Source: Mycobacteroides saopaulense (lineage in GTDB: Bacteria > Actinomycetota > Actinomycetes > Mycobacteriales > Mycobacteriaceae). From it: 64,000 nt of DNA. A program made the translations under genes and the position numbers. Each line of letters starts with the position of its first letter. Position 1 is the first letter of the stretch. Below the pieces are notes generated by a model. The model saw nothing but the letters and a program-made list of their open reading frames with translations. It was not told where the DNA came from and made no database searches. Positions 1-64,000 of this stretch are shown piece by piece. Location: assembly GCF_001456355.1 (NCBI RefSeq), contig NZ_CP010271.1, forward strand, positions 3,844,001 through 3,908,000, given 5' to 3'.

Positions 1-1
1 T

Positions 2-283
2 CTCGCCGAGCGGCTGGACCGCCCCGACAAGTACTGGAAGTTCAATCCCAACGACATCGACGAGCGCGCGTTCTGGCCCGCCTACCAGGAGGCGTACCAG
101 GCGGTATTGGAGGAGACCAGCACCGAGTACGCGCCCTGGCATGTCATCCCGTGCGATCGCAAGTGGTACAGCAGGCTCGCGGTCACCGCGCTTCTCGATG
201 AAACACTGGACGGTTTAGATCTCTCGTGGCCGCCGGCTGATTTCGATATCGAGGAACAGAAACGCCGCCTCGCGCAAGCGTGA
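2..283 (+). CDS. ppk2: Polyphosphate kinase 2 family protein, C-terminal part
   Basis: Only the last 93 codons lie in the window; the 5' part is outside it. The visible tail includes DKYWKFNPNDIDERAFW and APWHVIPCDRKWYSR, which are typical of the C-terminal half of PPK2 enzymes. These transfer phosphate between polyphosphate and nucleoside phosphates in the cytoplasm. The gene is convergent with the methyltransferase gene that follows, and the two stop codons are about 25 bases apart. The family is clear, but subclass and nucleotide preference cannot be judged from the tail. Confidence 0.85.
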   Translation, partial: LAERLDRPDKYWKFNPNDIDERAFWPAYQEAYQAVLEETSTEYAPWHVIPCDRKWYSRLAVTALLDETLDGLDLSWPPADFDIEEQKRRLAQA

Positions 284-308
284 GACGGCGTTGACCTGTT
301 AAGTCTCG

Positions 309-310
<2 letters not shown>
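277..310. terminator. Hairpin between convergent ppk2 and umaA
   Basis: AGCG(T)GAGAC at 277-286 pairs with GTCTCGCT at 303-310 and spans the ends of both convergent genes. There is no long T-tract, as is common for mycobacterial terminators. It could serve both strands. Confidence 0.45.
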
Positions 311-1178
<868 letters not shown>

Positions 1179-1226
1179 TTATTGGAGCACCTAATTCCCA
1201 TCAACATCGGCTTTCTTGCACTGGAC

Positions 1227-1252
1227 GGCACCCTAGCACGGCGTGCTGTGCC
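1227..1252 (-). terminator. GC-rich hairpin downstream of the TetR gene
   Basis: GGCAC at 1227-1231 pairs with GTGCC at 1248-1252, enclosing a second stem AGCAC/GTGCT. It sits at the stop codon of the TetR gene, before umaA on the same strand, so it may limit read-through into umaA. Confidence 0.4.
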
Positions 1253-1911
1253 TACCTCTTAGGAACGGCCACCGGCCAGTCCAGCTGCCTTAACAACGCT
1301 CTAGCCGCCCCCTCGACCTCTCCAGCATCCCCGCTGACCCCCACGACGCGCAAGGTCGCGTCGGCCAATGCCTCCGGGGCGATCGAATCCCCGTCCGCAC
1401 GCAGCATGATCACCGACTCCACGAGCCGGAAGGGCAGCCGTTCCACCCCGTCGCGGACCATGTCCGCGACGCACGCGGCCGCCGCAAGGTCCTGATAGTG
1501 GGTACGCAGCTGATCGCGCTTGCGCCGGAACGCGACAAACCGGTCCGCACGCAGATCGGGTAATAGATAGAGAGCGCCCAGGTTCCACCGGCTCGCGGCC
1601 AGCTGCGCGGCATCGGCAAGCGCCAGCGCATAGAGGCGCACGACCGCGGGCTCAGAGCGGTCCGCGATCAGTGCCGCATAGTGCAATGGCTGGTCGATCG
1701 TCATCGCCAGCAGCGCATCGAGGATGTCGTCCTTGGTCTTGAAGTGGTAGTACAGGGAGGCCTGCTGGACGCCCACCGACTCGGCGATGCGCCGCGTCGT
1801 GGTTGCCGCGAACCCGTCGGTGGTGAACAACTCGGCCGAGGCGTCGAGAATCTCGTCACGAGTGGTTTTTCCCTCGCGAATAGGACTGGTACGCCGCGGT
1901 CGCCCTGACAT
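1252..1911 (-). CDS. TetR/AcrR family transcriptional regulator
   Basis: The 219-residue protein has an N-terminal TetR helix-turn-helix: TRDEILDASAELFTTDGF, then the recognition region TTTRRIAESVGVQQASLYYH and FKTKDDILDALL (residues about 17-66). The remaining C-terminal ligand-binding domain is not recognisable by eye. I start at MSGRPRR (1911) because upstream in-frame codons run into the divergent control region. The gene is divergent from the permease/DUF1989 cluster, so control of that cluster is the natural guess. It also precedes umaA on the same strand. The ligand is unknown. Confidence 0.85.
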   Translation of the reverse strand: MSGRPRRTSPIREGKTTRDEILDASAELFTTDGFAATTTRRIAESVGVQQASLYYHFKTKDDILDALLAMTIDQPLHYAALIADRSEPAVVRLYALALADAAQLAASRWNLGALYLLPDLRADRFVAFRRKRDQLRTHYQDLAAAACVADMVRDGVERLPFRLVESVIMLRADGDSIAPEALADATLRVVGVSGDAGEVEGAARALLRQLDWPVAVPKR

Positions 1912-2082
1912 TGTGCCGACCCTTCCACGTCCATCTCGGCAACGTCCCGATACCACTGCCTGGTGAGCGTTTCGTCATCGCTCCGACATCTGCGCAACGA
2001 CAATGTTACACCGCGCACCTGTTCTGAAACGGTGCCGTCACCCACACGTCCCGGGTGCCGGTCAAACTTACTTACCTATCGC

Positions 2083-2114
2083 TTGACAGATATTTCCTCC
2101 CACATAGAAGTGGG
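2083..2114 (+). promoter_or_regulatory. Candidate promoter with overlapping inverted repeat for the permease/DUF1989 operon
   Basis: TTGACA at 2083-2088 is followed after 16 bases by TAGAAG at 2105-2110. The inverted repeat CCCAC-ATAGAA-GTGGG (2099-2114) lies over the -10 region, where a TetR repressor would block polymerase. The -35 is a perfect match but the -10 is imperfect. Operator function is inferred from the divergent TetR gene. Confidence 0.4.
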
Positions 2115-2172
2115 TTTTGACGACCACATAGGGCACGAAATACGTTGCCCGAGGACCGACCCGGGAGTGCCC

Positions 2173-3726
2173 ATGAACGCCCCTACGGCCACCGAAACCG
2201 CGGCGCGGTCCGCGGCGATCATCGCCGGCTCCGACTCCGACGATCTTGCCGCCTTCGGCTACAAGCCTCAGCTGCATCGAAGTCTCGGCAAATTCGCGTC
2301 CTTCGCCGCAGGCTTCTCATTCGTCTCGATCCTGACGACGATCTTCCAGCTGTTCGCCTTCGGATTCAGCTTCGGCGGTCCGGCGTTCTTCTGGACCTGG
2401 CCCATAGTCTTCGCCGGGCAGTACATGGTGGCCCTGAACTTCGCGGAGCTCGCCGCGCGCTACCCGATCTCGGGTGCGATCTACCAGTGGGCCCGCCGCC
2501 TCGGTGGCGCCGTGGTGGGCTGGTTCGCCGGCTGGTTCATGATCATCGCCCAGATCGTCACCGCGTCCGCGGCCGCCATCGCACTGCAGGTGGTCCTGCC
2601 GACGGTGTGGAGTGGATTCCAGCTCATCGGCACCGACTCCTCGTTGACCAGTGTCAGTGGCGCATCCAACGCCGTGCTGTTGGGATCGCTGCTCCTGGTC
2701 GCGACCACCGCCATCAACGCCGTGGGCGTCAACTGGATGTCCCGGATCAACTCGATCGGCGTCACCTGCGAGATCGTCGGCGTGGTCGCCGTCGTCGGCA
2801 TGCTCTTCTGGAATGCCGAACGTGGCCCCAGCGTCGTGCTGCACGCCGGTGAGGCGGGCAGCGGGTATCCGTGGGCATTCATGGCGGCCGGTCTCATGGC
2901 CGCCTATGTGCTCGTCGGATTCGGATCGGCCAGTGAGCTCGCCGAGGAGACCCGTAACCCGAGACGGGTGGCGCCGCGCACCATCCTGTCCGCGATCGTG
3001 GTGTCGGCGATCGGCGGGGCGTTGATGATCCTGGGCGCACTGATGGCGGCGCCCAGCCTGACGGACGGCCAACTCGCCACCGGCGGCCTTCCTTATGTAT
3101 TGGACAGCAAGCTCGCCTCCCCGTTCGGCACACTGCTGCTCGTCGACGTCGCGATCGCGGTCTTCGTCTGCACCCTTGCCATCCAGACCGCCGCCTCGCG
3201 TCTGATGTTCTCGATGGCCCGCGACGGCAAGCTTCCGTTCTCCACCGTTCTCTCTCACGTGAACCCGCGCACCGGCACGCCGATCGCCCCTGCTGTCGTC
3301 GTCGGCGTCTGCTGTGTGCTGATCCTGGTGGTCAACTTCGGCAACGCCGCGTTGTTCACCAGCCTGTGCAGCGTCTGCATTGCGCTGATCTATCTGGCCT
3401 ATCTGATGGTGACCACACCGTTGTTGTTGCGCCGCTTGGGTATCGGCGGGAGCAAGTGGGACGGGAACAAGGGCCAGACCGATGCCGACGGGCGAAAACT
3501 CTTCTCACTCGGCAGGTTCGGACTCCCGGTCAACATCCTGGCCGTCGGCTACGGCGCATTCATGGTTCTCAACCTGTCATGGCCGCGCGCAGCGGTCTTC
3601 GATCCCACCGGGGCACACCCCTACCTGGTGTGGATGGCCCCAATCTGTATCGCCGCGGTGCTGGTCGCCGGGGTCCTTGCCTACCCGCGGCGCGCCGCGG
3701 CAACCATGGAGGAGATCACCCAATGA
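2173..3726 (+). CDS. APC superfamily amino acid/amine permease
   Basis: The 517-residue integral membrane protein has about 12 hydrophobic segments. It carries amino-acid/polyamine/organocation features: FSFVSILTTIFQLFAFG in the first helices, ELAARYPISGAIYQWARRLGG after TM2, and FGSASELAEETRNPRR in the middle. It resembles GABA/choline/urea-type permeases that accompany DUF1989 genes. I start at the ATG at 2173 (MNAPTATET), behind a weak GGGAG. Its stop overlaps the next start in an ATGA, so it is translationally coupled to the DUF1989 genes. The likely substrate is a small nitrogen compound such as guanidine, urea or an amine, judged only from context. Confidence 0.85.
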   Translation: MNAPTATETAARSAAIIAGSDSDDLAAFGYKPQLHRSLGKFASFAAGFSFVSILTTIFQLFAFGFSFGGPAFFWTWPIVFAGQYMVALNFAELAARYPISGAIYQWARRLGGAVVGWFAGWFMIIAQIVTASAAAIALQVVLPTVWSGFQLIGTDSSLTSVSGASNAVLLGSLLLVATTAINAVGVNWMSRINSIGVTCEIVGVVAVVGMLFWNAERGPSVVLHAGEAGSGYPWAFMAAGLMAAYVLVGFGSASELAEETRNPRRVAPRTILSAIVVSAIGGALMILGALMAAPSLTDGQLATGGLPYVLDSKLASPFGTLLLVDVAIAVFVCTLAIQTAASRLMFSMARDGKLPFSTVLSHVNPRTGTPIAPAVVVGVCCVLILVVNFGNAALFTSLCSVCIALIYLAYLMVTTPLLLRRLGIGGSKWDGNKGQTDADGRKLFSLGRFGLPVNILAVGYGAFMVLNLSWPRAAVFDPTGAHPYLVWMAPICIAAVLVAGVLAYPRRAAATMEEITQ

Positions 3727-4556
3727 CGACGGCTACCACCAAGGGAGCCCGGGATCACGCCCGCGCGCAGGCCGGCCAGATCACCGACACGATGCCGGTG
3801 CTGCCGGCGTCACACTGGCCCTGGACTCCGGAGGACATCGATCCGCTGACACTCACCTGGGCCGAAACCATCCCCGGCGGCCGGTACGCCACCAAGGTGC
3901 TCGGTCGCGGCACTCGACTGCGGATCACCGATGTCACCGGGACCGCATGCGTCAGCGTTGTCCTGCTGCGTGCTGACGCCCCGTGGGAGCGCCTCAACGT
4001 CGCCGACACCGTCAAGGTGCCGTGGCAGGCCTATCTCGGCACCGGACATCCGCTGCTCTCAGACCAGGGTCGGGTACTGGCCACCATGGTCGCCGACAGC
4101 TCCGGGCATCACGACACCTTCTGCGGAACCACCACACTGTCTGCCAACACCGCCAAGTACGGTGCCGGCGAACTCTATTCGGCGAGCCCAGCAGGACGTG
4201 AGCTGTTCACGCTGGCCGCCGCCAAGCACGGACTGGCACCGCGCGATATCGGACCGTCGGTGTCCTTCTTCCACGGAGTCCGCGCAGAGGCCGATGGTGC
4301 ACTACACAGCACCGGCACCGCGGGCCCGGGTGCGGCGGTGGATCTGTTGATCCACCTACCGGTGATCGCCCTGCTGATCAACACCGCGCACCCCCTCGAT
4401 CCGTCGGACACCTTCGACACCGGACCGGTGCAGGTGTTGGCCTGGTCCGCGCTCGACGAGCTGGTCGACCTGCCGAACTCAGATCCGGAATATCTACGCG
4501 CCGTGCTCAACACCGAAGACGCGTGGGCCGCGGCACAGAACGGAGAAACACTGTGA
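3723..4556 (+). CDS. Urea-carboxylase-associated protein 1 (DUF1989; CgdA/B-type carboxyguanidine deiminase subunit family)
   Basis: The 277-residue DUF1989 protein has the family core LRITDVTGTACVSV, then GHHDTFCGTTTLSANTAKYG and DIGPSVSFFHGV. In characterised bacteria the two urea-carboxylase-associated proteins form a carboxyguanidine deiminase acting with a biotin-dependent guanidine carboxylase. It overlaps the permease stop (ATGA) and the second DUF1989 gene (GTGA), which suggests one polycistronic, coupled unit. The exact substrate here is uncertain because the cluster lacks the usual biotin carboxylase, biotin carrier and allophanate hydrolase. Confidence 0.85.
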   Translation: MTTATTKGARDHARAQAGQITDTMPVLPASHWPWTPEDIDPLTLTWAETIPGGRYATKVLGRGTRLRITDVTGTACVSVVLLRADAPWERLNVADTVKVPWQAYLGTGHPLLSDQGRVLATMVADSSGHHDTFCGTTTLSANTAKYGAGELYSASPAGRELFTLAAAKHGLAPRDIGPSVSFFHGVRAEADGALHSTGTAGPGAAVDLLIHLPVIALLINTAHPLDPSDTFDTGPVQVLAWSALDELVDLPNSDPEYLRAVLNTEDAWAAAQNGETL

Positions 4557-5161
4557 CAAACACCGTCCTCGATGAGGTTGTCGCCGCCCGCGCCCCGTGG
4601 AGCACGGTGGTGGCTGCCGGTGACGTGCTCACCATCATCGATCTGAAGGGCAACCAGGCCGTCGACACCCTGCTGTACTCGGCGGCCGATACCGCCGTGC
4701 GTTACTCGGCGCAAGCGACCGTCGCCGCCCAGTCAAACCTCTTCCTGCGCACCGGAACCGTGCTGCGCGCCGAGGACGGCAGCGCACTGATGACCATCGT
4801 CGAGGACGAGGTGGGCAATCACGACACCATCGGCGGGGCCTGCTCACAGGAATCCAACACCTTGCGTTACGGGCACCACACCAAGCATCAGCACGCGTGT
4901 GTGGAGAACTTTCTACTGGAAGGCGCCAAGTGGGGACTGGGTAAGCGAGACCTGGTGTCCAACATCAATTTCTACATGAATGTCCCGGTGGACGCGGACG
5001 GCACGCTCGGCATCGTCGACGGTCTCTCGGCGCCGGGAAAGAAGATCAAGCTGCGTGCCGAGGTCGACACCCTGGTACTGGTATCGAACTGCCCGCAGAT
5101 CAACAACCCGTGCAACGGATTTGACCCGACCCCCGTGCGGATGACGGTGGAGAGCGCATGA
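4553..5161 (+). CDS. Urea-carboxylase-associated protein 2 (DUF1989)
   Basis: The 202-residue partner of the preceding gene shares its fold and the motif NHDTIGGACSQESNTLRYG, followed by a Cys/His-rich stretch (HHTKHQHACVENF) and NPCNGFDPTPVRM near the end. The GTG start (VTNTVLDEV) is chosen because it overlaps the upstream stop in GTGA. Its own stop overlaps the next ATG (ATGA). Members of this pair are normally encoded side by side and probably make a hetero-oligomeric hydrolase with metal-binding Cys/His residues. The metal role is inferred. Confidence 0.85.
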   Translation: MTNTVLDEVVAARAPWSTVVAAGDVLTIIDLKGNQAVDTLLYSAADTAVRYSAQATVAAQSNLFLRTGTVLRAEDGSALMTIVEDEVGNHDTIGGACSQESNTLRYGHHTKHQHACVENFLLEGAKWGLGKRDLVSNINFYMNVPVDADGTLGIVDGLSAPGKKIKLRAEVDTLVLVSNCPQINNPCNGFDPTPVRMTVESA

Positions 5162-7149
5162 GCAGCATGACCGTCACCGCGCCGGGCATGCTGACCACGG
5201 TCCAGGACTGGCCGGGACGCACGGGGTACTGGCAAGTGGGCGTGCCGCCCTCGGGCCCGATGGACGATCTGTCGTTCCGCCTGGGCAATCGCGCCGTCGG
5301 AAACCCTGAGGGCGCCGCGGGACTGGAGGCGACTCTCGGCGGTCCCACACTGCGTTTCACCGACGAGACGCTCGTCTGCGTCACCGGCGCACCGGCGCTG
5401 GTCACCGTGAACAGCCGCCCGGTCCCCCAATGGCGTGCCGTCCTCGTTCCCGCCGATGGAACACTGACCGTGGGTGCCGCCGCAGATACCGGGATGCGGA
5501 TGTATGTGCTGATCGCCGGTGGCATCGAGGTCCCCCAATTCCTGGGCAGTGCATCCACTTTCACCCTGGGAGGATTCGGCGGTCCCGCGGGCCGCGCCTT
5601 GGCTGCCGGGGATGTCCTTGCCCTGGGCCAGTTCGACGACACTGAGCCGCAATGCATTCCCGGAGCCGCGCAACCGGCGATCGGCCACCACTGGGAGCTC
5701 GCGGTCACCGAGGGACCGCACGGCGCACCGGACTTCTTCACCCGCAGCGATATCGACGAGCTGCTGTCGACGGACTATGAGGTGCACTTCAACTCCGATC
5801 GCACTGGAGTGCGCCTCATCGGCCCCAAACCTCATTGGGCGCGTACCGATGGCGGCGAGGCCGGGTTGCACCCGTCGAACATCCACGACAACGCGTATTC
5901 GATCGGCGCACTGGACTTCACCGGCGATACCCCGATTCTGCTGGGCCCCGACGGTCCCAGCCTGGGTGGCTTCGTCTGTCCCGTCACGGTGGTGTCGGCC
6001 GATCGCTGGAAGCTGGGGCAATTGCGTGCCGGCGATACCCTGCGTTTCGTACGAATCGAAGCCGCCCGCAGTGCGTCGCTGCGCTCTATCGGTATCGACC
6101 GGCGCGGGCATTGGCCCTCGGTCTTCTCCACCCGGGGCGACGGAGACGACGGCGTGCTGGCCTACCGGCCCGCCCGTGACGACGCACCCGATATGACATA
6201 CCGCCGCAGCGGAGACGACAACATTCTGGTCGAGTACGGCGATCTCACATTGGATTTGGCGTTACGCGCACGCGTGCACGCGTTGCACCAACGACTCGAA
6301 GACACCCACACCAGCGGGATCGTCGATCTGACTCCGGGTATTCGATCGCTGCAGGTGCACTTCGATCCCGACAAGCTGCCGATGGGCAAGGTACTGGGGC
6401 TGCTCGACGACATCGACGAGCATCTGCCCGCCTCCGATGAGCTGGTCGTCCCGAGCCGTAGGGTGGCCATGCCCCTTTCCTGGGACGACCCATCTGCCCG
6501 CGAGGCCATGGAGCGCTACCGCCTGGGTGTGCGAGCGGACGCACCGTGGATGCCGTGGAACATCGAATTCATCAGGCGTATCAACGGTTTGGACTCCGTC
6601 GATGATGTGCATCGCACGGTGTACGACGCCTCGTATCTGGTGCTCGGCCTGGGCGACGTCTATCTGGGCGCGCCCGTCGCGACTCCGGTCGATCCCCGGC
6701 ACCGGCTGGTCACCACCAAATACAACCCGGCCCGCACCTGGACACCGGAGAATGCCGTCGGCATCGGCGGGGCGTACCTGTGCATCTACGGCATGGAAGG
6801 GCCCGGCGGATACCAATTGGTGGGCCGCACCGTGCAGGTCTGGAATCACCGGCACCCTGACAACGCGGGCGCGTTCGAAGCCGGGACACCGTGGCTGCTG
6901 CGATTCTTCGACCAAATCAGCTGGTACCCGGTGAGCCCCGAGGAACTCCTCGAGTTGCGCGACGAGTTGGCCACCGGACGCGGCACCGGCGGTGTCACGA
7001 TCACCGAGGGTGAGTTCTCCATGGCGCAGTACTCGGCGTTCCTTGCCCAAAACGCGACGTCAATTGGCGAGTTTCGCGACCACCAGAGGTCGGCATACAA
7101 CGCCGAACGTGAAGCATGGAGCACTGCGGGGGAATTCGCCCGGGTCTAG
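5158..7149 (+). CDS. Carboxyltransferase-only urea/guanidine-carboxylase-like protein (KipA-KipI/AHS2-AHS1 fusion)
   Basis: The 663-residue protein matches the central carboxyltransferase part of urea carboxylase. It has an AHS2/KipA-like half (about 5-320: VQDWPGRTGYWQVGVPPSGPMDD, HPSNIHDNAYSIGALDFTGD, LLGPDGPSLGGFV) followed by an AHS1/KipI-like half (about 345-600: GDDNILVEYG, ITPGIRSLQVHFD-like, CIYGMEGPGGYQLVGRTVQVWN). A short tail of the kind that precedes the biotin carrier domain follows. There is no N-terminal biotin carboxylase and no C-terminal biotinyl domain, and a strong hairpin follows the stop, so the gene appears complete in this reduced form. It starts in ATGA overlap with the second DUF1989 gene. 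The order differs from separate PxpB/PxpC, and no PxpA is present. Confidence 0.8.
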   Translation: MSSMTVTAPGMLTTVQDWPGRTGYWQVGVPPSGPMDDLSFRLGNRAVGNPEGAAGLEATLGGPTLRFTDETLVCVTGAPALVTVNSRPVPQWRAVLVPADGTLTVGAAADTGMRMYVLIAGGIEVPQFLGSASTFTLGGFGGPAGRALAAGDVLALGQFDDTEPQCIPGAAQPAIGHHWELAVTEGPHGAPDFFTRSDIDELLSTDYEVHFNSDRTGVRLIGPKPHWARTDGGEAGLHPSNIHDNAYSIGALDFTGDTPILLGPDGPSLGGFVCPVTVVSADRWKLGQLRAGDTLRFVRIEAARSASLRSIGIDRRGHWPSVFSTRGDGDDGVLAYRPARDDAPDMTYRRSGDDNILVEYGDLTLDLALRARVHALHQRLEDTHTSGIVDLTPGIRSLQVHFDPDKLPMGKVLGLLDDIDEHLPASDELVVPSRRVAMPLSWDDPSAREAMERYRLGVRADAPWMPWNIEFIRRINGLDSVDDVHRTVYDASYLVLGLGDVYLGAPVATPVDPRHRLVTTKYNPARTWTPENAVGIGGAYLCIYGMEGPGGYQLVGRTVQVWNHRHPDNAGAFEAGTPWLLRFFDQISWYPVSPEELLELRDELATGRGTGGVTITEGEFSMAQYSAFLAQNATSIGEFRDHQRSAYNAEREAWSTAGEFARV

Positions 7150-7150
7150 C

Positions 7151-7199
7151 AAGTGAACGCCCCGAACCCCTCGTGCACGAATCCCGGGGCGTGTCACTT
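7151..7199 (+). terminator. Strong hairpin terminator after the DUF1989/carboxyltransferase operon
   Basis: AAGTGA-ACGCCCCG at 7151-7164 pairs with CGGGGCGTGTCACTT ending at 7199, with a single bulged base. It begins two bases after the stop codon and so closes the operon. Confidence 0.7.
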
Positions 7200-7290
7200 T
7201 GCTATCCGAACCAACCCACCTGAACTAACCACCCCGGGTGATCTTGGTCAATAGAAATGGGTATTTCTAGCCCAGGCACCCCCGAATACG

Positions 7291-7349
7291 GCGAGGGCAC
7301 ACCGCTCGCATCCAATCGGGCTGGGATTGTGCGTGCGGCATGCCCTCGC
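7291..7349 (-). terminator. Long hairpin downstream of fadB2
   Basis: GCGAGGGCA at 7291-7299 pairs exactly with TGCCCTCGC at 7341-7349. The loop contains further complementary bases (CCGC/GCGG and CCAATC/GATTG). It lies 13 bases beyond the fadB2 stop on its strand. Confidence 0.5.
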
Positions 7350-7361
7350 GCGGTGGGGTGG

Positions 7362-8231
7362 CTACTTGGCCTTGTACTCGTAGAACCCGACGCCGCTCTT
7401 CTTGCCAAGGCGCCCGGCCTCGACCATGCGCAGTAGCAATGGCGGAGCCGCGTACAGGGGCTCCTTGTACTCGTCGTACATCGAGTCGGCGATGAGCTTC
7501 AGCGTGTCGAGGCCGACAAGGTCCGAGAGCCGCAGCGGGCCCATCGGGTGCGAGAGACCCGCCACGACTGCCTTGTCGATGTCTTCGACTGTGGCAAAAC
7601 CAGATTCGGCCATCCGGATGGCGGCCAACAGGTACGGAACAAGCAGGAAGTTGACCACGAAGCCGGAGCGGTCGGCGGCGCGCACAACCTGCTTGCCCAA
7701 CACCTCGCTCGCGAAGGCCTCCGTGCGGGCAGCGGCCCCGGGCGTGGTCACCAACGTCGAGATCAGCTCGACGAGCGGCAGCACCGGCACCGGGTTGAAG
7801 AAGTGCAGACCCAGCACGCGCCCCGGATTCTTGGTCGCGGCAGCGATCTTCATGATCGGGATGCTGGAGGTGTTCGACGCGAGAACCGCGTCGGGATCGG
7901 TGATCACCTCGTCCAACTTGGCAAAGATCGAGGACTTGATGGACTCGTCTTCGATGACAGCCTCGATGACGAGCTGGCGATCGGAGAAGTCGGCCAGGTC
8001 GGTGGTGAACTTCAGGTTGGCGACGGCGGCATCGCGCTCACGCTCGGTGATCTTCCCGGCGGAGACGCCACGGTCGAGTGACTTCGTGATCCGGTCGCGC
8101 CCGGCGGTCGTGAGTGCCTCGGTGGTCTCGAACACCAGCACGTCGACACCGGCGCGTGCCGACACCTCGGCGATACCCGCACCCATCTGCCCCGCGCCGA
8201 TAACTCCTACGCGCGTGATTCCGTCCGTCAT
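7362..8231 (-). CDS. fadB2: 3-hydroxybutyryl-CoA dehydrogenase
   Basis: The 289-residue NAD(P)-dependent enzyme oxidises 3-hydroxyacyl-CoA to 3-oxoacyl-CoA in beta-oxidation or butyrate metabolism. The N-terminal Rossmann motif is VGVIGAGQMGAGIAEV (residues 8-23). The active-site region LASNTSSIPI and GLHFFNPVPVLPLVE supplies the catalytic His, and NFLLVPYLLAAI with GLSHPMGPLRLSDLVGLD belongs to the C-terminal helical domain. The length is normal for FadB2/Hbd. It lies downstream of aceA on the same strand, as in other mycobacteria, separated by a hairpin. Confidence 0.95.
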   Translation of the reverse strand: MTDGITRVGVIGAGQMGAGIAEVSARAGVDVLVFETTEALTTAGRDRITKSLDRGVSAGKITERERDAAVANLKFTTDLADFSDRQLVIEAVIEDESIKSSIFAKLDEVITDPDAVLASNTSSIPIMKIAAATKNPGRVLGLHFFNPVPVLPLVELISTLVTTPGAAARTEAFASEVLGKQVVRAADRSGFVVNFLLVPYLLAAIRMAESGFATVEDIDKAVVAGLSHPMGPLRLSDLVGLDTLKLIADSMYDEYKEPLYAAPPLLLRMVEAGRLGKKSGVGFYEYKAK

Positions 8232-8312
8232 CTTCGTACTACTCCCTGAACATCGTTGTTAGTTTTGGCTTTACCTGATGGTCTTCGCCCGAGTGGCTCG
8301 TCCATCCAGCAC

Positions 8313-8350
8313 ACAGGCCCCGCCCAACGGGATACGTGGGCGGGGCCTGT
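8313..8350 (-). terminator. Perfect GC-rich hairpin between aceA and fadB2
   Basis: CAGGCCCCGCCCA and TGGGCGGGGCCTG form a perfect 13-base stem, extended by one more pair, around a 10-base loop. It lies 110 bases past the aceA stop. No T-tract is visible. It may attenuate read-through from aceA into fadB2. Confidence 0.65.
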
Positions 8351-8459
8351 GCTGTCAACTCAGTGGGTCACACCGAGAGTCATTTCCTTCGACGAGCAGT
8401 CGCGAAAGCGCGTGTCTTCCCGATGTGTCGGGTGCCTTTGCGTCTGCTCGGCTGGGGGC

Positions 8460-9752
8460 TTAGTGGAACTGGCCCTCTTCGGTCGAGCCCTTGAGCGCCG
8501 CGGTCGAGGTGTTCGGGTCCACGGTGGTGGCGATCCGGTCGAAGTAACCGGCGCCGACCTCACGCTGGTGCTTGGTGGCGGTGTAGCCACGAGCCTCGGC
8601 CGCGAACTCGCGCTCCTGCAGATCGACGTAGGCGGTCATGCCCTCGCGGGCGTAGCCGTAAGCCAGGTCGAACATCGAGTAGTTCAGGGCGTGGAAGCCG
8701 GCCAGGGTGATGAACTGGAACTTGAAGCCCATGGCACCCAGTTCCTTCTGGAACTTGGCGATGGTCGAGTCGTCCAGCGCCTGCTTCCAGTTGAAGGACG
8801 GGCTGCAGTTGTAGGACAGCAGCTGGTCCGGGAAGTCGGCCTTGACGGCCTCGGCGAACTTGCGGGCGACCTCGAGGTCCGGCACACCGGTCTCCATCCA
8901 GATGAGGTCGGCGTAGGGAGCGTAGGCCTTGGCACGCGCGATACAGGGCTCGATGCCCTTCTGCACGTTGTAGAAGCCCTCGGAAGTGCGCTCACCGGTG
9001 ACGAACGGCTTGTCGCGGTCGTCCACATCGGAGGTGATGAGGGTGGCGGCCTCGGCGTCGGTACGGGCGATGACGACGGTCGGGGTGTTGGCGACGTCAG
9101 CGGCCAGGCGGGCGGAGGTGAGGGTGCGGATGTGCTGCTGAGTGGGGATCAGCACCTTGCCACCGAGGTGGCCGCACTTCTTCTCCGAGGCCAGCTGGTC
9201 CTCCCAGTGGGTACCGGCGGCACCCGCGGCGATCATGGCCTTCTGCAGTTCGTAGACGTTCAGGGCGCCACCGAAACCGGCTTCACCGTCGGCGACGATC
9301 GGCACCAGCCAGTTGTCGACGCTGGTGTCGCCCTCGACGCGGGCGATCTCGTCGGCACGCAGCAGGGCGTTGTTGATGCGGCGAACCACCGCCGGCACCG
9401 AGTTGGCCGGGTACAGGCTCTGGTCGGGGTAGGTGTGGCCGGAGAGGTTGGCGTCACCGGCGACCTGCCAACCCGACAGGTAGATGGCCTTGAGACCGGC
9501 ACGGACCTGCTGCACGGCCATGTTGCCGGTCAGCGCGCCCAGCGCGTTGATGTACGAGTCGTCGTCCTTCGTGACGGCGTCCCACAGGATTTCCGCGCCA
9601 CGGCGGGCCAGGGTGTTCTCCTCGACGACGCTGCCCTGCAGCTCTTCGACCTGGGCGGCGGTGTAGTCGCGGGTGATGCCCTTCCAGCGGGGGTTGGTGT
9701 CCCAGTCCTGCTGGATTTCGGCCGCGGTGCGCGGCTTGCCGACATTCGACAT
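8460..9752 (-). CDS. aceA: Isocitrate lyase (glyoxylate shunt and methylcitrate cycle)
   Basis: This 430-residue enzyme cleaves isocitrate to glyoxylate and succinate. In mycobacteria the ICL1 form also acts as methylisocitrate lyase. The catalytic signature KKCGHLGGK is present (about residues 189-197). Also visible are [11 protein letters not shown], the substrate/Mg region [19 protein letters not shown], and [11 protein letters not shown]. The length is that of the short, ICL1-type form. The start has a strong AGGAG five to six bases upstream. RamB, its likely regulator, is encoded at 53.9 kb, now separated from aceA by the GPL locus. Confidence 0.97.
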
Positions 9753-10035
9753 TGGTGCTCCTCTGTTACTTGCCCTGACGTTTGGCTGTCCGATTTTCTG
9801 CCACGGACAGATTGTTAACGCTCAGGCACGTTCACTGCGTTGACTGTTACGACGATGTCACAGACCATATGCGCAGGTCCACCCGCTCTCGATGCCAATT
9901 TTCGCTAGGTATTAACAGCCTTTTGCTAATCTTGCGAAGCGGCTAATCGTACGCCCGTACTGTTGCTACCGGCCGGTAACCAACAATCCCCTGTTCAGAA
10001 CGCTCGTACTGTTAAACGACCGACACGGCGTCTAG
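9753..10035. promoter_or_regulatory. aceA upstream control region
   Basis: This 283-base, relatively AT-rich gap lies between the thioesterase and aceA (both minus strand). On the minus strand it contains TTCGCAAG-AT-TAGCAAAA (around 9921-9938) and further GCGAAAA and GTTAAC elements. RamB and PrpR are known regulators of icl1 in mycobacteria, and PrpR sites are TTTGCAAA-like, so the repeated GCAA cores are plausible sites. The octamer TTCGCAAG also occurs just upstream of ramB. I could not place a convincing -10/-35 pair. Confidence 0.4.
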
Positions 10036-10836
10036 TTATCGAGCGAATATCGAGGCGAGAGCCTTCACCTCGTTGCCAACGACATATGTGAGCGTTGTAA
10101 CACCGCGACCGGGGACACCGAGCTCGGTTCCGTCCGCATAGACGTTGGTGATGATCTCGAGCTTGTCTCCCAGCGAAACTGCGGAGTCATGCTCGAGGCT
10201 TACCCGATAGGGACCGGATAGCAGCTCCGGGTGCCGCGAGAGGTGATCCTCGACGATGCTCCAGTACACGGAGTTATTCATGTGGTCGAACAGGTCCATG
10301 TCGGTGAAGCGCACCGGGAAGTCTCGGATATCCGTCGCGGTCTCCCGGTTGCCCGGTTTGTTGTAGGGCTTCCACCGCAGCCGATCGACGTCAGTGGTGG
10401 AGGCGACGGTGGCAAGGAAGTCGTCCTCGATGCGGGCCGGCCCCTGTGTTTCACGGCTGACGTGAATCCAGAACGCCTCCGATTCGATGAGGCCGCCGTC
10501 GCGCCCGTCGAGCCGCACCCGCATCTGGCACCACCGATTGGAGGTGGCCGAGCACCACCGGCGCAACCACAGGGCCTCGTTGAAATCGATGGGTTTGATG
10601 ACGTCGATCATGGTGCGACGGACGATCCACAATGGGTGGGTCTCCTCGGCCCCCACCCCGCGCAAGTGGTCCCACCCGATGTCCTGGATGTGCCGGGCGG
10701 CCCCGTCCAACCGCAGACGTTGGTTCTTGTCGACGTCGGCCATGCGAACCGGCCACCGACTCTCGAAGACGTGCGGATGCGCATGGGGCACCGGCATCAT
10801 GTCTTTGTCGAGGCCGGTGCTCGGTTCGGTGCTCAC
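10036..10836 (-). CDS. Acyl-ACP thioesterase family protein (Rv0466-like)
   Basis: The 266-residue protein is built of two hot-dog halves, as in FatA/FatB-type thioesterases: MADVDKNQRLRLDGAARHIQDIGWDHL in the first half and VRFTDMDLFDHMNNSVYWSIVEDHL in the second. The DMDxFDHMNN motif holds the usual catalytic Asp/His/Asn positions. From memory it corresponds to Rv0466, which lies directly upstream of icl1 in M. tuberculosis, and the same order is seen here. The acyl substrate is unknown. I prefer the GTG at 10836 (VSTEPSTG); another GTG lies six codons further upstream. Confidence 0.8.
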   Translation of the reverse strand: MSTEPSTGLDKDMMPVPHAHPHVFESRWPVRMADVDKNQRLRLDGAARHIQDIGWDHLRGVGAEETHPLWIVRRTMIDVIKPIDFNEALWLRRWCSATSNRWCQMRVRLDGRDGGLIESEAFWIHVSRETQGPARIEDDFLATVASTTDVDRLRWKPYNKPGNRETATDIRDFPVRFTDMDLFDHMNNSVYWSIVEDHLSRHPELLSGPYRVSLEHDSAVSLGDKLEIITNVYADGTELGVPGRGVTTLTYVVGNEVKALASIFAR

Positions 10837-10993
10837 GCCCCGATCATCACACACCCTTACACCGCGGCACCGGACAGTTCATGCCGATGCGCGATCGCAT
10901 TGCTCCCAACCTATTTGAGTTATCGGCGGTGCAGGCGCCGGTCTCACGACGATCGTGGCGGTGCAGGGAACCTTCGGAGTGATGCAGGGCTAC

Positions 10994-12373
10994 CTATGGC
11001 GCAGGTACTGAAACATCTGGGCTCCGATCGCCGTTAACGTCGCCTATCTCGACATGCTGATCACCTGACTGCCGATCCCGCACCGACAGGCACATCACCG
11101 CCGCGATGACGCAGAGCCCGGCGGCCAACCGGAACGCGGTGTCGTAACTGCCATGCTGATCGCGCAGCCACCCCGCACCGGCCGCCGCGACCGCCGCCCC
11201 GAGCTGATGCGAAGCGAACACCCATCCGAACACCACGGGCGTGTGCTCGCCAAAGTACTTGCGGCACAGCGCGATGGTCGGCGGCACGGTGGCCACCCAG
11301 TCCAGTCCGTAGAAGATGATGAATACCCATGTGGATGGTTCCGCTCGTGGAGACAGCAAGGCGGGCAACAACATCAGTGAGATCCCGCGCCCGAAGTAGT
11401 AGATGCCCAGCAGCAGGCGGGCATCTATCCGGTCGGTGAGCCACCCGGAGAACACCGTCCCGGCGACATCGAAGACTCCGATGAGCGCGAGCAGGCTCGC
11501 CGCCATGGTGGCGGGCATCCCGTGGTCGTGCGCCGCCGGAATGAAATGGGTGCCGATCAGTCCGTTGGTGGTCATACCGCAGATCGCGAAACTTCCCGCC
11601 AACAACCAGAAGACGGGCTGCCGCGAACCCATCACCAACCCGTCGAAGGCCGCCCGGAACCCACCCCGAACCACTGGAGCGCTCCCCGGTTCGTCGACGC
11701 CGGCACCGTAGGGACCAACTCCCTTATCCGCCGGCCGATTTCGCATGAAAAGCACCACCAGGGGAACCACTGCAAGCGCTGACGCCGCCACGATCACCGA
11801 TGCCCATCGCCACCCGCAGGCTCCGGTGACCACGGCCACCAAGGGCAGGAAGATCAGTTGGCCGGTGGCGCTGGCAGCAGTCAAGACACCCGTGACCAGT
11901 CCGCGGCGGGCGACGAACCACCTGGTCGCGACCGTGGCCACGAATCCCATGGAGATCGAACCGGTACCGACGCCCACCAGCACACCCCACAGCAGCAGCA
12001 GCTGCCAGGACGCGGTCATGAAGGCGCTCAGGAACGTGCCCGTGGCGATCAGCGTCAACGCCGCCGCCAGCACGGGCCGCACGCCGAACTTGTCCATCGA
12101 CGCGGCCGCGAACGGCGCAGTGAGCCCGAACAACGTCATGTTGATCGACATCGCCAGTCCGATGGTGCCGTGCGACCAGCCGAACTCGGCATGTAGCGGA
12201 TCCATCAGAACGCCGGGAACCGAGCGGAAAGCGGCCGCGGCCAATACCGCCACAAAGGCCACCGCCGCGACGATCCAACCGGGATGCGGTCCGCGGCGGG
12301 CGGGCGTTTCGGGCACCACATGCTGGGTCACCCGCCAAGGTTGACCGACGACGCCGACTCGCACAATTGGCAT
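10994..12373 (-). CDS. MFS transporter (oxalate/monocarboxylate-type)
   Basis: The protein has about 12 hydrophobic segments and MFS hallmarks: GLAMSINMTLFGLTAPFAAASMDKFGVRPV after TM2 (the DxxGxRx-like loop 2-3 motif) and SGWLTDRIDARLLLG in the second half. It resembles OFA/MCT-type carriers. The start is uncertain. The ATG at 12373 overlaps a perfect inverted repeat that probably is an operator, and a GTG at 12331 (VTQHVVPE) would leave the operator upstream. It is divergent from the GlxA-type regulator and probably regulated by it. Substrate unknown. Confidence 0.8.
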   Translation of the reverse strand: MPIVRVGVVGQPWRVTQHVVPETPARRGPHPGWIVAAVAFVAVLAAAAFRSVPGVLMDPLHAEFGWSHGTIGLAMSINMTLFGLTAPFAAASMDKFGVRPVLAAALTLIATGTFLSAFMTASWQLLLLWGVLVGVGTGSISMGFVATVATRWFVARRGLVTGVLTAASATGQLIFLPLVAVVTGACGWRWASVIVAASALAVVPLVVLFMRNRPADKGVGPYGAGVDEPGSAPVVRGGFRAAFDGLVMGSRQPVFWLLAGSFAICGMTTNGLIGTHFIPAAHDHGMPATMAASLLALIGVFDVAGTVFSGWLTDRIDARLLLGIYYFGRGISLMLLPALLSPRAEPSTWVFIIFYGLDWVATVPPTIALCRKYFGEHTPVVFGWVFASHQLGAAVAAAGAGWLRDQHGSYDTAFRLAAGLCVIAAVMCLSVRDRQSGDQHVEIGDVNGDRSPDVSVPAP

Positions 12374-12383
12374 AAATGCCAAT
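12366..12383. promoter_or_regulatory. Perfect inverted repeat between MFS gene and GlxA-type regulator
   Basis: ATTGGCAT-AA-ATGCCAAT is a perfect 8-base inverted repeat with a 2-base spacer. It lies 18 bases before the regulator's ATG and at the start of the divergent transporter. Its position suggests one operator serving both genes. Confidence 0.55.
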
Positions 12384-12401
12384 AGGTGTAAAGATCGTGC
12401 C

Positions 12402-13349
12402 ATGGCACACACCGTGGCCGTACTGATGCTGGAGCCGCTGATCGGTTTCGACGCGACCATCCCGTCACTGGCATTCGGCCAGGCCGGTGCCGACCGCTAT
12501 CGGGTCATCACCTGCGGATTGGCACACGCCCCGGTTCAGACCACCTCGGGATACACAATCACCCCGCAGGAGGGACCCGGCGCGCTGGCCCGAGCGGACA
12601 CCGTCATCATTCCTGGCACCCGCTACCCGCCCGCGCGGATGCGGGGTGAGCTGGCAGAGGATCTGCGCTCCGCTCTCGACACCATCCGACCGGGCACCCG
12701 CATCGTGTCCATCTGCACCGGCGCCTTCGTGCTGGGCGCCGCGGGCCTGCTCGACGGCCGTCGAGCCACCACTCATTGGCACATGGCCGACAGCTTTCGC
12801 ACGCTGTACCCGCGGGTCCTACTGGACGAGACCGTGCTGTTCGTCGACGACGGCGACATCCTGACCTCTGCGGGACTGGCTTCAGGAATCGACTTGTGCC
12901 TGCACATCATTCGGCAAGATCATGGCACCGTGCTGGCCAACGACGTGGCCCGGTATTGCGTGGTGCCGCCCTGGCGGGAAGGCGGCCAAGCCCAGTTCAT
13001 CGACCGTCCGCTTCCCGAATGTACCGGGGATTCAACGGCATCCGCCCGCCACTGGGCGATGGCGAACCTTACCGAACCGCTGACCGTGCAGCAGCTCGCC
13101 GAACGCTGCCGAATGAGCATGCGCACCTTCAACCGGCGCTTCCGCGACGAAACCGGCCTCTCCCCCGGTGACTGGGTTCGGCAGCAGCGTGTCGAATGCG
13201 CCAGGGCGCTTTTGGAATCACATGACCTCGCGGTGGACGAGGTGGCGCGACGATCCGGCCTCGGCTCGGCCGCCAATCTGCGACACCACCTGCGGCGTGG
13301 GCTTGGCATGAGCCCCACCCATTACCGGAAGACATTCCGGGGCAGCTAG
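12402..13349 (+). CDS. GlxA family transcriptional regulator (DJ-1/PfpI domain plus AraC HTH)
   Basis: The 315-residue protein has an N-terminal DJ-1/PfpI amidotransferase-like domain (about 1-190). The nucleophile-elbow sequence IVSICTGAFVLGAAGLLDG contains the Cys, followed by RRATTHWHMAD. A C-terminal AraC-type double helix-turn-helix follows (about 215-310: LAERCRMSMRTFNRRFRDETG and VDEVARRSGLGSAANLRHHLRR). Such proteins usually sense a small metabolite and activate a neighbouring operon; here the obvious neighbour is the divergent MFS gene. It is convergent with gap, eight bases apart. Confidence 0.9.
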   Translation: MAHTVAVLMLEPLIGFDATIPSLAFGQAGADRYRVITCGLAHAPVQTTSGYTITPQEGPGALARADTVIIPGTRYPPARMRGELAEDLRSALDTIRPGTRIVSICTGAFVLGAAGLLDGRRATTHWHMADSFRTLYPRVLLDETVLFVDDGDILTSAGLASGIDLCLHIIRQDHGTVLANDVARYCVVPPWREGGQAQFIDRPLPECTGDSTASARHWAMANLTEPLTVQQLAERCRMSMRTFNRRFRDETGLSPGDWVRQQRVECARALLESHDLAVDEVARRSGLGSAANLRHHLRRGLGMSPTHYRKTFRGS

Positions 13350-13357
13350 ATCGGCGA

Positions 13358-14155
13358 TCAGACGATGCCAACCCCGGTAAGTACCTGCCATATCCCGACC
13401 ACAGCGAAGAGAACCAGCAATACCAGCTGCCGATGGGCGAGAGCCCAGTTATGGATCGGTTCAAGCACCGCCTGGGTTCTCCCTGGGGCAATCACATAAC
13501 TGATCAACGCGATCTCGAAAACGGCGAGCATGGCGAAGACGAACACCACGGTGGCAATCACCTGTGTGCCGATCGCGGCCCCCGAACCCACGATGATGGT
13601 GTCCACCAGCAAGACCAGTGGCGGCGGCGGCATGTATCCGATTCCGAGCACCAGCGCCACCCACAAGGCGCCGTTCTCCCATGCGCCTTTGCCTCGGTGC
13701 AGAACACGCCGAAATACCGATGCGATAGCGGAAACGGCACCCTTGACTCGCCCCGCAGGACGGGCTTCGGCGGCCGGGGCCTCGGGATCCAGCACCAAGA
13801 CCGAGGAATCACCACTGGCCCCCGCCGCCACGGGCTCGCGCTGACGCGACCGAAGCCGCACCGCAATCCAGACCGCCACCACCACGCAGAGCACGCCGGT
13901 GCCCAGTTGAAGAGGCTTGACCGATGAGCCCGGGTCGGCGGTCGCAAGATTCTTGGCGAAGGACGCGAAACTCGGCACCATATGCAAGGCGAAAAGCGCA
14001 ACCACAAAGGACGGCACATTCACCATCAGCGCACCAACCCAGAACGCCAGCAAGTTCTGCACGGGCCGGGGCCGGGAAATCACCACCAGGATCAAACCGA
14101 GCAGCACCGGATTCAGTGACATCAGAAATGCCAACCCCAACAGTTCGCGCCACAT
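13358..14155 (-). CDS. gap: Gap, GPL addressing/translocation membrane protein
   Basis: The 265-residue protein has about six membrane segments: two near the N-terminus (LLGLAFLMSLNPVLLGLILVVI), one or two more by residue 110, then a cytoplasmic-looking linker (about 115-170, Arg/Ala/Pro-rich), and three at the C-terminus (YMPPPPLVLLVDTIIVG, VVFVFAMLAVFEIALISY, LVLLVLFAVVGIWQVL). Gap proteins are needed for GPL to reach the cell surface. The start at MWRELLG is preferred over an ATG twelve codons upstream because GGGTTGGGG lies just before it. It is 165 bases downstream of mps2 on the same strand, probably the last gene of the mbtH-mps1-mps2-gap transcript. Membrane topology is inferred from hydrophobicity by eye. 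Confidence 0.85.
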   Translation of the reverse strand: MWRELLGLAFLMSLNPVLLGLILVVISRPRPVQNLLAFWVGALMVNVPSFVVALFALHMVPSFASFAKNLATADPGSSVKPLQLGTGVLCVVVAVWIAVRLRSRQREPVAAGASGDSSVLVLDPEAPAAEARPAGRVKGAVSAIASVFRRVLHRGKGAWENGALWVALVLGIGYMPPPPLVLLVDTIIVGSGAAIGTQVIATVVFVFAMLAVFEIALISYVIAPGRTQAVLEPIHNWALAHRQLVLLVLFAVVGIWQVLTGVGIV

Positions 14156-14320
14156 AACCCCAACCCTACCCCGTTTGCTCGTGAATGGCATCTCCTGCCG
14201 AATTCACCCGAATTGCACTGGGCGCGTTAGATAGACAGATATCCATTCCGACAGGACATGACCCAATCGAATTAACCGTCACGGAACTACTTCGTCGGAG
14301 TTTCCGCTATTTTCTGCGCG

Positions 14321-17300
14321 CTAAAGCAATCCCTGCAATTGCAAGTCGCTCGCATACTTCGCGATGATCGGGGCCGATACTTGCGGAATGTCGTTTTCAG
14401 ATCCAATCTTCGCGCGGCGAACGGCCGCCTGGAAACGATCCGCCGGCGCCATCGGTCCACGCGAGGGTTCCGGCGGCTGACCATCCCAACCGTGATCCTG
14501 CAGGATCTTCAGCATCTGCAACACCGAACCCTGGCGCTGATGGTCCGGCAAGGCGTGCAGTCGGGACTCGAACTGCTCCACCCACTCGTCGAAGTCCTCG
14601 ATGCGCTCAATCGGGTGACCTGCATCGATCAACCAGTCGACGTACTCGTCGATTCCGATGCCATCGTCATGCGGATTCATCACGTGATAGGTCTCGAAAC
14701 CGGCCGAGCCCTCTCGTGACTCGGCGGCCTGACCTCCCAGCGTGGCGATCGCCTCGGCGACGAATTCCACGGGCAGCCCGTCGAAATGCGCACGCTGCCG
14801 ATTGCCGTCCTCGCCGAGCCGATAGACCGAATGCGGCGCGACACCCGTCGCAACAATGCTGAGCACCATGCGGGCAACGGTGTCCGAAGCGTTCACCTGC
14901 CCCGCGTAACTGGTGTCGACCATGATCATGCCCGAGCGAAACACCTTGACCGGCAAGCCGAGGTGCTCGTGGGCCTCTCGCAGGAGCACCTCTCCCGCCC
15001 ATTTGCTGTTGCCGTAACCGTTGGCGTAGCTGCCATCGGCGGGGCGGGTGGCACTGATGACGCGGATGTCGGCGTCCTCGAGGAATATCGACTTCTCGAT
15101 CTCACGCCCGACATCAGCCGTCGAAATGTAGGTGTAGGGCTTGACCTTTGACGTCACCGCGAATCGGATCAGCTCGGCCGTACCCACCACATTGGGCCCG
15201 AACAACTCGCTGTATGGCAACACGCTGTTGACCAAGGCCGCCGAGTCGACGATCAGGTCGACGGTATCGGCCAGCCGCTGCCAGGTCTCCTGCTCCAGCC
15301 CCAGGGCGGGTTCGGCCTTGTCCCCGGCGATCACCTGCAACCGGTCGGTGGCCAACGCCTCGTACACCCGAATAAGCTCCGGGTCTCCGCTGTCGAAGGT
15401 CTTGTCGAGACGGCGCCGCGCCTCTTCGTCGGACTTGGCCCGCACCAGGCAGATCAGCGTGCCGTCGACCTTTTCCAGTTCCTTGAGCCATTGCAGCACC
15501 AAGTAGCGGCCCAAGAATCCGGTCGCCCCGGTCAGCAGCACTGTCCGCACACCCTCATCGGCGCGCGGCAGCGTCGGGGCTGCCTTCAGCGTTTCCTCGT
15601 CGATGAACTTCTCCAAGGTGAGGTCGCTTGCCCGCACCACGGAAGCACCGCGGCCATGCACGGACGCGTAGGTGGGCCCGGCCGTCGCAGAGCCGTCCGC
15701 GCCGTCCAAATACACGCTCAGGCTTCGCACCGACGGTGCCTCGAACAGCGTTCTGACTGCCAGCTGAGCGTCGAAAGACGTGTTGATCGCCGCGACCACG
15801 CGCATCGCGGAGATCGAATCCCCGCCGAGGTCGAAGAACGAATCATCGGTGCCGACACGCTCAACGCCCAGCACCTGCGCATAGATGCCGGCCACCGTCT
15901 CCTCGACGGCGTTGGCGGGCGCACGGTAGCGGGCCGCATCGTCATACTCCGGTGCGGGAAGCGAACGCTTGTCGAGCTTGCCGTTGACCGTGAGCGGCAA
16001 GGCCTCCAGCCGCACCACCGCGGCCGGGACCATGTAGGGCGGCAGCCTCTTTGCCAGTGCGCTGCGCAGCTCGGCCACCTCACCGGTCCCGATGAAATAC
16101 CCGACTAGACGCTTGTCACCGGGGCGATCCTCGCGGGCGATCACCGCCGCCTGCTCCACCCCGTCAAGTTCGGCAAGAGCCGCCTGGATCTCCCCGAGCT
16201 CGATACGGAAGCCGCGAATCTTCACCTGCTCGTCGGCGCGGCCCAGATACTCCAGCTGACCGTTGGCACCCCAGCGCACCAGATCCCCGGTGCGATACAT
16301 CCGCGTCCCGGGCTCACCGAAGGGGCACGCGACGAACCGTGACGCGGTCAGTGCCTGGCGCTTCACATAGCCGAGGCCGACACCGAGTCCAGCCACATAC
16401 AGCTCGCCGACAACACCCGGTGGCACCGGCCGCATCCACCGGTCCAACACGAACAACGCGGCATCGGGCACCGGAACACCGATCGGCACCACACCCGAAC
16501 CGGCGATCAACTCACCGAACGTGGCATAGATCGTCGTCTCCGTCGGACCATAACCGTTGATCATCACGCGTCCGGGCGCCCACTTGTCCACCACTTCGGT
16601 GGGGCACGCTTCACCGGCGACGATCAGCGTCATGTTGTCCAGGCCCTCCGGCGACAACATGCCTACCGCCGACGGGGTTTGGAACAAGACGGTGACCTTT
16701 TCACGGATCAGCAACTCGCGGAAATCGTCGGGCGAGCGCACGACCGAATCCGGAATGATCACCAATCGGCCACCATGCAGCAGTGCACCGAAGATCTCCC
16801 ACACCGTGATGTCGAAGACCAGGGACCCTGCCTGCGTCCACACCTCGCCCGGCCCCGTGGGCATGTGCGTGAGCGGGAACTTGAGCGCTTGGGTCACGTT
16901 GCTGTGCGCGATGGCCACACCCTTGGGCACACCGGTCGTTCCCGACGTGTAAATCGTGTAGGCGACGTCGTCGGGCGCCGGAGTGAGCAATGGCGTATGA
17001 CCGTAGATGGCGCCGGTCGGGTCGTCGTCGGCGTCGTCGAACTGGACAACCGCCACCCCGGAGCCTTCGAATCGTGCACGCAGCTCGGCCGTCGTGACCG
17101 CCGCGATCGGCACGGCATCGGACAGCATGAACTCCAGCCGCGTGTCCGGTACCGAGGGGTCGATCGGCAGATAGGAGGCACCGGTCTTGAGAATCGCGAG
17201 AATCGCCACGATCGCTTCGTCGGAGCGTGGCATCAACAGTGCCACCGACTCACCCGGAGCCGCGCCGTAGACCGACAGCAGGTTCGCCAACCGATTGGCG

Positions 17301-20300
17301 GCCTCGTCGAGCTCGCCATACGTCGTCGAGCGACCGTCAAATGTCAGCGCGACCGCTTCGGGGGCTCTGTTCACCTGTTCGGCGAAAGCCTCCGGAATGG
17401 ACAACACCGGCTCCGCGTCCCGGGCCAAGACCTTGCGGTTACCCCAGCCGTCGAGCTGTTTGTGCTCAGCGGCCTCCAGGACATCAAGCGACGAAAGTCG
17501 TTGTCCGGCATCGGCAACCATGGAGACCAGTACCCGCTGGAACCGCTCGAACACGGCCTCGATGCCCTCCACATCGAACTTGTCGGTGTCGTATTCGATC
17601 CGGATGCCCAGCTCATGCCCCGGTAGCGCCATCACCGACAGCGGATAGTGGTTGTACTCGCGGGTGACGAACTCGGTGACGGCCAGTTCCTGTGCGCCCA
17701 TGAACGCGCTGGTGTCAATCGGGTAGCTCTCGTACAGGAAGAGGGTGTCGAACAGCTGCTCGTGGCCCGCGATGTGGTGAATCTCGTTGAGGGCCAGGTG
17801 TTCATGCTCGATAGTGTCGTTGTGAGCACTCTGCAACTGCCCCAAGAGCTCGGACACCGTGGTGGCCGCGGTGGCACGCGCACGCACCGGCACCGTGTTG
17901 ATGAGCAATCCCACGATCGAGTCCGATCCGGCAAGCTCTGCGGGCCGGCCCGACACCGCCGTCCCGAACGCGACGTCGTCCTGCCCGGTCACCACCATGA
18001 GCAGCTGCGCCCACGCCGCCTGCAGCACTGTGCTGATCGTGGTGTGCTGAGACCGCGCCAGGTCGGCAAGAGCCTGTGTGGTCTCGACCGAAACCCGATA
18101 GGATTCAACACCTCTGGCCCCTGGAGGTGCCGGCGGAGCGACGAGAGTGGGCGTGTCGAAACCGTCCAACACCTTGCCCCAGGCCGCACGTGCCGCATCA
18201 AGATCTTGGTTGACCAGCCAGCTGACGAAACTGCGATACGACGACGGCGCCGGGAGCCGGTGGCCGAAGTAGCTTGCGAAGATCTCCTGCAACAGGATCG
18301 GCAATGACCAGCCGTCGATCACCACGTGATGGAACGTCAGGACGAACCGGTGCTTGTTCCCCTCCGTGCGGATCAACGCCGCGCGCAGCGTGGGCCGATC
18401 GGCGAGGTCGCAGACCGCCGCCCGCTCGGCAGCGCAGAGATGCTGAATCTCCTCGTCGGGAGTCAGATCGTCACCCCGGAGGTCGAGGTATCGCCACGCG
18501 ATCACGGGGTCGGCCAGAATCACCTGTACCGGGTCACCGAACTGCGTGCAGAAGCGGGCCGCGAGGTTGGGATGCCGCCGGACCACGGAGTGAACCGCGT
18601 CGCGGAGTCGCAGCTGGTCGACAAGACCTGTCACCGTGATGTCGAGCTGCACCGCGTAGAAGTCGACTCCCTCCGAGTCACCGTCCAGCGCCCCCGCGGC
18701 GCGCGCGAAGGTGGTGTGGAAAAGCAGGCCTTCTTGGATGGGCGTCAGCGGCAGTACGTCGACGATCTTGTGCTGCTCGTGCAGCTCGTCGATCTGCTGC
18801 TGGCTCAGCCGCGCAGGTGCGATATCGGACGGGGTCAAACCGCCACCACCGCCGCGCACATACGCGCAGATCCCGGCGAGCGCCTCGAACCACAGCTGGC
18901 TCAGCCGCTGCACCTGGGGCTCGGTGACCGACGACGGCGCCCACGTCCAGCCGGCACGCAGATGTGCGCCGGACTCCTCGCCGAGACCGCCCTCCACGAT
19001 GCCGGCGTTGAGATCCACCGTGTACATCAGCGGCATGGACACCGCCGAAGCGACACCCGCCGAGGACAGGCTGTCCTCGTTGATCCGCCACAGGTCGTCG
19101 CTCAGAGCCGCGGCACCAGCGCCAAGGCGTCCCAGATAGTTGAATCCGATGGTCGGTTCCGGGCCGGACAGATCCACGTCCGAGTTCAGGTAACGCAGTA
19201 GGCCGTAGGTCAAGGGATCCGGGAGGGTGCGCAGTTGTTCCTTGGCTCCCTTGATGATCGGCCCCAGAGCCGCGGCCCCGCCGACGACCTCCTTCCAGGA
19301 GAGCCCTCCGACGCTCAGCGCCACCGGATACTTGGTGGTAAACCAGCCGACGGTGCGCGACAGGTCGACGTCGTCGGCCAGTTCCTCGTGACGTCCGTGA
19401 CCTTCGACGCCGATGGCGATCGACGCGGCGGTGGAGTCCAGGAATTCGTTCCAGGCCAATCCGAACGCGATCAACAGAATGTCTTGCACCCCAGCGTGAA
19501 ACGCCGCCGGGACCTCTCCCAGGAGTTCTCGGGTGGTCTCCGCGTCGAGTGACACCGACATCGTTCTGGCCGTGGCGTAGGTGTCCAGCTCGGGCAGGAC
19601 CGCCGGTAACGCCGCGGGAACCGCCGCCACCTCCCGCCAGGCGTCGGCTGTGGCCACCACGTCCGCCGAGCGCGCGTGCTCGTCGAGCAGCGTGGCCCAA
19701 CGGGCGAACGAGGTGCCACCTACCGGCAGCTCTACCGGCTGCCCGCCGTGGTGTTGCGCCCAGGCGATATTCAGGTCTTCCAACAGAATTCGCCACGAGA
19801 CACCGTCGACAGCCAGGTGATGGATCATCAGCGCAAGCTGTCGGGTGTCGGGGACCCACACCGCGCTCAGCTCGGCCCCCACCGCCGGGTTCAAACGAGA
19901 GCGGGCAGCCACCAGCTCCGCGTCGGACAAACTCTCGGCGACGCGCAGGCATTCACGCGCATCCACCGTGCCCGCCTCTGGCACCAGAAGCGACCACACT
20001 CCCGTATCGGAGGCGCCGTCCTTCTCGGCACGCAACCGCAGCGTGGCATGGCGGTCCAGCAGTGCCTGCAGCACGATGACGACATCGTCTTCGGTCACGC
20101 CCGCTGGAGCCTGCAGGACGATCGTCTGGTTGAACTGGTCGACAGGGCCCTGCACACCATGGAGCCAGTGGATGATCGGGGTGGCCAATACAGGGCCAAC
20201 GCCCTCGTCGACGACACCGGCCTGACCGTCCGAGAGAGTGGCCACCGCGGCCACTCCGCTTACGGTTTGCTCGACGAAGATGTCACGCGGTCGGCACAGC

Positions 20301-22048
20301 ACCCCGGCCGCCCGCGCACGCGACACCACCTGCATCGACAGGATGCTGTCGCCACCGAGATCGAAGAACGACTCGTCGACGCCCACCCTGTCTACCCCGA
20401 GGACCTGAGCATAGATATCGGCCAGGATCATCTCGACCTGTCCGGACGGTGCGCGGTACTCGGCACCGACACTGCGGTACTCGGGTGCGGGAAGAGACTT
20501 CTTGTCCAGCTTGCCGTTCACCGTCAACGGCAGCGTCTCCAGGACCACCACCGCCGCGGGAACCATGTATGCCGGAAGCCTCTCGGCCAGCGCGGTGCGC
20601 GCCTCGACCGGATCGGCGGTTCCCACGATGTATCCGACGAGGCGCTTGTCGCCGGGGCGGTCCTCGCGGGCGATCACCACCGCCTGCTCCACGCCCTCTA
20701 GGCGCGCCAGTGCCGCCTGGATCTCGCCGAGCTCGATGCGATATCCACGGATCTTCACCTGCTCGTCGGCTCGGCCCAGGTACTGCAGCTGCCCGTCCTC
20801 ACCCCACTGCACCAGATCGCCGGTGCGGTACATGCGTGACCCCGGGCCCCCGAATGGGCAGGCCAGGAAGCGCGATGCCGTCAAACCGGATCGGTGCGCG
20901 TAGCCGGGAGCCACGCCGTTGCCTGCCACGTACAGCTCACCGACCACGCCCTCGGGTGCCGGCCGCAGCCACTTGTCCAACACGAACAGCGCCGCTCCGG
21001 GCACAGGCGAACCGATGGGCGCCACATCCGAACCCGGCGTCAAAGGCCCACTCATCGCCGCATAGATGGTGGCTTCGGTCGGCCCGTAGGCGTTGATCAT
21101 CGTGCGCCCGCTCGCGGCCCATCGGTCCACGAGTTCTGTCGGGCAGGCTTCGCCGGCAACGATGAGGGTCGTCGACTCCAGCCGTTCCGGCGACAACATC
21201 CCTGCCGCCGAAGGGGTTTGGCACAGGACGCTGACCTTCTCGTTGATCAACAACTCGTGGAGATCATCCGGTGAAGACGCCACCGATTCGGGGACCACCA
21301 CCAAGCGACCGCCGTGCAGCAGTGCGCCCCAGATCTCCCACACCGATACGTCGAAGACCAACGAATGCCACTGCGACCAGACCTCGCCCGGTCCGGCGGG
21401 TAGATCGGCACGTACCGCGTCCACCAGCTGGGTGACATTGTGGTGAGTAACCGCAACCGCTTTGGGAACACCGGTGGTGCCCGAGGTATAGGTCATGTAC
21501 GCGAGATCATCGGGCTGTGGCACGGGCAGCGCAGAACTGGGCTGGCCGTCGATGAGGGGATCGTCGATTTCGGTCACCCGCACATCAAGCCCATCGAATC
21601 GCGAGCCCAAATCTGCCGTGGTCAGTACCGCCACCGGTTCCGCATCCGACACCATGAACCTGATGCGCTCGTCGGGGTGTGCCGGGTCGATGGGCAGATA
21701 CGCGGCCCCCGTCTTGAGTACCGCCAAGAGTCCGATGATCGCCTCACCCGATCGCGGAACTAGCAGCCCCACAACCTCTCCCGGGCCCGCACCGTTGCCC
21801 GCCAACAGATGTGCGATGCGGTTGGTGACCTGGTCCAGCTCGCGATAGGTCCAGGACCTGTCCCTGCACACCAGCGCAACGGTCTCGGGCGCGCGCTCCA
21901 CCTGGACTTCGAACAGCACCGGAATCGAGACGGGCTCGGCGGTGGGCTCGGTGAGCACCGCACGGTTACCCCATTCGTCGAGCCGGTCGTGATCGTCGTC
22001 GTCGAGAAGATCCATCGACAACAAAGTCCGGGTGGGATCGGCGCTCAT
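14321..22048 (-). CDS. mps2: GPL non-ribosomal peptide synthetase Mps2 (A-T-E-C-A-T-R)
   Basis: This 2575-residue synthetase holds the second half of the GPL assembly line. Domains in order: A (about 30-510, SGTTG near 186), T (FFDLGGDS, phosphopantetheine Ser568), E ([10 protein letters not shown] near 742), C (HHVVIDGWS near 1238), A (SGTTG near 1700), T (Ser2078), and a terminal thioester reductase R (about 2165-2560, [12 protein letters not shown]). Reading the specificity positions by alignment to GrsA gives D-V-W-C-I-A-A-I-Y-K and D-I-W-F-I-A-G-I-Y-K. By position these should be D-Ala (with E) and Ala, the latter reduced to L-alaninol by R. There is no thioesterase. The start overlaps the mps1 stop (ATGA), and module 3 is split between the two proteins. 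Confidence 0.95.
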
Positions 22049-25000
22049 GTTGGCTCCTTCTTCTTCCCTTTGACATCGGACGTCATGGCCTCCAGCACGC
22101 GCTGGAACCTCTTGACCAACTTTCCAATTCGGACGGCGTTGAAGACATCGGTGTCAAATTCAACACGAAGTCCCAACTCGTGACCCGGCGTGGCCTGAAC
22201 CGCCAGCGGGTAATGGTTGTACTCGCGATTGCTGAACCCGGTGATGGACAACTCGTGCACGCGCGACAGTGCGGCCGTGTCAATGGGGTAGTTCTCGTAC
22301 ACGAACATCGTGTCGAACAGCTGGTCATGCCCAACGGCATGGTGAATCTCATTGAGCGCCAAGTGCTGGTGCTCCAGCGTGTCTCCGTAAGCACCCTGCA
22401 ACTGGTTCAGCAGGTCGGCAATCGTGGTGGCTGAGGTGATGGTCGCGCGGACCGGCACCGTGTTGATCAAGAGACCCACCATCGATTCCGCCCCGACGAG
22501 ATCGGTCGGCCTGCCCGATACCGCGGTACCGAACGCGACATCGGTTTGACCCGTTAGCCACATCAACAGCTGAGCCCATGCGGCCTGCAACACGGTGCTG
22601 ACCGTGGTGCGGCAGGAGCGCGCCAACTCGCCGAGGGCCGAAGTGGTCTCGGCTGACACCACGAACGACTCAACACCTCTGCGGCCCAGCACCATTCGTC
22701 CAGGCGGTGCCACCAGGGTCGGGGTTTCAAAACCGTCGAACACCTTGCTCCAGGCCGATCGGGCGGTGCTGTTGTCCTGCCCTGACAGCCAGGTGACAAA
22801 CCTGCGGTAGCCCACCGGAGCGGGCAGGCGTTCGCCGAAGTAGCTCGCGAAGATCTCCTGCAGCAGGATCGGCTTTGACCATCCGTCGAGCACGATGTGG
22901 TGATTGGTCAGCAGGAATCGGTATTGGTCTGCGCCGGTCCGGGCCAGCGCCGCGCGGAAGGCCGGTTGACCGGCGAGATCACAGACCGCTGCCCGCTCCG
23001 CCGCCGCCAGCCGCTCGACCTGCCCCTCGACATCTCCGTCCAGTTCTAGGAATTGCCATGCCAACTCAGGATCGGCCGGGATGAGCTGCAGCGGTTGACC
23101 GAAGTCTTCGTAGAACGTGGCCACCACATTGGGACGACGCTTGATCGCGGTGCGCACGGCCTCTTGCAGCCGCTTCGGATCGAGCGGGCCGCTGAGCGCC
23201 ACGTCCAACTGCACCGCGTACAAGTCGTCACTGCCGTCCATGGCCTCGGGCGCCAGATTCGAGTGGAACAGCAACCCTTGCTGCAGCGGTGTCAGTGGCA
23301 GAACATCCGCGATCTCATACTGCTCGTGTAGTTGATCGATCTGCTGCTGACTCAGCTGTGCCGGAAGGACATCGGAAGGAGTGAGTCCACCGCCGCCGGC
23401 ACGGACATGCGCGCAGACGCCGGCCAGCGAGTCGAACCAGAGTCGACTGATCCTGTCGATCTGGTCGTGACTCAATGCCGACAGCGCCCACGTCCACGTC
23501 GCGTGCAACCGCGGGCCCGTGTCCGCGTCTTCCATCACACCGGCGTTGAGTTCGACGGTGTGCCCCAACGGTGTTGGGACCGATGTCGCAGCGGCGGTGA
23601 TGGACACCCCGTCCTGGTCGATCCGCCACAGATCGTCGGATAGATCGGCGCCACCTGCCCCGAGCCGGCCCAGGTAGTTGAAGCCGATCGACGGATCCGG
23701 TCCCGCCACGGCAGCATCCGGGTTCAGATACCGCAACAGGCCGTAGGTCAGCCCAGCCGGCAGGGCACGCAGTTGTTCCTTGGCGTCCTTGATGATTGGC
23801 GCCAACGCGGAGTCACCGGCCACCACTTGCGCCCAGGACAGCTCGCCCACCGCCAACGACACCGGGTACTTGCTGGTGAACCAGCCGACGGTACGGGAGA
23901 GATCCGCATCGCCCGCGAATTCCTCGTTGCGTCCGTGGCCTTCGACGTCGATGCCGATCGGAGCGCCGGCCGAACCGAGGAACTCGTTCCACGCCAGCGC
24001 GAATGCGATCAGCAGGATGTCCTGGACTCCGGCGTGATACGCGGTGGGCACGTCACCCAAGAGCTCCCGGGTGAGGTCGGCGTCCAGCGATACCGACAAC
24101 TGCCCCGCACTGGCATAGGTATCCATCGTGGGGTGCACCGCCGGCAATGCGGCCGGAGTCTCCTCCACCTGACGCCAGGTATCTGCCAATGCCACCACGT
24201 CGGCCGCATGCGCGTGCTGGTCGAGCAATGTCGCCCAGCGCGCGAATGACGTGCCGCCCGAAGGCAGCTCCACCGGCCGCCCACCGTGATGCTGAGCCCA
24301 GGCGATATTCAAGTCTTCCAACAGAATTCGCCACGACACCGCATCCACAGCCAGGTGGTGGATGATCAGCACCAGTCGGCTGTTATCGCTCTCCCACAGC
24401 GCACTGACCATCGAGCCGGCCGCGGGGTCCAACCGCGATCGGGCCTGGCGCAAAGCCTCATCGGTGAGGGTCTGCACCGCGAGTAGGCATTCGCGGGCGT
24501 CTACCGTTCCCGCCTCCGGTATCTGAAGCGACCACTGACCGCCGTCGTCTTCCGCGCGCAACCGCAGGGTGGCGTGCCGATCCAGCAGCGCCTGCAGCAC
24601 CGTCACCACGTCGTCTTCGGTGACGCCATCCGGAGCCTGCAACACCACAGTCTGGTTGAATTCGTCGACCTTGCCACCAAGCCCCTGAAGCCAGCGGATG
24701 ATCGGGGTGGCGACCACTGCTCCGATACCCGCATCTACGACCGTGTTTTCGGCGTCGGCGAACGCGGCGACCTGGGCCAGCCGCGCCACGGTCTGCTCTA
24801 CGAAGATGTCACGCGGCCGCACCAGCAGACCGGCGGCCCGAGCACGGGCCACCACCTGCATAGACGAAATACTGTCTCCGCCAAGGTCGAAGAACGAGTC
24901 GTCCACACCAATCTGCTCGACGCCGAGCACCTGGGCGTAGATGCCGGCCAGGATCTCCTCGATCGCGTCCGCGGGCGCCCGATAATGATCGGCATCCTGA

Positions 25001-28000
25001 TACTCCGGTGCCGGCAAGGCACGGGTATCCAGCTTGCCGTTGACCGTCAACGGCATCGACCCCAAGACCACCACGGCGGCGGGGACCATATAGGCAGGCA
25101 GGCGTTCGGACAGTGTCGTGCGCACCACGGTGGGGTCCAATGTGCCGGCGGTCGATTCGGTGATGTAGCCAACCAGACGCTTGTCACCGGGGCGGTCCTC
25201 ACGCGCGATCACCGCCGCTTGGTCCACACCTTCCACACGGGCCAGCGCCGCGTGAACCTCACCGAGTTCGATGCGGTACCCACGAATCTTCACCTGCTTG
25301 TCGGCGCGTCCGACGTACCGCAGTTGCCCGTCTTCACCCCACTGCACCAGGTCTCCGGTGCGGTACATCCGAGACCCGGGCGCGCCGAACGGGCATGCGA
25401 CGAAACGAGTTGTCGTCAGATCCGAACGTCCGAGATATCCGCTGGCCTGGCCGGAGCCGGCCACATACAACTCACCGACAACGCCGACCGGCACCTGACG
25501 GAGCCAGCCGTCCAATACGAAGAAGGCGAGATGCTCCAACGGCACGCCGATCGGGCTGCTGTTGCTGTCCACATCCCCATCACCGATTTCCCGGAACGAG
25601 GCGTGCACCGTGGTCTCGGTAATGCCGTACATGTTGATCATGCGCGGCAATCCCGGGTGGCTGTCGAACCATGGCGAAAGACGCTGTGGCTCAAGAGCCT
25701 CTCCACCAAACACCACAGTCTGCAATTTGAGCTGCTGGCCCACCTCGGGCTGCAGCGCATCCGCGGTCTGCAACGCATAGAAGGCCGAGGGCGTCTGGCT
25801 CAACACGCTGACCTGTTCGCTGACAAGCAAGGCGTGCAGGTCTTCTGGAGACCGGACAACCGCGTCCGGCACAATGAGCAACCGGCCGCCGTACAACAGG
25901 GCGCCCCAGATCTCCCACACCGAATAGTCAAAGGCCAGCGAGTGGCACTGCGTCCACACCTGACCCAAATTCAGTTCCGCGTCCAGAGATTCCAGCAACT
26001 GGGCGACGTTGCGGTGGGTTACCGCCACACCCTTGGGAGCGCCGGTCGTTCCCGAGGTGTAGATGATGTAGGCGATGTCATCCACCGCCGGAACGGGCAG
26101 TGCGGCATCGGTCTGCTGGCCCACGGCCGGATCGTCGATGTCGATGACGGGCACACCGGATGCGGCGAGCCGCGGCAGCAGCTCCGCGGTGGTGACCGCG
26201 GCGATCGGCGCCGCATCGCCCACGACGAACTCCACACGCGAATCCGGGTGCGCCGGGTCGATCGGTAGATACGCCGCCCCGGTCTTGAGAACGGCCAGGA
26301 TCGCCGCGATTGCCTCACCGGTGCGGGGCAGCAGCAGCGCCACGCGCTCACCGGGGCGGGCGCCACGGGTCACCAGGTGATTCGCCAACCGGTTCGCCGT
26401 CGCATCCAATTCACCGTAGCTCCAAGAGCGTTCACCGCACGTGATCGCTATCGCCTCCGGAGCACGAGCGACCTGCGCGGCGAAGAGTTCCGGGATCGAA
26501 GTCAATGCCGGCTCTGGCCGGGTCAGCACCGCGCGGTTACCCCACTGATCCAGCCGATCATGTTCACCGGCGTCGAGCAGATCGATGGAGGACAGCCGGG
26601 TGGCCGGATCGGCAACCATGGCCGCCAGCACCTGACGCAACTTGTCGACAACGGTCTCGACTTCGGGCAGCTCGAAGACATCGGTATCGAATTCGACGCG
26701 CAAGCCCAGTTCTTCGCCCGGCATTGCCACAACCGACAGCGGGTAATGGTTGTACTCGCGGCTGGTGAAATCGGTGATGCCCAACTCGTGCGCGCCCAAC
26801 AGCGCGCCGGCGTCGATCGGATAGTTCTCGTACACAAACAGCGTGTCGAAGAGCCGATCCAGACCGATTGCGCGATGAATCTCGTTGAGCGCCAGGTGCT
26901 CGTGCTCAACGGTGTCATTGTGCATGCGCTGCAACTGGTCCAGCAGATCGGCGACGGTGGTGGCCGCGGTGATGTTCGCGCGCACCGGCACCGTGTTGAT
27001 CAACAGACCGACCATCGAGTCCGCCCCGGCCAGGTCGACGGATCGACCCGAGACCGCGGTGCCGAACGCGACATCGTGGTGACCGGTCAACCAGGTCAGC
27101 ACTTGCGCCCACGCGGCCTGCAGAACCGTGTTGACCGTGGTGCGCTGCGCACGGGCCAGCTCCGACAGAGACCGGGTGATGTCTTCGGAAATCCGGTACG
27201 ACGCGACTCCCCGGCGACCCGCGGTAGCGAGGGAACCCACCAGCGTCGGCGTCTCGAATCCGTCGAGAGCCTTCCCCCATACCGACTGCGCTGCAACGCG
27301 ATCCTGTCCCGCCAACCAAGTGACGAAATTGCGGTAGGGCGCCGGCGAAGGCAGTCGCCGCCCGTAGTAGGCGCCGAAGATCTCCTGCAGCAAAATTGGC
27401 AACGACCATCCGTCGATCACGATGTGATGGGCGGTCAGCACCAGGCGCTGCTTGCTTTCCCCAGCATCGCCGAGCCCGGAGATGAGCGTGGCCCGGAATA
27501 CCGGCTCGGTGAAGAGCCTGCAGACCGCGGCACGTTCGGCCGCACACAATTGCTCTACTTGCTCATCGGCGTCGTCGTTGTTCAATTCGGCGTGTTGCCA
27601 AGCGATCACGGGCTCCACCGGAATGACCTGTATCGGCTCCCCGTATTCCTCACTGAAGCGTGCGGCCAAGTTCGGGTGGCGTTTGACCACCGAATGCACT
27701 GCATCGTGCAGGCGATTCGCATCCAGGGCGCCCGTGACCGTGAGCGCCAACTGCACCGCGTAGACGTCGTCCTCGGTGGAATCCCCTGTGGCCTCTGCGA
27801 ATCCGGCTTGGAAAAGCAGCCCTTGCTGCAGCGGCGTCAGCGGGAGCACATCCGCGATCTCGTACTGCTGCACCAGGGCATCGATCTGCTGCTGGGTAAG
27901 GTGGGCCGGCGCCAGGTCAGATGGCGTCAATCCGCCACCGCCGGAACGCACGTGGGCGCAGATGCCCACCAGCGCCTCGAACCACAACTGGCTCAAGCGA

Positions 28001-31000
28001 TCGGCCTGCGCACCGTCCATCGCCGAGGGAGCCCACGTCCAGTTGGCTCGTAGCTCGGGTCCGCTGCCGAGGTCCGAATTTGTCTCAAGGATGCCGGCGT
28101 TGAGCTCCACCGCGTGCGCCAACGGCATCGAAATCGCCGCAGCCACATCGGTCATCGACAAGCTGTCTTGGCTTATCCGCCAGAAGTCCTCAGACAGGTC
28201 CGTTGCTCCCGCACCCAAGCGCCCGAGGTAGTTGAACCCGATTGTCGGTTCGGGTCCGGTCACGTCGACATCGGAGTTCAGGTAGCGCAACAGTCCGTAG
28301 GTCAGTCCATCGGGCAGCGCACGCAGCTGTTCCTTGGCAGCCTTGATCACCGGGCCGAGGGCGGCCTCGCCCGCGACCACTTGCGCCCAGGACAGCTCCC
28401 CCAGCTCCAGCGAAGCCGGGTACTTGGTGGTGAACCAGCCGACCGTGCGCGACAGATCGACTCTGCGGTGGACGGCCTCGCCGATTTCCTCCTGGCGGCC
28501 GTGGCCTTCGACGTCGAACGCGATGGGCGCGCCCCGGGTCCCGAGGAATTCATTCCAGGCCAGGCCGAAGGCGATCAACAGGATGTCTTGCACCCCAGCA
28601 TGAAAAGCCCCGGGCACATCACCCAATAGGTGCCGCGTCGTCTCGGCGTCCAATGACACCGACAGTCGCCCGGCATTGGCATAGGTATCGCGCTCGGGTT
28701 GCGCAGCGGGGACCCTGGCCGGGGTGGTCAACACCTGTCGCCAGGCGCCGGCATGCGCCACCACATCGGCGGACTGCGCATACTCGGCCAGCAGCTCGGA
28801 CCAGCGCGCGAACGACATCCCGCCGGCCGGCAGCTCTACCTCAGCGCTACCGTGATGCTGCGCCCACGCGATATTCAAGTCTTCCAGCAGGATTCGCCAT
28901 GACACCCCGTCGACAGACAGGTGATGAATCACCAATGCCAATTGCGCTGTCCCGGGCGCCCACACCGCGCTGAGCATCGACCCGGTGGCCGGATTCAATC
29001 GAGACCGCGCGGCCACCAACGACTCTTCTGACAACGCGTCGACTACATGAAGGCAATCGCGGGCGTCCACCGCTCCGATATCCGGGATCAGAGGAGACCA
29101 CTGTCCGTCGTCGCCTTCGGCACGCAACCGCAGGGTTGGGTGTCGATCCAGCAATGCCTGCAACACGACGATCACATCGTCTTCGGTCACACCGGATGGT
29201 GCCTGGACCACGAGTGTCTGGTTGAACTGGTCGATCGGACCGTCGACGTCCCGCAGCCAATGCATGATCGGTGTGACCGATACGGGACCAAGGCCCTCAT
29301 CGATGACATCGGCTTCACCACCGGAGATTTCGGCCACGACGGCCAACCGCGCCACGGTCTGCTCGATGAAGACATCGCGCGGTCGGCACAGCACTCCGGC
29401 CGCCCGGGCACGGGAGACCACCTGCATCGACAGAATGCTGTCGCCGCCCAGATCAAAGAAGGAGTCGTCGACGCCGACGCGCTCGACACCGAGCACCTGC
29501 GCATAGACCTCGGCGAGGATCTCTTCCACCGCGGTACCGGGAGCCCGGTATTCCGCAGCGAGGCTGCCGTACTCGGGGGCCGGCAAAGCTCGGATGTCAA
29601 GTTTGTTGTTGGACGTCAGCGGCAGCGCCTCAAGCACTACCACTGCGGCCGGAACCATGTAGGGCGGAAGGCGTTTGGAAAGAATGCTACGGATTTCGGC
29701 TGGATCGGCGCTACCGGTGATGTAGCCGACCAGGCGCTTGTCACCGGGGCGGTCCTCGCGCACGATCGCGACCGCCAGATCAACCCCGTCGAGTGCGCTC
29801 AACGCGGCTTGCACTTCGCCGAGCTCGATGCGGTAGCCGCGGATCTTGACCTGCTCATCGGCGCGACCAAGGTACTGCAGCTGGCCGTCGTCGCCCCACA
29901 GCACCAGATCCCCGGTGCGATACATCCGCGTACCCGGTTCTCCGAACGGGCATGCGACAAACCGGGAGGCGGTCAGGTCGGGGCGCCCGATATACCCGCA
30001 CGCGACGCCGTCACCGGCCACATACAGTTCGCCGACAACGCCCGCCGGCACTGGTTGCATCCAGGTGTCCAACACAAACAACGCGGCTCCGGGCACCGGC
30101 GAACCGATGGGAACAACGGCGTCTGGAGACCCTGCTTTGAGAGGCGCGCTGATCGCCACGCACATGGTGGTCTCGGTCGGACCGTACGCGTTGATCATCA
30201 ATCGGCCGGGTGCCCAGCGGTCGACGACCGCAGCCGGGCACGCCTCACCCACCACCGCGAGCGCGGTGGATTCCAGACCTTCGGGCGAGAGCATCGCCAC
30301 GGCCGACGGAGTTTGGGTTAGGACGGTGACCTGCTCGGCCACCAAGACGTCATGGAAGTCCGTGGGTGAGGCGGTGATCGATTCCGGCACCACGACCAAC
30401 CGGCCACCACGCAGCAATGCGCCCCAGATCTCCCACACCGAAACATCGAATGCCAGCGAGTGGCACAGCGGCCACACACCGGGATTGGGCAGACCAGCGT
30501 CCACCGACGACATCAACCGGGTGACACTGTGGTGGGTAACGGCAACACCCTTGGGAGCTCCCGTGGTGCCCGAGGTGTAGATGATGTAGGCGATGTCATC
30601 TGGCGTGGGGCCCGACGGCGCCACCCCGGATTGGACGTCGTCCGCAGGGGAACCCAGGTCGATGACGGTGAGGTCGAAACCGTCCAGGCGCGCTCTGAGA
30701 TCGGACGTCGTGAGCGCGGCGATCGGCGCTGCATCACCGATGATGAATTCCAGCCGCGTTGCAGGCACCGCCGGATCGACCGGCAGATACGCCGCCCCCG
30801 TCTTCAACACGGCCAGTATTCCGATGACCGCCTCGGCCGACCGCTCCGACAGCAAGACCACCCGCTCGCCGGGGCCCACGCCCTGAGCCGCGAGCCGATT
30901 CGCCAGGCGATCAGTGGCCTCGTCGAGCTCGCGGTACGTCAGGGTGCGATCCGAGAAGGTCAGCGCCGCAGCATCGGGATCGGCGACCACCCGCGTGGCG

Positions 31001-32400
31001 AACAGTTCGGGAATCGATACGCGCGTGGCGACCGACCCCGCCAGAACCGCCCTGTTACCGACTTCAGCCAGACTCTCGAGCTCGTCGTCGACCAGAGAAT
31101 TCAGTGAAGAAAGCCGTCGATCGGGGTCAGCCGCCATCTCCGATAAGAGCCGCTGCAACCGCTCCGCCAGGTTAGGCACTCCGAATTTCGAGAACGGCAG
31201 TCCGTCGCCCGATGTGCTCAGGAGTAGTTGGTCACTGGCTCCGATGAAGAAGAGTCCGAAATGCCCCATGGGACCGTGGTTGGTGTAACTCGCCGTGGCG
31301 GGCACACCGGCGAGGTCCAAGGTGAGTCTCATGGGAATGAAGTTGATGGCGACGCGATTTCCCGCTTGCCGAGGGCCCCGGAGACCGAACTCGCCGCCAT
31401 CGAGAATGTGCGCGGGGAACCGTTGATGCTTCAGCAGCTCGCGAATGCGCACATCAACGTGTCGGCAGAATTCGGCGACCGTGGATTCCGGCGGAGCACT
31501 GAGCACCAGTGGCACCACGCCGGCCAGCATGCCCGGGAGCATCTTCGACTCGGGGCGAACACGGCGGCTGACCGGAAAATCAAGCGCCACCTCCGACCCA
31601 CTCGTGGACCAGCCGCGCACCAACAGCGCACAGGCCGCCGTGATAACCGAGTACCGGCGAACACGCAAAACCTTTGTCAAGTCTTTGATTTGATCCACGA
31701 CGGCGTCATCGACCTGAACCGTCGCGGAGGGGGTGTAGCCCTCATGGCCCTCATGAGCATGCGGCGGCCGAGGATCGAGCCCGCTGTCCGGTGGAAGGTT
31801 GTGGCTCCAGTACTCCCGGTCCTCTGCGTAATCGCTGGACGCTTCGTATTCCGCCTCCAGATCGACCAAATCCTGCAGGGTGCCGAAGTATGCCTCGGGA
31901 ATCGGTTCCCCCGTGACCAGCGCGGAGTAGATCGACGCTATCCGGCGGCTCACGATCGCCATGCCCAGGCCGTCCAGGTTGATGTGATGGCACAACCCGA
32001 ACATGTGGTATTCGTCGTCCGCAGTCCGGATCAACGCGAATTTCAGCAGTTGATCGGACAAAGGCATCAGCGTGCGTTGGATCGACGAGGCGATCTGGCG
32101 CGCGTGCTCGACAGGATCTTCCGAATCTCGTACGTCGTGGAAGGCCAATACGAGCTCCGAATGGTCAATCGCCTTCTGAACGATCTCACCATTGACCTCA
32201 AAGAAGGCGGCCCGCGCAGGCTCGGCTTCACAGATCGCCTGACGGACGGCCCGCTCAAGTAGAACTCGTTCTACTCTTCCTTCGATCCTAACTAAAAGCC
32301 CAAGCTGCCACTCCGCACCAACCAGACCGCTTTCCTGTGAAAGCCAGATATCCAATTGTCCGCGCGAAAGCGGTAACGCCCCGTCTTCAGACTCCAACAC
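22045..32400 (-). CDS. mps1: GPL non-ribosomal peptide synthetase Mps1 (C-A-T-E-C-A-T-E-C)
   Basis: This 3451-residue synthetase starts the GPL lipopeptide. Domains: starter C (HHINLDG near 136, expected to take the fatty acyl chain), A (SGTTG near 608), T (Ser988), E (HHLSVDG near 1157), C (HHIVIDGWS near 1657), A (near 2113), T (Ser2510), E ([10 protein letters not shown] near 2680), C (HHIVLDGWS near 3165). Specificity residues read D-V-W-T-A-V-A-M-C-K (close to Phe codes) and D-Y-W-S-V-G-M-V-H-K (close to the Thr code DFWNIGMVHK). With the E domains this predicts acyl-D-Phe-D-allo-Thr. The start is a GTG behind a purine-rich GGAGAGGGGG, 23 bases after mbtH. The final C domain must hand over to the A domain on Mps2. 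Confidence 0.95.
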
Positions 32401-32423
32401 TCGCCTACCCCCTCTCCGAAGGT

Positions 32424-32654
32424 TCAGCGCCCAAGACCCCCACCCTGCGCCAATCTCTCGCGCAGGCTCTTCGGCCGGATATCGGTCCAGTTTTGTTCGA
32501 TGTACTCCAGACAGGCAGCGCGGTCAGCTTCACCGAATACCACACGCCAGCCATCAGGCACATCGGCGAAAGCCGGCCACAGGCTGTGCTGCTCCTCGTC
32601 GTTGACCAAGACGAAAAAGCTTCCCTTGTCATCATCAAACGGATTGATGCTCAC
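32424..32654 (-). CDS. mbtH: MbtH-like protein, NRPS adenylation activator
   Basis: This 76-residue protein has the full MbtH signature: [24 protein letters not shown] (split for reading: the invariant Asn, Glu and SLWP), then PDGWR and NWTDIRP. MbtH proteins bind adenylation domains and support their folding and activity. The start is the GTG at 32654, not the longer in-frame reading, because GGAGA lies five bases before it and all MbtH proteins begin shortly before NPFDD. It precedes mps1 by 23 bases on the same strand and is the first gene of the peptide-synthetase operon. Confidence 0.95.
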
Positions 32655-32698
32655 GCTTTCTCCAGGTTGCTTCGGTGGACATCGCAAACATACGGCTG

Positions 32699-32727
32699 AA
32701 TTTAGAGCGTTGTACGGGGTTTCACAA
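32699..32727 (-). promoter_or_regulatory. Candidate promoter of mbtH-mps1-mps2-gap
   Basis: On the minus strand TTGTGA (32722-32727) and TAAATT (32699-32704) are exactly 17 bases apart. The predicted start near 32692 gives a leader of about 38 bases containing the mbtH ribosome-binding site. This is pattern matching only, but position and spacing fit a housekeeping sigma factor. Confidence 0.5.
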
Positions 32728-32795
32728 AGTTCTAATCTTCGCAACTTTGACACATTCCCGTTCGCTGCCGCAACTAATTAGCCAAGTTGTCTACA

Positions 32796-32824
32796 TTGAC
32801 ATGTTTACGCAGGTAAAATATGGT
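32796..32824 (+). promoter_or_regulatory. Consensus-like promoter pointing away from mbtH
   Basis: On the plus strand TTGACA (32796-32801), a 17-base spacer and TATGGT (32819-32824) form one of the best sigma-A-like sequences in the window. It faces into about 1.1 kb with no annotated plus-strand gene. A 24-codon ORF (32860-32934, MSIPSPHAPRRPS...) begins about 29 bases after the predicted start but has no ribosome-binding site. Confidence 0.45.
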
Positions 32825-33352
32825 TACATAGATATCAAACTGTTGCGACGAACGCACACATGAGTATACCAAGTCCGCACGCGCCGCGTAGGCCGAGCAT
32901 CTGGCGCCGACTGAGAGCAACCAATTTTCCCTAGGCATCGATGAGTAATAGCAACTTATTCTGCTAGAACTGGAGACGCTCGTTACCTAATGTTCAGACT
33001 TGCCACGATTCTTAATCAAGTAGCTTGAAGAAGTAGCCGAGAAGGCGATCTGCAGGGGTTTCCCAAGTTCAAAGATGTGACGTGGATCTATCAATTAATT
33101 GCGCGACGCACCGTACGTGTTACGGCCAGGTGCGTGCTGAATGAACTCACGGCGACCTGAATAAAGATTCAGGCTCAAAACTGCACCCTCCAGGCTGGGC
33201 TAGCAACAGAATGAGATAGAAGTGAGACATCTGGAAGTAAATGTGGTGACAAACCGCTACGAATTAGATTCTCGTCTATAAGAAATACGGCCGATATCCA
33301 CAGTCGTTTGACCACCCCAGCGCCTACCACCGGCGCGACAACGAATTACGCG

Positions 33353-33385
33353 AAAAACATCGTTATGGGCCGCACGCCCATAACG
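33353..33385 (-). terminator. Intrinsic terminator (10-base perfect stem plus T-tract)
   Basis: CGTTATGGGC at 33361-33370 and GCCCATAACG at 33376-33385 form a perfect 10-base stem with a 5-base loop. On the minus strand it is followed after three bases by TTTTT (33353-33357). This is an unusually classical rho-independent terminator for a mycobacterium. It would end a transcript coming from the methyltransferase or small-ORF side and insulate the mbtH promoter. Confidence 0.65.
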
Positions 33386-33582
33386 CACCGGGCACCGCGG
33401 AAGCGCCCATAATCCGGCGCACAGCGAGCTCACAGCACGCCCATTGTCGCGCATCCGTCAAAGTGTGCCGAAACGCTCCGAAAGGCCCCACCGGGGTACC
33501 GTTAGGCCTCTTTCGGTGACCGCATATTCGACTGGAGACCAAGGTACACGCGCAATACGTGGCGCGCCGTTACGAAAACGAG

Positions 33583-33828
33583 CTAGTTGTCCGGCTGCTC
33601 AGCGCGTGCATGAGTCCCATCAATGGGAGAAGACCCCGCCGGCATCAACATCACGAAGACCGGGAGTCGCACCGTGGCACCTGACAGGATCGGCAGCCGG
33701 ATTGCGACGGACACGACTTCCAGCTCCAAACGTCTCCCCCGCCGCGTCTCCATCTCAAGACGCCCGGGTAAATGTCGGGGCGTCGCCAGCCAGTCCAGAC
33801 CGCGTTCTATCGACTCGACGACGTTCAT
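33583..33828 (-). CDS. Possible leaderless small protein, 81 aa, unknown
   Basis: I do not recognise this ORF (MNVVESIERGLDWLATPRHL...). Support: it starts with ATG, about 72% of third codon positions are G or C (the surrounding spacer is poorer), and TATAGT lies exactly six bases before the ATG, the geometry of leaderless mycobacterial mRNAs. A perfect intrinsic terminator lies about 200 bases downstream on the same strand. Against it: no homology is evident, the C-terminal third is codon-poor, and another ORF overlaps on the opposite strand. It lies 72 bases after the methyltransferase gene. A short amphipathic middle (LEVVSVAIRLPIL, VRLPVFVMLMP) is the only structural feature. Confidence 0.35.
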   Translation of the reverse strand: MNVVESIERGLDWLATPRHLPGRLEMETRRGRRLELEVVSVAIRLPILSGATVRLPVFVMLMPAGSSPIDGTHARAEQPDN

Positions 33829-33834
33829 TACTCA

Positions 33835-33840
33835 ACTATA
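33835..33840 (-). promoter_or_regulatory. -10 element TATAGT for a leaderless transcript
   Basis: TATAGT on the minus strand is separated by six bases (TGAGTA) from the ATG at 33828. No good -35 is seen, which many mycobacterial promoters lack. Confidence 0.35.
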
Positions 33841-33899
33841 CCCATCTGCAGGTGCGCGACCATGAAATTCCTTGCCGCAAGACGAATCTGCGGCATCAC

Positions 33900-34679
33900 C
33901 TAGGCCTTGACGAAGCGGTACATGCGGTATTCCACCGACCCTCCGCTGCGCAGATCGTCGTAGGCGCGCTGCGCGGGCGCAAATCTGCGGACTACACCAC
34001 GAAGAAGGGCTGGGGTGGCACGGTCGATGACGTATCGCCACCGTGCCAGGTTTTTCTCCATCCCCCGTCGCACCTCCGCATTGATTCCGCGCTCCGACAC
34101 CATGCGCAAGGGCGCATTCGCGAGCGCGACCTTCCAACCGGCGACGTCCTGAACGCTGCGCGCATCTGTGTAGAGAAAATCTCCACCGGGGCGCAGCACT
34201 CGCGCCACTTCGGTGAGGAAGACCGGGAAATGGGGGTAGAGATGCGAGGACTCGACATTGATCACCACATCAAAAGACTGATCGGGAAATGGCAGGCTCT
34301 CCGCGTCTCCCTGTACGAACTCCAGGCCCGGCAGATCGTGCCGCCTACGACAGAAGTCGATGCCGTCCGGGTTCAGATCCAGGCCGGTATAAGAAGCCGG
34401 ATTCAGGGCCCGTTTCAGGTACGAGGCGCCGCCCCCATGGCCGCACCCGACCTCTAACACTCGTCGACCGTCGAGATCCGACTGAATAGCCGTGCTGTGG
34501 TACAGCTGAATGGAATAGCGATCGGGCTCATCGGAAGCCGACAACTGGACACCCATCGCCGGATCCTCTTCGTATCCGTAATTGAGGAATACGACATCCT
34601 CGGTTTCGAGCTTACGGGTGGCATGCCGATAGATGAATTTCTGAACCCGCTGCGTGAACACCGCGTTCAACTTGAACAT
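33900..34679 (-). CDS. fmt: SAM-dependent methyltransferase, phthiotriol-methyltransferase-like; probable GPL fatty-acid O-methyltransferase
   Basis: The 259-residue class I methyltransferase has the SAM motif VLEVGCGHGGGASYL (about 76-90), LDLNPDGIDFC, GDAESLPFPDQSFDVVINVESSHLYPHF and VARVLRPGG. From memory it closely resembles Rv2952, which methylates the phthiotriol hydroxyl of DIM/PGL. Methylation of a hydroxyl on a long alkyl chain is also the Fmt reaction in GPL synthesis (3-O-methyl of the acyl chain). The assignment as Fmt rests on that analogy; a sugar target is possible. The start at MFKLNAVF is preferred, and another ATG lies 14 codons upstream. It is divergent from the glycosyltransferase gene to its right. 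Confidence 0.75.
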   Translation of the reverse strand: MFKLNAVFTQRVQKFIYRHATRKLETEDVVFLNYGYEEDPAMGVQLSASDEPDRYSIQLYHSTAIQSDLDGRRVLEVGCGHGGGASYLKRALNPASYTGLDLNPDGIDFCRRRHDLPGLEFVQGDAESLPFPDQSFDVVINVESSHLYPHFPVFLTEVARVLRPGGDFLYTDARSVQDVAGWKVALANAPLRMVSERGINAEVRRGMEKNLARWRYVIDRATPALLRGVVRRFAPAQRAYDDLRSGGSVEYRMYRFVKA

Positions 34680-34777
34680 GACCCAGTCTCGCGACCTCGC
34701 AGCGGCATGACTCCGTACCATCGACGAAGTATGTCAGAGGTTTGGACTCAGGACCGGCTTATCAACTCTGAACTGCC

Positions 34778-34805
34778 TTGCGACAGTTGAAGAACCGGAG
34801 ATAAT
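34778..34805 (+). promoter_or_regulatory. Candidate promoter for the plus-strand glycosyltransferase
   Basis: TTGCGA (34778-34783) and GATAAT (34800-34805) are 16 bases apart. The predicted start near 34812 leaves a 46-base leader containing AAGGACCAGGA before the ATG at 34858. Confidence 0.45.
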
Positions 34806-34857
34806 GACAAGCATTCGGGTCTACCGACGCAACGACCAGTGAAGGACCAGGAACAGT

Positions 34858-36111
34858 ATGAAGTTTGCGCTGGCGTGCTACGGAACCCGAGGCGATGTCG
34901 AGCCGTCCGTCAGCGTTGGATGCGAACTGATGCGCCGCGGACACGAGGTGCGCGTTGCTGTTCCACCCGACCTCATCGCCTTCGCGGAATCCACGGGTCT
35001 TGCCACCGTGCCCTATGGGCCGAAACTGCAGGACTTCCTGCACGAGGAGTTCCTCCGGAATTTCTGGGCGCAATTGGTACGCAACCCCGTCGGTTCGCTG
35101 CGTGAACTTTGGGCCCCGATCGCTCGATACTGGGCAGACACCAATGCCACGCTGCTCTCGCTGGCGCGAGGCGCGGACTTGTTGTCTACGGGGCTGAATT
35201 TCGAGCAATCCGCCGGCAACGTAGCCGAGTACTACGAGATTCCACTGATCATGCTGCACCACTTCCCGATGCGTCCCAACGGCCAACTACTGCCGATGCT
35301 GCCTGCGCCGCTTGTCCGATCCGGCGGAGTACTTTCCGAATGGCTGCTGTGGCGCGCCACGAAAGACGCTGAAGACGCACAGCGAAGCGCCCTCGGCCTG
35401 CCCCGGGCGACCGGCCCTTCGGCACCTCGCACCGCGCGTCGGGGAGCAGTGGAAGTCCAGGCCTACGACGCGGTTTCCGTTCCCGGACTGGCCGCGGAAT
35501 GGGCGAAATGGAACGGCAGACGACCGTTCGTCGGGGCGCTCACGATGGGACTAGCCACCGACGCTGACCAGGACGTGGCCTCCTGGCTCGCCGCGGGGAC
35601 ACCGCCGATTTGCTTTGCGACCGGCAGTATTCCTCTCGAATCTCCAGCCGAGACAATCGAAATGATCAGCTCTGCCTGTGCGGAACTGGGTGAGCGCGCC
35701 CTGGTCTGCGCCGGAGGTACCGATTTCGGCGATATCGCCGTTCCCGACCACGTCAAGGTCGTCGGAGCGGTCAACTACGCGGCGGTCTTCGCCGCCAGTC
35801 GTGCCATAGTTCACCACGGCGGCTCGGGCACCACGGCAGCAAGCCTACGGGCCGGCGTCCCCACCCTGGTCCTGTGGAGCTCCGCGGACCAGCCATACTG
35901 GGGAAACCAGCTCGGCAGATTGAAAGTCGGTGCCGCCCGACGCTTCTCGGCAACCAATCGGAAAACACTGGTGGCAGATCTACGACGGATCCTTGCCCCG
36001 GAGTACGCAGTCGAGGCCCGTGCACTGGCCACACAGATGACCAGTCCCGAGGAAAGCGTCGTCAAGGCCGCCGACCTTTTCGAAAGCACTGCCCGCCGCG
36101 CAGCGGGGTGA
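34858..36111 (+). CDS. gtf3: GT-B glycosyltransferase of GPL synthesis (Gtf3 by position)
   Basis: The 417-residue GT1-family enzyme starts with MKFALACYGTRGDVEPSVSVG, the N-terminal acceptor-side motif of sterol/rifamycin-type glycosyltransferases. Its nucleotide-sugar site is in the C-terminal half (HHGGSGTTAASLRAGVPTLVLW, about 319-340). It is a paralogue of the other two glycosyltransferases in the window. It alone is transcribed rightwards, between two leftward methyltransferases, with its own promoter candidate. In the abscessus group as I remember it, the gene at this place and orientation is gtf3, which adds an extra rhamnose in the more polar GPLs. The individual role is by position, not by sequence. 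Confidence 0.85.
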   Translation: MKFALACYGTRGDVEPSVSVGCELMRRGHEVRVAVPPDLIAFAESTGLATVPYGPKLQDFLHEEFLRNFWAQLVRNPVGSLRELWAPIARYWADTNATLLSLARGADLLSTGLNFEQSAGNVAEYYEIPLIMLHHFPMRPNGQLLPMLPAPLVRSGGVLSEWLLWRATKDAEDAQRSALGLPRATGPSAPRTARRGAVEVQAYDAVSVPGLAAEWAKWNGRRPFVGALTMGLATDADQDVASWLAAGTPPICFATGSIPLESPAETIEMISSACAELGERALVCAGGTDFGDIAVPDHVKVVGAVNYAAVFAASRAIVHHGGSGTTAASLRAGVPTLVLWSSADQPYWGNQLGRLKVGAARRFSATNRKTLVADLRRILAPEYAVEARALATQMTSPEESVVKAADLFESTARRAAG

Positions 36112-36122
36112 AGGCCGCTGCG

Positions 36123-36935
36123 CTACTGAGGCGGCTTGATGATGAGTCCCTGCCCCGTCGGCAAGGCGACCACGTGCACACCCAATTCGCGCGCCACCTC
36201 GTCCATGGCAATGCGCTGCTCATCGCGACCACGGTTTGCGTAGTCGTCCAGGAGCACGAACGCCCCCGGTGACAATCGCGGCCAAAAGTATCGCAACGTC
36301 TCTACTTCAGGTGGAGCGCAATTCATATCGATATGAAGGAACGCAACCGCCTCGGCGTCCACTTCCGCAAGCGTCTCCGGCACCGCCCCGACGATGACGC
36401 GCTGATTCCTCCACTGCGCGAAGTTCGCCTTGACGCTGTCCACGGAACTCACATACATGCCGTTTTTCACCAGCTTGTCGCTTTTTTCAAGCGCCCCCGC
36501 ACTGCGCTCACCCGCGCTGACGAACCGCGGATCGAGACCCGCGAACGTGTCGAGCAAGTAGAAGGTCTTGCCCAACCGATCCCAGTCGAGGTACTCCATG
36601 ATGGCGCTGCTCAAGAATCCGTAGCTGACGCCGCACTCGACGAAATCACCCTTCACCTTGTTGGCGCTCGCGGCCGCCCAGAGCCCGACATGCACCCGCC
36701 AGTGCCACTGGTACCAGTCCGTGCCACCTAGCGCGCGAACGCCGCGCTCATAGGCACGTTGAAAGTCCGGATCATCAAGGAACGCATGGCTGTTGAAACA
36801 AACCAGCGCGTCGTTCGAATAGACCTTGGGGAGAAGGGTGCGCGCAAGCCAATACTCCTTGCGAACCGCCCACAGCTGGATACGGGTACGGAGCGATAGC
36901 TCATCTGCCACAGCGGAAACGATAGCATCCGCCAT
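36123..36935 (-). CDS. TylF-like O-methyltransferase, probable GPL sugar methyltransferase
   Basis: The 270-residue class I methyltransferase resembles macrocin O-methyltransferases: GDFVECGVSYGFLSSAIME (motif I, about 95-113), TFYLLDTFAGLDPRF, then FLHIDMNCAPPEVETLRYFWPRLSPGAFVLLDDYAN with the metal-binding Asp residues (LHIDMN, LDDYA). GPL rhamnose and 6-deoxytalose carry O-methyl groups added by such enzymes (Rmt series). Which hydroxyl this one modifies cannot be told. It is convergent with gtf3, 11 bases apart, and follows an acyltransferase gene on the same strand. Confidence 0.8.
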   Translation of the reverse strand: MADAIVSAVADELSLRTRIQLWAVRKEYWLARTLLPKVYSNDALVCFNSHAFLDDPDFQRAYERGVRALGGTDWYQWHWRVHVGLWAAASANKVKGDFVECGVSYGFLSSAIMEYLDWDRLGKTFYLLDTFAGLDPRFVSAGERSAGALEKSDKLVKNGMYVSSVDSVKANFAQWRNQRVIVGAVPETLAEVDAEAVAFLHIDMNCAPPEVETLRYFWPRLSPGAFVLLDDYANRGRDEQRIAMDEVARELGVHVVALPTGQGLIIKPPQ

Positions 36936-37025
36936 CAGTATGGAGACGAGAAAAGCGCGCAGCGAATAGATTCAATCGGACCGAATCGCTATGGCTCACA
37001 AGCTGATCAATGGTAATTGTCACTG

Positions 37026-38150
37026 TCAAACCGCGTCACGGTCAACAGGTATAGGCGGTGCCTCGTCGACTGCCGATACCTTCTTCCGCGTAAGCCGAGA
37101 CTTCAGCGCGATCGCGTGCTTTTCCACCACAAACCAGCTGAAGGCCGCCAACGGTACGGTCGCGGCCGTCGCAATGGCGAAGAACAACAGCAGATTCAGG
37201 CTGCCCAGCCCCAAAATCACCAACAGTTGCTGGATGGGATATGCATAGATGTACGTGCCGTAGGACAGGTCGTTTCGCAGATTCAATCGTGGGTTGTGGA
37301 TGAGTGCGCCAGAGACTATGACCGCGTAGGCCAACGGCAGTGCCGCAATATCCCGGTAGTTCTCGAGCAGCCCGGACGCCAGCACGATGACAACGCTGAG
37401 CGCGACAAGGGACCAACGCGCGGGAATGCGGTCCTTGTACTGGTTCAGCAGGGCCCCGGCCGCGAACATGACGGCGAATCGCGCCACCATCTGCGGAATC
37501 GATGTCGCCGCGAAGACCGGATACGAAAGATATGCCGTGGCGCACAGAAAGAACACGAATGCCGCGGGAACAACCCATCGCCGCTTCAGTAGGCCCGCCA
37601 CTCCCAGCACGGCAACCGCTATATAGCAGATCATCTCGAAGACGAGCGTCCAGATCGACCCGTTCCAAACCCCCGGCCACGGGACGCCCCGTGGAGTGCC
37701 GTCCACCCCGGCGTAGTACACGTTGAGCAGGCCGTTGTTGAGTACGTACTCGATCGGTTTGTGCGACGCGAACAACGCCGAGACCGAGCCGCCCTGGATG
37801 AGAACGCTGATCGGAGCGATCACGAACGCGATGATCAGTAGACATACCCAGAGTCCGGGAAAGATGCGTAGCCCGCGGGCGATGGCGAAGTCTCGAAGCT
37901 TGGGCTTGCGCAGCCAGCTCGCGGTGATGAGAAATCCCGAGACCGCGAAGAAGCCATCCACGCCCACCTGCTCGATCAGCTGCTCGAACGGGCGGTACGG
38001 AATCGTTCGGCCGGTCAGCGGCCATGAATGCCAGTAGATGACACTCACCGCCAGTACCAGACGCCACGCATTCAGCGCGTTGTTTCGCGGGTCGAACACC
38101 TGACCCAGCGTCAGCCCCCTGACCGATCGCTCCCCACCGGCTTCAGTCAT
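37026..38150 (-). CDS. Membrane O-acyltransferase (acyltransferase 3 family), GPL acetyltransferase
   Basis: The 374-residue membrane protein has about ten hydrophobic segments. Acyltransferase-3 features are FDPRNNALNAWRLVLAVSVIYWHSWPLTGR with the conserved His near residue 40 and GVDGFFAVSGFLITASWLRKP. The start at MTEAGGERS is chosen because its ATG overlaps the upstream glycosyltransferase stop (ATGA). GPL 6-deoxytalose is acetylated, and the atf genes of the locus are of this family. It has a paralogue at 41.4-42.5 kb, consistent with the two-Atf arrangement of the abscessus/chelonae group. Which of atf1/atf2 it is remains open. Confidence 0.85.
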   Translation of the reverse strand: MTEAGGERSVRGLTLGQVFDPRNNALNAWRLVLAVSVIYWHSWPLTGRTIPYRPFEQLIEQVGVDGFFAVSGFLITASWLRKPKLRDFAIARGLRIFPGLWVCLLIIAFVIAPISVLIQGGSVSALFASHKPIEYVLNNGLLNVYYAGVDGTPRGVPWPGVWNGSIWTLVFEMICYIAVAVLGVAGLLKRRWVVPAAFVFFLCATAYLSYPVFAATSIPQMVARFAVMFAAGALLNQYKDRIPARWSLVALSVVIVLASGLLENYRDIAALPLAYAVIVSGALIHNPRLNLRNDLSYGTYIYAYPIQQLLVILGLGSLNLLLFFAIATAATVPLAAFSWFVVEKHAIALKSRLTRKKVSAVDEAPPIPVDRDAV

Positions 38151-39415
38151 GCCGAACACCGTGCCCGCGCGAACCGCTCCATGGCGTCGGCGGCGGCGAC
38201 AGCACTCTCACCGGGTTTGGTCATACCGATCGCGAGCTCACGCGCCCGATCGAGGTAGTCCGGCGCCAGAATTCGCCGCAGGTCGGCGACCAGCGACTCG
38301 CGGGTGGTGGTCGAAAAGCGTCGTGTGGTACCGACCTTCAGCTTCTTGATCTGACCGCCCCACAGCGTTTGATTGGCGTCCATCGACAAGATCAACGTGG
38401 GAACGCCGGCGCGCAGGCTGGCTGCGGTGGTGCCCGAACCCCCGTGATGTACGACGGCCCGGCACGCCGGAAAGACCGTCGCATAATTCACCGCGCCCAC
38501 GACCTTCACATGCTCGGGCAACCGAGCGTCGCCAAAGTCGCTCCACCCGGCACCGATGAGCGCCCGCTCGCCCAGTTCGGCGCACGCCGAACCGATCATG
38601 TCGAGGGCGGCAGCGGGGGACTCAACCGGCATGCTGCCGAATCCGAAGAAGATCGGCGGCGTTCCCGCAGCGATCCACGAGGCGACCTCCTCGTCGGCCT
38701 CCACGGTCATCGCCATGGTCAGTGAGCCGACGAACGGCCGCAAGCCCTCCCACTGCGCCCATTCGTCCGCCAGACCGGGGAAGCACGCCTCGTCGTAGCC
38801 CTGAATCTCCAACGAACCGCGCTGCGCGATCCGCTGCGGAGACGGGCTCGACGCCTTCGGCAACCCCAGCTCACGCCGCTGCGTGTCCTCCACCTTCTTA
38901 TTCAGGCGCCAGGCCAACCAATCGAAGACTGTCATTGCGGCACGCCCTAGCCGCGAGGGCAGGATGGTGACCAGCTGACCGTTGGGCCGCATCGGGATGT
39001 GATGAAGCGTGACCAATGGAATGTCATGGTACTCAGCCACATTGGCGGCCGGCTCCTGATAGCTCTGCCCCGCGAACAACACGTCGGCACCCTCGGCTGC
39101 GGACATCAGCGTGGTGTTCATCTGCGCCCAGCACTCATCGCTGAGCTCCCACATCTGACGCCACATGGTCCGGATCTCCCGCACCCTCCAGAAGGTATGG
39201 AAGAAGAACGTCCAGAAATTGCGATACACATCAAGCCAGGTCTTGGTGTCCAACCCGTAGGAAACGGTCTCCAGCCCTGCCGATTCCGTGAAGCTCATCA
39301 AGTCGGGAGGCACGGCCATGACCACGTCGTGCCCCCGGCGCTGTAGTTCACGAGCCACGACAAGAGAGGGTTCGATATCGCCCCGCGTTCCGTAGCTCGC
39401 CAGCACAAACTTCAT
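38147..39415 (-). CDS. gtf1: GT-B glycosyltransferase of GPL synthesis (Gtf1 by position)
   Basis: The 422-residue paralogue begins MKFVLASYGTRGDIEPSLVVA and has the donor-site motif HHGGSGTTAASLRAGVPTLIL in the C-terminal third. It is coupled to the downstream acyltransferase by ATGA, so a glycosylation step and an acylation step are encoded together. In characterised species Gtf1 transfers 6-deoxytalose to D-allo-Thr and that sugar is then acetylated. This fits the pairing but does not prove it. Symbol by position. Confidence 0.85.
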   Translation of the reverse strand: MKFVLASYGTRGDIEPSLVVARELQRRGHDVVMAVPPDLMSFTESAGLETVSYGLDTKTWLDVYRNFWTFFFHTFWRVREIRTMWRQMWELSDECWAQMNTTLMSAAEGADVLFAGQSYQEPAANVAEYHDIPLVTLHHIPMRPNGQLVTILPSRLGRAAMTVFDWLAWRLNKKVEDTQRRELGLPKASSPSPQRIAQRGSLEIQGYDEACFPGLADEWAQWEGLRPFVGSLTMAMTVEADEEVASWIAAGTPPIFFGFGSMPVESPAAALDMIGSACAELGERALIGAGWSDFGDARLPEHVKVVGAVNYATVFPACRAVVHHGGSGTTAASLRAGVPTLILSMDANQTLWGGQIKKLKVGTTRRFSTTTRESLVADLRRILAPDYLDRARELAIGMTKPGESAVAAADAMERFARARCSA

Positions 39416-39464
39416 CGCCTCTTACGCCTTTCGGGTATCGCGTTTCACGGGAGTCAGGACGCCG

Positions 39465-40271
39465 TCATTCCTTACGCCAAAACACACCGGTCCCGTCAAT
39501 TTCCACGATCTCCGCGGTTATCCCATGCTTCGCCCGATAATCCGTGACGGCTTGTTTGCACGAGTCAAGCGCGTGGTAATCATCGATGATGCAAAAACCC
39601 CCGGGAGACAAACGCGCGTAGAGCCCGTCGAGCGCCTGGATTGTGGATTCGTAGAGGTCGCCGTCCAGCCGCAATACCGCGATTTGTTCGATCGGAGCAT
39701 CATGCAGCGTGTCTTTGAACCAGCCGGGAACAAAACGAACCTGCTCGTCCAACAGCCCGTAGCGTTGGAAATTCGCCCTGACATTCTTTTCCGTCACCGC
39801 CAGGATGGGCGCCGCAAGGTGCAGCCTGTCTCCCTTGTCCGCCTTGTAGTGCGCGGTGTCGGGGGGAGGCACGCCCTCGAACGAATCGCAAAGCCATACG
39901 TTGCGCGTCGTGTCCCCATACGCGGCCAGTACCGCACGCATCAAGATGGACGCGCCGCCACGCCATACGCCGCATTCGACGAGGTCTCCGGGCACGTCAT
40001 CGGCGAGAGCTGTCTCAACGCACTGCTGCAGACTCTTGAGGCGCTGCATGCCGATCATCGTCAGCGCATCGGCCGGCCAGTCCAGACCCAGGTCCCGCTT
40101 GTGCGCGTCGAACGGACGCTTGCGCACGAGCACGTAGTCGCCAAATTTCACAAAGGGACGGTGCAGCCAGTTCCAACCCACTGGCACAAGTTCGTCAACT
40201 CCGTATCTGGTGAGGTCCTGCCGAAGCAGATCCAGATATGCGGATCGAGTGTCGTAATCGGTCACGGTCAA
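39465..40271 (-). CDS. TylF/macrocin-type O-methyltransferase, probable GPL rhamnosyl methyltransferase
   Basis: The 268-residue enzyme has GDLVECGVWRGGASILMRAVL (SAM motif, about 97-117), VWLCDSFEGVPPPD, and VLRLDGDLYESTIQALDGLYARLSPGGFCIIDDYHALDSC, which holds the metal-binding Asp pair. This is the PF05711 TylF family. It starts with TTG (or a GTG two codons on) behind AGGGG. It lies 49 bases upstream of gtf1 on the same strand. It is only distantly similar to the methyltransferase at 36.1 kb. The hydroxyl position on the sugar is unknown. Confidence 0.82.
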   Translation of the reverse strand: MTVTDYDTRSAYLDLLRQDLTRYGVDELVPVGWNWLHRPFVKFGDYVLVRKRPFDAHKRDLGLDWPADALTMIGMQRLKSLQQCVETALADDVPGDLVECGVWRGGASILMRAVLAAYGDTTRNVWLCDSFEGVPPPDTAHYKADKGDRLHLAAPILAVTEKNVRANFQRYGLLDEQVRFVPGWFKDTLHDAPIEQIAVLRLDGDLYESTIQALDGLYARLSPGGFCIIDDYHALDSCKQAVTDYRAKHGITAEIVEIDGTGVFWRKE

Positions 40272-40482
40272 GAACTGCCCCTATCTCGAAATGCCGGTGT
40301 CCCGTCCCAGCGCTAAGAATAGCCGCCCTCACGACTCCGTCGACGCGTTTCGCGCCTGGCTACTCCCTTGCGAGGACTGCATTTTCAGCGGAATCTGTCA
40401 AAAATTCTTATGAACGAATGTCGCCAAATATATGAGGCTCACTAAGGCCGCAGATCTCGCGTCGCATCATTGATATTCGGCT

Positions 40483-41295
40483 TCATCGGAACACCGCACG
40501 AGGGAGCGTCTTGGGTTCGTGGGCCCTGTGAATCACGACCACGGAGTCGAACACCTCGATCCGGTCGATGATAGTGGCAGCAAGGGGCACCTCGACCTCC
40601 CCGAGCCGCCGGGGATGACCCTCCATGATCTGGTAAACCGACTTCATCTGCAGATAGTGGGCATGCATCGCATCCATCAGCCACTTCGTGAAGTCGATGA
40701 ATGATTCACGCTGATCGCGATAGATCGTCCAGTAGTTGGCGCACACATCCTCCACGATGTACACCCCACCGGGACGCAGGCGCGGAAACAGGTACCTGAA
40801 CGACCCGATGATCTGCTTCGGGGTGTGCCCGCCATCGTCGAGCACGGTGTCGAATGGCCCCAACTCGTCGACCACGGCGCCAAGAAATTGGGTATCGGTC
40901 TGATCACCGATCCGCACGTGAATTCCGCGCTCGGGATCGTCGTGCTGCGCGGACTCGGGATTGATGTCCAGGCCCACGATCGTCGCCTCTGGCAGGTGTT
41001 TCCGCCACATCTGCAGGGACCCGCCCCGGTCTACCCCGATCTCGAGCATCCGCGCGGTCCGAGTGAGGGCCTCCTGGTAGATCGGCAGATAATGACGCAA
41101 CTTGTGAACCTTGTCGGCATCCTCGAATATCCGACCGATCGGGATATCCGCGGGTGTCGTGTCATCGGCGAGCATCGAAACTGTCCGGGCCAAATCCGGG
41201 CCCAGAGCGTCGAGCATCCGGCGACGGCCTCCGTACGGATAACGTCGCGCTATGAACGGCGGTTTGCGCTGCAGAGCCAGGCGAAAGAGCGGCAT
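40483..41295 (-). CDS. Class I SAM-dependent methyltransferase, probable GPL sugar O-methyltransferase
   Basis: The 270-residue protein has the core ARMLEIGVDRGGSLQMWRKHLPEATIVGLDINP (SAM binding), DTVLDDGGHTPKQIIGSFRYLFPRLRPGGVYIVEDV and a C-terminal beta-strand pair ending in VVVIHRAHEP. It resembles the rhamnosyl O-methyltransferases of mycobacterial glycolipids, such as the cephalosporin-hydroxylase-like group. The start at MPLFRLALQ is preferred because AAAGGA lies about nine bases before it; a longer reading begins 14 codons upstream. It sits between an acyltransferase gene and the TylF-type gene, all on the minus strand. The exact target is unknown. Confidence 0.8.
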   Translation of the reverse strand: MPLFRLALQRKPPFIARRYPYGGRRRMLDALGPDLARTVSMLADDTTPADIPIGRIFEDADKVHKLRHYLPIYQEALTRTARMLEIGVDRGGSLQMWRKHLPEATIVGLDINPESAQHDDPERGIHVRIGDQTDTQFLGAVVDELGPFDTVLDDGGHTPKQIIGSFRYLFPRLRPGGVYIVEDVCANYWTIYRDQRESFIDFTKWLMDAMHAHYLQMKSVYQIMEGHPRRLGEVEVPLAATIIDRIEVFDSVVVIHRAHEPKTLPRAVFR

Positions 41296-41407
41296 GGTCA
41301 CGGAATCCTTTGCTGTTCTTTGATGTTCGAAGAACACAGCCCGTTCTCAGAATTCCCAGATGCCATACAAATCAGCCTACCGACAAGTTTCCGGCAACAT
41401 CGCCATG

Positions 41408-42538
41408 CTAACCGTCTTCCTGTGGCGACAGCGCGCATTCACGCGGCACCGAGACATCCGCGGACGCCGACGCACTGGGGCTCGCGGTGGGGATGCCAGC
41501 ACGCTTCCGTTTGAGCCGCGACTTCAGCGCCAATGCGCGCTTCTCGATCAGGAACCAGCTGAATGCCGCGGGTACCAACGTTGCTGCCGTCGAAATACCA
41601 AAGAAAACAAAAGGATTCAAGCTGTACAACCCCGCGACAGCCAATAGCTGCTGCGTGGGAGAGGCATATATGTAGACGCCGTAGGACAAGTCTGTGTGGA
41701 TGTTCATGCGCCTGTTCTTGATCAGCACGCCCGACACCACCACGGCGTACGCGAGCGGGAGCGCACCGATCACCCGATAATCGGGCAGCATGCCCGAAGC
41801 CAGCACGATCACCACGCTCACCGCCACAAGTGACCAGCGGGCCGGTATCACGTCTCGCCACTGATACAAGAGCGCACCAGCGGAAAACATGATGGCGCTC
41901 CGCACCGCAAGCTGCGGGATGGTCCATACCCCGGGGAAGGTCAGCGGCGGCAACAAGATCGCCGCAATCGTCGCCAGGATCAGTATCGCGGGCGCGGTCC
42001 ATCGACGGCTCGCGAGCCCCAGCAGACCGAGTCCAGCCACGGCGATGTAGCACATCACCTCGAAAACGAGCGACCACAAAGACGCGTTCCAGATTCCCGC
42101 GTAGGGGATATCGCGCGGTGTCCCGCCCACGTCGAACTGGAGCTGCACCAGCGCACTGTTCTTCAACACGTACTCGATCGGCGCACCGGAGAAGAGCAGC
42201 CTCGCCGCCGAGCCGCCCTGGATCGCCACGCTCAGCGGCGCGATGACAAACGCCGTCACCGCGAGAACGACGTAATAGCCCGGCAGGATTCGGAGAGCCC
42301 GCGCCACGAAGTAATCACGCGCGTTGGGGTCGCGGAGCCAACTTGCGGTGATCAGAAAGCCTGAAAGCGCGAAGAATCCGTCAACTCCCACCGAGAACAG
42401 CAGTTGAAGTATTGCGTGTGATTCCACCACACGCCCCGTGAGTGGGAACGAGTGGAAAAGGATCACCTCGGTCGCCAGCGCGAGCCGACATGCGTTCAGC
42501 GCGTTGTTTCGTGGATCGAATACAGAACCGAGCTTCAT
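41408..42538 (-). CDS. Second membrane O-acyltransferase (acyltransferase 3 family)
   Basis: The 376-residue paralogue of the 37.0 kb acyltransferase starts MKLGSVFDPRNNALNACRLALATEVILFHSFPLTGR and has GVDGFFALSGFLITASWLRDP and SLWSLVFEVMCYIAVAGLGLLG. About ten membrane segments are apparent. The ribosome-binding site GGAGG is clear. Two such enzymes would allow two acetyl groups on 6-deoxytalose, as found in abscessus/chelonae GPLs. Which enzyme works first cannot be read from the sequence. The 164 bases upstream, after the SDR gene, are fairly AT-rich and could hold a promoter, but none is convincing. Confidence 0.85.
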   Translation of the reverse strand: MKLGSVFDPRNNALNACRLALATEVILFHSFPLTGRVVESHAILQLLFSVGVDGFFALSGFLITASWLRDPNARDYFVARALRILPGYYVVLAVTAFVIAPLSVAIQGGSAARLLFSGAPIEYVLKNSALVQLQFDVGGTPRDIPYAGIWNASLWSLVFEVMCYIAVAGLGLLGLASRRWTAPAILILATIAAILLPPLTFPGVWTIPQLAVRSAIMFSAGALLYQWRDVIPARWSLVAVSVVIVLASGMLPDYRVIGALPLAYAVVVSGVLIKNRRMNIHTDLSYGVYIYASPTQQLLAVAGLYSLNPFVFFGISTAATLVPAAFSWFLIEKRALALKSRLKRKRAGIPTASPSASASADVSVPRECALSPQEDG

Positions 42539-42702
42539 GCGCCTCCGCCACTTTTCGCTGGGAGCGTCATCGTATCGCCATCCCAGTCCCTAAACACGCT
42601 TTCCGGAATTTCCACACCAGGTTGGAAAAACATTGTCACAACTGATAATTCATGAGTACCGCGGATGGCCTGTCGCCAATCCACGATCAGCTGCCGGCCT
42701 GC

Positions 42703-43776
42703 TCAAAAACGATTCGGGCAGTCTTTGTCGATCCATTCGAGAAGTGCCTGCAGACCATCCTCCAGCGACCACTTCGGGCTCCAGGCGAGACGTTCGGTTG
42801 CCGGGTCGATATCGCAGCTTGCCGCGCGCACATCCCCGTCCCGAAACTTGCCGACGACAACGGGCTCGGGCGCCGCACAGATATCGGCGACCTTGCGGGC
42901 CAAGTCGTGAATGGTTGTCGCAGTGCCAGACCCGATATCAAGGGTGCGGCGCTCGACGGCAGGTGTGTGCACCGCCGCGAAGAGCGCATCGACAACATCG
43001 TCGATGAACACGAAATCACGGACTATCCGTCCGTCCTCGTACACCTCCAACGATTGTTTCTCGCGTGCCAACCGTGCGAAAAGCGTGACGATTCCGGTGT
43101 ACGAATTGGTGAGCGATTGACCGGGCCCGTAGACGTTCTGCAGACGCAGGACGCTCAGATTCGTGTCGTGAGCTGCGGCCCACGCTGCCAGCAAGTGTTC
43201 CTGGGCCAGCTTGGTGCCCGCATAGACATTGGTCGGGCGGGGCTCCGTACGACCCGCGCAGCTGGGCAGAGACGTCGCAGATTCACCGGCAGGCCCCCTC
43301 GGATCCCACTCGCCGGCAAGTAGCTGTGCGTGGCTACGCGGCCGCGGATAGAACACCTGTGCCCCGGACTGCCAGGCGCCTTCGCCATACACCGCACGCG
43401 ACGACGCGAGCACCAACTGGTCCGGCACCAGCCCCGAACGGCTCAGGGCATCAAGGAGCTGGGTGGTGCCGACCACGTTGACCGAGCCATGGCGCGTTGC
43501 CTCCGAAAGCGACTGCGCCGTACCCGTCTCCGCGGCCAGGTGGACGATCTGAGAGGGCTCGAACAGACGCAGTACCGCATCCCAGTCGGGCGCGTGGGTG
43601 ACGTCTCCGGTGAACAAGCGCACCGAGGACGGCAGGTCGATCTCACGTCCCCTGGCGTGTACCTGTGGGTGTAGGACGTCCATCACCGCGACGTCGTATC
43701 CCGCCTGCACGAGGCGGGACGACAGCGTGGATCCGATGAATCCTGCACCACCGGAAATGAGCACGGATTTCGACAA
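42703..43776 (-). CDS. Extended-SDR sugar-nucleotide epimerase, probable dTDP-L-rhamnose 4-epimerase
   Basis: The 357-residue extended SDR has the NAD motif VLISGGAGFIGSTL (residues 5-18) and the catalytic YxxxK in NVYAGTKLAQEHL. It also shows features I associate with dTDP-L-rhamnose 4-epimerases: DVLHPQVHARG after the first strand pair, YGEG, a loop rich in Pro/Arg with one Cys, NVYGPGQSLTNSYTGI, YEDGRIVRDFVFIDDV and FRDGDVRAASCDI. It lacks the AES-HVDRSI-type region of RmlB. The reaction dTDP-L-rhamnose to dTDP-6-deoxy-L-talose would supply the GPL 6-deoxytalose. It starts with TTG, with GGGAGG about nine bases before. Other 4-epimerases or reductases remain possible. Confidence 0.75.
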   Translation of the reverse strand: MSKSVLISGGAGFIGSTLSSRLVQAGYDVAVMDVLHPQVHARGREIDLPSSVRLFTGDVTHAPDWDAVLRLFEPSQIVHLAAETGTAQSLSEATRHGSVNVVGTTQLLDALSRSGLVPDQLVLASSRAVYGEGAWQSGAQVFYPRPRSHAQLLAGEWDPRGPAGESATSLPSCAGRTEPRPTNVYAGTKLAQEHLLAAWAAAHDTNLSVLRLQNVYGPGQSLTNSYTGIVTLFARLAREKQSLEVYEDGRIVRDFVFIDDVVDALFAAVHTPAVERRTLDIGSGTATTIHDLARKVADICAAPEPVVVGKFRDGDVRAASCDIDPATERLAWSPKWSLEDGLQALLEWIDKDCPNRF

Positions 43777-43916
43777 GGCCGACGCCTCCCGTTCTTTTCA
43801 GAGCAGCTAGGTGACCGGCACGCACCGGTAATGCGTTCCGGGTCAATGATATCGATGATGGCGGTTCCGTCGCACGAAGATCATCCGCTACAGGCAGCGG
43901 CCGGCGAGCAACCGAC

Positions 43917-45176
43917 CTATGCACGGGAGGCTCTCGTCTCCAGCAGATCGGCTGCTCTCCTGACACTCTCGTGCGGTTTGGACATGTGGGGGGCGATCGC
44001 GCGCGCCCGAGTGGCGCATTCCGGAGTGAGGATCTCGCGCAGATCCGAGACCAGGGAATCTCGGGTCGTGGTCGAAAAGCGTCGGGATGTACCCACTCTC
44101 ATACGCTTGAGCTGATTCCCCCAGAACGGCTGATCACCGACGGTCCACAGGATCAAGGTGGGTACGCCCGCACGCAAGCTGGCCGCTGTGGTGCCCGAAC
44201 CTCCGTGATGAACGATCGCTCGACTGACCGGAAAGACCGCGGCGTAGTTCACCACCCCGACAACTTTGACGTGATCGGAGATTCGCACGCCGCTGAAGTC
44301 AGTTGCACCGGCGCACACCAGCGCGCGCTCCCCCAGTTCCGCGCATGCCGAACTAATCATCTCGACGGTCTCGGCCGGAGATTCGACCGGAATGCTGCCC
44401 GAGGCAAAGCAGATGGGTGCCGGACCCGCGGCTATCCACGACATGACCTCGTCATCGGCCTCTGTCGTCAACTCCATGGTGAGAGCACCCACGAAGGGCC
44501 GCCGCTCACCGTATTTCGCCCATTCGTCGGCCAGTCCCTGGAAGCAGATGTCGTCATAGGCTTGAACTTCCAGCGAGTCACGCTCACCTATCCGCTGCGG
44601 AGAAGGGCTCGTCGCCTTGGGCAAGCCGAGCTCTCGCCGTTGCGCATCTTCCGCTCTCTTGGTCACACGCCAGGTCAGCCAGTCATAGGCGGTCATCGCC
44701 GTACGGGTCAGCGGCGCAGGTAAGGCCGGAAAAAGCTGACCATTAGGACGCCAGGGCATTGTGTGCAGGGCCACCAGCGGAATCCCGTAGAACTCGGCAA
44801 CATTGGCCGCCGGCTCTTCATAGCCCACGCTGGTGGACAGCAGATCCGCTCCCTCTGCCACCGACACAAGGGTCCTGCCCATTTCCGACCACTGCTCAGT
44901 CACCAGTTTCAATGCCTGACGACACAAGGCAGTCAGATCCTGGACCCGCCAAAAGTGACGGGTCCACGACGTCCACAAGTCACGGTACTCATCGAGCTGC
45001 GGCCCCACATGAATTCCGTAAGGCACCGCAGAAAGCCCGACCGATTCCGTGAAGCCGATCAAATCGGGCGGGACGGCCATGCGCACTTCATGGCCACGGC
45101 GTTGCAGCTCTCGACCAACAGCAACGGCAGGTTCGATATCGCCACGCGTGCCATAACTTGCCATGGCAAATTTCAT
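43917..45176 (-). CDS. gtf2: GT-B glycosyltransferase of GPL synthesis (Gtf2 by position)
   Basis: The 419-residue third paralogue starts MKFAMASYGTRGDIEPAVAVG and carries HHGGSGTTAASLRAGVPTLIL for the nucleotide-sugar site. All three enzymes share GLxxVPYG-like and GxPPxxFxxGSxPVESPAE-like blocks, so they arose by duplication. By position it corresponds to gtf2, which in characterised species puts rhamnose on the terminal alaninol. It precedes the epimerase gene by 140 bases on the same strand and is divergent from rmlA. The role is inferred from position. Confidence 0.85.
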   Translation of the reverse strand: MKFAMASYGTRGDIEPAVAVGRELQRRGHEVRMAVPPDLIGFTESVGLSAVPYGIHVGPQLDEYRDLWTSWTRHFWRVQDLTALCRQALKLVTEQWSEMGRTLVSVAEGADLLSTSVGYEEPAANVAEFYGIPLVALHTMPWRPNGQLFPALPAPLTRTAMTAYDWLTWRVTKRAEDAQRRELGLPKATSPSPQRIGERDSLEVQAYDDICFQGLADEWAKYGERRPFVGALTMELTTEADDEVMSWIAAGPAPICFASGSIPVESPAETVEMISSACAELGERALVCAGATDFSGVRISDHVKVVGVVNYAAVFPVSRAIVHHGGSGTTAASLRAGVPTLILWTVGDQPFWGNQLKRMRVGTSRRFSTTTRDSLVSDLREILTPECATRARAIAPHMSKPHESVRRAADLLETRASRA

Positions 45177-45660
45177 GACGTTCTCGACCTCCCCGAAATA
45201 TGTGCGTGCGTACTCGCAGAATGGCCGTCAGTGCTGCCGGTCATTATTACCGATCTGACGCGCTACGGATAGCCTCAACATAATGGGCGTACGCACGTCT
45301 CCAAATTCCACGACAAGCACGCAGCTATGGCCGAATGAATTCAATTTCACAGATTGCCACAGGTAAAACAACTACCCCGATTGGCAGCGGCAATGCGATA
45401 GCAGCGAGCCTCCGGCACTGCGAGTCTCGCGCTATCCCATCGCAAAACACACCCGCGCCGTACACTCCTGACGGACTTGTCCAGGTCCAGCGTTGCGCGA
45501 CGTACTCGCACCGCCGCCACCACCAACATTTGGTTCCACCGGCATCTGGCCTACATACGCGATAGGGTGGCCCATGTTGCGCCTAAGACAATGTAGAAAA
45601 GTCCCCGCCGCAACGTAACTCAACGAATCCTTCGTATTTGTCGTCGAGTAGGAGCGGACA
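45177..45660. other. Divergent intergenic region between gtf2 and rmlA
   Basis: These 484 bases hold no convincing gene. CGTGCGTAC near 45205-45213 has its inverted copy GTACGCACG near 45289-45297, about 85 bases apart and close to gtf2. A small CGAA-TCC-TTCG dyad lies near rmlA. Short ORFs on both strands overlap each other and lack ribosome-binding sites. Promoters for both genes must lie here, but I cannot place them reliably. Confidence 0.4.
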
Positions 45661-46527
45661 TTGCGCGGCATCATTCTCGCAGGCGGCTCGGGCACTCGTC
45701 TGCACCCGATAACGATGGGTGTGAGTAAGCAGCTGCTGCCGGTCTACGACAAACCGCTGGTCTACTACCCGTTGTCAACACTGATCATGGCCGGCGTCCG
45801 CGACATCCTGGTGATCACCACGCCCGCTGATGCTCCGGCATTCGAGCGCCTTCTCGGCGACGGCTCGGCATTCGGTATCAACCTGAGCTACGCCGTACAG
45901 CCCGAACCCGAGGGGCTGGCACAGGCATTCGTCATCGGGGCCGAGCACATCGGCACCGACACGGCCATGCTCGCGCTGGGTGACAACGTCTTCTACGGAC
46001 CCGGCCTGGGTACGAGTCTGCGCAGGTTCGAGAACATCGACGGTGGCGCGATTTTCGCGTACTGGGTAGCCAATCCATCGGCTTACGGTGTGGTCGAGTT
46101 CGACGCCGCCGGGGTTCCCCTGTCCCTGGAAGAAAAGCCCGCGTCCCCGAAGTCTCATTACGCGGTTCCTGGGTTGTACTTCTACGACAACGACGTCATC
46201 GAGATCGCGCGCTCGCTTCAGAAGTCCGCGCGTGGCGAATACGAGATAACGGAGATCAACCAGATCTACCTCGATCAGGGCCGACTCTCCGTCGAAGTCC
46301 TTCCGCGCGGAACGGCCTGGTTGGACACCGGTACCTTCGATTCGCTGCTGGATGCCAGCGATTACGTCCGCACCATCGAACGCCGTCAGGGTCTGAAAAT
46401 TGGCGTGCCGGAAGAAATTGCATGGCGCGCCGGTTTCATCAATGACGATCAACTTGCCGCCCGTGCCCAAAAGCTACTCAAATCTGGGTATGGAAGTTAC
46501 CTACTTCAGCTCTTGCAGCGGAAATAG
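45661..46527 (+). CDS. rmlA: Glucose-1-phosphate thymidylyltransferase
   Basis: The 288-residue enzyme makes dTDP-glucose, the first step of dTDP-rhamnose synthesis. The nucleotide motif [30 protein letters not shown] (residues 3-32) is complete. [29 protein letters not shown] and [17 protein letters not shown] are standard RmlA motifs. The start is a TTG, six bases behind TAGGAG. It is divergent from gtf2. RmlB, RmlC and RmlD are absent from the window, so this copy must rely on enzymes encoded elsewhere. It probably boosts dTDP-sugar supply for the GPL. Confidence 0.95.
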
Positions 46528-46546
46528 GCCGATGTTCTCGCTGGCG

Positions 46547-46604
46547 GTAACACAACGGATCGTGGGACGTATAAATAGGTATGGGCCTGGGAACACCTCA
46601 GGCC
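46547..46604 (+). promoter_or_regulatory. Promoter with hairpin at the transcript start, hemophore-like gene
   Basis: GTAACA (46547-46552), a 17-base spacer and TATAAA (46570-46575) predict a start near 46582. Directly there, GGCCTG-N9-CAGGCC (46584-46604) makes a 6-base perfect hairpin at the 5' end of the mRNA. It could stabilise the message or act as an operator. The gene is therefore likely to be expressed independently of rmlA. Confidence 0.45.
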
Positions 46605-46662
46605 TTGAGCGTGGCTGAATACGTAAAGTTGATGTGGTCGGTACGAGGAGGCACTTGAGAAC

Positions 46663-47001
46663 ATGAACAAACTGTCACTGACGAAAACCATTGCAGCCGT
46701 CGGCGGTATCACCATGGCGCTGAGCGCCGGGGCGGGTCTGGCTTCCGCAGACCCCGTTACCGACGAGATGGTGAACAGCACCTGTACGTACGATCAAGCG
46801 AACGCGGCACTGCACGCGGAGAACCCGATGGCCGCGGAGTACTTCGACGCGTCGCCACCCAACCAGCAGTTCATGCGAGAGTTCCTCGGTGCACCGAAAG
46901 ACAAGCGCGTGAGCATGATCAACCAAGTCAGAGGCAACCAGGGCATCGAATACGTCATCCCCGTGTTCCAGCAGATGGTGCGCAGCTGCCACAAGTACTG
47001 A
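46663..47001 (+). CDS. Secreted hemophore-related protein
   Basis: The 112-residue protein has a Sec signal peptide: a Lys-containing n-region, a hydrophobic core IAAVGGITMALSAGAGL and a cleavage site at ASA-DP (about residue 30). The mature part is small and helical, with two Cys (STCTYDQANAAL and VRSCHKY) that probably form a disulfide. SPPNQQFMREFLGAPKDKR-like sequence is typical of the mycobacterial hemophore family (Rv0203-like). Rv0203 works with MmpL3/MmpL11 in M. tuberculosis, and here the neighbour is an MmpL pair. Heme binding is not demonstrated by any visible ligand motif; a role in GPL export is equally open. GAGGAGG lies about 12 bases before the ATG. Confidence 0.75.
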   Translation: MNKLSLTKTIAAVGGITMALSAGAGLASADPVTDEMVNSTCTYDQANAALHAENPMAAEYFDASPPNQQFMREFLGAPKDKRVSMINQVRGNQGIEYVIPVFQQMVRSCHKY

Positions 47002-47013
47002 GTCTTCCCAGAC

Positions 47014-47049
47014 AAAGGCCGGGCCGAGGAGAACTCGCGTCCGGCCTTT
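47014..47049. terminator. Bidirectional hairpin terminator
   Basis: AAAGGCCGG (47014-47022) pairs perfectly with CCGGCCTTT (47041-47049) around an 18-base loop, placed between the convergent hemophore-like gene and mmpL4b. A tandem 11-base repeat (TATCTATTCAG twice) follows immediately. Confidence 0.7.
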
Positions 47050-47108
47050 ATCTATTCAGTATCTATTCAGGGGCCCTCATGTACTGAACCGGTTGAACTA
47101 CAACGTAC

Positions 47109-50066
47109 TTAGTTGTCGAGCCGCGGTAGCTCCGTGGTCGGATCATCGTCATCCGGGCGGGCCGAAGACGGAGCCGCGACCGCAGCACCCACGGGCTGAC
47201 GAAGCGCGCTCGGCGGACGTGGTCGCACGCGCTGTGGCCACCAGAACCAACGGCCGAGGAGCGCCGCGATCGACGGGGTCATGAACGAGCGCACAATCAG
47301 AGTGTCGAACAGCAGCCCCAGGCCGATGGTGGTACCGATCTGACCGATGATCTGCAGGTCACTGACAACCATCGAGGCCATCGTCGCCGCGAACACCAAT
47401 CCCGCTGAGGTGACCACCTTTCCGGTGCCGCCCATCGCGCGAATGATGCCCGTGTTCAGGCCCGCGCCCAACTCCTCCTTCATTCGGGAGACCAGCAGCA
47501 GGTTGTAATCGGATCCGACGGCCAAGAGGATGATCACCGACATCGCCAGCACCATCCAGTGCAGATTGATCCCCAAGATGTATTGCCACAGAAGCACAGA
47601 CATGCCGAACGACGCACCCAGGGACAGCGCCACCGTACCCACGATCACCAAGGCGGCGATGAAACTTCGGGTGGTGATGAGCATGATGATGAACACCAGA
47701 CAGATTGCCGCTATGCCCGCGATCAGCAGGTCGTAGGTGGAACCGTCTTTCCAGTCCTTGGCGGTCGACGCGGCCCCGGCGATGTAGACCTTGCCGCCCA
47801 CCAGCGGTGTTCCCTTGAGCGCCTCTTCGGCCGCGTTCCGAACCTGCTCGATCCGCGTTATCCCCTCCGGCGACATGGGGTCACCGTTATGGGAAATGAT
47901 GAACCGCACCGTCTTTCCGTCCGGCGACAGGAAGGAGCTCATGGCACGTTTGAAGTCGGGGTTGCTGAACACCTCGGGGGGCAGGAAGAAGGAATCGTCG
48001 TTCTTCGAGGCGTCAAAAGCCTGTCCCATGGCCATCACGTCGTCGGTGGTCTCGTCCATCTGAGCGAACTGACCCGACATGGTGGCATACATGGTGAGCA
48101 CCGAGGTCCGCATGCTCTGCATGACCTCGATCATCTGAGGGAACTGAACAAGCAGCTGCGGCATGATCGCGTCCAGCTGGTCCATGTCCTTGACCAGTCT
48201 GACCAACCCGTCGTCCAGCGCATCCGCCCCATCCAGCGCATCGAAGATCGATCTGATCGACCAGCAGATGGGGATGTCGAAACAGTGCTTCTCCCAATAG
48301 AAGTAGTTGCGAATCGGCCGGAGGAAGTCGTCGAAGAGGGCGATACTGCCCCGCAAGTCGTCGGTGAGTTCCTGCACCTCGTGCGTGTCTGCCGTCATCC
48401 GGTGCGTGGTCTCGGACATCTTCTTCATGACGCCGTACGTGCGTTGCATCGTCGAGATCATCTTGGCCATATCGTCGGCCTGCTTTTGCATGTCGGCGAT
48501 GCGCTTCTTCTGAAATCGAGTCGCCTGCACTTGGCCGGCACTCTGCAAGCTGAGCAAGAAGGGCACCGATGTGTTGGCGATCGGCGTGCCCTCCGGGCGG
48601 GTTATCCCCTGGACCCGCGAGACCCCACGCACCTTGAAAATGGCCTTGGCCACCTTGTTCAACACCAGGAAATCCGCGGGGTTTCGAAGATCCCGGTCGG
48701 TCTCGATCAGCAATACGTCTGGGGTAAGCCGCGACTCGGAGAAATGGCGTTGAGCGGCGGCGAATCCCTGGTTGGCCGGAATGTCGCTGGAGATGTAGAG
48801 CCGATCGTTATAGCTCGTCTTGTAGCCCGGAAGGGTGGACAGTCCGACCAGTGCCACCGCCAGCGAGGCGACCAGGATGGGTGCAGGCCAGCGGACGATT
48901 GCCGTGCCGACTCCGCGCCACCGCTGAACACGCAACATGCGCTTGGGTTCGAGCAGCCCGAATCGGCTTGCCACCGCAATACCGGCGGGAACCAGGGTCA
49001 CCGCCACCGCGACCGCGGCCAGCATGCCGATGGCACAGGGGATACCCATGGTTTGGAAGTACGGCAACCGGGTGAAATGCAGACACAGGATGGCTCCGGC
49101 GATGGTCAGACCTGAGGCCAAGACCACGGGAGCCACACTGCGATACGTTGTGTAATAAGCGGTTTCGCGGTCCTCGCCCGCCTGACGCGCCTCCTGATAT
49201 CGACCGAAGAAGAAGATTCCGTAGTCGGTACCGGCCGCGATGCTCAGGAAGACCAGCATGTTGACGGCGAACGTGGAGAGCACGAAAACGTCGTGGTGTC
49301 CGAGATACGCGACGATGCCACGAGCGGCTGCCAGCTCAACGCCCACCATGATCAGCAGCAGGATCACCGTGATGACTGACCGATAGAGGATCAGCAACAG
49401 CGTGAAGATGATGACAACGGTGACCGCGGTGATCTTCAGGATCGATTTGTTGCCCGCGTGCTGCATATCCGACGCCAATGGCGCAGCACCGGCCACATAG
49501 GTTTCGACATCCTTCGGAGCCGACGGGGACGTCCGTTTGACGATCTCCCGGACCGCGGCCACGGACTCGTCGCCCTGCGCGGTGCCTTGGTTTCCCACGA
49601 GATTCAGCTGCACATACGCGGCCTTCTCGTCGGGACTCTGCACACTCGATGAGGTCAACCGGTCGCCCCACAGATCCTGCACGTGCTCGACGTGTTTGGG
49701 ATCGTTCCGCAGCTCGCGAACCAGTTCGGCGTAGTACCGATGTGCGTCCTCGCCGAGCGGATTCTTCCCCTCGAGGACGATCATCGCGGAACTGTCGGAG
49801 TTCGACTCCTCGAAGTCCTTGCCCATCCGCATGATGGCCTTGACGGCCGGTGCGTCCTGCGGCATGAGTGATACCGAACGCTCGTCCCCCACGGTTTCCA
49901 GCGCGGGAATCGCCTTGCTCCAGTCCCAATTGACCGATGCCAGTGTCGTATACAGAATCAACACCAGCCACCCCAAAATGATCAGAGGCGACAGCGTTCG
50001 TATTGTCCGCGCGATGAACGGCCGCGAGTGCGCTGAGTCTGTCTCAGCACTCATTCCCGGTCTCAT
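47109..50066 (-). CDS. mmpL4b: MmpL family RND transporter (MmpL4b)
   Basis: The 985-residue inner-membrane RND-type exporter is driven by the proton gradient. There is one N-terminal TM segment, a periplasmic domain, then two blocks of membrane helices. The conserved Asp-Tyr pairs of MmpL proteins are present in [21 protein letters not shown] and [22 protein letters not shown] large periplasmic loop lies between, with [17 protein letters not shown], and a C-terminal cytoplasmic tail of about 50 residues. I take the ATG at 50066 because it overlaps the mmpL4a stop (TGATG) and has AGAGGA just before it; an ATG four codons on is an alternative. MmpL4a and MmpL4b together export GPL in characterised species. 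Confidence 0.93.
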
Positions 50067-52945
50067 CAGTTCCTCTGCAGCACCGAGCGGACCAGGCGAG
50101 GTCCCCTCCATCCGTGCACCGCACCGCGCGGCCGGGGCGACACCTGCAGCGGCCACCAGAACCATCGGCCCAGAAGGGCGGCGATCGAGGGCGTCATGAA
50201 CGCGCGCACGATCAAGGTGTCGAACAACAGCCCCATGCCGATCGTGGTTCCCACCTGCCCGAGGGTGAGCAGGTCGCTGACGATCATGGATCCCATGGTG
50301 GCTGCGAAGACCAGGCCGGCGGCCGTCACCACCTTGCCGGTGCCGCCCATCGCCCGGATGATGCCGGTATTGAGTCCCGCACCGAGTTCTTCCTTCATGC
50401 GCGAGACCAGCAACAGGTTGTAGTCAGATCCCACCGCGAGCAGCACGATGACGGACATGGCCAGCACCACCCAGTTGATCTGGATTCCGAAAATGTGTTG
50501 CCACACAAGGACGGACAGGCCGAAGGAGGCACCCAGCGACAGCGCGACCGTGCCGACGATCACCAAGGCCGCGACCAGGCTCCGGGTCATCAACAGCATG
50601 ATGATGAAAATGAGGCACAGTGCCGCGACGCCTGCGATCAACAGATCGTATTTGGAACCCTCCACCAGCTCGCTGACACCGGCCGCCGTACCCGCCAGCG
50701 AGAGCTTGGCGTGCTCCAGCGGAGTTCCCTTGAGCGCTTCTTCCGCCGCGGTCTTGATCGGCTCCACCCGTGAAATGCCTTCGGGCGTCGCCGGGTCTCC
50801 CCGCTGGGATATCAGCATGCGTGAGGACTTGCCATCGGGCGACATGAAGATCTTCATGACGCGCTGGAAGTCCTTGTTCTTCAGGACATCCGGAGGCAGA
50901 TAGAAAGAGTCGTCGTTCTTCGAGGCGTCGAAGGCCTTGCCCATGGCCGTCGAGTTCTCGGTGGACTCATCCATTTGGGCGAAGATGCCCGACATCGTGC
51001 TGTGCATCGTCAGCATCGACTCGCGCGTGCTCTTCATGGTCTCGATCATGATCGGGAACTGTTCGAGCAGCTGCGGCATCAATCTGTCTAGCTCGTCGAG
51101 GTCGCCGACCAGCGTCTGCATCTTGTCGGTCACCTGGTCGACGCCGTCAAGCGCATCGAAGATCGAACGGATCGACCAGCAGATCGGGATGTCGAAGCAG
51201 TGCTTCTCCCAATAGAAGTAGTTGCGGATCGGCCGCCAGAAGTCTTCGAAATCCTCGATGTGGTCCCGGAGCGTCCGCATGTCCTGCTGGAGGTCCTTGG
51301 TGGTGCCGACCATACGGTGCGTGGTGTCCACCATCTGACTCATCAGTTCGGACATGCGCTGCATGAGGGCGATGGTCTTCGACATGTCGTCGGCCTGCTT
51401 GAGCATGTCGTCCATCCGCGCGCGCTGGAACGGCAAGCTCAAACGCTGGCTCGCGTTCGACATGCTCAGCATGAAGGGCACCGAGGAGTGTTCGATCTGT
51501 GTGCCCTCGGGCCGGGTGATGGACTGGACATTGGCGATGCCCGGCACCGCGAAGACAGCCTTGGCCAGCCTGTTCAACACCAGGAGGTCGGCCGAATTAC
51601 GCATGTCGTGATTGGCCTCGATCAACAAGATGTCCGGCGTAGACATCTTCGATTCCGGGAAATGCCGCGAGGCGGCGGTAAGCCCCTGAACCGCGGGAAT
51701 GTCTTGCGGGATGTACTTCGCATCGGTGTAGCTGGGGTTGTACCCGGGCAGCGTCAACAGTCCGATCAGCGCGATCGCCACGGTCGCGGCGAAGATCGGA
51801 CCGGGCCACCGCACGATCGCAGTACCGATGCGCCGCCATCTGCGGGTCGTCACCTGACGTTTGGGATCGAAGATCCCGAAGCGGCTGCCGACTGCGATGC
51901 ACGCGGGCACCAGGGTGAGCGCGACCGCCACCGCGACCAGGATGCCGACCGCGCCTGGGATACCCAGCGGCTTGAAGTACGGCAGGCGGGTGAAGTGCAG
52001 GCACGCGATCGCGCCGGCAATGGTCAGGCCCGATGCCAAGACCACCTTCGCCACACCCTTGTAGGTGGTGTAGTAAGCGGATTCGCGATCCTCGCCTGCT
52101 TGACGCGCTTCCTGATAGCGCCCCGCGAAGAAGATGCCGTAGTCGGTTCCCGCAGCGATACCCACGGATACCAGCAGATTGACGACGAACGTCGTCAGGC
52201 CGACGATCCCGTGCATGCCCAGGAACGCGACAAGTCCTCGCGCGACCTGCAGCTCGATGCCGACCGTGAACAGCAAGATGATGACGGTGATGAACGATCG
52301 GTAGAGCAGGAGCAGCATCAGGAAGATCACGCCGACGCTCACCAGGGTGATGAGAATGACCGTCCGGTTTCCACTCTCGGCCATGTCGGAGACAACGGCC
52401 GCCGGTCCCGTGACGTATGCCTTGACCCCCGGTGGCAGCCCCGGGGTTTCCTTCACGACCTTCTGAACGGCTTCCACCGATTCATTCGCGTCGGCCTGGC
52501 CAAAGCGGCCGGTGAGATTCAATTGCACATAAGCGGCTTTTCCGTCGGCACTCTGCGCAGCACCGGAGGTCAGCGGATCACCCCAGAAATCCTGGACATG
52601 CTGCACATGCTTCGGATCGTCTTTCAACTGACGGATGACGGCGTCGTAATACTTGTGCGCATCGTCGCCGAGGGTGTTCTCCCCCTCGAGCACGATCACC
52701 GCGACACTCTCGGAATTGGACTCCTGGAAAACCTTGCCCATCTGCGTCATCGCCTTGACGGACGGCGCATCCGGAGGGCTGAGTGAGACCGAATGCTCTC
52801 GCTCGACAATCTCCAGGGGCGGCACCTTCACGGTCAGCAAGACCGTGATCGCCAGCCAGCCCAGAATAATGAACACCGCGCCGCGGCGGATAATGGTTGC
52901 CATTACCGGCCGGTGCGATTGACCTTTGCCGTCGTCCGCGCTCAT
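50066..52945 (-). CDS. mmpL4a: MmpL family RND transporter (MmpL4a)
   Basis: The 959-residue paralogue of MmpL4b has the same layout: TM1 near residues 25-45, periplasmic domain 1, helices including [21 protein letters not shown], a second periplasmic domain with the identical [17 protein letters not shown] stretch, and helices with [21 protein letters not shown]. The start at MSADDGKGQ overlaps the mmpS4 stop (ATGA). Its stop overlaps mmpL4b, so mmpS4-mmpL4a-mmpL4b are translationally coupled. Disruption of this pair abolishes surface GPL and gives rough colonies in the abscessus group, as known from the literature. Confidence 0.93.
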
Positions 52946-53361
52946 GCGGCCTTCAGGAGGCACGAGGTAAACGCGTTGGTCTGGTTTGTCACCTTCTCGG
53001 ATTTGACCTCATCGTCCACGATGATGCGGCACCCGATACTGCGGCCGTCGCCCTGCGCCATGATGCTTCCCACCGCGGTGGTCTTGCCGATCTCGAATTT
53101 CACCGACCACGGAAGTGGCACTTTTTGAATGAACAGCGGATCGCCATTGACGTCGAAATAACTGATATCGGCAACGTTCCCCGGTGACCCGAAAACCTCA
53201 TAAGACATCTTCTTGGGGTCAAACGATTTAGAGTCACTGACATTTGTATCTGCGTAAGAAGGGCGCTTTTCCGAACCGAAAACGCCGTGGAGCCGCGACA
53301 CGGTAAATCCGCCGGCAGCAATTACCGCAAGCACCAGCAGTGGAATCCACAGACGCATCAA
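52942..53361 (-). CDS. mmpS4: MmpS accessory membrane protein (MmpS4)
   Basis: The protein of about 139 residues has one N-terminal TM segment ([18 protein letters not shown]) and a periplasmic domain with the MmpS signature [26 protein letters not shown] and [16 protein letters not shown] (one Cys pair with SCLLKAA). MmpS proteins help assemble or stabilise their MmpL partners. The start is unclear. TTG (53361) and ATG (53358) are poorly spaced from the only good ribosome-binding site AGGAGG, which sits six bases before an in-frame ATT four codons upstream of the TTG. An in-frame stop excludes anything much longer. Confidence 0.92.
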
Positions 53362-53894
53362 AAGCCGAAGAATCGGAACCCTCCTCGTCTATCTCCGCAT
53401 CCGGCACCATGCTCGGACATCCGCACCCAAATTGCAAAACGCGGAACACCTCAACGGTGCTCCCCGGCCGTTAAAGATTAGACCATGCATGAGAGCCGCG
53501 TATGTGCCCGTTGCACACCCGATATGGAATGAGTAGCACGCTATTTGGGATACAGGCGTGTACAGATTTACTGCACGGAAACACAGGCAACGATCGCGGG
53601 CGGTTATCCCAATTAGTACGAATGGGTGAACAGATGGCCAATCAGCAGCTGAGACCCCTACCCCTATGACCCCAGGGCCGAATGACCGGCCTCAGTGACG
53701 CCGGTCATAGCGAGAGGCAACTCCGCGGAGCATGTTCGCCGGTGAGCCTCGGTCGGGCGGGCCCAGAAAGCAAACCAGCTTGATCGCTCGGTGCCCTCCG
53801 GATCATCGGCGGCCCAGGCGACGATGATCCGGCCGGACCGAAACCTTGCCAAGACTGCGAAGGCGGCGTTCGCAAGGCGAGTACGCTGGTCAAC
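53362..53894. other. Divergent intergenic region between mmpS4 and ramB
   Basis: These 533 bases mark the right border of the GPL locus. I see no gene; minus-strand ORFs here overlap the ramB start and have no support. On the minus strand TAATCT near 53475 is a possible mmpS4 -10 without a good -35. GTGCAG-TAAAT-CTGTAC (near 53548-53564) is an imperfect dyad. Just before ramB, TTGCCAAG, CTGCGAAG and TTCGCAAG (53844-53876) form a cluster of similar elements; the last octamer also occurs upstream of aceA, suggesting RamB autoregulation. Confidence 0.4.
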
Positions 53895-55325
53895 GTGTCC
53901 AAAACGTACGTTGGAGGGCGCCTTCGTCAACTCCGCAGCGAACGCGGCTTCAGCCAAGCCGCGCTCGCCCAGATGCTGGAGATCTCCCCGAGCTACCTCA
54001 ACCAGATCGAGCATGATGTCCGGCCGCTGACTGTTGCGGTCCTACTGCGCATCACCGAGGTGTTCGGTGTCGACGCGACGTTCTTCTCCTCCCAGGACGA
54101 CAGCCGTCTGATCGCCGAACTGCGCGAGGTGGTGCAGGACAAGGACCTGGACATCGACGTCGACCCCGCGGAGATCGCCGACGTGGTCGCCGGGCACCCC
54201 GCATTGGCCCGCGCCATGGTCAATCTGCACCGGCGCTATCGGATCACGACGACGCAATTGGCGGCGGCGACCGAGGACCGCTACACCGACGGCAGCGGCA
54301 GCGGCTCCATCACCATGCCGCACGAGGAAGTACGCGACTACTTCTATCAGCGGCACAACTATCTGCATGAGCTCGACACCGCGGCCGAAGACCTGACGGT
54401 TCGTACGCGGATGCATCGGGCAGACCTGGCCCGCGAGATCGCCGACCGCCTCACCGAGGTGCACGGGGTGCAGATCGCCCGACGAATCGACCTGGGCGAC
54501 AGCGTCTTACACAAGTACGACCCGGGAACCAAAACGCTGGAGATCAGCAACCACCTCTCCGGTGGCCAACAGGTGTTCAAGCTGGCCGCCGAGTTGGCCT
54601 ACCTGGAGTACGGCGATCTCATCGACACCATGGTCGACGACGGCAAGTTCACCTCCGAAGAATCACGCAAGCTGGCGCGGCTGGGCCTGGCCAACTACTT
54701 CGCCGCCGCCACCGTCCTTCCCTACCGCCAATTCCACGGGGTGGCCGAAGACTTCCAATATGACATCGAACGGCTCTCGGCCTTCTACTCGGTGAGCTAC
54801 GAAACCATCTGTCACCGGCTGTCCACCCTGCAGCGTCCGTCGATGCGGGGAGTGCCGTTCTCCTTCGTGCGCGTGGATCGGGCCGGAAACATGTCCAAAC
54901 GTCAGTCGGCCACCGGGTTCCATTTCTCCTCCAGCGGCGGCACCTGTCCGCTGTGGAACGTATACGAAACCTTCGGCAACCCGGGCAAGATCCTGGTCCA
55001 GGTGGCGCAGATGCCCGACGGGCGCAACTACCTATGGGTGGCCCGCACCGTGGAGCGGCGCGCATCGCGGTACGGCCAGCCCGGTAAGACTTTCGCGATC
55101 GGGCTGGGTTGCGAATTGAGACATGCGCACCGGCTGGTCTACTCGCAGGGGCTGGACCTGTCCTCCGAGGGTGCGACCACGCCGATCGGCGTGGGCTGCC
55201 GCGTGTGCGAACGCGACAACTGTCCCCAGCGTGCCTTTCCCGCGCTCGGCCGGGCACTCGACCTGGATGAGCATCGCAGTACGGTGTCGCCATACCTCGT
55301 TCTGCAGGAAGGAGCTCACCCGTGA
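53895..55325 (+). CDS. ramB: RamB, transcriptional regulator of acetate/glyoxylate metabolism
   Basis: The 476-residue regulator has an N-terminal XRE-type helix-turn-helix (MSKTYVGGRLRQLRSERGFSQAALAQMLEISPSYLNQIEHDVRP split across residues 1-44), a long central IrrE-like/DUF955-type region (GQQVFKLAAELAYLEYG) and a C-terminal domain with clustered Cys (CELRHAH, GCRVCERDNCPQRAFP). From memory it is nearly collinear with M. tuberculosis RamB (Rv0465c), which represses icl1 and its own gene. It starts with GTG. It is coupled to the next gene by GTGA. In M. tuberculosis it lies directly beside Rv0466-icl1; here the GPL locus separates them by about 43 kb. Confidence 0.95.
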   Translation: MSKTYVGGRLRQLRSERGFSQAALAQMLEISPSYLNQIEHDVRPLTVAVLLRITEVFGVDATFFSSQDDSRLIAELREVVQDKDLDIDVDPAEIADVVAGHPALARAMVNLHRRYRITTTQLAAATEDRYTDGSGSGSITMPHEEVRDYFYQRHNYLHELDTAAEDLTVRTRMHRADLAREIADRLTEVHGVQIARRIDLGDSVLHKYDPGTKTLEISNHLSGGQQVFKLAAELAYLEYGDLIDTMVDDGKFTSEESRKLARLGLANYFAAATVLPYRQFHGVAEDFQYDIERLSAFYSVSYETICHRLSTLQRPSMRGVPFSFVRVDRAGNMSKRQSATGFHFSSSGGTCPLWNVYETFGNPGKILVQVAQMPDGRNYLWVARTVERRASRYGQPGKTFAIGLGCELRHAHRLVYSQGLDLSSEGATTPIGVGCRVCERDNCPQRAFPALGRALDLDEHRSTVSPYLVLQEGAHP

Positions 55326-55855
55326 GCAGTGGTCGTATCCCAACAGGTGGTCTGCGCGAGCTCGGACCGATCAACTGGGTAATCGCCAAGGGCATGGCGC
55401 GCGCCATCAGCGTGCCGGAAATGCATCTGGCGACCACACTCGGGCAGACCGGCGTCCGATTCTGGCCGTGGCTGGCCTACTCCGGAGCCATCCTGCGCGG
55501 CACCAAACTCTCCACTCGCGACACCGAGGTGATCATCCTGCGCGTGGCCCACGTACGCGAATGTGAGTACGAACTGCAGCACCACACCCGCATCGCCAAG
55601 GCCGCCGGCATCGATCCGGCGTATCAGGAGCGGATCTTCGCCGGAGCCGATGCCGAGGGACTCACCGACAAAGAGCGCGCGCTCATCACCGGTGTCGACG
55701 AGATCCTCACCACCAGAACACTTTCCGATGAAGCTTGGAACGGGCTCACCGCGTTCCTGGACCGCCGTCAGCTCATCGGCTTCTGTCTGCTCGTCACCCA
55801 GTACGACGGCCTGGCCGCGACCATGTCATCGTTGCGCATCCCGCTGGACCACTAG
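55322..55855 (+). CDS. Carboxymuconolactone decarboxylase/AhpD-like protein (Rv0464c-like)
   Basis: The 177-residue protein of the CMD/AhpD fold has TKLSTRDTEVIILRVAHVRECEYELQHHTRIAKAAGI, where the usual CxxC is replaced by RECEYELQHH, so only one Cys and the His pair are kept. That speaks for a non-redox member of the family rather than a peroxidase partner. The GTG start overlaps the ramB stop (GTGA). The same pair, ramB with Rv0464c, exists in M. tuberculosis. It is convergent with the aldo/keto reductase gene, 18 bases apart. Function unknown. Confidence 0.85.
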   Translation: MSSGRIPTGGLRELGPINWVIAKGMARAISVPEMHLATTLGQTGVRFWPWLAYSGAILRGTKLSTRDTEVIILRVAHVRECEYELQHHTRIAKAAGIDPAYQERIFAGADAEGLTDKERALITGVDEILTTRTLSDEAWNGLTAFLDRRQLIGFCLLVTQYDGLAATMSSLRIPLDH

Positions 55856-55873
55856 CAGCCCGACCGGCCGACG

Positions 55874-56863
55874 CTAGCTCTCCAGACGGGCGAGATGTTC
55901 GGCGCTGTACCGATCTCCCGCCGCCGCGGTAAGACTCTCGAGGCGCGTCAGATGCTCTGGTAGCAGTTCGATATCTACCGCGCCGGCGTTCTCGTCGACA
56001 CGCGAGGCCTTCGTGGTCCCAGGTATCGGCACGATGTCGTCACCACGAGTGAGCAGCCACGCCAACGCTACCTGCGCGCTGGTCGCCCCAATCGAGGACG
56101 CCACCGAGCGAACCTCCTCCACCAGGGCCAGGTTCGCATCGAAGTTTTCTGCACTGAACCGCGGCTGTTCCTTACGGAAGTCACCGTCGGCCAGTTGGTC
56201 CCGCGAGCTGATGGCACCGGTGAGAAAGCCCCGGCCAAGCGGCGAATAGGCGACCAGGCCAATGCCAAGGGCCCGGACAGTCGGCAAGATCTCATCCTCG
56301 ATATCGCGGGTCCACAACGAATACTCGTTCTGCAGCGCGGTGATCGGATGAACAGCATGCGCCCGGCGAATCGTCCCGGCAGACGCCTCCGACAACCCGA
56401 TATACCGAACCTTCCCTTGTTGCACCAGCTCGGCCACCGCCCCGATGGTGTCCTCGATGGGCACATTCGGGTCGACACGATGCTGGTAGTACAGGTCGAT
56501 GTGGTCGACACCGAGCCGCCGCAACGAACCTTCCACCGCGACAGCGATATTCGCCGGCGAGCTGTCGAGGATCTGTGGTCCACCGTTGCCGTGGGACACC
56601 AATCCGAACTTGGTGGCAAGGACGACATCTTCGCGCCGGCCAGCGATGGCCTTACCGACAAGCTCTTCGTTGGCGAAGGGGCCGTAGATCTCTGCGGTAT
56701 CGATCAGGCTGATGCCCAGATCCAATGCGTGCTGGAGCGTGCGGATCGAGGCCGCTTCGTCCGGCCCGCTTTCGGCACCAATCGCGCGGTAGTAAGCAGA
56801 CATCGACATGGCGCCCAAGCCGATTCGTGATACCGGCAGACTGCCGATCTGTGTGTATTTCAT
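55874..56863 (-). CDS. Aldo/keto reductase
   Basis: The 329-residue NADPH-dependent reductase of the YajO/AKR13-like group has the catalytic tetrad: Asp and Tyr in [18 protein letters not shown], Lys in VLATKFGL, His in [25 protein letters not shown] and [15 protein letters not shown] bind the cofactor. It starts at MKYTQIGS, one base after the MerR stop, so it is the second gene of a two-gene operon under the MerR promoter. Upstream in-frame codons belong to the MerR gene. The substrate is probably a small aldehyde or quinone, by analogy only. Confidence 0.92.
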
Positions 56864-56864
56864 G

Positions 56865-57284
56865 TCAACCCTTCGTGTGTCCGGCCGGTTGAGCCGAGGC
56901 GCCATTGACCGACTCCGTGTAGTACGCGACCTTGAAGTCGACGACCTTGAGGTCTTCGGTAAGCCGCTCCATCGAGGCCATGATGCGCACGCGCTGAGCA
57001 AATAGCAGTTCCAGACGCTCGGCGTGAGTCTCCGCACCGCCTGCCAGCAGCTCGATGAACCGCCGCATGTCCCGTACCGGCATGCCGGTACGGCGCAACC
57101 GCAGCATCAGCTGGACGCGTTCGATGTCGTCTTCACTGAAACGTCGCCGACCGCCGCCGTCGCGCGGCACCCGGGGAAAAAGTCCCTCGCGTTCGAACCA
57201 GCGCAGCGCATCGATCGACAGCCCCGTCCGCTGGGCGACGTGGGAGATGGGAAACCCGTCATTGTGCGGCTCACGTGTGCTCAC
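56865..57284 (-). CDS. MerR family regulator of the aldo/keto reductase
   Basis: The 139-residue protein has a MerR winged helix ([27 protein letters not shown], then [40 protein letters not shown]; residues 13-80) and a coiled-coil dimerisation helix ([34 protein letters not shown]). The helix has no Cys, so metal sensing through thiols is unlikely; it may sense electrophiles or drugs differently. It starts with GTG at the predicted transcription start, so the mRNA is probably leaderless. One base separates it from the reductase gene. Confidence 0.92.
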
Positions 57285-57290
57285 AGAGCC

Positions 57291-57321
57291 ACGGTAGAAC
57301 CTGGAGTCGACTCCAGGTCAA
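57291..57321 (-). promoter_or_regulatory. MerR-type promoter: 19-base spacer with perfect palindrome
   Basis: On the minus strand TTGACC (57316-57321) and TACCGT (57291-57296) are 19 bases apart, the long spacer typical of MerR-activated promoters. The perfect 20-base palindrome ACCTGGAGTCGACTCCAGGT (57299-57318) fills the spacer. The predicted start coincides with the GTG of the merR gene at 57284. Confidence 0.8.
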
Positions 57322-57450
57322 GGGAAAGATTCGGCGCAGGCCGCCACGAAAGTTCTCGCAGGTACCGGCGACGGCTCGATCGACGCCGTTGACACCTTCC
57401 TGATGCCGCCTCACCATCGGTTCATGCGCTTGGCCAAGGACTGTAGGTAG

Positions 57451-57472
57451 GCGCGCAATCTCGTTTGCGCGC
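57451..57472 (+). other. Hairpin in the leader of the permease-monooxygenase operon
   Basis: GCGCGCAA-TCTCGT-TTGCGCGC is a perfect 8-base stem 41 bases before the permease ATG. It may be an mRNA structure or an operator. A TTGACA lies upstream at 57389-57394 with only a weak -10 (CACCAT, 17-base spacing), so the promoter is not certain. Confidence 0.4.
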
Positions 57473-57512
57473 TGCCAGTTTCAGCCCACCCGCCAAACGA
57501 AGGTATCGCCTC

Positions 57513-59048
57513 ATGTCCACACCCGCCCATCAGCTGACCGTCAACGGCCGATCGCTGCAGGCCGCCGACGCACACGGACTCGAACGCGACGCGGTGGGCT
57601 CCTGGGGCGTGTTCGCCCAGGGCCTGGCGGCCGCCGCCCCTAGCGTCGCGGTCGCGACGGTACCGTTCTCCCTGTTCGTGGCGGCCGGTAAGGGCGCCGC
57701 CTGGGCGGCGGTGATCGGTCTGGTCGCGGTGGTCCTGATCGCCACCACCATCAGCTTTCAAGCCAAACGGACGGTGTCCTCGGGCTCGCTCGGCACATAT
57801 GCCGGCAACGGGCTGGGACCTGGGGCCGCGTACGCCGCCGGCTTCAGCCTGCTCATCGGGTACGTCACCTTCGCCACCACGGGGACCCTCGGCGGCGTGC
57901 TGTACTTCGAATCCTTCCTCGACGCCATCGGGATCCACTCAGAGGCAACGGGTTTCAAACTCACACTGGTCGCGGTGGTCGTCGCGGTCGCCGTCTACCT
58001 TCCCTATCGCGGCGTCTCCATCTCTGCGAAGTACGAGCTCGTCTTCGAAATCATCGCCACTGCATTGATTCTCATCATCGTCGTGGCTTCATATGTCAGC
58101 TACGGCTGGCGCATCGACACCGAGCAGTGGTCACTGACGAACCTGGGCAACAGCACCACCTTCATCGCGGCCGTCACCGCGGTCGGCGCGTACGCGGGAT
58201 TCGAGAGCGTCGCGTCTCTGGGCGCCGAGTCCCGCGACGCGCACCGCACCATCGCGCGGTCGCTGCTGCGTGTCGTCTTGATCATCGGCGTGCTCTACAT
58301 CCTGGCCACCTACCCACAAATCCTGCAGTTCCGGAACATCGACGGCGACAGCGCGATACTTCCTCAGGTCGCCACCAACTCCGGTGTCGCATGGGCGATC
58401 TATCCGATAAGCCTGGCGGTGACCATCGCGTTCATCGTGTTTGTCACCGCAGTCATCAATTCGGCGGCTCGGGGTCTTTTCACCCTCGCCCACGAGGGGG
58501 CACTGCCCGCAGCCCTGGCCCGGGTGCACCCGGTCTACAAGACTCCGGTCGCCGGCATCTTCCTGATCGGAATCATCGCGACGGCCTTCTCCGTCACCGC
58601 CACACTCAGTTCGGTCGGCAGGCTGGTGTTCGACGTCTACGGAAATTACGTGGCCAACTGGGGCTTTCTGGTCAGCTATCTGCTTGTGGTGGTCGCCACA
58701 CCCATCTGGCTGTATCGCATCAAGGCACTCACCCCGGCCCGGCTCGTCGTCTCGACCGCCGCGGCCCTGGCCATCGGGTACGTGATCTTCAGCAATTTCT
58801 ATCCGGTACCCAAGTTCCCCTTCAACATCCTGCCGCTCATCTTCGGTGCGATTCTGCTCGCCGGGCTGCTGCGCTACTGGTATCTGCGCGCCCACCGTCC
58901 CGAGGTCGCTGCCCGGATCGGTTCCATCCAAACACTTTCCGAATCCGAAAAGGAACGACTGACAGAGCTCGGCATCCTCGAGGTCCTCCATGAGGAGCCC
59001 GAGTCCGAGCCTGCCGATACCAACAGTCCAGGAGTACTCGTCACATGA
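57513..59048 (+). CDS. APC superfamily amino acid permease
   Basis: The 511-residue membrane protein has about 12 helices, starting GVFAQGLAAAAPSVAVATVPFSLFVAAG, with GSLGTYAGNGLGPGAAYAAGFSLLIGY and the mid-protein motif YAGFESVASLGAESRDAHRTIARSLL that is typical of APC carriers. It ends in a cytoplasmic tail rich in Glu. The start at MSTPAHQL is chosen over an ATG 16 codons upstream because GAAGG lies ten bases before it. The stop overlaps the next start (ATGA). It probably imports the compound degraded by the two flavin enzymes that follow. Confidence 0.88.
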   Translation: MSTPAHQLTVNGRSLQAADAHGLERDAVGSWGVFAQGLAAAAPSVAVATVPFSLFVAAGKGAAWAAVIGLVAVVLIATTISFQAKRTVSSGSLGTYAGNGLGPGAAYAAGFSLLIGYVTFATTGTLGGVLYFESFLDAIGIHSEATGFKLTLVAVVVAVAVYLPYRGVSISAKYELVFEIIATALILIIVVASYVSYGWRIDTEQWSLTNLGNSTTFIAAVTAVGAYAGFESVASLGAESRDAHRTIARSLLRVVLIIGVLYILATYPQILQFRNIDGDSAILPQVATNSGVAWAIYPISLAVTIAFIVFVTAVINSAARGLFTLAHEGALPAALARVHPVYKTPVAGIFLIGIIATAFSVTATLSSVGRLVFDVYGNYVANWGFLVSYLLVVVATPIWLYRIKALTPARLVVSTAAALAIGYVIFSNFYPVPKFPFNILPLIFGAILLAGLLRYWYLRAHRPEVAARIGSIQTLSESEKERLTELGILEVLHEEPESEPADTNSPGVLVT

Positions 59049-60313
59049 CCACCGCCGCAACGTCATCAGTCCTGGTCTATCAAGGCGTCAGCGACTCCGA
59101 GTTCTCCGAATGGAGGCGGACCGCCCAGCGCGTTGCCGACCAGCTGGCCGCCACCGCGCTGGACCGCGACCGAGCCAACCAGAACCCGAGCGGCGAAATC
59201 GGACTACTACGCGAGTACGGCCTGTTGTCCTTCGCCACCGCACGCGAATTCGGCGGAGCCGGCGGGAGTTTGACCCAGGCTCTGCAGCTCAGCCGGATCA
59301 TCGCCGCAGCGGACGGATCAATCGGCCAGCTGCTGCTCTACCACTACTCCAACGGTGTGTGGACGCACATTCTCGGGTCGCCGTCGCAGCGTGAACACAT
59401 CGCCCGCGGAGTCGGTGAACTCGGTTGGTTTCAGGGCAGTGTCAGTAACCCGCGCGACCCGGGTATCAGAGTCACCCGAACCGACGAGGGCTATCGGGTC
59501 GACGGGAAGCGGACGTTCGCCACCGGTGTCGCTCTCGCCGATCTGATCACCGTGCTCCTGTATGAAGACGAACCGATCAACGCGGTCATCCCCCGCGACC
59601 GGGAAGGACTGCGATTCAACGACGACTGGGACAACCTCGGGCAGCGGCTTACCGCAAGTGGGAGTGTCGAATTCGACAGTGTCCTATTGCGTCATGACGA
59701 GGTGCTCACCGGCCTTGCCGAGCTCTCGGCATCCGATGGATCCCGTGAACGCCGCGACGGCCTGCGGGCACTGTTCAGCCAGCTGATATTCGTCCATCTC
59801 TACCTCGGGATCGCCGAGGGGGCACTCGCCGCCGGCGTCACCTACATCAGGGAACAGGGCAGGCCGTGGCCGGAAGCACATTCCACCCAGGTCACCGAGG
59901 ACCCCTACCACCAACAGCTGCTGGGTCGGCTGTCCGCGGGTATCGCGGCAGGAATCGCCCTCGCCGACACGGTGACACGGGAATTCGAACAGGCCCTGGG
60001 GGCCGGTGAAACACCCAACGCGGCCCAATGGGGCGCATTGGCGATTCGGGTAGATCAAGCCAAGTCGATCGCCACCGAGGTGTCCTTGGACGTGACGCAC
60101 AACATCTACCAGGCCACCGGCGCCAGATCGACAGCCAATTCCGTTGGCTTGGACATCTACTGGCGTAACGCACGTACCCACACCACGCACGATCCGCTGC
60201 CGTATCGGCAGCGTGAGATCGGTCGCTACCTGTTGACCGATGAGTGGCCGTTACCGCGCAGCCTCAGCGGACTGGGACGCCACGCAGACACCACGCAGGG
60301 CCACCAGCCGTGA
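59045..60313 (+). CDS. Acyl-CoA dehydrogenase-fold flavoenzyme (DszC/SfnB-like)
   Basis: The 422-residue protein has the acyl-CoA dehydrogenase fold: the N-terminal helical domain ends in LSFATAREFGGAGGSLTQ, the beta domain includes WFQGSVSNPRDPGIRVTRTDEGYRVDGKRTFATG, and the C-terminal helices hold IRVDQAKSIATEVSLDVTHNIYQATGARSTA. The catalytic Glu of true dehydrogenases is not evident. This fits the flavin-dependent monooxygenase group (DszC, SfnB) that acts on sulfur or nitrogen compounds with reduced FMN. It is coupled on both sides (ATGA upstream, GTGA downstream). The substrate is unknown. Confidence 0.85.
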   Translation: MTTAATSSVLVYQGVSDSEFSEWRRTAQRVADQLAATALDRDRANQNPSGEIGLLREYGLLSFATAREFGGAGGSLTQALQLSRIIAAADGSIGQLLLYHYSNGVWTHILGSPSQREHIARGVGELGWFQGSVSNPRDPGIRVTRTDEGYRVDGKRTFATGVALADLITVLLYEDEPINAVIPRDREGLRFNDDWDNLGQRLTASGSVEFDSVLLRHDEVLTGLAELSASDGSRERRDGLRALFSQLIFVHLYLGIAEGALAAGVTYIREQGRPWPEAHSTQVTEDPYHQQLLGRLSAGIAAGIALADTVTREFEQALGAGETPNAAQWGALAIRVDQAKSIATEVSLDVTHNIYQATGARSTANSVGLDIYWRNARTHTTHDPLPYRQREIGRYLLTDEWPLPRSLSGLGRHADTTQGHQP

Positions 60314-61491
60314 CGGACATTCGCTTCCTGCAGACCTCCGCAGAACGCGAACGTGCCTTCGCGGTGTTCTGGCGCGCCATGGTCGGGCTACCGCCACTTG
60401 GCGAGTATGCCGCCGACGAATTGCTTGAAGAAGGACGCTATCTGGGTGCCTTCGATGACACCGACCTTGTCGGCGGAGCCGATTCGTACACCAGCTGGCT
60501 CACCGTTCCCGGCGGCTCGCGGGTTCCGCATGCAGCGGTCACACATATCGGCGTACTACCCACTCATACCCGCCGCGGAATCCTCACCGCCCTGGTTACC
60601 CGGCAGCTCACCGATATCGCCGGGCGGGGCGAGATCGTCGCCAGCCTGCGCGCCTCCGAAGCGGTGATCTACGGCCGCTTCGGCTATGGAGTGGCGACCA
60701 GCAGCGCCAGTTACCGGATCCAACGGCGGCGGGCGTTGCCGCACAGCCCCATTGACACCGGGGCCATCACCCTGCTCGACGCGTCGGCGTCGTCGGATCG
60801 GCTCGCCGCCATCTACGAACGTGCTGCCTGGGCCGGCTCCGTGGCGCGTCCACCGCAGTGGTGGCGGCTGCACGAGCTCTTCGAGGCCGCCGACCCCGTG
60901 AAGCACTACGTGGCCACTCACGCGCAAGGGTATGTGCGATACCGACCGCGGGACACCGCCGAATGGTTCGCCAGCAGCGCCCGCACCATATCGGTCGACG
61001 ACCTTGTCGCGCATAGCGATGAGGCCTACCGCGCATTGGTCGGCCATCTGCTCGATTTGGATTTGGTCGATGTCATCGAGCTCGGCCCACGCCCCATCGA
61101 CGACCCGCTGCCCCATCTGGTGACCGACCCCAGGTCGGTCACAGTGACCGGCATTCGCGACGAGACCTGGCTGCGGCTGATCGACGTGGAGGCGGCGTTG
61201 GCCGCACGCACGTACGCCGATACCGCACCGGTGGTGATCGAGGTGACCGACAATCTGCTGCCACATAACTCGGCGCGGTTCTCGGTCGGTGCCGACAAGG
61301 TGCGACGCACTCAGCATACTCCCGACCTGTCGTTGAGCATCTCCGCACTGGGATCGCTCTATCTCGGCGACAACACGTGGACACAGCTGGCGCGTGCCGG
61401 GCTGGTGTCCGCGCACACGACGGCGGCGATCAATGCCGCCGACGCCCTGTTCGCCACCGGCGCAAAGCCCTTTGCCGGCACCAATTTCTAG
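60310..61491 (+). CDS. eis1: Eis-family GNAT N-acetyltransferase (Eis1-like)
   Basis: The 393-residue protein has the Eis layout: an N-terminal GNAT domain with acetyl-CoA motif VLPTHTRRGILTALVTRQL (about 83-101), a second GNAT-like domain, and a C-terminal SCP2-like domain ending in a free Phe (FAGTNF), whose carboxylate is the catalytic base in Eis. It starts with GTG overlapping the upstream stop. In M. abscessus, as I recall, the gene at this locus is eis1 (MAB_4124), whereas aminoglycoside resistance comes from eis2 elsewhere. The operon context suggests acetylation of an amine in a catabolic pathway rather than drug resistance. Confidence 0.88.
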   Translation: MTDIRFLQTSAERERAFAVFWRAMVGLPPLGEYAADELLEEGRYLGAFDDTDLVGGADSYTSWLTVPGGSRVPHAAVTHIGVLPTHTRRGILTALVTRQLTDIAGRGEIVASLRASEAVIYGRFGYGVATSSASYRIQRRRALPHSPIDTGAITLLDASASSDRLAAIYERAAWAGSVARPPQWWRLHELFEAADPVKHYVATHAQGYVRYRPRDTAEWFASSARTISVDDLVAHSDEAYRALVGHLLDLDLVDVIELGPRPIDDPLPHLVTDPRSVTVTGIRDETWLRLIDVEAALAARTYADTAPVVIEVTDNLLPHNSARFSVGADKVRRTQHTPDLSLSISALGSLYLGDNTWTQLARAGLVSAHTTAAINAADALFATGAKPFAGTNF

Positions 61492-61501
61492 GAGTCACGC
61501 C

Positions 61502-62830
61502 ATGGCTGATGTTCTTCGCCAGCTTCACCTGCTTGCCTTCGGCAATGTGCGTGCCGGTGGCGCATGGCGGCTGCCCGGCGTCCAGAACGGCCCGCCCAAC
61601 CAACTCGACACCCTCGTCGCGACTGCGAAAGCAGCCGAGGCGGCGAAGTTCGACGCCATCTTCTTCGCCGACGGTCTGAACTTCGGCCCGGAGGCCACCT
61701 GGGCTCACAAATCCACCGAGGATTTCGAACCGCTGACGGCCACCTCGTACCTCGCCGCGGTCACCGAGCGTTTGGGCCTGGTCGTGACCGGCTCCTCGAC
61801 CTTCCAACCGCCGTATCACCTGGCGCGCCAGCTGCTGTCGCTTGATCATTTGAGCGCTGGACGCGCCGGATGGAACCTGGTGACGAGCTTCGCGCAGGCC
61901 GCGGCCGCCAACTTCGGTGAACGCGGCTTCCTCCCGCATGATGAGCGCTACCGACTGGCCGAGGAAACACTGCAGGTCGTGCAGTCGCTGTGGCATTCCT
62001 TTGAGTCCGACACCGTCATCGAGGACCGGACCACAGGAATCTACAGCGATATCAACAGAATTCATGTCACAAATCACGACGGAGAATTTCACAAGGTCAA
62101 GGGACCGCTTGGCGTCACTCCGTCGCGCCAAGGGCAACCGGTGATCTTTCAGGCCGGGTCCTCCACCACCGGAAGGGCCTTCGCCGCCAAGCATGCCGAG
62201 GTGGTCTTTACCGGGCAGACCGACATCGACCGCGCCAAGAACTTCTATCGCCAACTGCATCTGGAGTCCCGTGCTGCCGGACGCGCCTTCGTCCCTCTGG
62301 TCACCCCGTCGCTCGGTGTGGTCGTGGGCTCCACCGAGGCCGAGGCACGTGCCGTGGAAAGCACCGTCTACGAACACTTCATCCCCGAGTACCAGGCGGG
62401 TTGGCTGCTCGAGGTGGATGTCGACGTCGTCGGCGCCGACCTGGACGGCCCCGTACCGGAATCCGCGTTTCCGTCCAGCACCGAAACCCATCAGACGGCG
62501 CTGGACGGGTACAAACACCTTGCCACCGTAGGTAACCCGACGGTCCGGGAGTTCCTGTACCGCACATTGAATGCCTTCGGCACTCGATTCGTCGGTTCCG
62601 CCGAGCAGGTAGCCGATCAGATCGAGCTGTGGTTCACCGAAGGCGCGGCGGACGGCTTCATCGTGAGCACTTCGGGCCTACCCGGCCAGTTTCAGCTGTT
62701 CACCGAGCAGGTGGTACCAATCCTGGTGCGTCGGGGCATCTTCCGTGCCGAATATCCCGGCACCACACTGCGCGAGCACCTGGCCTTGCCTTGGCCTGCA
62801 CCGATACGCACGCCCGCTCTGCTCGGCTGA
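61502..62830 (+). CDS. LLM-class flavin-dependent monooxygenase (NtaA/SnaA/DszA family)
   Basis: The 442-residue luciferase-like (bacterial luciferase fold) protein of the NtaA/SnaA/DszA group has FDAIFFADGLNFG, LVVTGSSTFQPPYHLARQLLSLDHLSAGRAGWNLVTS, PVIFQAGSSTTGRAFAAKHAEVVFTG and a C-terminal DGFIVSTSGLPGQFQLFTEQVVPIL. These enzymes use FMNH2 from a separate reductase to cleave C-N or C-S bonds. It starts ten bases after eis1 behind AGGAG. With the DszC-like gene it probably oxidises a heteroatom compound taken up by the permease. No flavin reductase gene is in the window. Confidence 0.92.
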   Translation: MADVLRQLHLLAFGNVRAGGAWRLPGVQNGPPNQLDTLVATAKAAEAAKFDAIFFADGLNFGPEATWAHKSTEDFEPLTATSYLAAVTERLGLVVTGSSTFQPPYHLARQLLSLDHLSAGRAGWNLVTSFAQAAAANFGERGFLPHDERYRLAEETLQVVQSLWHSFESDTVIEDRTTGIYSDINRIHVTNHDGEFHKVKGPLGVTPSRQGQPVIFQAGSSTTGRAFAAKHAEVVFTGQTDIDRAKNFYRQLHLESRAAGRAFVPLVTPSLGVVVGSTEAEARAVESTVYEHFIPEYQAGWLLEVDVDVVGADLDGPVPESAFPSSTETHQTALDGYKHLATVGNPTVREFLYRTLNAFGTRFVGSAEQVADQIELWFTEGAADGFIVSTSGLPGQFQLFTEQVVPILVRRGIFRAEYPGTTLREHLALPWPAPIRTPALLG

Positions 62831-62842
62831 GCGGCACGCCGG

Positions 62843-63334
62843 CTACACCACTTCCCTCAATGAACCGTTCGTAACGTCGTAGACGAAACCACGCACGCTA
62901 CCCTTCCGCGGAACAAATGGGTTGGCCTTGATCCGCGCGACGGATTGACGGACGTCCTCGTCCAGATCGGCGAAGGCCTCAGCCGACCATGAAGGCTTGA
63001 TCCCGGTCTCGTCCTGGATCGTGCGCTTGAAGGCATCGTCGGTGAAAGTCAGCATGCCGCAATCGGTGTGGTGAATGAGAATGATCTCCTCGGTGCCCAG
63101 CAGCCGCTGCGAGATGACGAGCGACCGGATCTCGTCTTCCGTGATCACCCCACCGGCGTTACGGATGACGTGGGCATCGCCTTCCTGAAGACCCAGCAGT
63201 CCATAGGGATTCAGCCGAGCATCCATGCATGCCACTACCGCGATCTTGCGTCCCGGCGGCAACGGCAGATCACCCTTGTCGAAGCGCGCGGCGTATGCCT
63301 TGGCATTGTCAAGCAGTTCGTCAGTGGTCGACAT
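62843..63334 (-). CDS. Beta-class carbonic anhydrase
   Basis: The 163-residue cytoplasmic zinc enzyme interconverts CO2 and bicarbonate. The zinc ligands are visible: Cys36, with the Asp38/Arg40 dyad in CMDARL, and His89 and Cys92 in HHTDCGM. Its length and VIRNAGGVITEDEIRSLVIS match the Rv1284 type. It is convergent with the LLM gene, 12 bases apart, and follows the SMI1-like gene on the same strand by 31 bases. The role next to these genes is not obvious. Confidence 0.95.
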   Translation of the reverse strand: MSTTDELLDNAKAYAARFDKGDLPLPPGRKIAVVACMDARLNPYGLLGLQEGDAHVIRNAGGVITEDEIRSLVISQRLLGTEEIILIHHTDCGMLTFTDDAFKRTIQDETGIKPSWSAEAFADLDEDVRQSVARIKANPFVPRKGSVRGFVYDVTNGSLREVV

Positions 63335-63365
63335 GGCGCGAAGCTACGCGGGGGCATGCCGACGG

Positions 63366-63977
63366 TCAACGGTTACGAGCGATCTGATCCCAGATGTGGT
63401 CGCACACCTTCAGCAGATACTCCCGGACTCCGCCGAACGGCGGGTACCAGCTGCCGCGAAGCTTGGATTGCGCGTCACGCACCAAACCACGGATTTCACC
63501 GTGCGCGTCGATCGCAAGCAGCTCACCGGGCGCGACGGCGAAAGGCACGGCAGCGCTTTCACCCACGATCTGTAGCACCAAGAGCTGCTCACGAGAGCCC
63601 GGACCGAACATGGCCACGCTCTTGCTCTCGAGTTCGTCGTGGAACCGTTGTGCACCGAGAATTCCCTGTTGCCAACGTTTCCCGTCGAGAATCTGTTCTA
63701 CGGAGAGAACCTCACCGATGTATCCGCACATCAATCCGTTGGTGACCGCCAACAGCTCCCGATGTTCGGGGTGCAGTGTCCCACCGAAATGTCCTGCCAG
63801 AAGGTCCAACTCGGCCTTGTTGGCTCCCGGGTAGGTCCGCACCGAGTCATCGGCGTCGATAATCGACGCCAACTCGACGAGCTTGGCCACGATATCGGCC
63901 ATCGACGGAGGCGAGGGGCGGATGTCGCGCTGCCACGTCCGCGCGTGGGGTCCCATCTCCTGTTCGGCCAGGTACAT
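63366..63977 (-). CDS. SMI1/KNR4-like domain protein, 5' end uncertain
   Basis: The ORF is 203 residues from the ATG at 63977, but the frame stays open to the window edge, so the true start may be outside. ATG codons at 63977, 63956 and 63902 are all possible. LDLLAGHFGGTLHPEHRELLAVTNGL resembles the SMI1/KNR4 core (helix, then an NG turn), and VPFAVAPGELLAIDAHGEIRGL continues with its beta strands. Such domains are often immunity proteins against polymorphic toxins, but many are housekeeping. No toxin gene is visible here. Function unknown. Confidence 0.65.
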   Translation of the reverse strand: MYLAEQEMGPHARTWQRDIRPSPPSMADIVAKLVELASIIDADDSVRTYPGANKAELDLLAGHFGGTLHPEHRELLAVTNGLMCGYIGEVLSVEQILDGKRWQQGILGAQRFHDELESKSVAMFGPGSREQLLVLQIVGESAAVPFAVAPGELLAIDAHGEIRGLVRDAQSKLRGSWYPPFGGVREYLLKVCDHIWDQIARNR

Positions 63978-64000
63978 GCCTTGCTCGAGACTCTCGTGAT

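Follow-up and report, generated by a model that had tools for sequence, protein, structure and literature searches.

A 40-kilobase glycopeptidolipid gene set of the abscessus-chelonae group sits in a short interval between genes that are neighbours in other mycobacteria examined

In M. abscessus and M. chelonae the glycopeptidolipid (GPL) locus was reported as split by Ripoll et al. 2007 (PMC1885439). It comprises a 19-gene cluster from mmpS4 to gap, the one considered here, set apart from the lipid-synthesis genes, whereas in M. smegmatis the same series is linked to sap, ecf and pks-fadD23 genes within one region of about 65 kb (PMC1885439). Rearrangement between species was already proposed in that study; its abstract and sections 6 and 8 name no flanking host genes, no insertion or empty site and no further sites in the genus. 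In M. abscessus ATCC 19977, aceA is MAB_4095c (PMC8262987) and the GPL locus is MAB_4097c-MAB_4117c (PMC11978893), so that their adjacency, two numbers apart, was already visible in the locus tags; the relevant passages of these two papers do not discuss it. A second GPL-like locus of M. abscessus, GL8P/GP8L, has related NRPS genes in the same genomes but a different product and chromosomal site (PMC11978893); it lies outside the ramB-site island considered here. Smooth M. abscessus becomes rough when GPL is lost or silenced (PMC11978893, PMC12455991), and only two GplR1 sites are reported in the GPL cluster, with further direct regulators expected (PMC12455991). The position of the block and any sharing of promoters therefore bear on GPL control. 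The present comparison fixes the entry site in the abscessus-chelonae group (hereafter the group) and reveals further sites in the genus.

The window is a 64-kb stretch of the Mycobacteroides saopaulense chromosome (NZ_CP010271.1). A preliminary description had placed aceA, fadB2, a thioesterase and umaA on its left and ramB with an Rv0464c-like gene on its right, and all of these coordinates hold. The left host flank includes a mycolic-acid methyltransferase gene identified by Pfam/NCBIfam family matches (309-1178, minus strand), which we take to be umaA-like, fadB2 for 3-hydroxybutyryl-CoA dehydrogenase (7362..8231, minus; NF005875, 516 bits), aceA for isocitrate lyase (8460..9752, minus; NF011645, 766 bits) and, as the last host gene, an acyl-ACP thioesterase (TE; 10036..10854, minus; PF01643), presumably Rv0466-like. 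On the right, ramB, the regulator of acetate metabolism (53895..55325, plus; equivalog NF038139, 866 bits against a cut-off of 700), is followed by a CMD-family (carboxymuconolactone-decarboxylase-like) gene (55322..55855, plus; PF02627). We take this to be the Rv0464c position; the gene adjoins ramB in six right edges of the group and in loci L098-L100 outside it. The supposed likeness of the left block to M. tuberculosis is only partial: fadB2 and the umaA-like gene, adjacent in L100, are parted in the window by a urea permease/DUF1989/urea-amidolyase-like set (1963-7149, plus) and a TetR gene (1252-1956, minus). The TE-aceA-fadB2 block ends at 10854 and ramB starts at 53895, with 43,040 bp between the start codons, most of it GPL block. 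Since six of six other group genomes read on both sides share this order, it is not an accident of assembly.

The block is recognized as a GPL locus by its complete gene series (gap, mps2, mps1, decoration genes, rmlA, mmpL4b, mmpL4a, mmpS4), from which a glycopeptidolipid product is predicted. Its conserved part begins with gap (SfLAP family; 13358..14191, minus; PF11139), which lies next to mps2 at other GPL sites as well. The peptide synthetase genes mps2 (14321..22048, minus) and mps1 (22045..32400, minus) were assigned by length and orthologues and named after Ripoll 2007. A relative of mps2, 68% identical, is encoded in the same genome at C1:3056236 and may belong to a GL8P/GP8L locus. 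Beyond mps1 lies an open frame holding the mbtH gene (32427..32777, minus), MbtH being recognized by eye in the translation. Pfam/NCBIfam scans of the decoration stretch (33900..46527, mixed strands) identified methyltransferases at 33900, 36123, 39465 and 40483 (minus), acyltransferases at 37026 and 41408 (minus), glycosyltransferases at 34858-36111 (plus), 38147 and 43917 (both minus), an epimerase at 42703 (minus) and rmlA at 45661-46527 (plus). Two minus-strand frames, 34762-35286 and 45775-46470, were rejected as genes, being antisense to the first glycosyltransferase and to rmlA, respectively; they served as markers in some of the between-genome comparisons, and statements about rmlA rest on other matches. 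The series closes with the MMPL transporter genes mmpL4b (47109-50165, minus) and mmpL4a (50066-52963, minus; both TIGR00833) and with mmpS4 (52942..53361, minus; PF05423), the right end of the conserved block.

Outside the group, TE and ramB are divergent neighbours with starts 54-156 bp apart in all 51 loci (49 genomes), which were taken as the best-scoring ramB or TE matches and thus form a non-random, minor part of the genus sample; the named loci L098-L100 are closed in three cases of three. Within the group, all 11 genomes read have gap after TE, 1.0-5.5 kb away, and in each of the seven with the right edge read mmpS4 faces ramB. The 40-kilobase GPL set of the group thus sits in a short interval whose bordering genes are neighbours in every other mycobacterium examined, and, as for a genomic island, the flanks adjoin each other in relatives without the insert there (51/51).

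Outside the genus, 18 of 20 genomes gave a match to TE, with 41-48% identity. These relatives are not next to ramB; where rpoB was located, in four genomes, they lie within about 5-17 kb of it. For these reasons we did not consider them orthologues, abandoned TE-ramB adjacency as a comparison beyond the genus and took aceA as the outgroup marker instead. Twelve genomes from six other genera all have ramB divergent from aceA-fadB2, 0.5-6.6 kb away, and the 20 kb read contain no TE or GPL match in any of them. This favours insertion on the stem of the group, and the proposal that the divergent TE/ramB interval was the entry site is borne out.

Most likely, this was an old relocation of a block: an already assembled GPL block of some 40 kb was, in our estimation, quite probably inserted between TE and ramB on the abscessus-chelonae stem, this being one of its several sites. 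We infer the direction (insertion), the timing (group stem) and the movement in one piece. The block, from gap to mmpS4 and including the mmpS4 promoter, would have originated in another part of the same chromosome or in a relative and entered the divergent region of about 0.1 kb. The ramB promoter with its operator would have been left whole on the right, while the TE side would have been rebuilt, with later gain and loss of small genes. A different history, in which GPL lay between TE and ramB in the genus ancestor and was cleanly excised or moved out on the branch of the other mycobacteria, seems improbable. The all-codon rpoB tree links the group with the outgroups (0.994) and the protein tree does likewise (0.918). 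This agrees with insertion, but in these two of three rpoB codings a single excision amounts to one step too; moreover, the GPL proteins of the group make up a separate clade when concatenated (1.000). However, given outgroups with divergent ramB and aceA and without GPL, excision requires that the block was first gained and later lost, with TE rejoined to the intact ramB promoter in all 49 genomes read. An ancestral GPL locus next to ramB, with loss in other lineages, had been raised as an alternative at the outset and is made unlikely, if not strictly impossible, by the outgroups.

Several observations weigh against the insertion model. Should the group be sister to the remaining mycobacteria, insertion and excision would be equally costly within the genus. 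In the rpoB tree from first and second codon positions, the outgroups do not come next to the group. Outside the group, mps1 was read near-whole in G291 only, being skipped or touched at its ends elsewhere. At the site itself, one junction is mapped to bases, about 240 bp on the right are unassigned, and no target-site duplication was seen at the block ends among exact words.

That one junction is the ramB side. A profile of 52 closed-site sequences matches the window at 53828-53914 (E 4.5e-17) and all seven right edges of the group at E 1.4e-13 or better; the ramB promoter (53828..53894, plus) is thus kept from the closed site. On the block side, the region upstream of mmpS4 (53362..53586) is common to GPL loci at other sites over about 105-225 nt, the shared DNA being found in 8 of 11 non-group GPL loci at E below 0.01. 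The stretch in between (53587..53827) was assigned to neither GPL DNA nor ramB promoter and is patchily conserved in the group. A TE-side intergenic profile, based on 45 of the 52 closed-site sequences (the rest were too short), reached at best 2.8 bits in the group. Matches on two of eight left sides (window, 15.0 bits; G581, 13.8 bits) include TE coding bases and were dismissed as a promoter remnant. Since the TE-side DNA of the group is unlike that of closed sites, only the ramB junction could be mapped to bases; the anticipated base-to-base closing of the ends is seen there, with the promoter intact in 7/7, and not on the TE side. Direct repeats had been suggested at about 10.85 and 53.6 kb. 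The longest exact direct or inverted word shared by 10855-11000 and 53361-53894 is 8 nt, which is also the length that 500 shuffles most often gave, so no exact repeat exceeds chance. The 64-kb window contains no tRNA gene, and no integrase or transposase was detected among those window genes, other than mps1 and mps2, that were sent to Pfam/NCBIfam. Within this coverage the ramB site shows no integrase, tRNA or exact direct repeat of the kind that marks an integrative mobile element.

Between TE and gap lies a variable left margin (10855..13357), which differs among group members. In the window it contains an MFS gene (10994-12460, minus) and an AraC/DJ-1 (GlxA-like) gene (12402-13349, plus), both assigned by family match. 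This pair, initially counted as part of the island, is intact, partial or missing across the group and belongs to the margin rather than to the GPL block. Two group genomes have a TROVE-type gene there, and L092 has two additional methyltransferase-like genes. Such variation, together with decoration genes that differ among GPL loci, is what one would expect if the locus had grown between TE and ramB gene by gene, but the core series and the DNA upstream of mmpS4 recur at other chromosomal sites. For the core, growth in place is accordingly very unlikely; the left margin may have grown in this way.

The decoration half has a G+C content of 0.606, compared with 0.638-0.639 in the flanks. Taken with the disagreement of trees on the nearest GPL neighbour (G469 for mmpS4, 0.802; site-A species for the concatenation, 0.967), this could point to recent horizontal transfer of the block into the group ancestor from another GPL-bearing mycobacterium. 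Yet seven of eight GPL loci elsewhere are also low in G+C relative to their flanks, so the lowered value goes with the GPL genes and was ruled out as a sign of foreign origin. Nor does any GPL tree nest the group inside another GPL clade with strong support, and we regard recent transfer as unlikely.

The relocation reading also draws on the other sites of the block, which is not tied to ramB. The series gap-mps2 ... mmpL4/mmpS4 recurs at other sites in 12 non-group genomes, with the mmpS4 end read in 11. The mmpS4 edge is missing in G575 and the ramB edge in G517. Using gene matches above 33% identity and 300 bp only, and grouping sites at ≥50% identity, we distinguished at least four other chromosomal contexts in the genus (A-D). 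Single gene-family matches link sites E (G398) and F (G463) to each other or to site A, and therefore only A-D were counted as clearly distinct. Two contexts, fhaA/tRNA-Leu and acyl-CoA-dehydrogenase, are reciprocal filled/empty sites, with rmlA present at one of the emptied sites; such pairs allow the movement of a large biosynthetic block to be studied. At site B, tRNA-Leu is at the mmpS4 side in G497, and of the 11 fhaA loci fetched, that of G632 alone is accompanied by the gap-side flank genes, G322 having one 64% match. At site D (matches above 45% only), three of seven genomes fetched are closed, G639 holds 11 kb, and G638, G322 and G469 are without the other flank genes. For site A the empty-site test failed, since in the 10 genomes searched from outside this site the relatives of its cobalamin-type gene reach no more than 52-54% identity.

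RamB/PrpR-type operator words were identified by comparison with the M. tuberculosis icl1 promoter palindrome (PMC3420887). A paired word lies upstream of aceA (9924..9938, plus), and the retained ramB promoter contains another pair (53847-53861) as well as a palindrome, TGCGAA-N7-TTCGCA (53856-53874). In the group, such a pair stands 160-172 nt ahead of aceA (8 of 8 genomes) and about 48 nt ahead of ramB (7 of 7), and these words would be bound by RamB. RamB acts in trans, and it would still reach both operators, so that control of aceA need not have changed. The preliminary notion that insertion cut RamB off from its target is thereby corrected: the two are parted on the map, but the operator words are kept and no cis effect is visible. 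On the other side of the junction, mmpS4 faces ramB across 533 bp. It is conceivable, though doubtful, that the re-sited core captured a regulator there, export through mmpS4-mmpL4a-mmpL4b answering RamB or PrpR (acetate/propionate) via a TTGCAAA word. This word lies 71 nt from mmpS4 in the window and 71-74 nt upstream across the group; within 200 nt of mmpS4 it is present in 7/7 group genomes and in 0/11 other GPL loci, two of the latter being read over 177 and 109 nt only.

The genome is a single contig of 4.65 Mb, and the window covers its bases 3844001-3908000. The gene for an Rv0466-like acyl-ACP thioesterase (TE), aceA and fadB2 run leftwards from 10854 on the minus strand, while ramB starts at 53895 on the plus strand and is followed by a CMD-family gene. 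The interval between the TE and ramB start codons (43,040 bp) holds, in order, an MFS/GlxA-like pair, gap, mps2, mps1, mbtH, decoration genes, rmlA, mmpL4b, mmpL4a and mmpS4, which is the layout that the preliminary description had proposed. The family matches were computed here, and the names of the glycopeptidolipid (GPL) genes partly follow Ripoll 2007.

The same arrangement was found in the other genomes read from the Mycobacterium abscessus-chelonae group. Six genomes (G604, G538, G581, G555, G474 and G470) have the gene order and orientation of the window on both sides, and the left edges of three loci (L092, L095, L097) match it; the sequence of G517 stops within mps1. Overall, gap follows TE at a distance of 1.0-5.5 kb in 11/11 group genomes, mmpS4 faces ramB in 7/7, and none of the eight group TE loci has ramB within 1.5 kb of TE. 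Published M. abscessus locus tags, MAB_4095c for aceA (PMC8262987) and MAB_4097c-MAB_4117c for the GPL locus (PMC11978893), are consistent with this proximity.

Outside the group, TE and ramB stand side by side in divergent orientation, with 54-156 bp between their starts, in all 51 loci read (49 distinct genomes), which are best-scoring matches rather than a random draw (L003-L031 retrieved via ramB, L040-L061 via TE). The site is closed as well in three non-group loci from Mycolicibacillus trivialis, Mycobacterium sp. 1274756.6 and Mycolicibacterium palauense. Two of the closed genomes, G291 and G386, carry their own GPL locus at another place. The divergent TE/ramB gap, claimed earlier as the entry point, is closed in the non-group loci read and filled in the group genomes read. 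In all 12 genomes read from six other genera of the family, ramB and aceA-fadB2 point away from each other across 0.5 to 6.6 kb, and the 20 kb read in each contains no TE or GPL match. Therefore, the ramB/aceA divergence appears to predate the genus, and first TE and later the GPL genes appear to have come into this gap, which seems to be a recurrent place of gene gain. The all-codon rpoB tree (0.994) and the rpoB protein tree (0.918) join the group to the outgroups; the tree of first and second codon positions does not.

The two junctions differ in how well they can be recognized. A profile built from 52 closed-site sequences matches window positions 53828-53914 (E 4.5e-17) and the ramB side of 7/7 group genomes (E 1.4e-13 or better), showing that the ramB promoter has stayed whole. 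On the left, the profile match (10791-10891, E 5e-4) also covers TE coding bases and is present in only 2/8 left sides; the TE-side intergenic part alone gave nothing recognisable (best 2.8 bits). The expectation that the ends close up base-to-base is borne out at ramB only. The DNA upstream of mmpS4 has counterparts in GPL loci located elsewhere, in 8/11 at E below 0.01 (best match, E 9.3e-23 across 225 nt); two more reach E 0.015 and 0.021, and G291 gives no match. The GPL DNA thus extends to about 53586. The next ~240 bp (53587-53827), between the mmpS4 and ramB promoters, are assigned neither to the GPL block nor to the ramB promoter; they include stretches conserved in seven group genomes and might contain another regulatory site or a small RNA. 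A test for direct repeats at the island ends had been proposed; the longest common exact word is 8 nt, the same as in shuffles. There are no tRNA genes in the window, and no integrase or transposase among its genes scanned for families.

The left margin is variable. The window, G538, G581, G555 and G470 carry the MFS/GlxA pair intact; in G474, G517 and G604 it is reduced to a remnant, and all 12 gap sides read at other GPL sites lack it (G463 has a GlxA relative, 44%, on the mmpS4 side). The pair thus does not belong to the GPL block itself. A 532-aa gene lies beside TE in G604 (L102:3079-4677) and G581 (L108:3146-4744); it is of TROVE/Ro60 type by Pfam in the former and by visual likeness in the latter, where an inverted copy of its start lies at 5386-5838. 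The left margin of L092 has two additional methyltransferase-like genes.

Twelve of the non-group genomes read carry the series gap, mps2 ... mmpL4, mmpS4 with varying decoration genes (the mmpS4 end was not reached in G575, and mps1 was read almost completely in G291 only). From the flanking genes (identified by Pfam in one genome per site), we distinguish site A (G638, G409, G291; cobalamin-type genes, P450, TetR), site B (G386, G497, G639; fhaA, PP2C phosphatase), site C (G469, G575; ROK, P-type ATPase) and site D (G546, G632; acyl-CoA dehydrogenase, beta-lactamase-like); the sites in G398 and G463 are probably separate. Sites B and D form a reciprocal filled/empty pair. In G632 a 2.2-kb stretch with a tRNA-Leu and no GPL block separates the B flanks; in G497, G386 and G463 the block is likewise missing between the D flanks, which are within about 1.4-4 kb of each other. 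G639 has 11 kb at site D with no GPL matches above 45%, and three further genomes are without the other D flank. In G632, G546 and G417 (L246, L287, L288), tRNA-Leu and the B flank gene have an rmlA between them that shares 85-86% identity with GPL RmlA of the window; none of the 10 other fhaA loci read has such a gene. GPL genes of G632 and G546 are at site D; the mps2 relative of G417 is on a contig other than that of its rmlA/fhaA site. Most simply, the ancestor of G632 and G546 would have lost the block from site B while rmlA stayed behind, although a separate rmlA insertion at the fhaA site is possible. In G513, G382 and G558, fhaA lies 35-38 kb from an mps2 match on the same contig, as at site B. 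Away from its GPL locus, G638 has an mmpS4-mmpL4a-mmpL4b-like trio (L266:3073-9246, 56-66% identical) near the site D acyl-CoA dehydrogenase.

A split GPL locus has been reported and a rearrangement proposed (Ripoll 2007, PMC1885439); a search by title and abstract start, with subscription literature mostly outside its scope, found no publication on the insertion site or the other GPL sites. In the unrooted tree of five concatenated GPL proteins (G581 and G632 each lacking one), the group forms one clade (1.000) beside site-A species (0.967). The mmpS4 tree places G469 beside the group (0.802), and the gap and rmt trees give the group no supported neighbour. In the mps2 tree with NRPS relatives, the group's mps2 is next to its members' own second-locus-type relatives (0.915). 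With the root uncertain, these trees fit the relocation of a long-resident block better than its recent import. G581 (L108-L110) points to some later exchange within the block, since its gap, mps2 and decoration genes are 68-84% identical (best matches) to those of the window and three methyltransferase genes have no match in its GPL locus, whereas its aceA and ramB are 98-99% identical. The mps2 match of G470 (L118:7344-15069) comes as two pieces that overlap, which means that the synthetase frame of this genome is either broken or misread.

PMC3420887 describes RamB of M. tuberculosis as a repressor of icl1 and of its own gene, with PrpR binding to these promoters too, and places the icl1 palindrome 175 bp ahead of the start codon. 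We searched for a paired word (TGCNAR, 1-4 nt, TGCNAR). It occurs ~48 nt before ramB in 7/7 group genomes and 50/52 closed sites; at aceA, 8/8 group genomes have it 160-172 nt away from the start. The word is weak by itself (four in the real sequence versus a shuffled mean of 1.7); the evidence is its constant position across genomes. RamB had been described as parted from aceA, which is true of the map but has no visible consequence in cis: as a diffusible regulator with both putative operators kept, it has not lost aceA as a predicted target. In the group, the mmpS4 promoter faces ramB over 533 bp, and 7/7 genomes have a TTGCAAA word at a distance of 71-74 nt from mmpS4. The word is found within 200 nt of mmpS4 in 0/11 other GPL loci (two read for 177 and 109 nt only), and at 239 nt in G469. 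It sits inside a larger conserved block, so that conservation alone does not imply that RamB binds it, and we consider it improbable that the insertion brought mmpS4 under new control by RamB or PrpR through this word. RamB has no occurrence in the main text of PMC12455991.

In the left flank, a TetR gene and a urea permease/DUF1989/urea-amidolyase-like set (1252-7149) separate fadB2 from an umaA-like gene. As these two are neighbours in the non-group locus L100, the set looks like a second insertion near the GPL one. The right flank includes a GNAT/SCP2 acetyltransferase gene (60244-61491) whose domain make-up is Eis-like.
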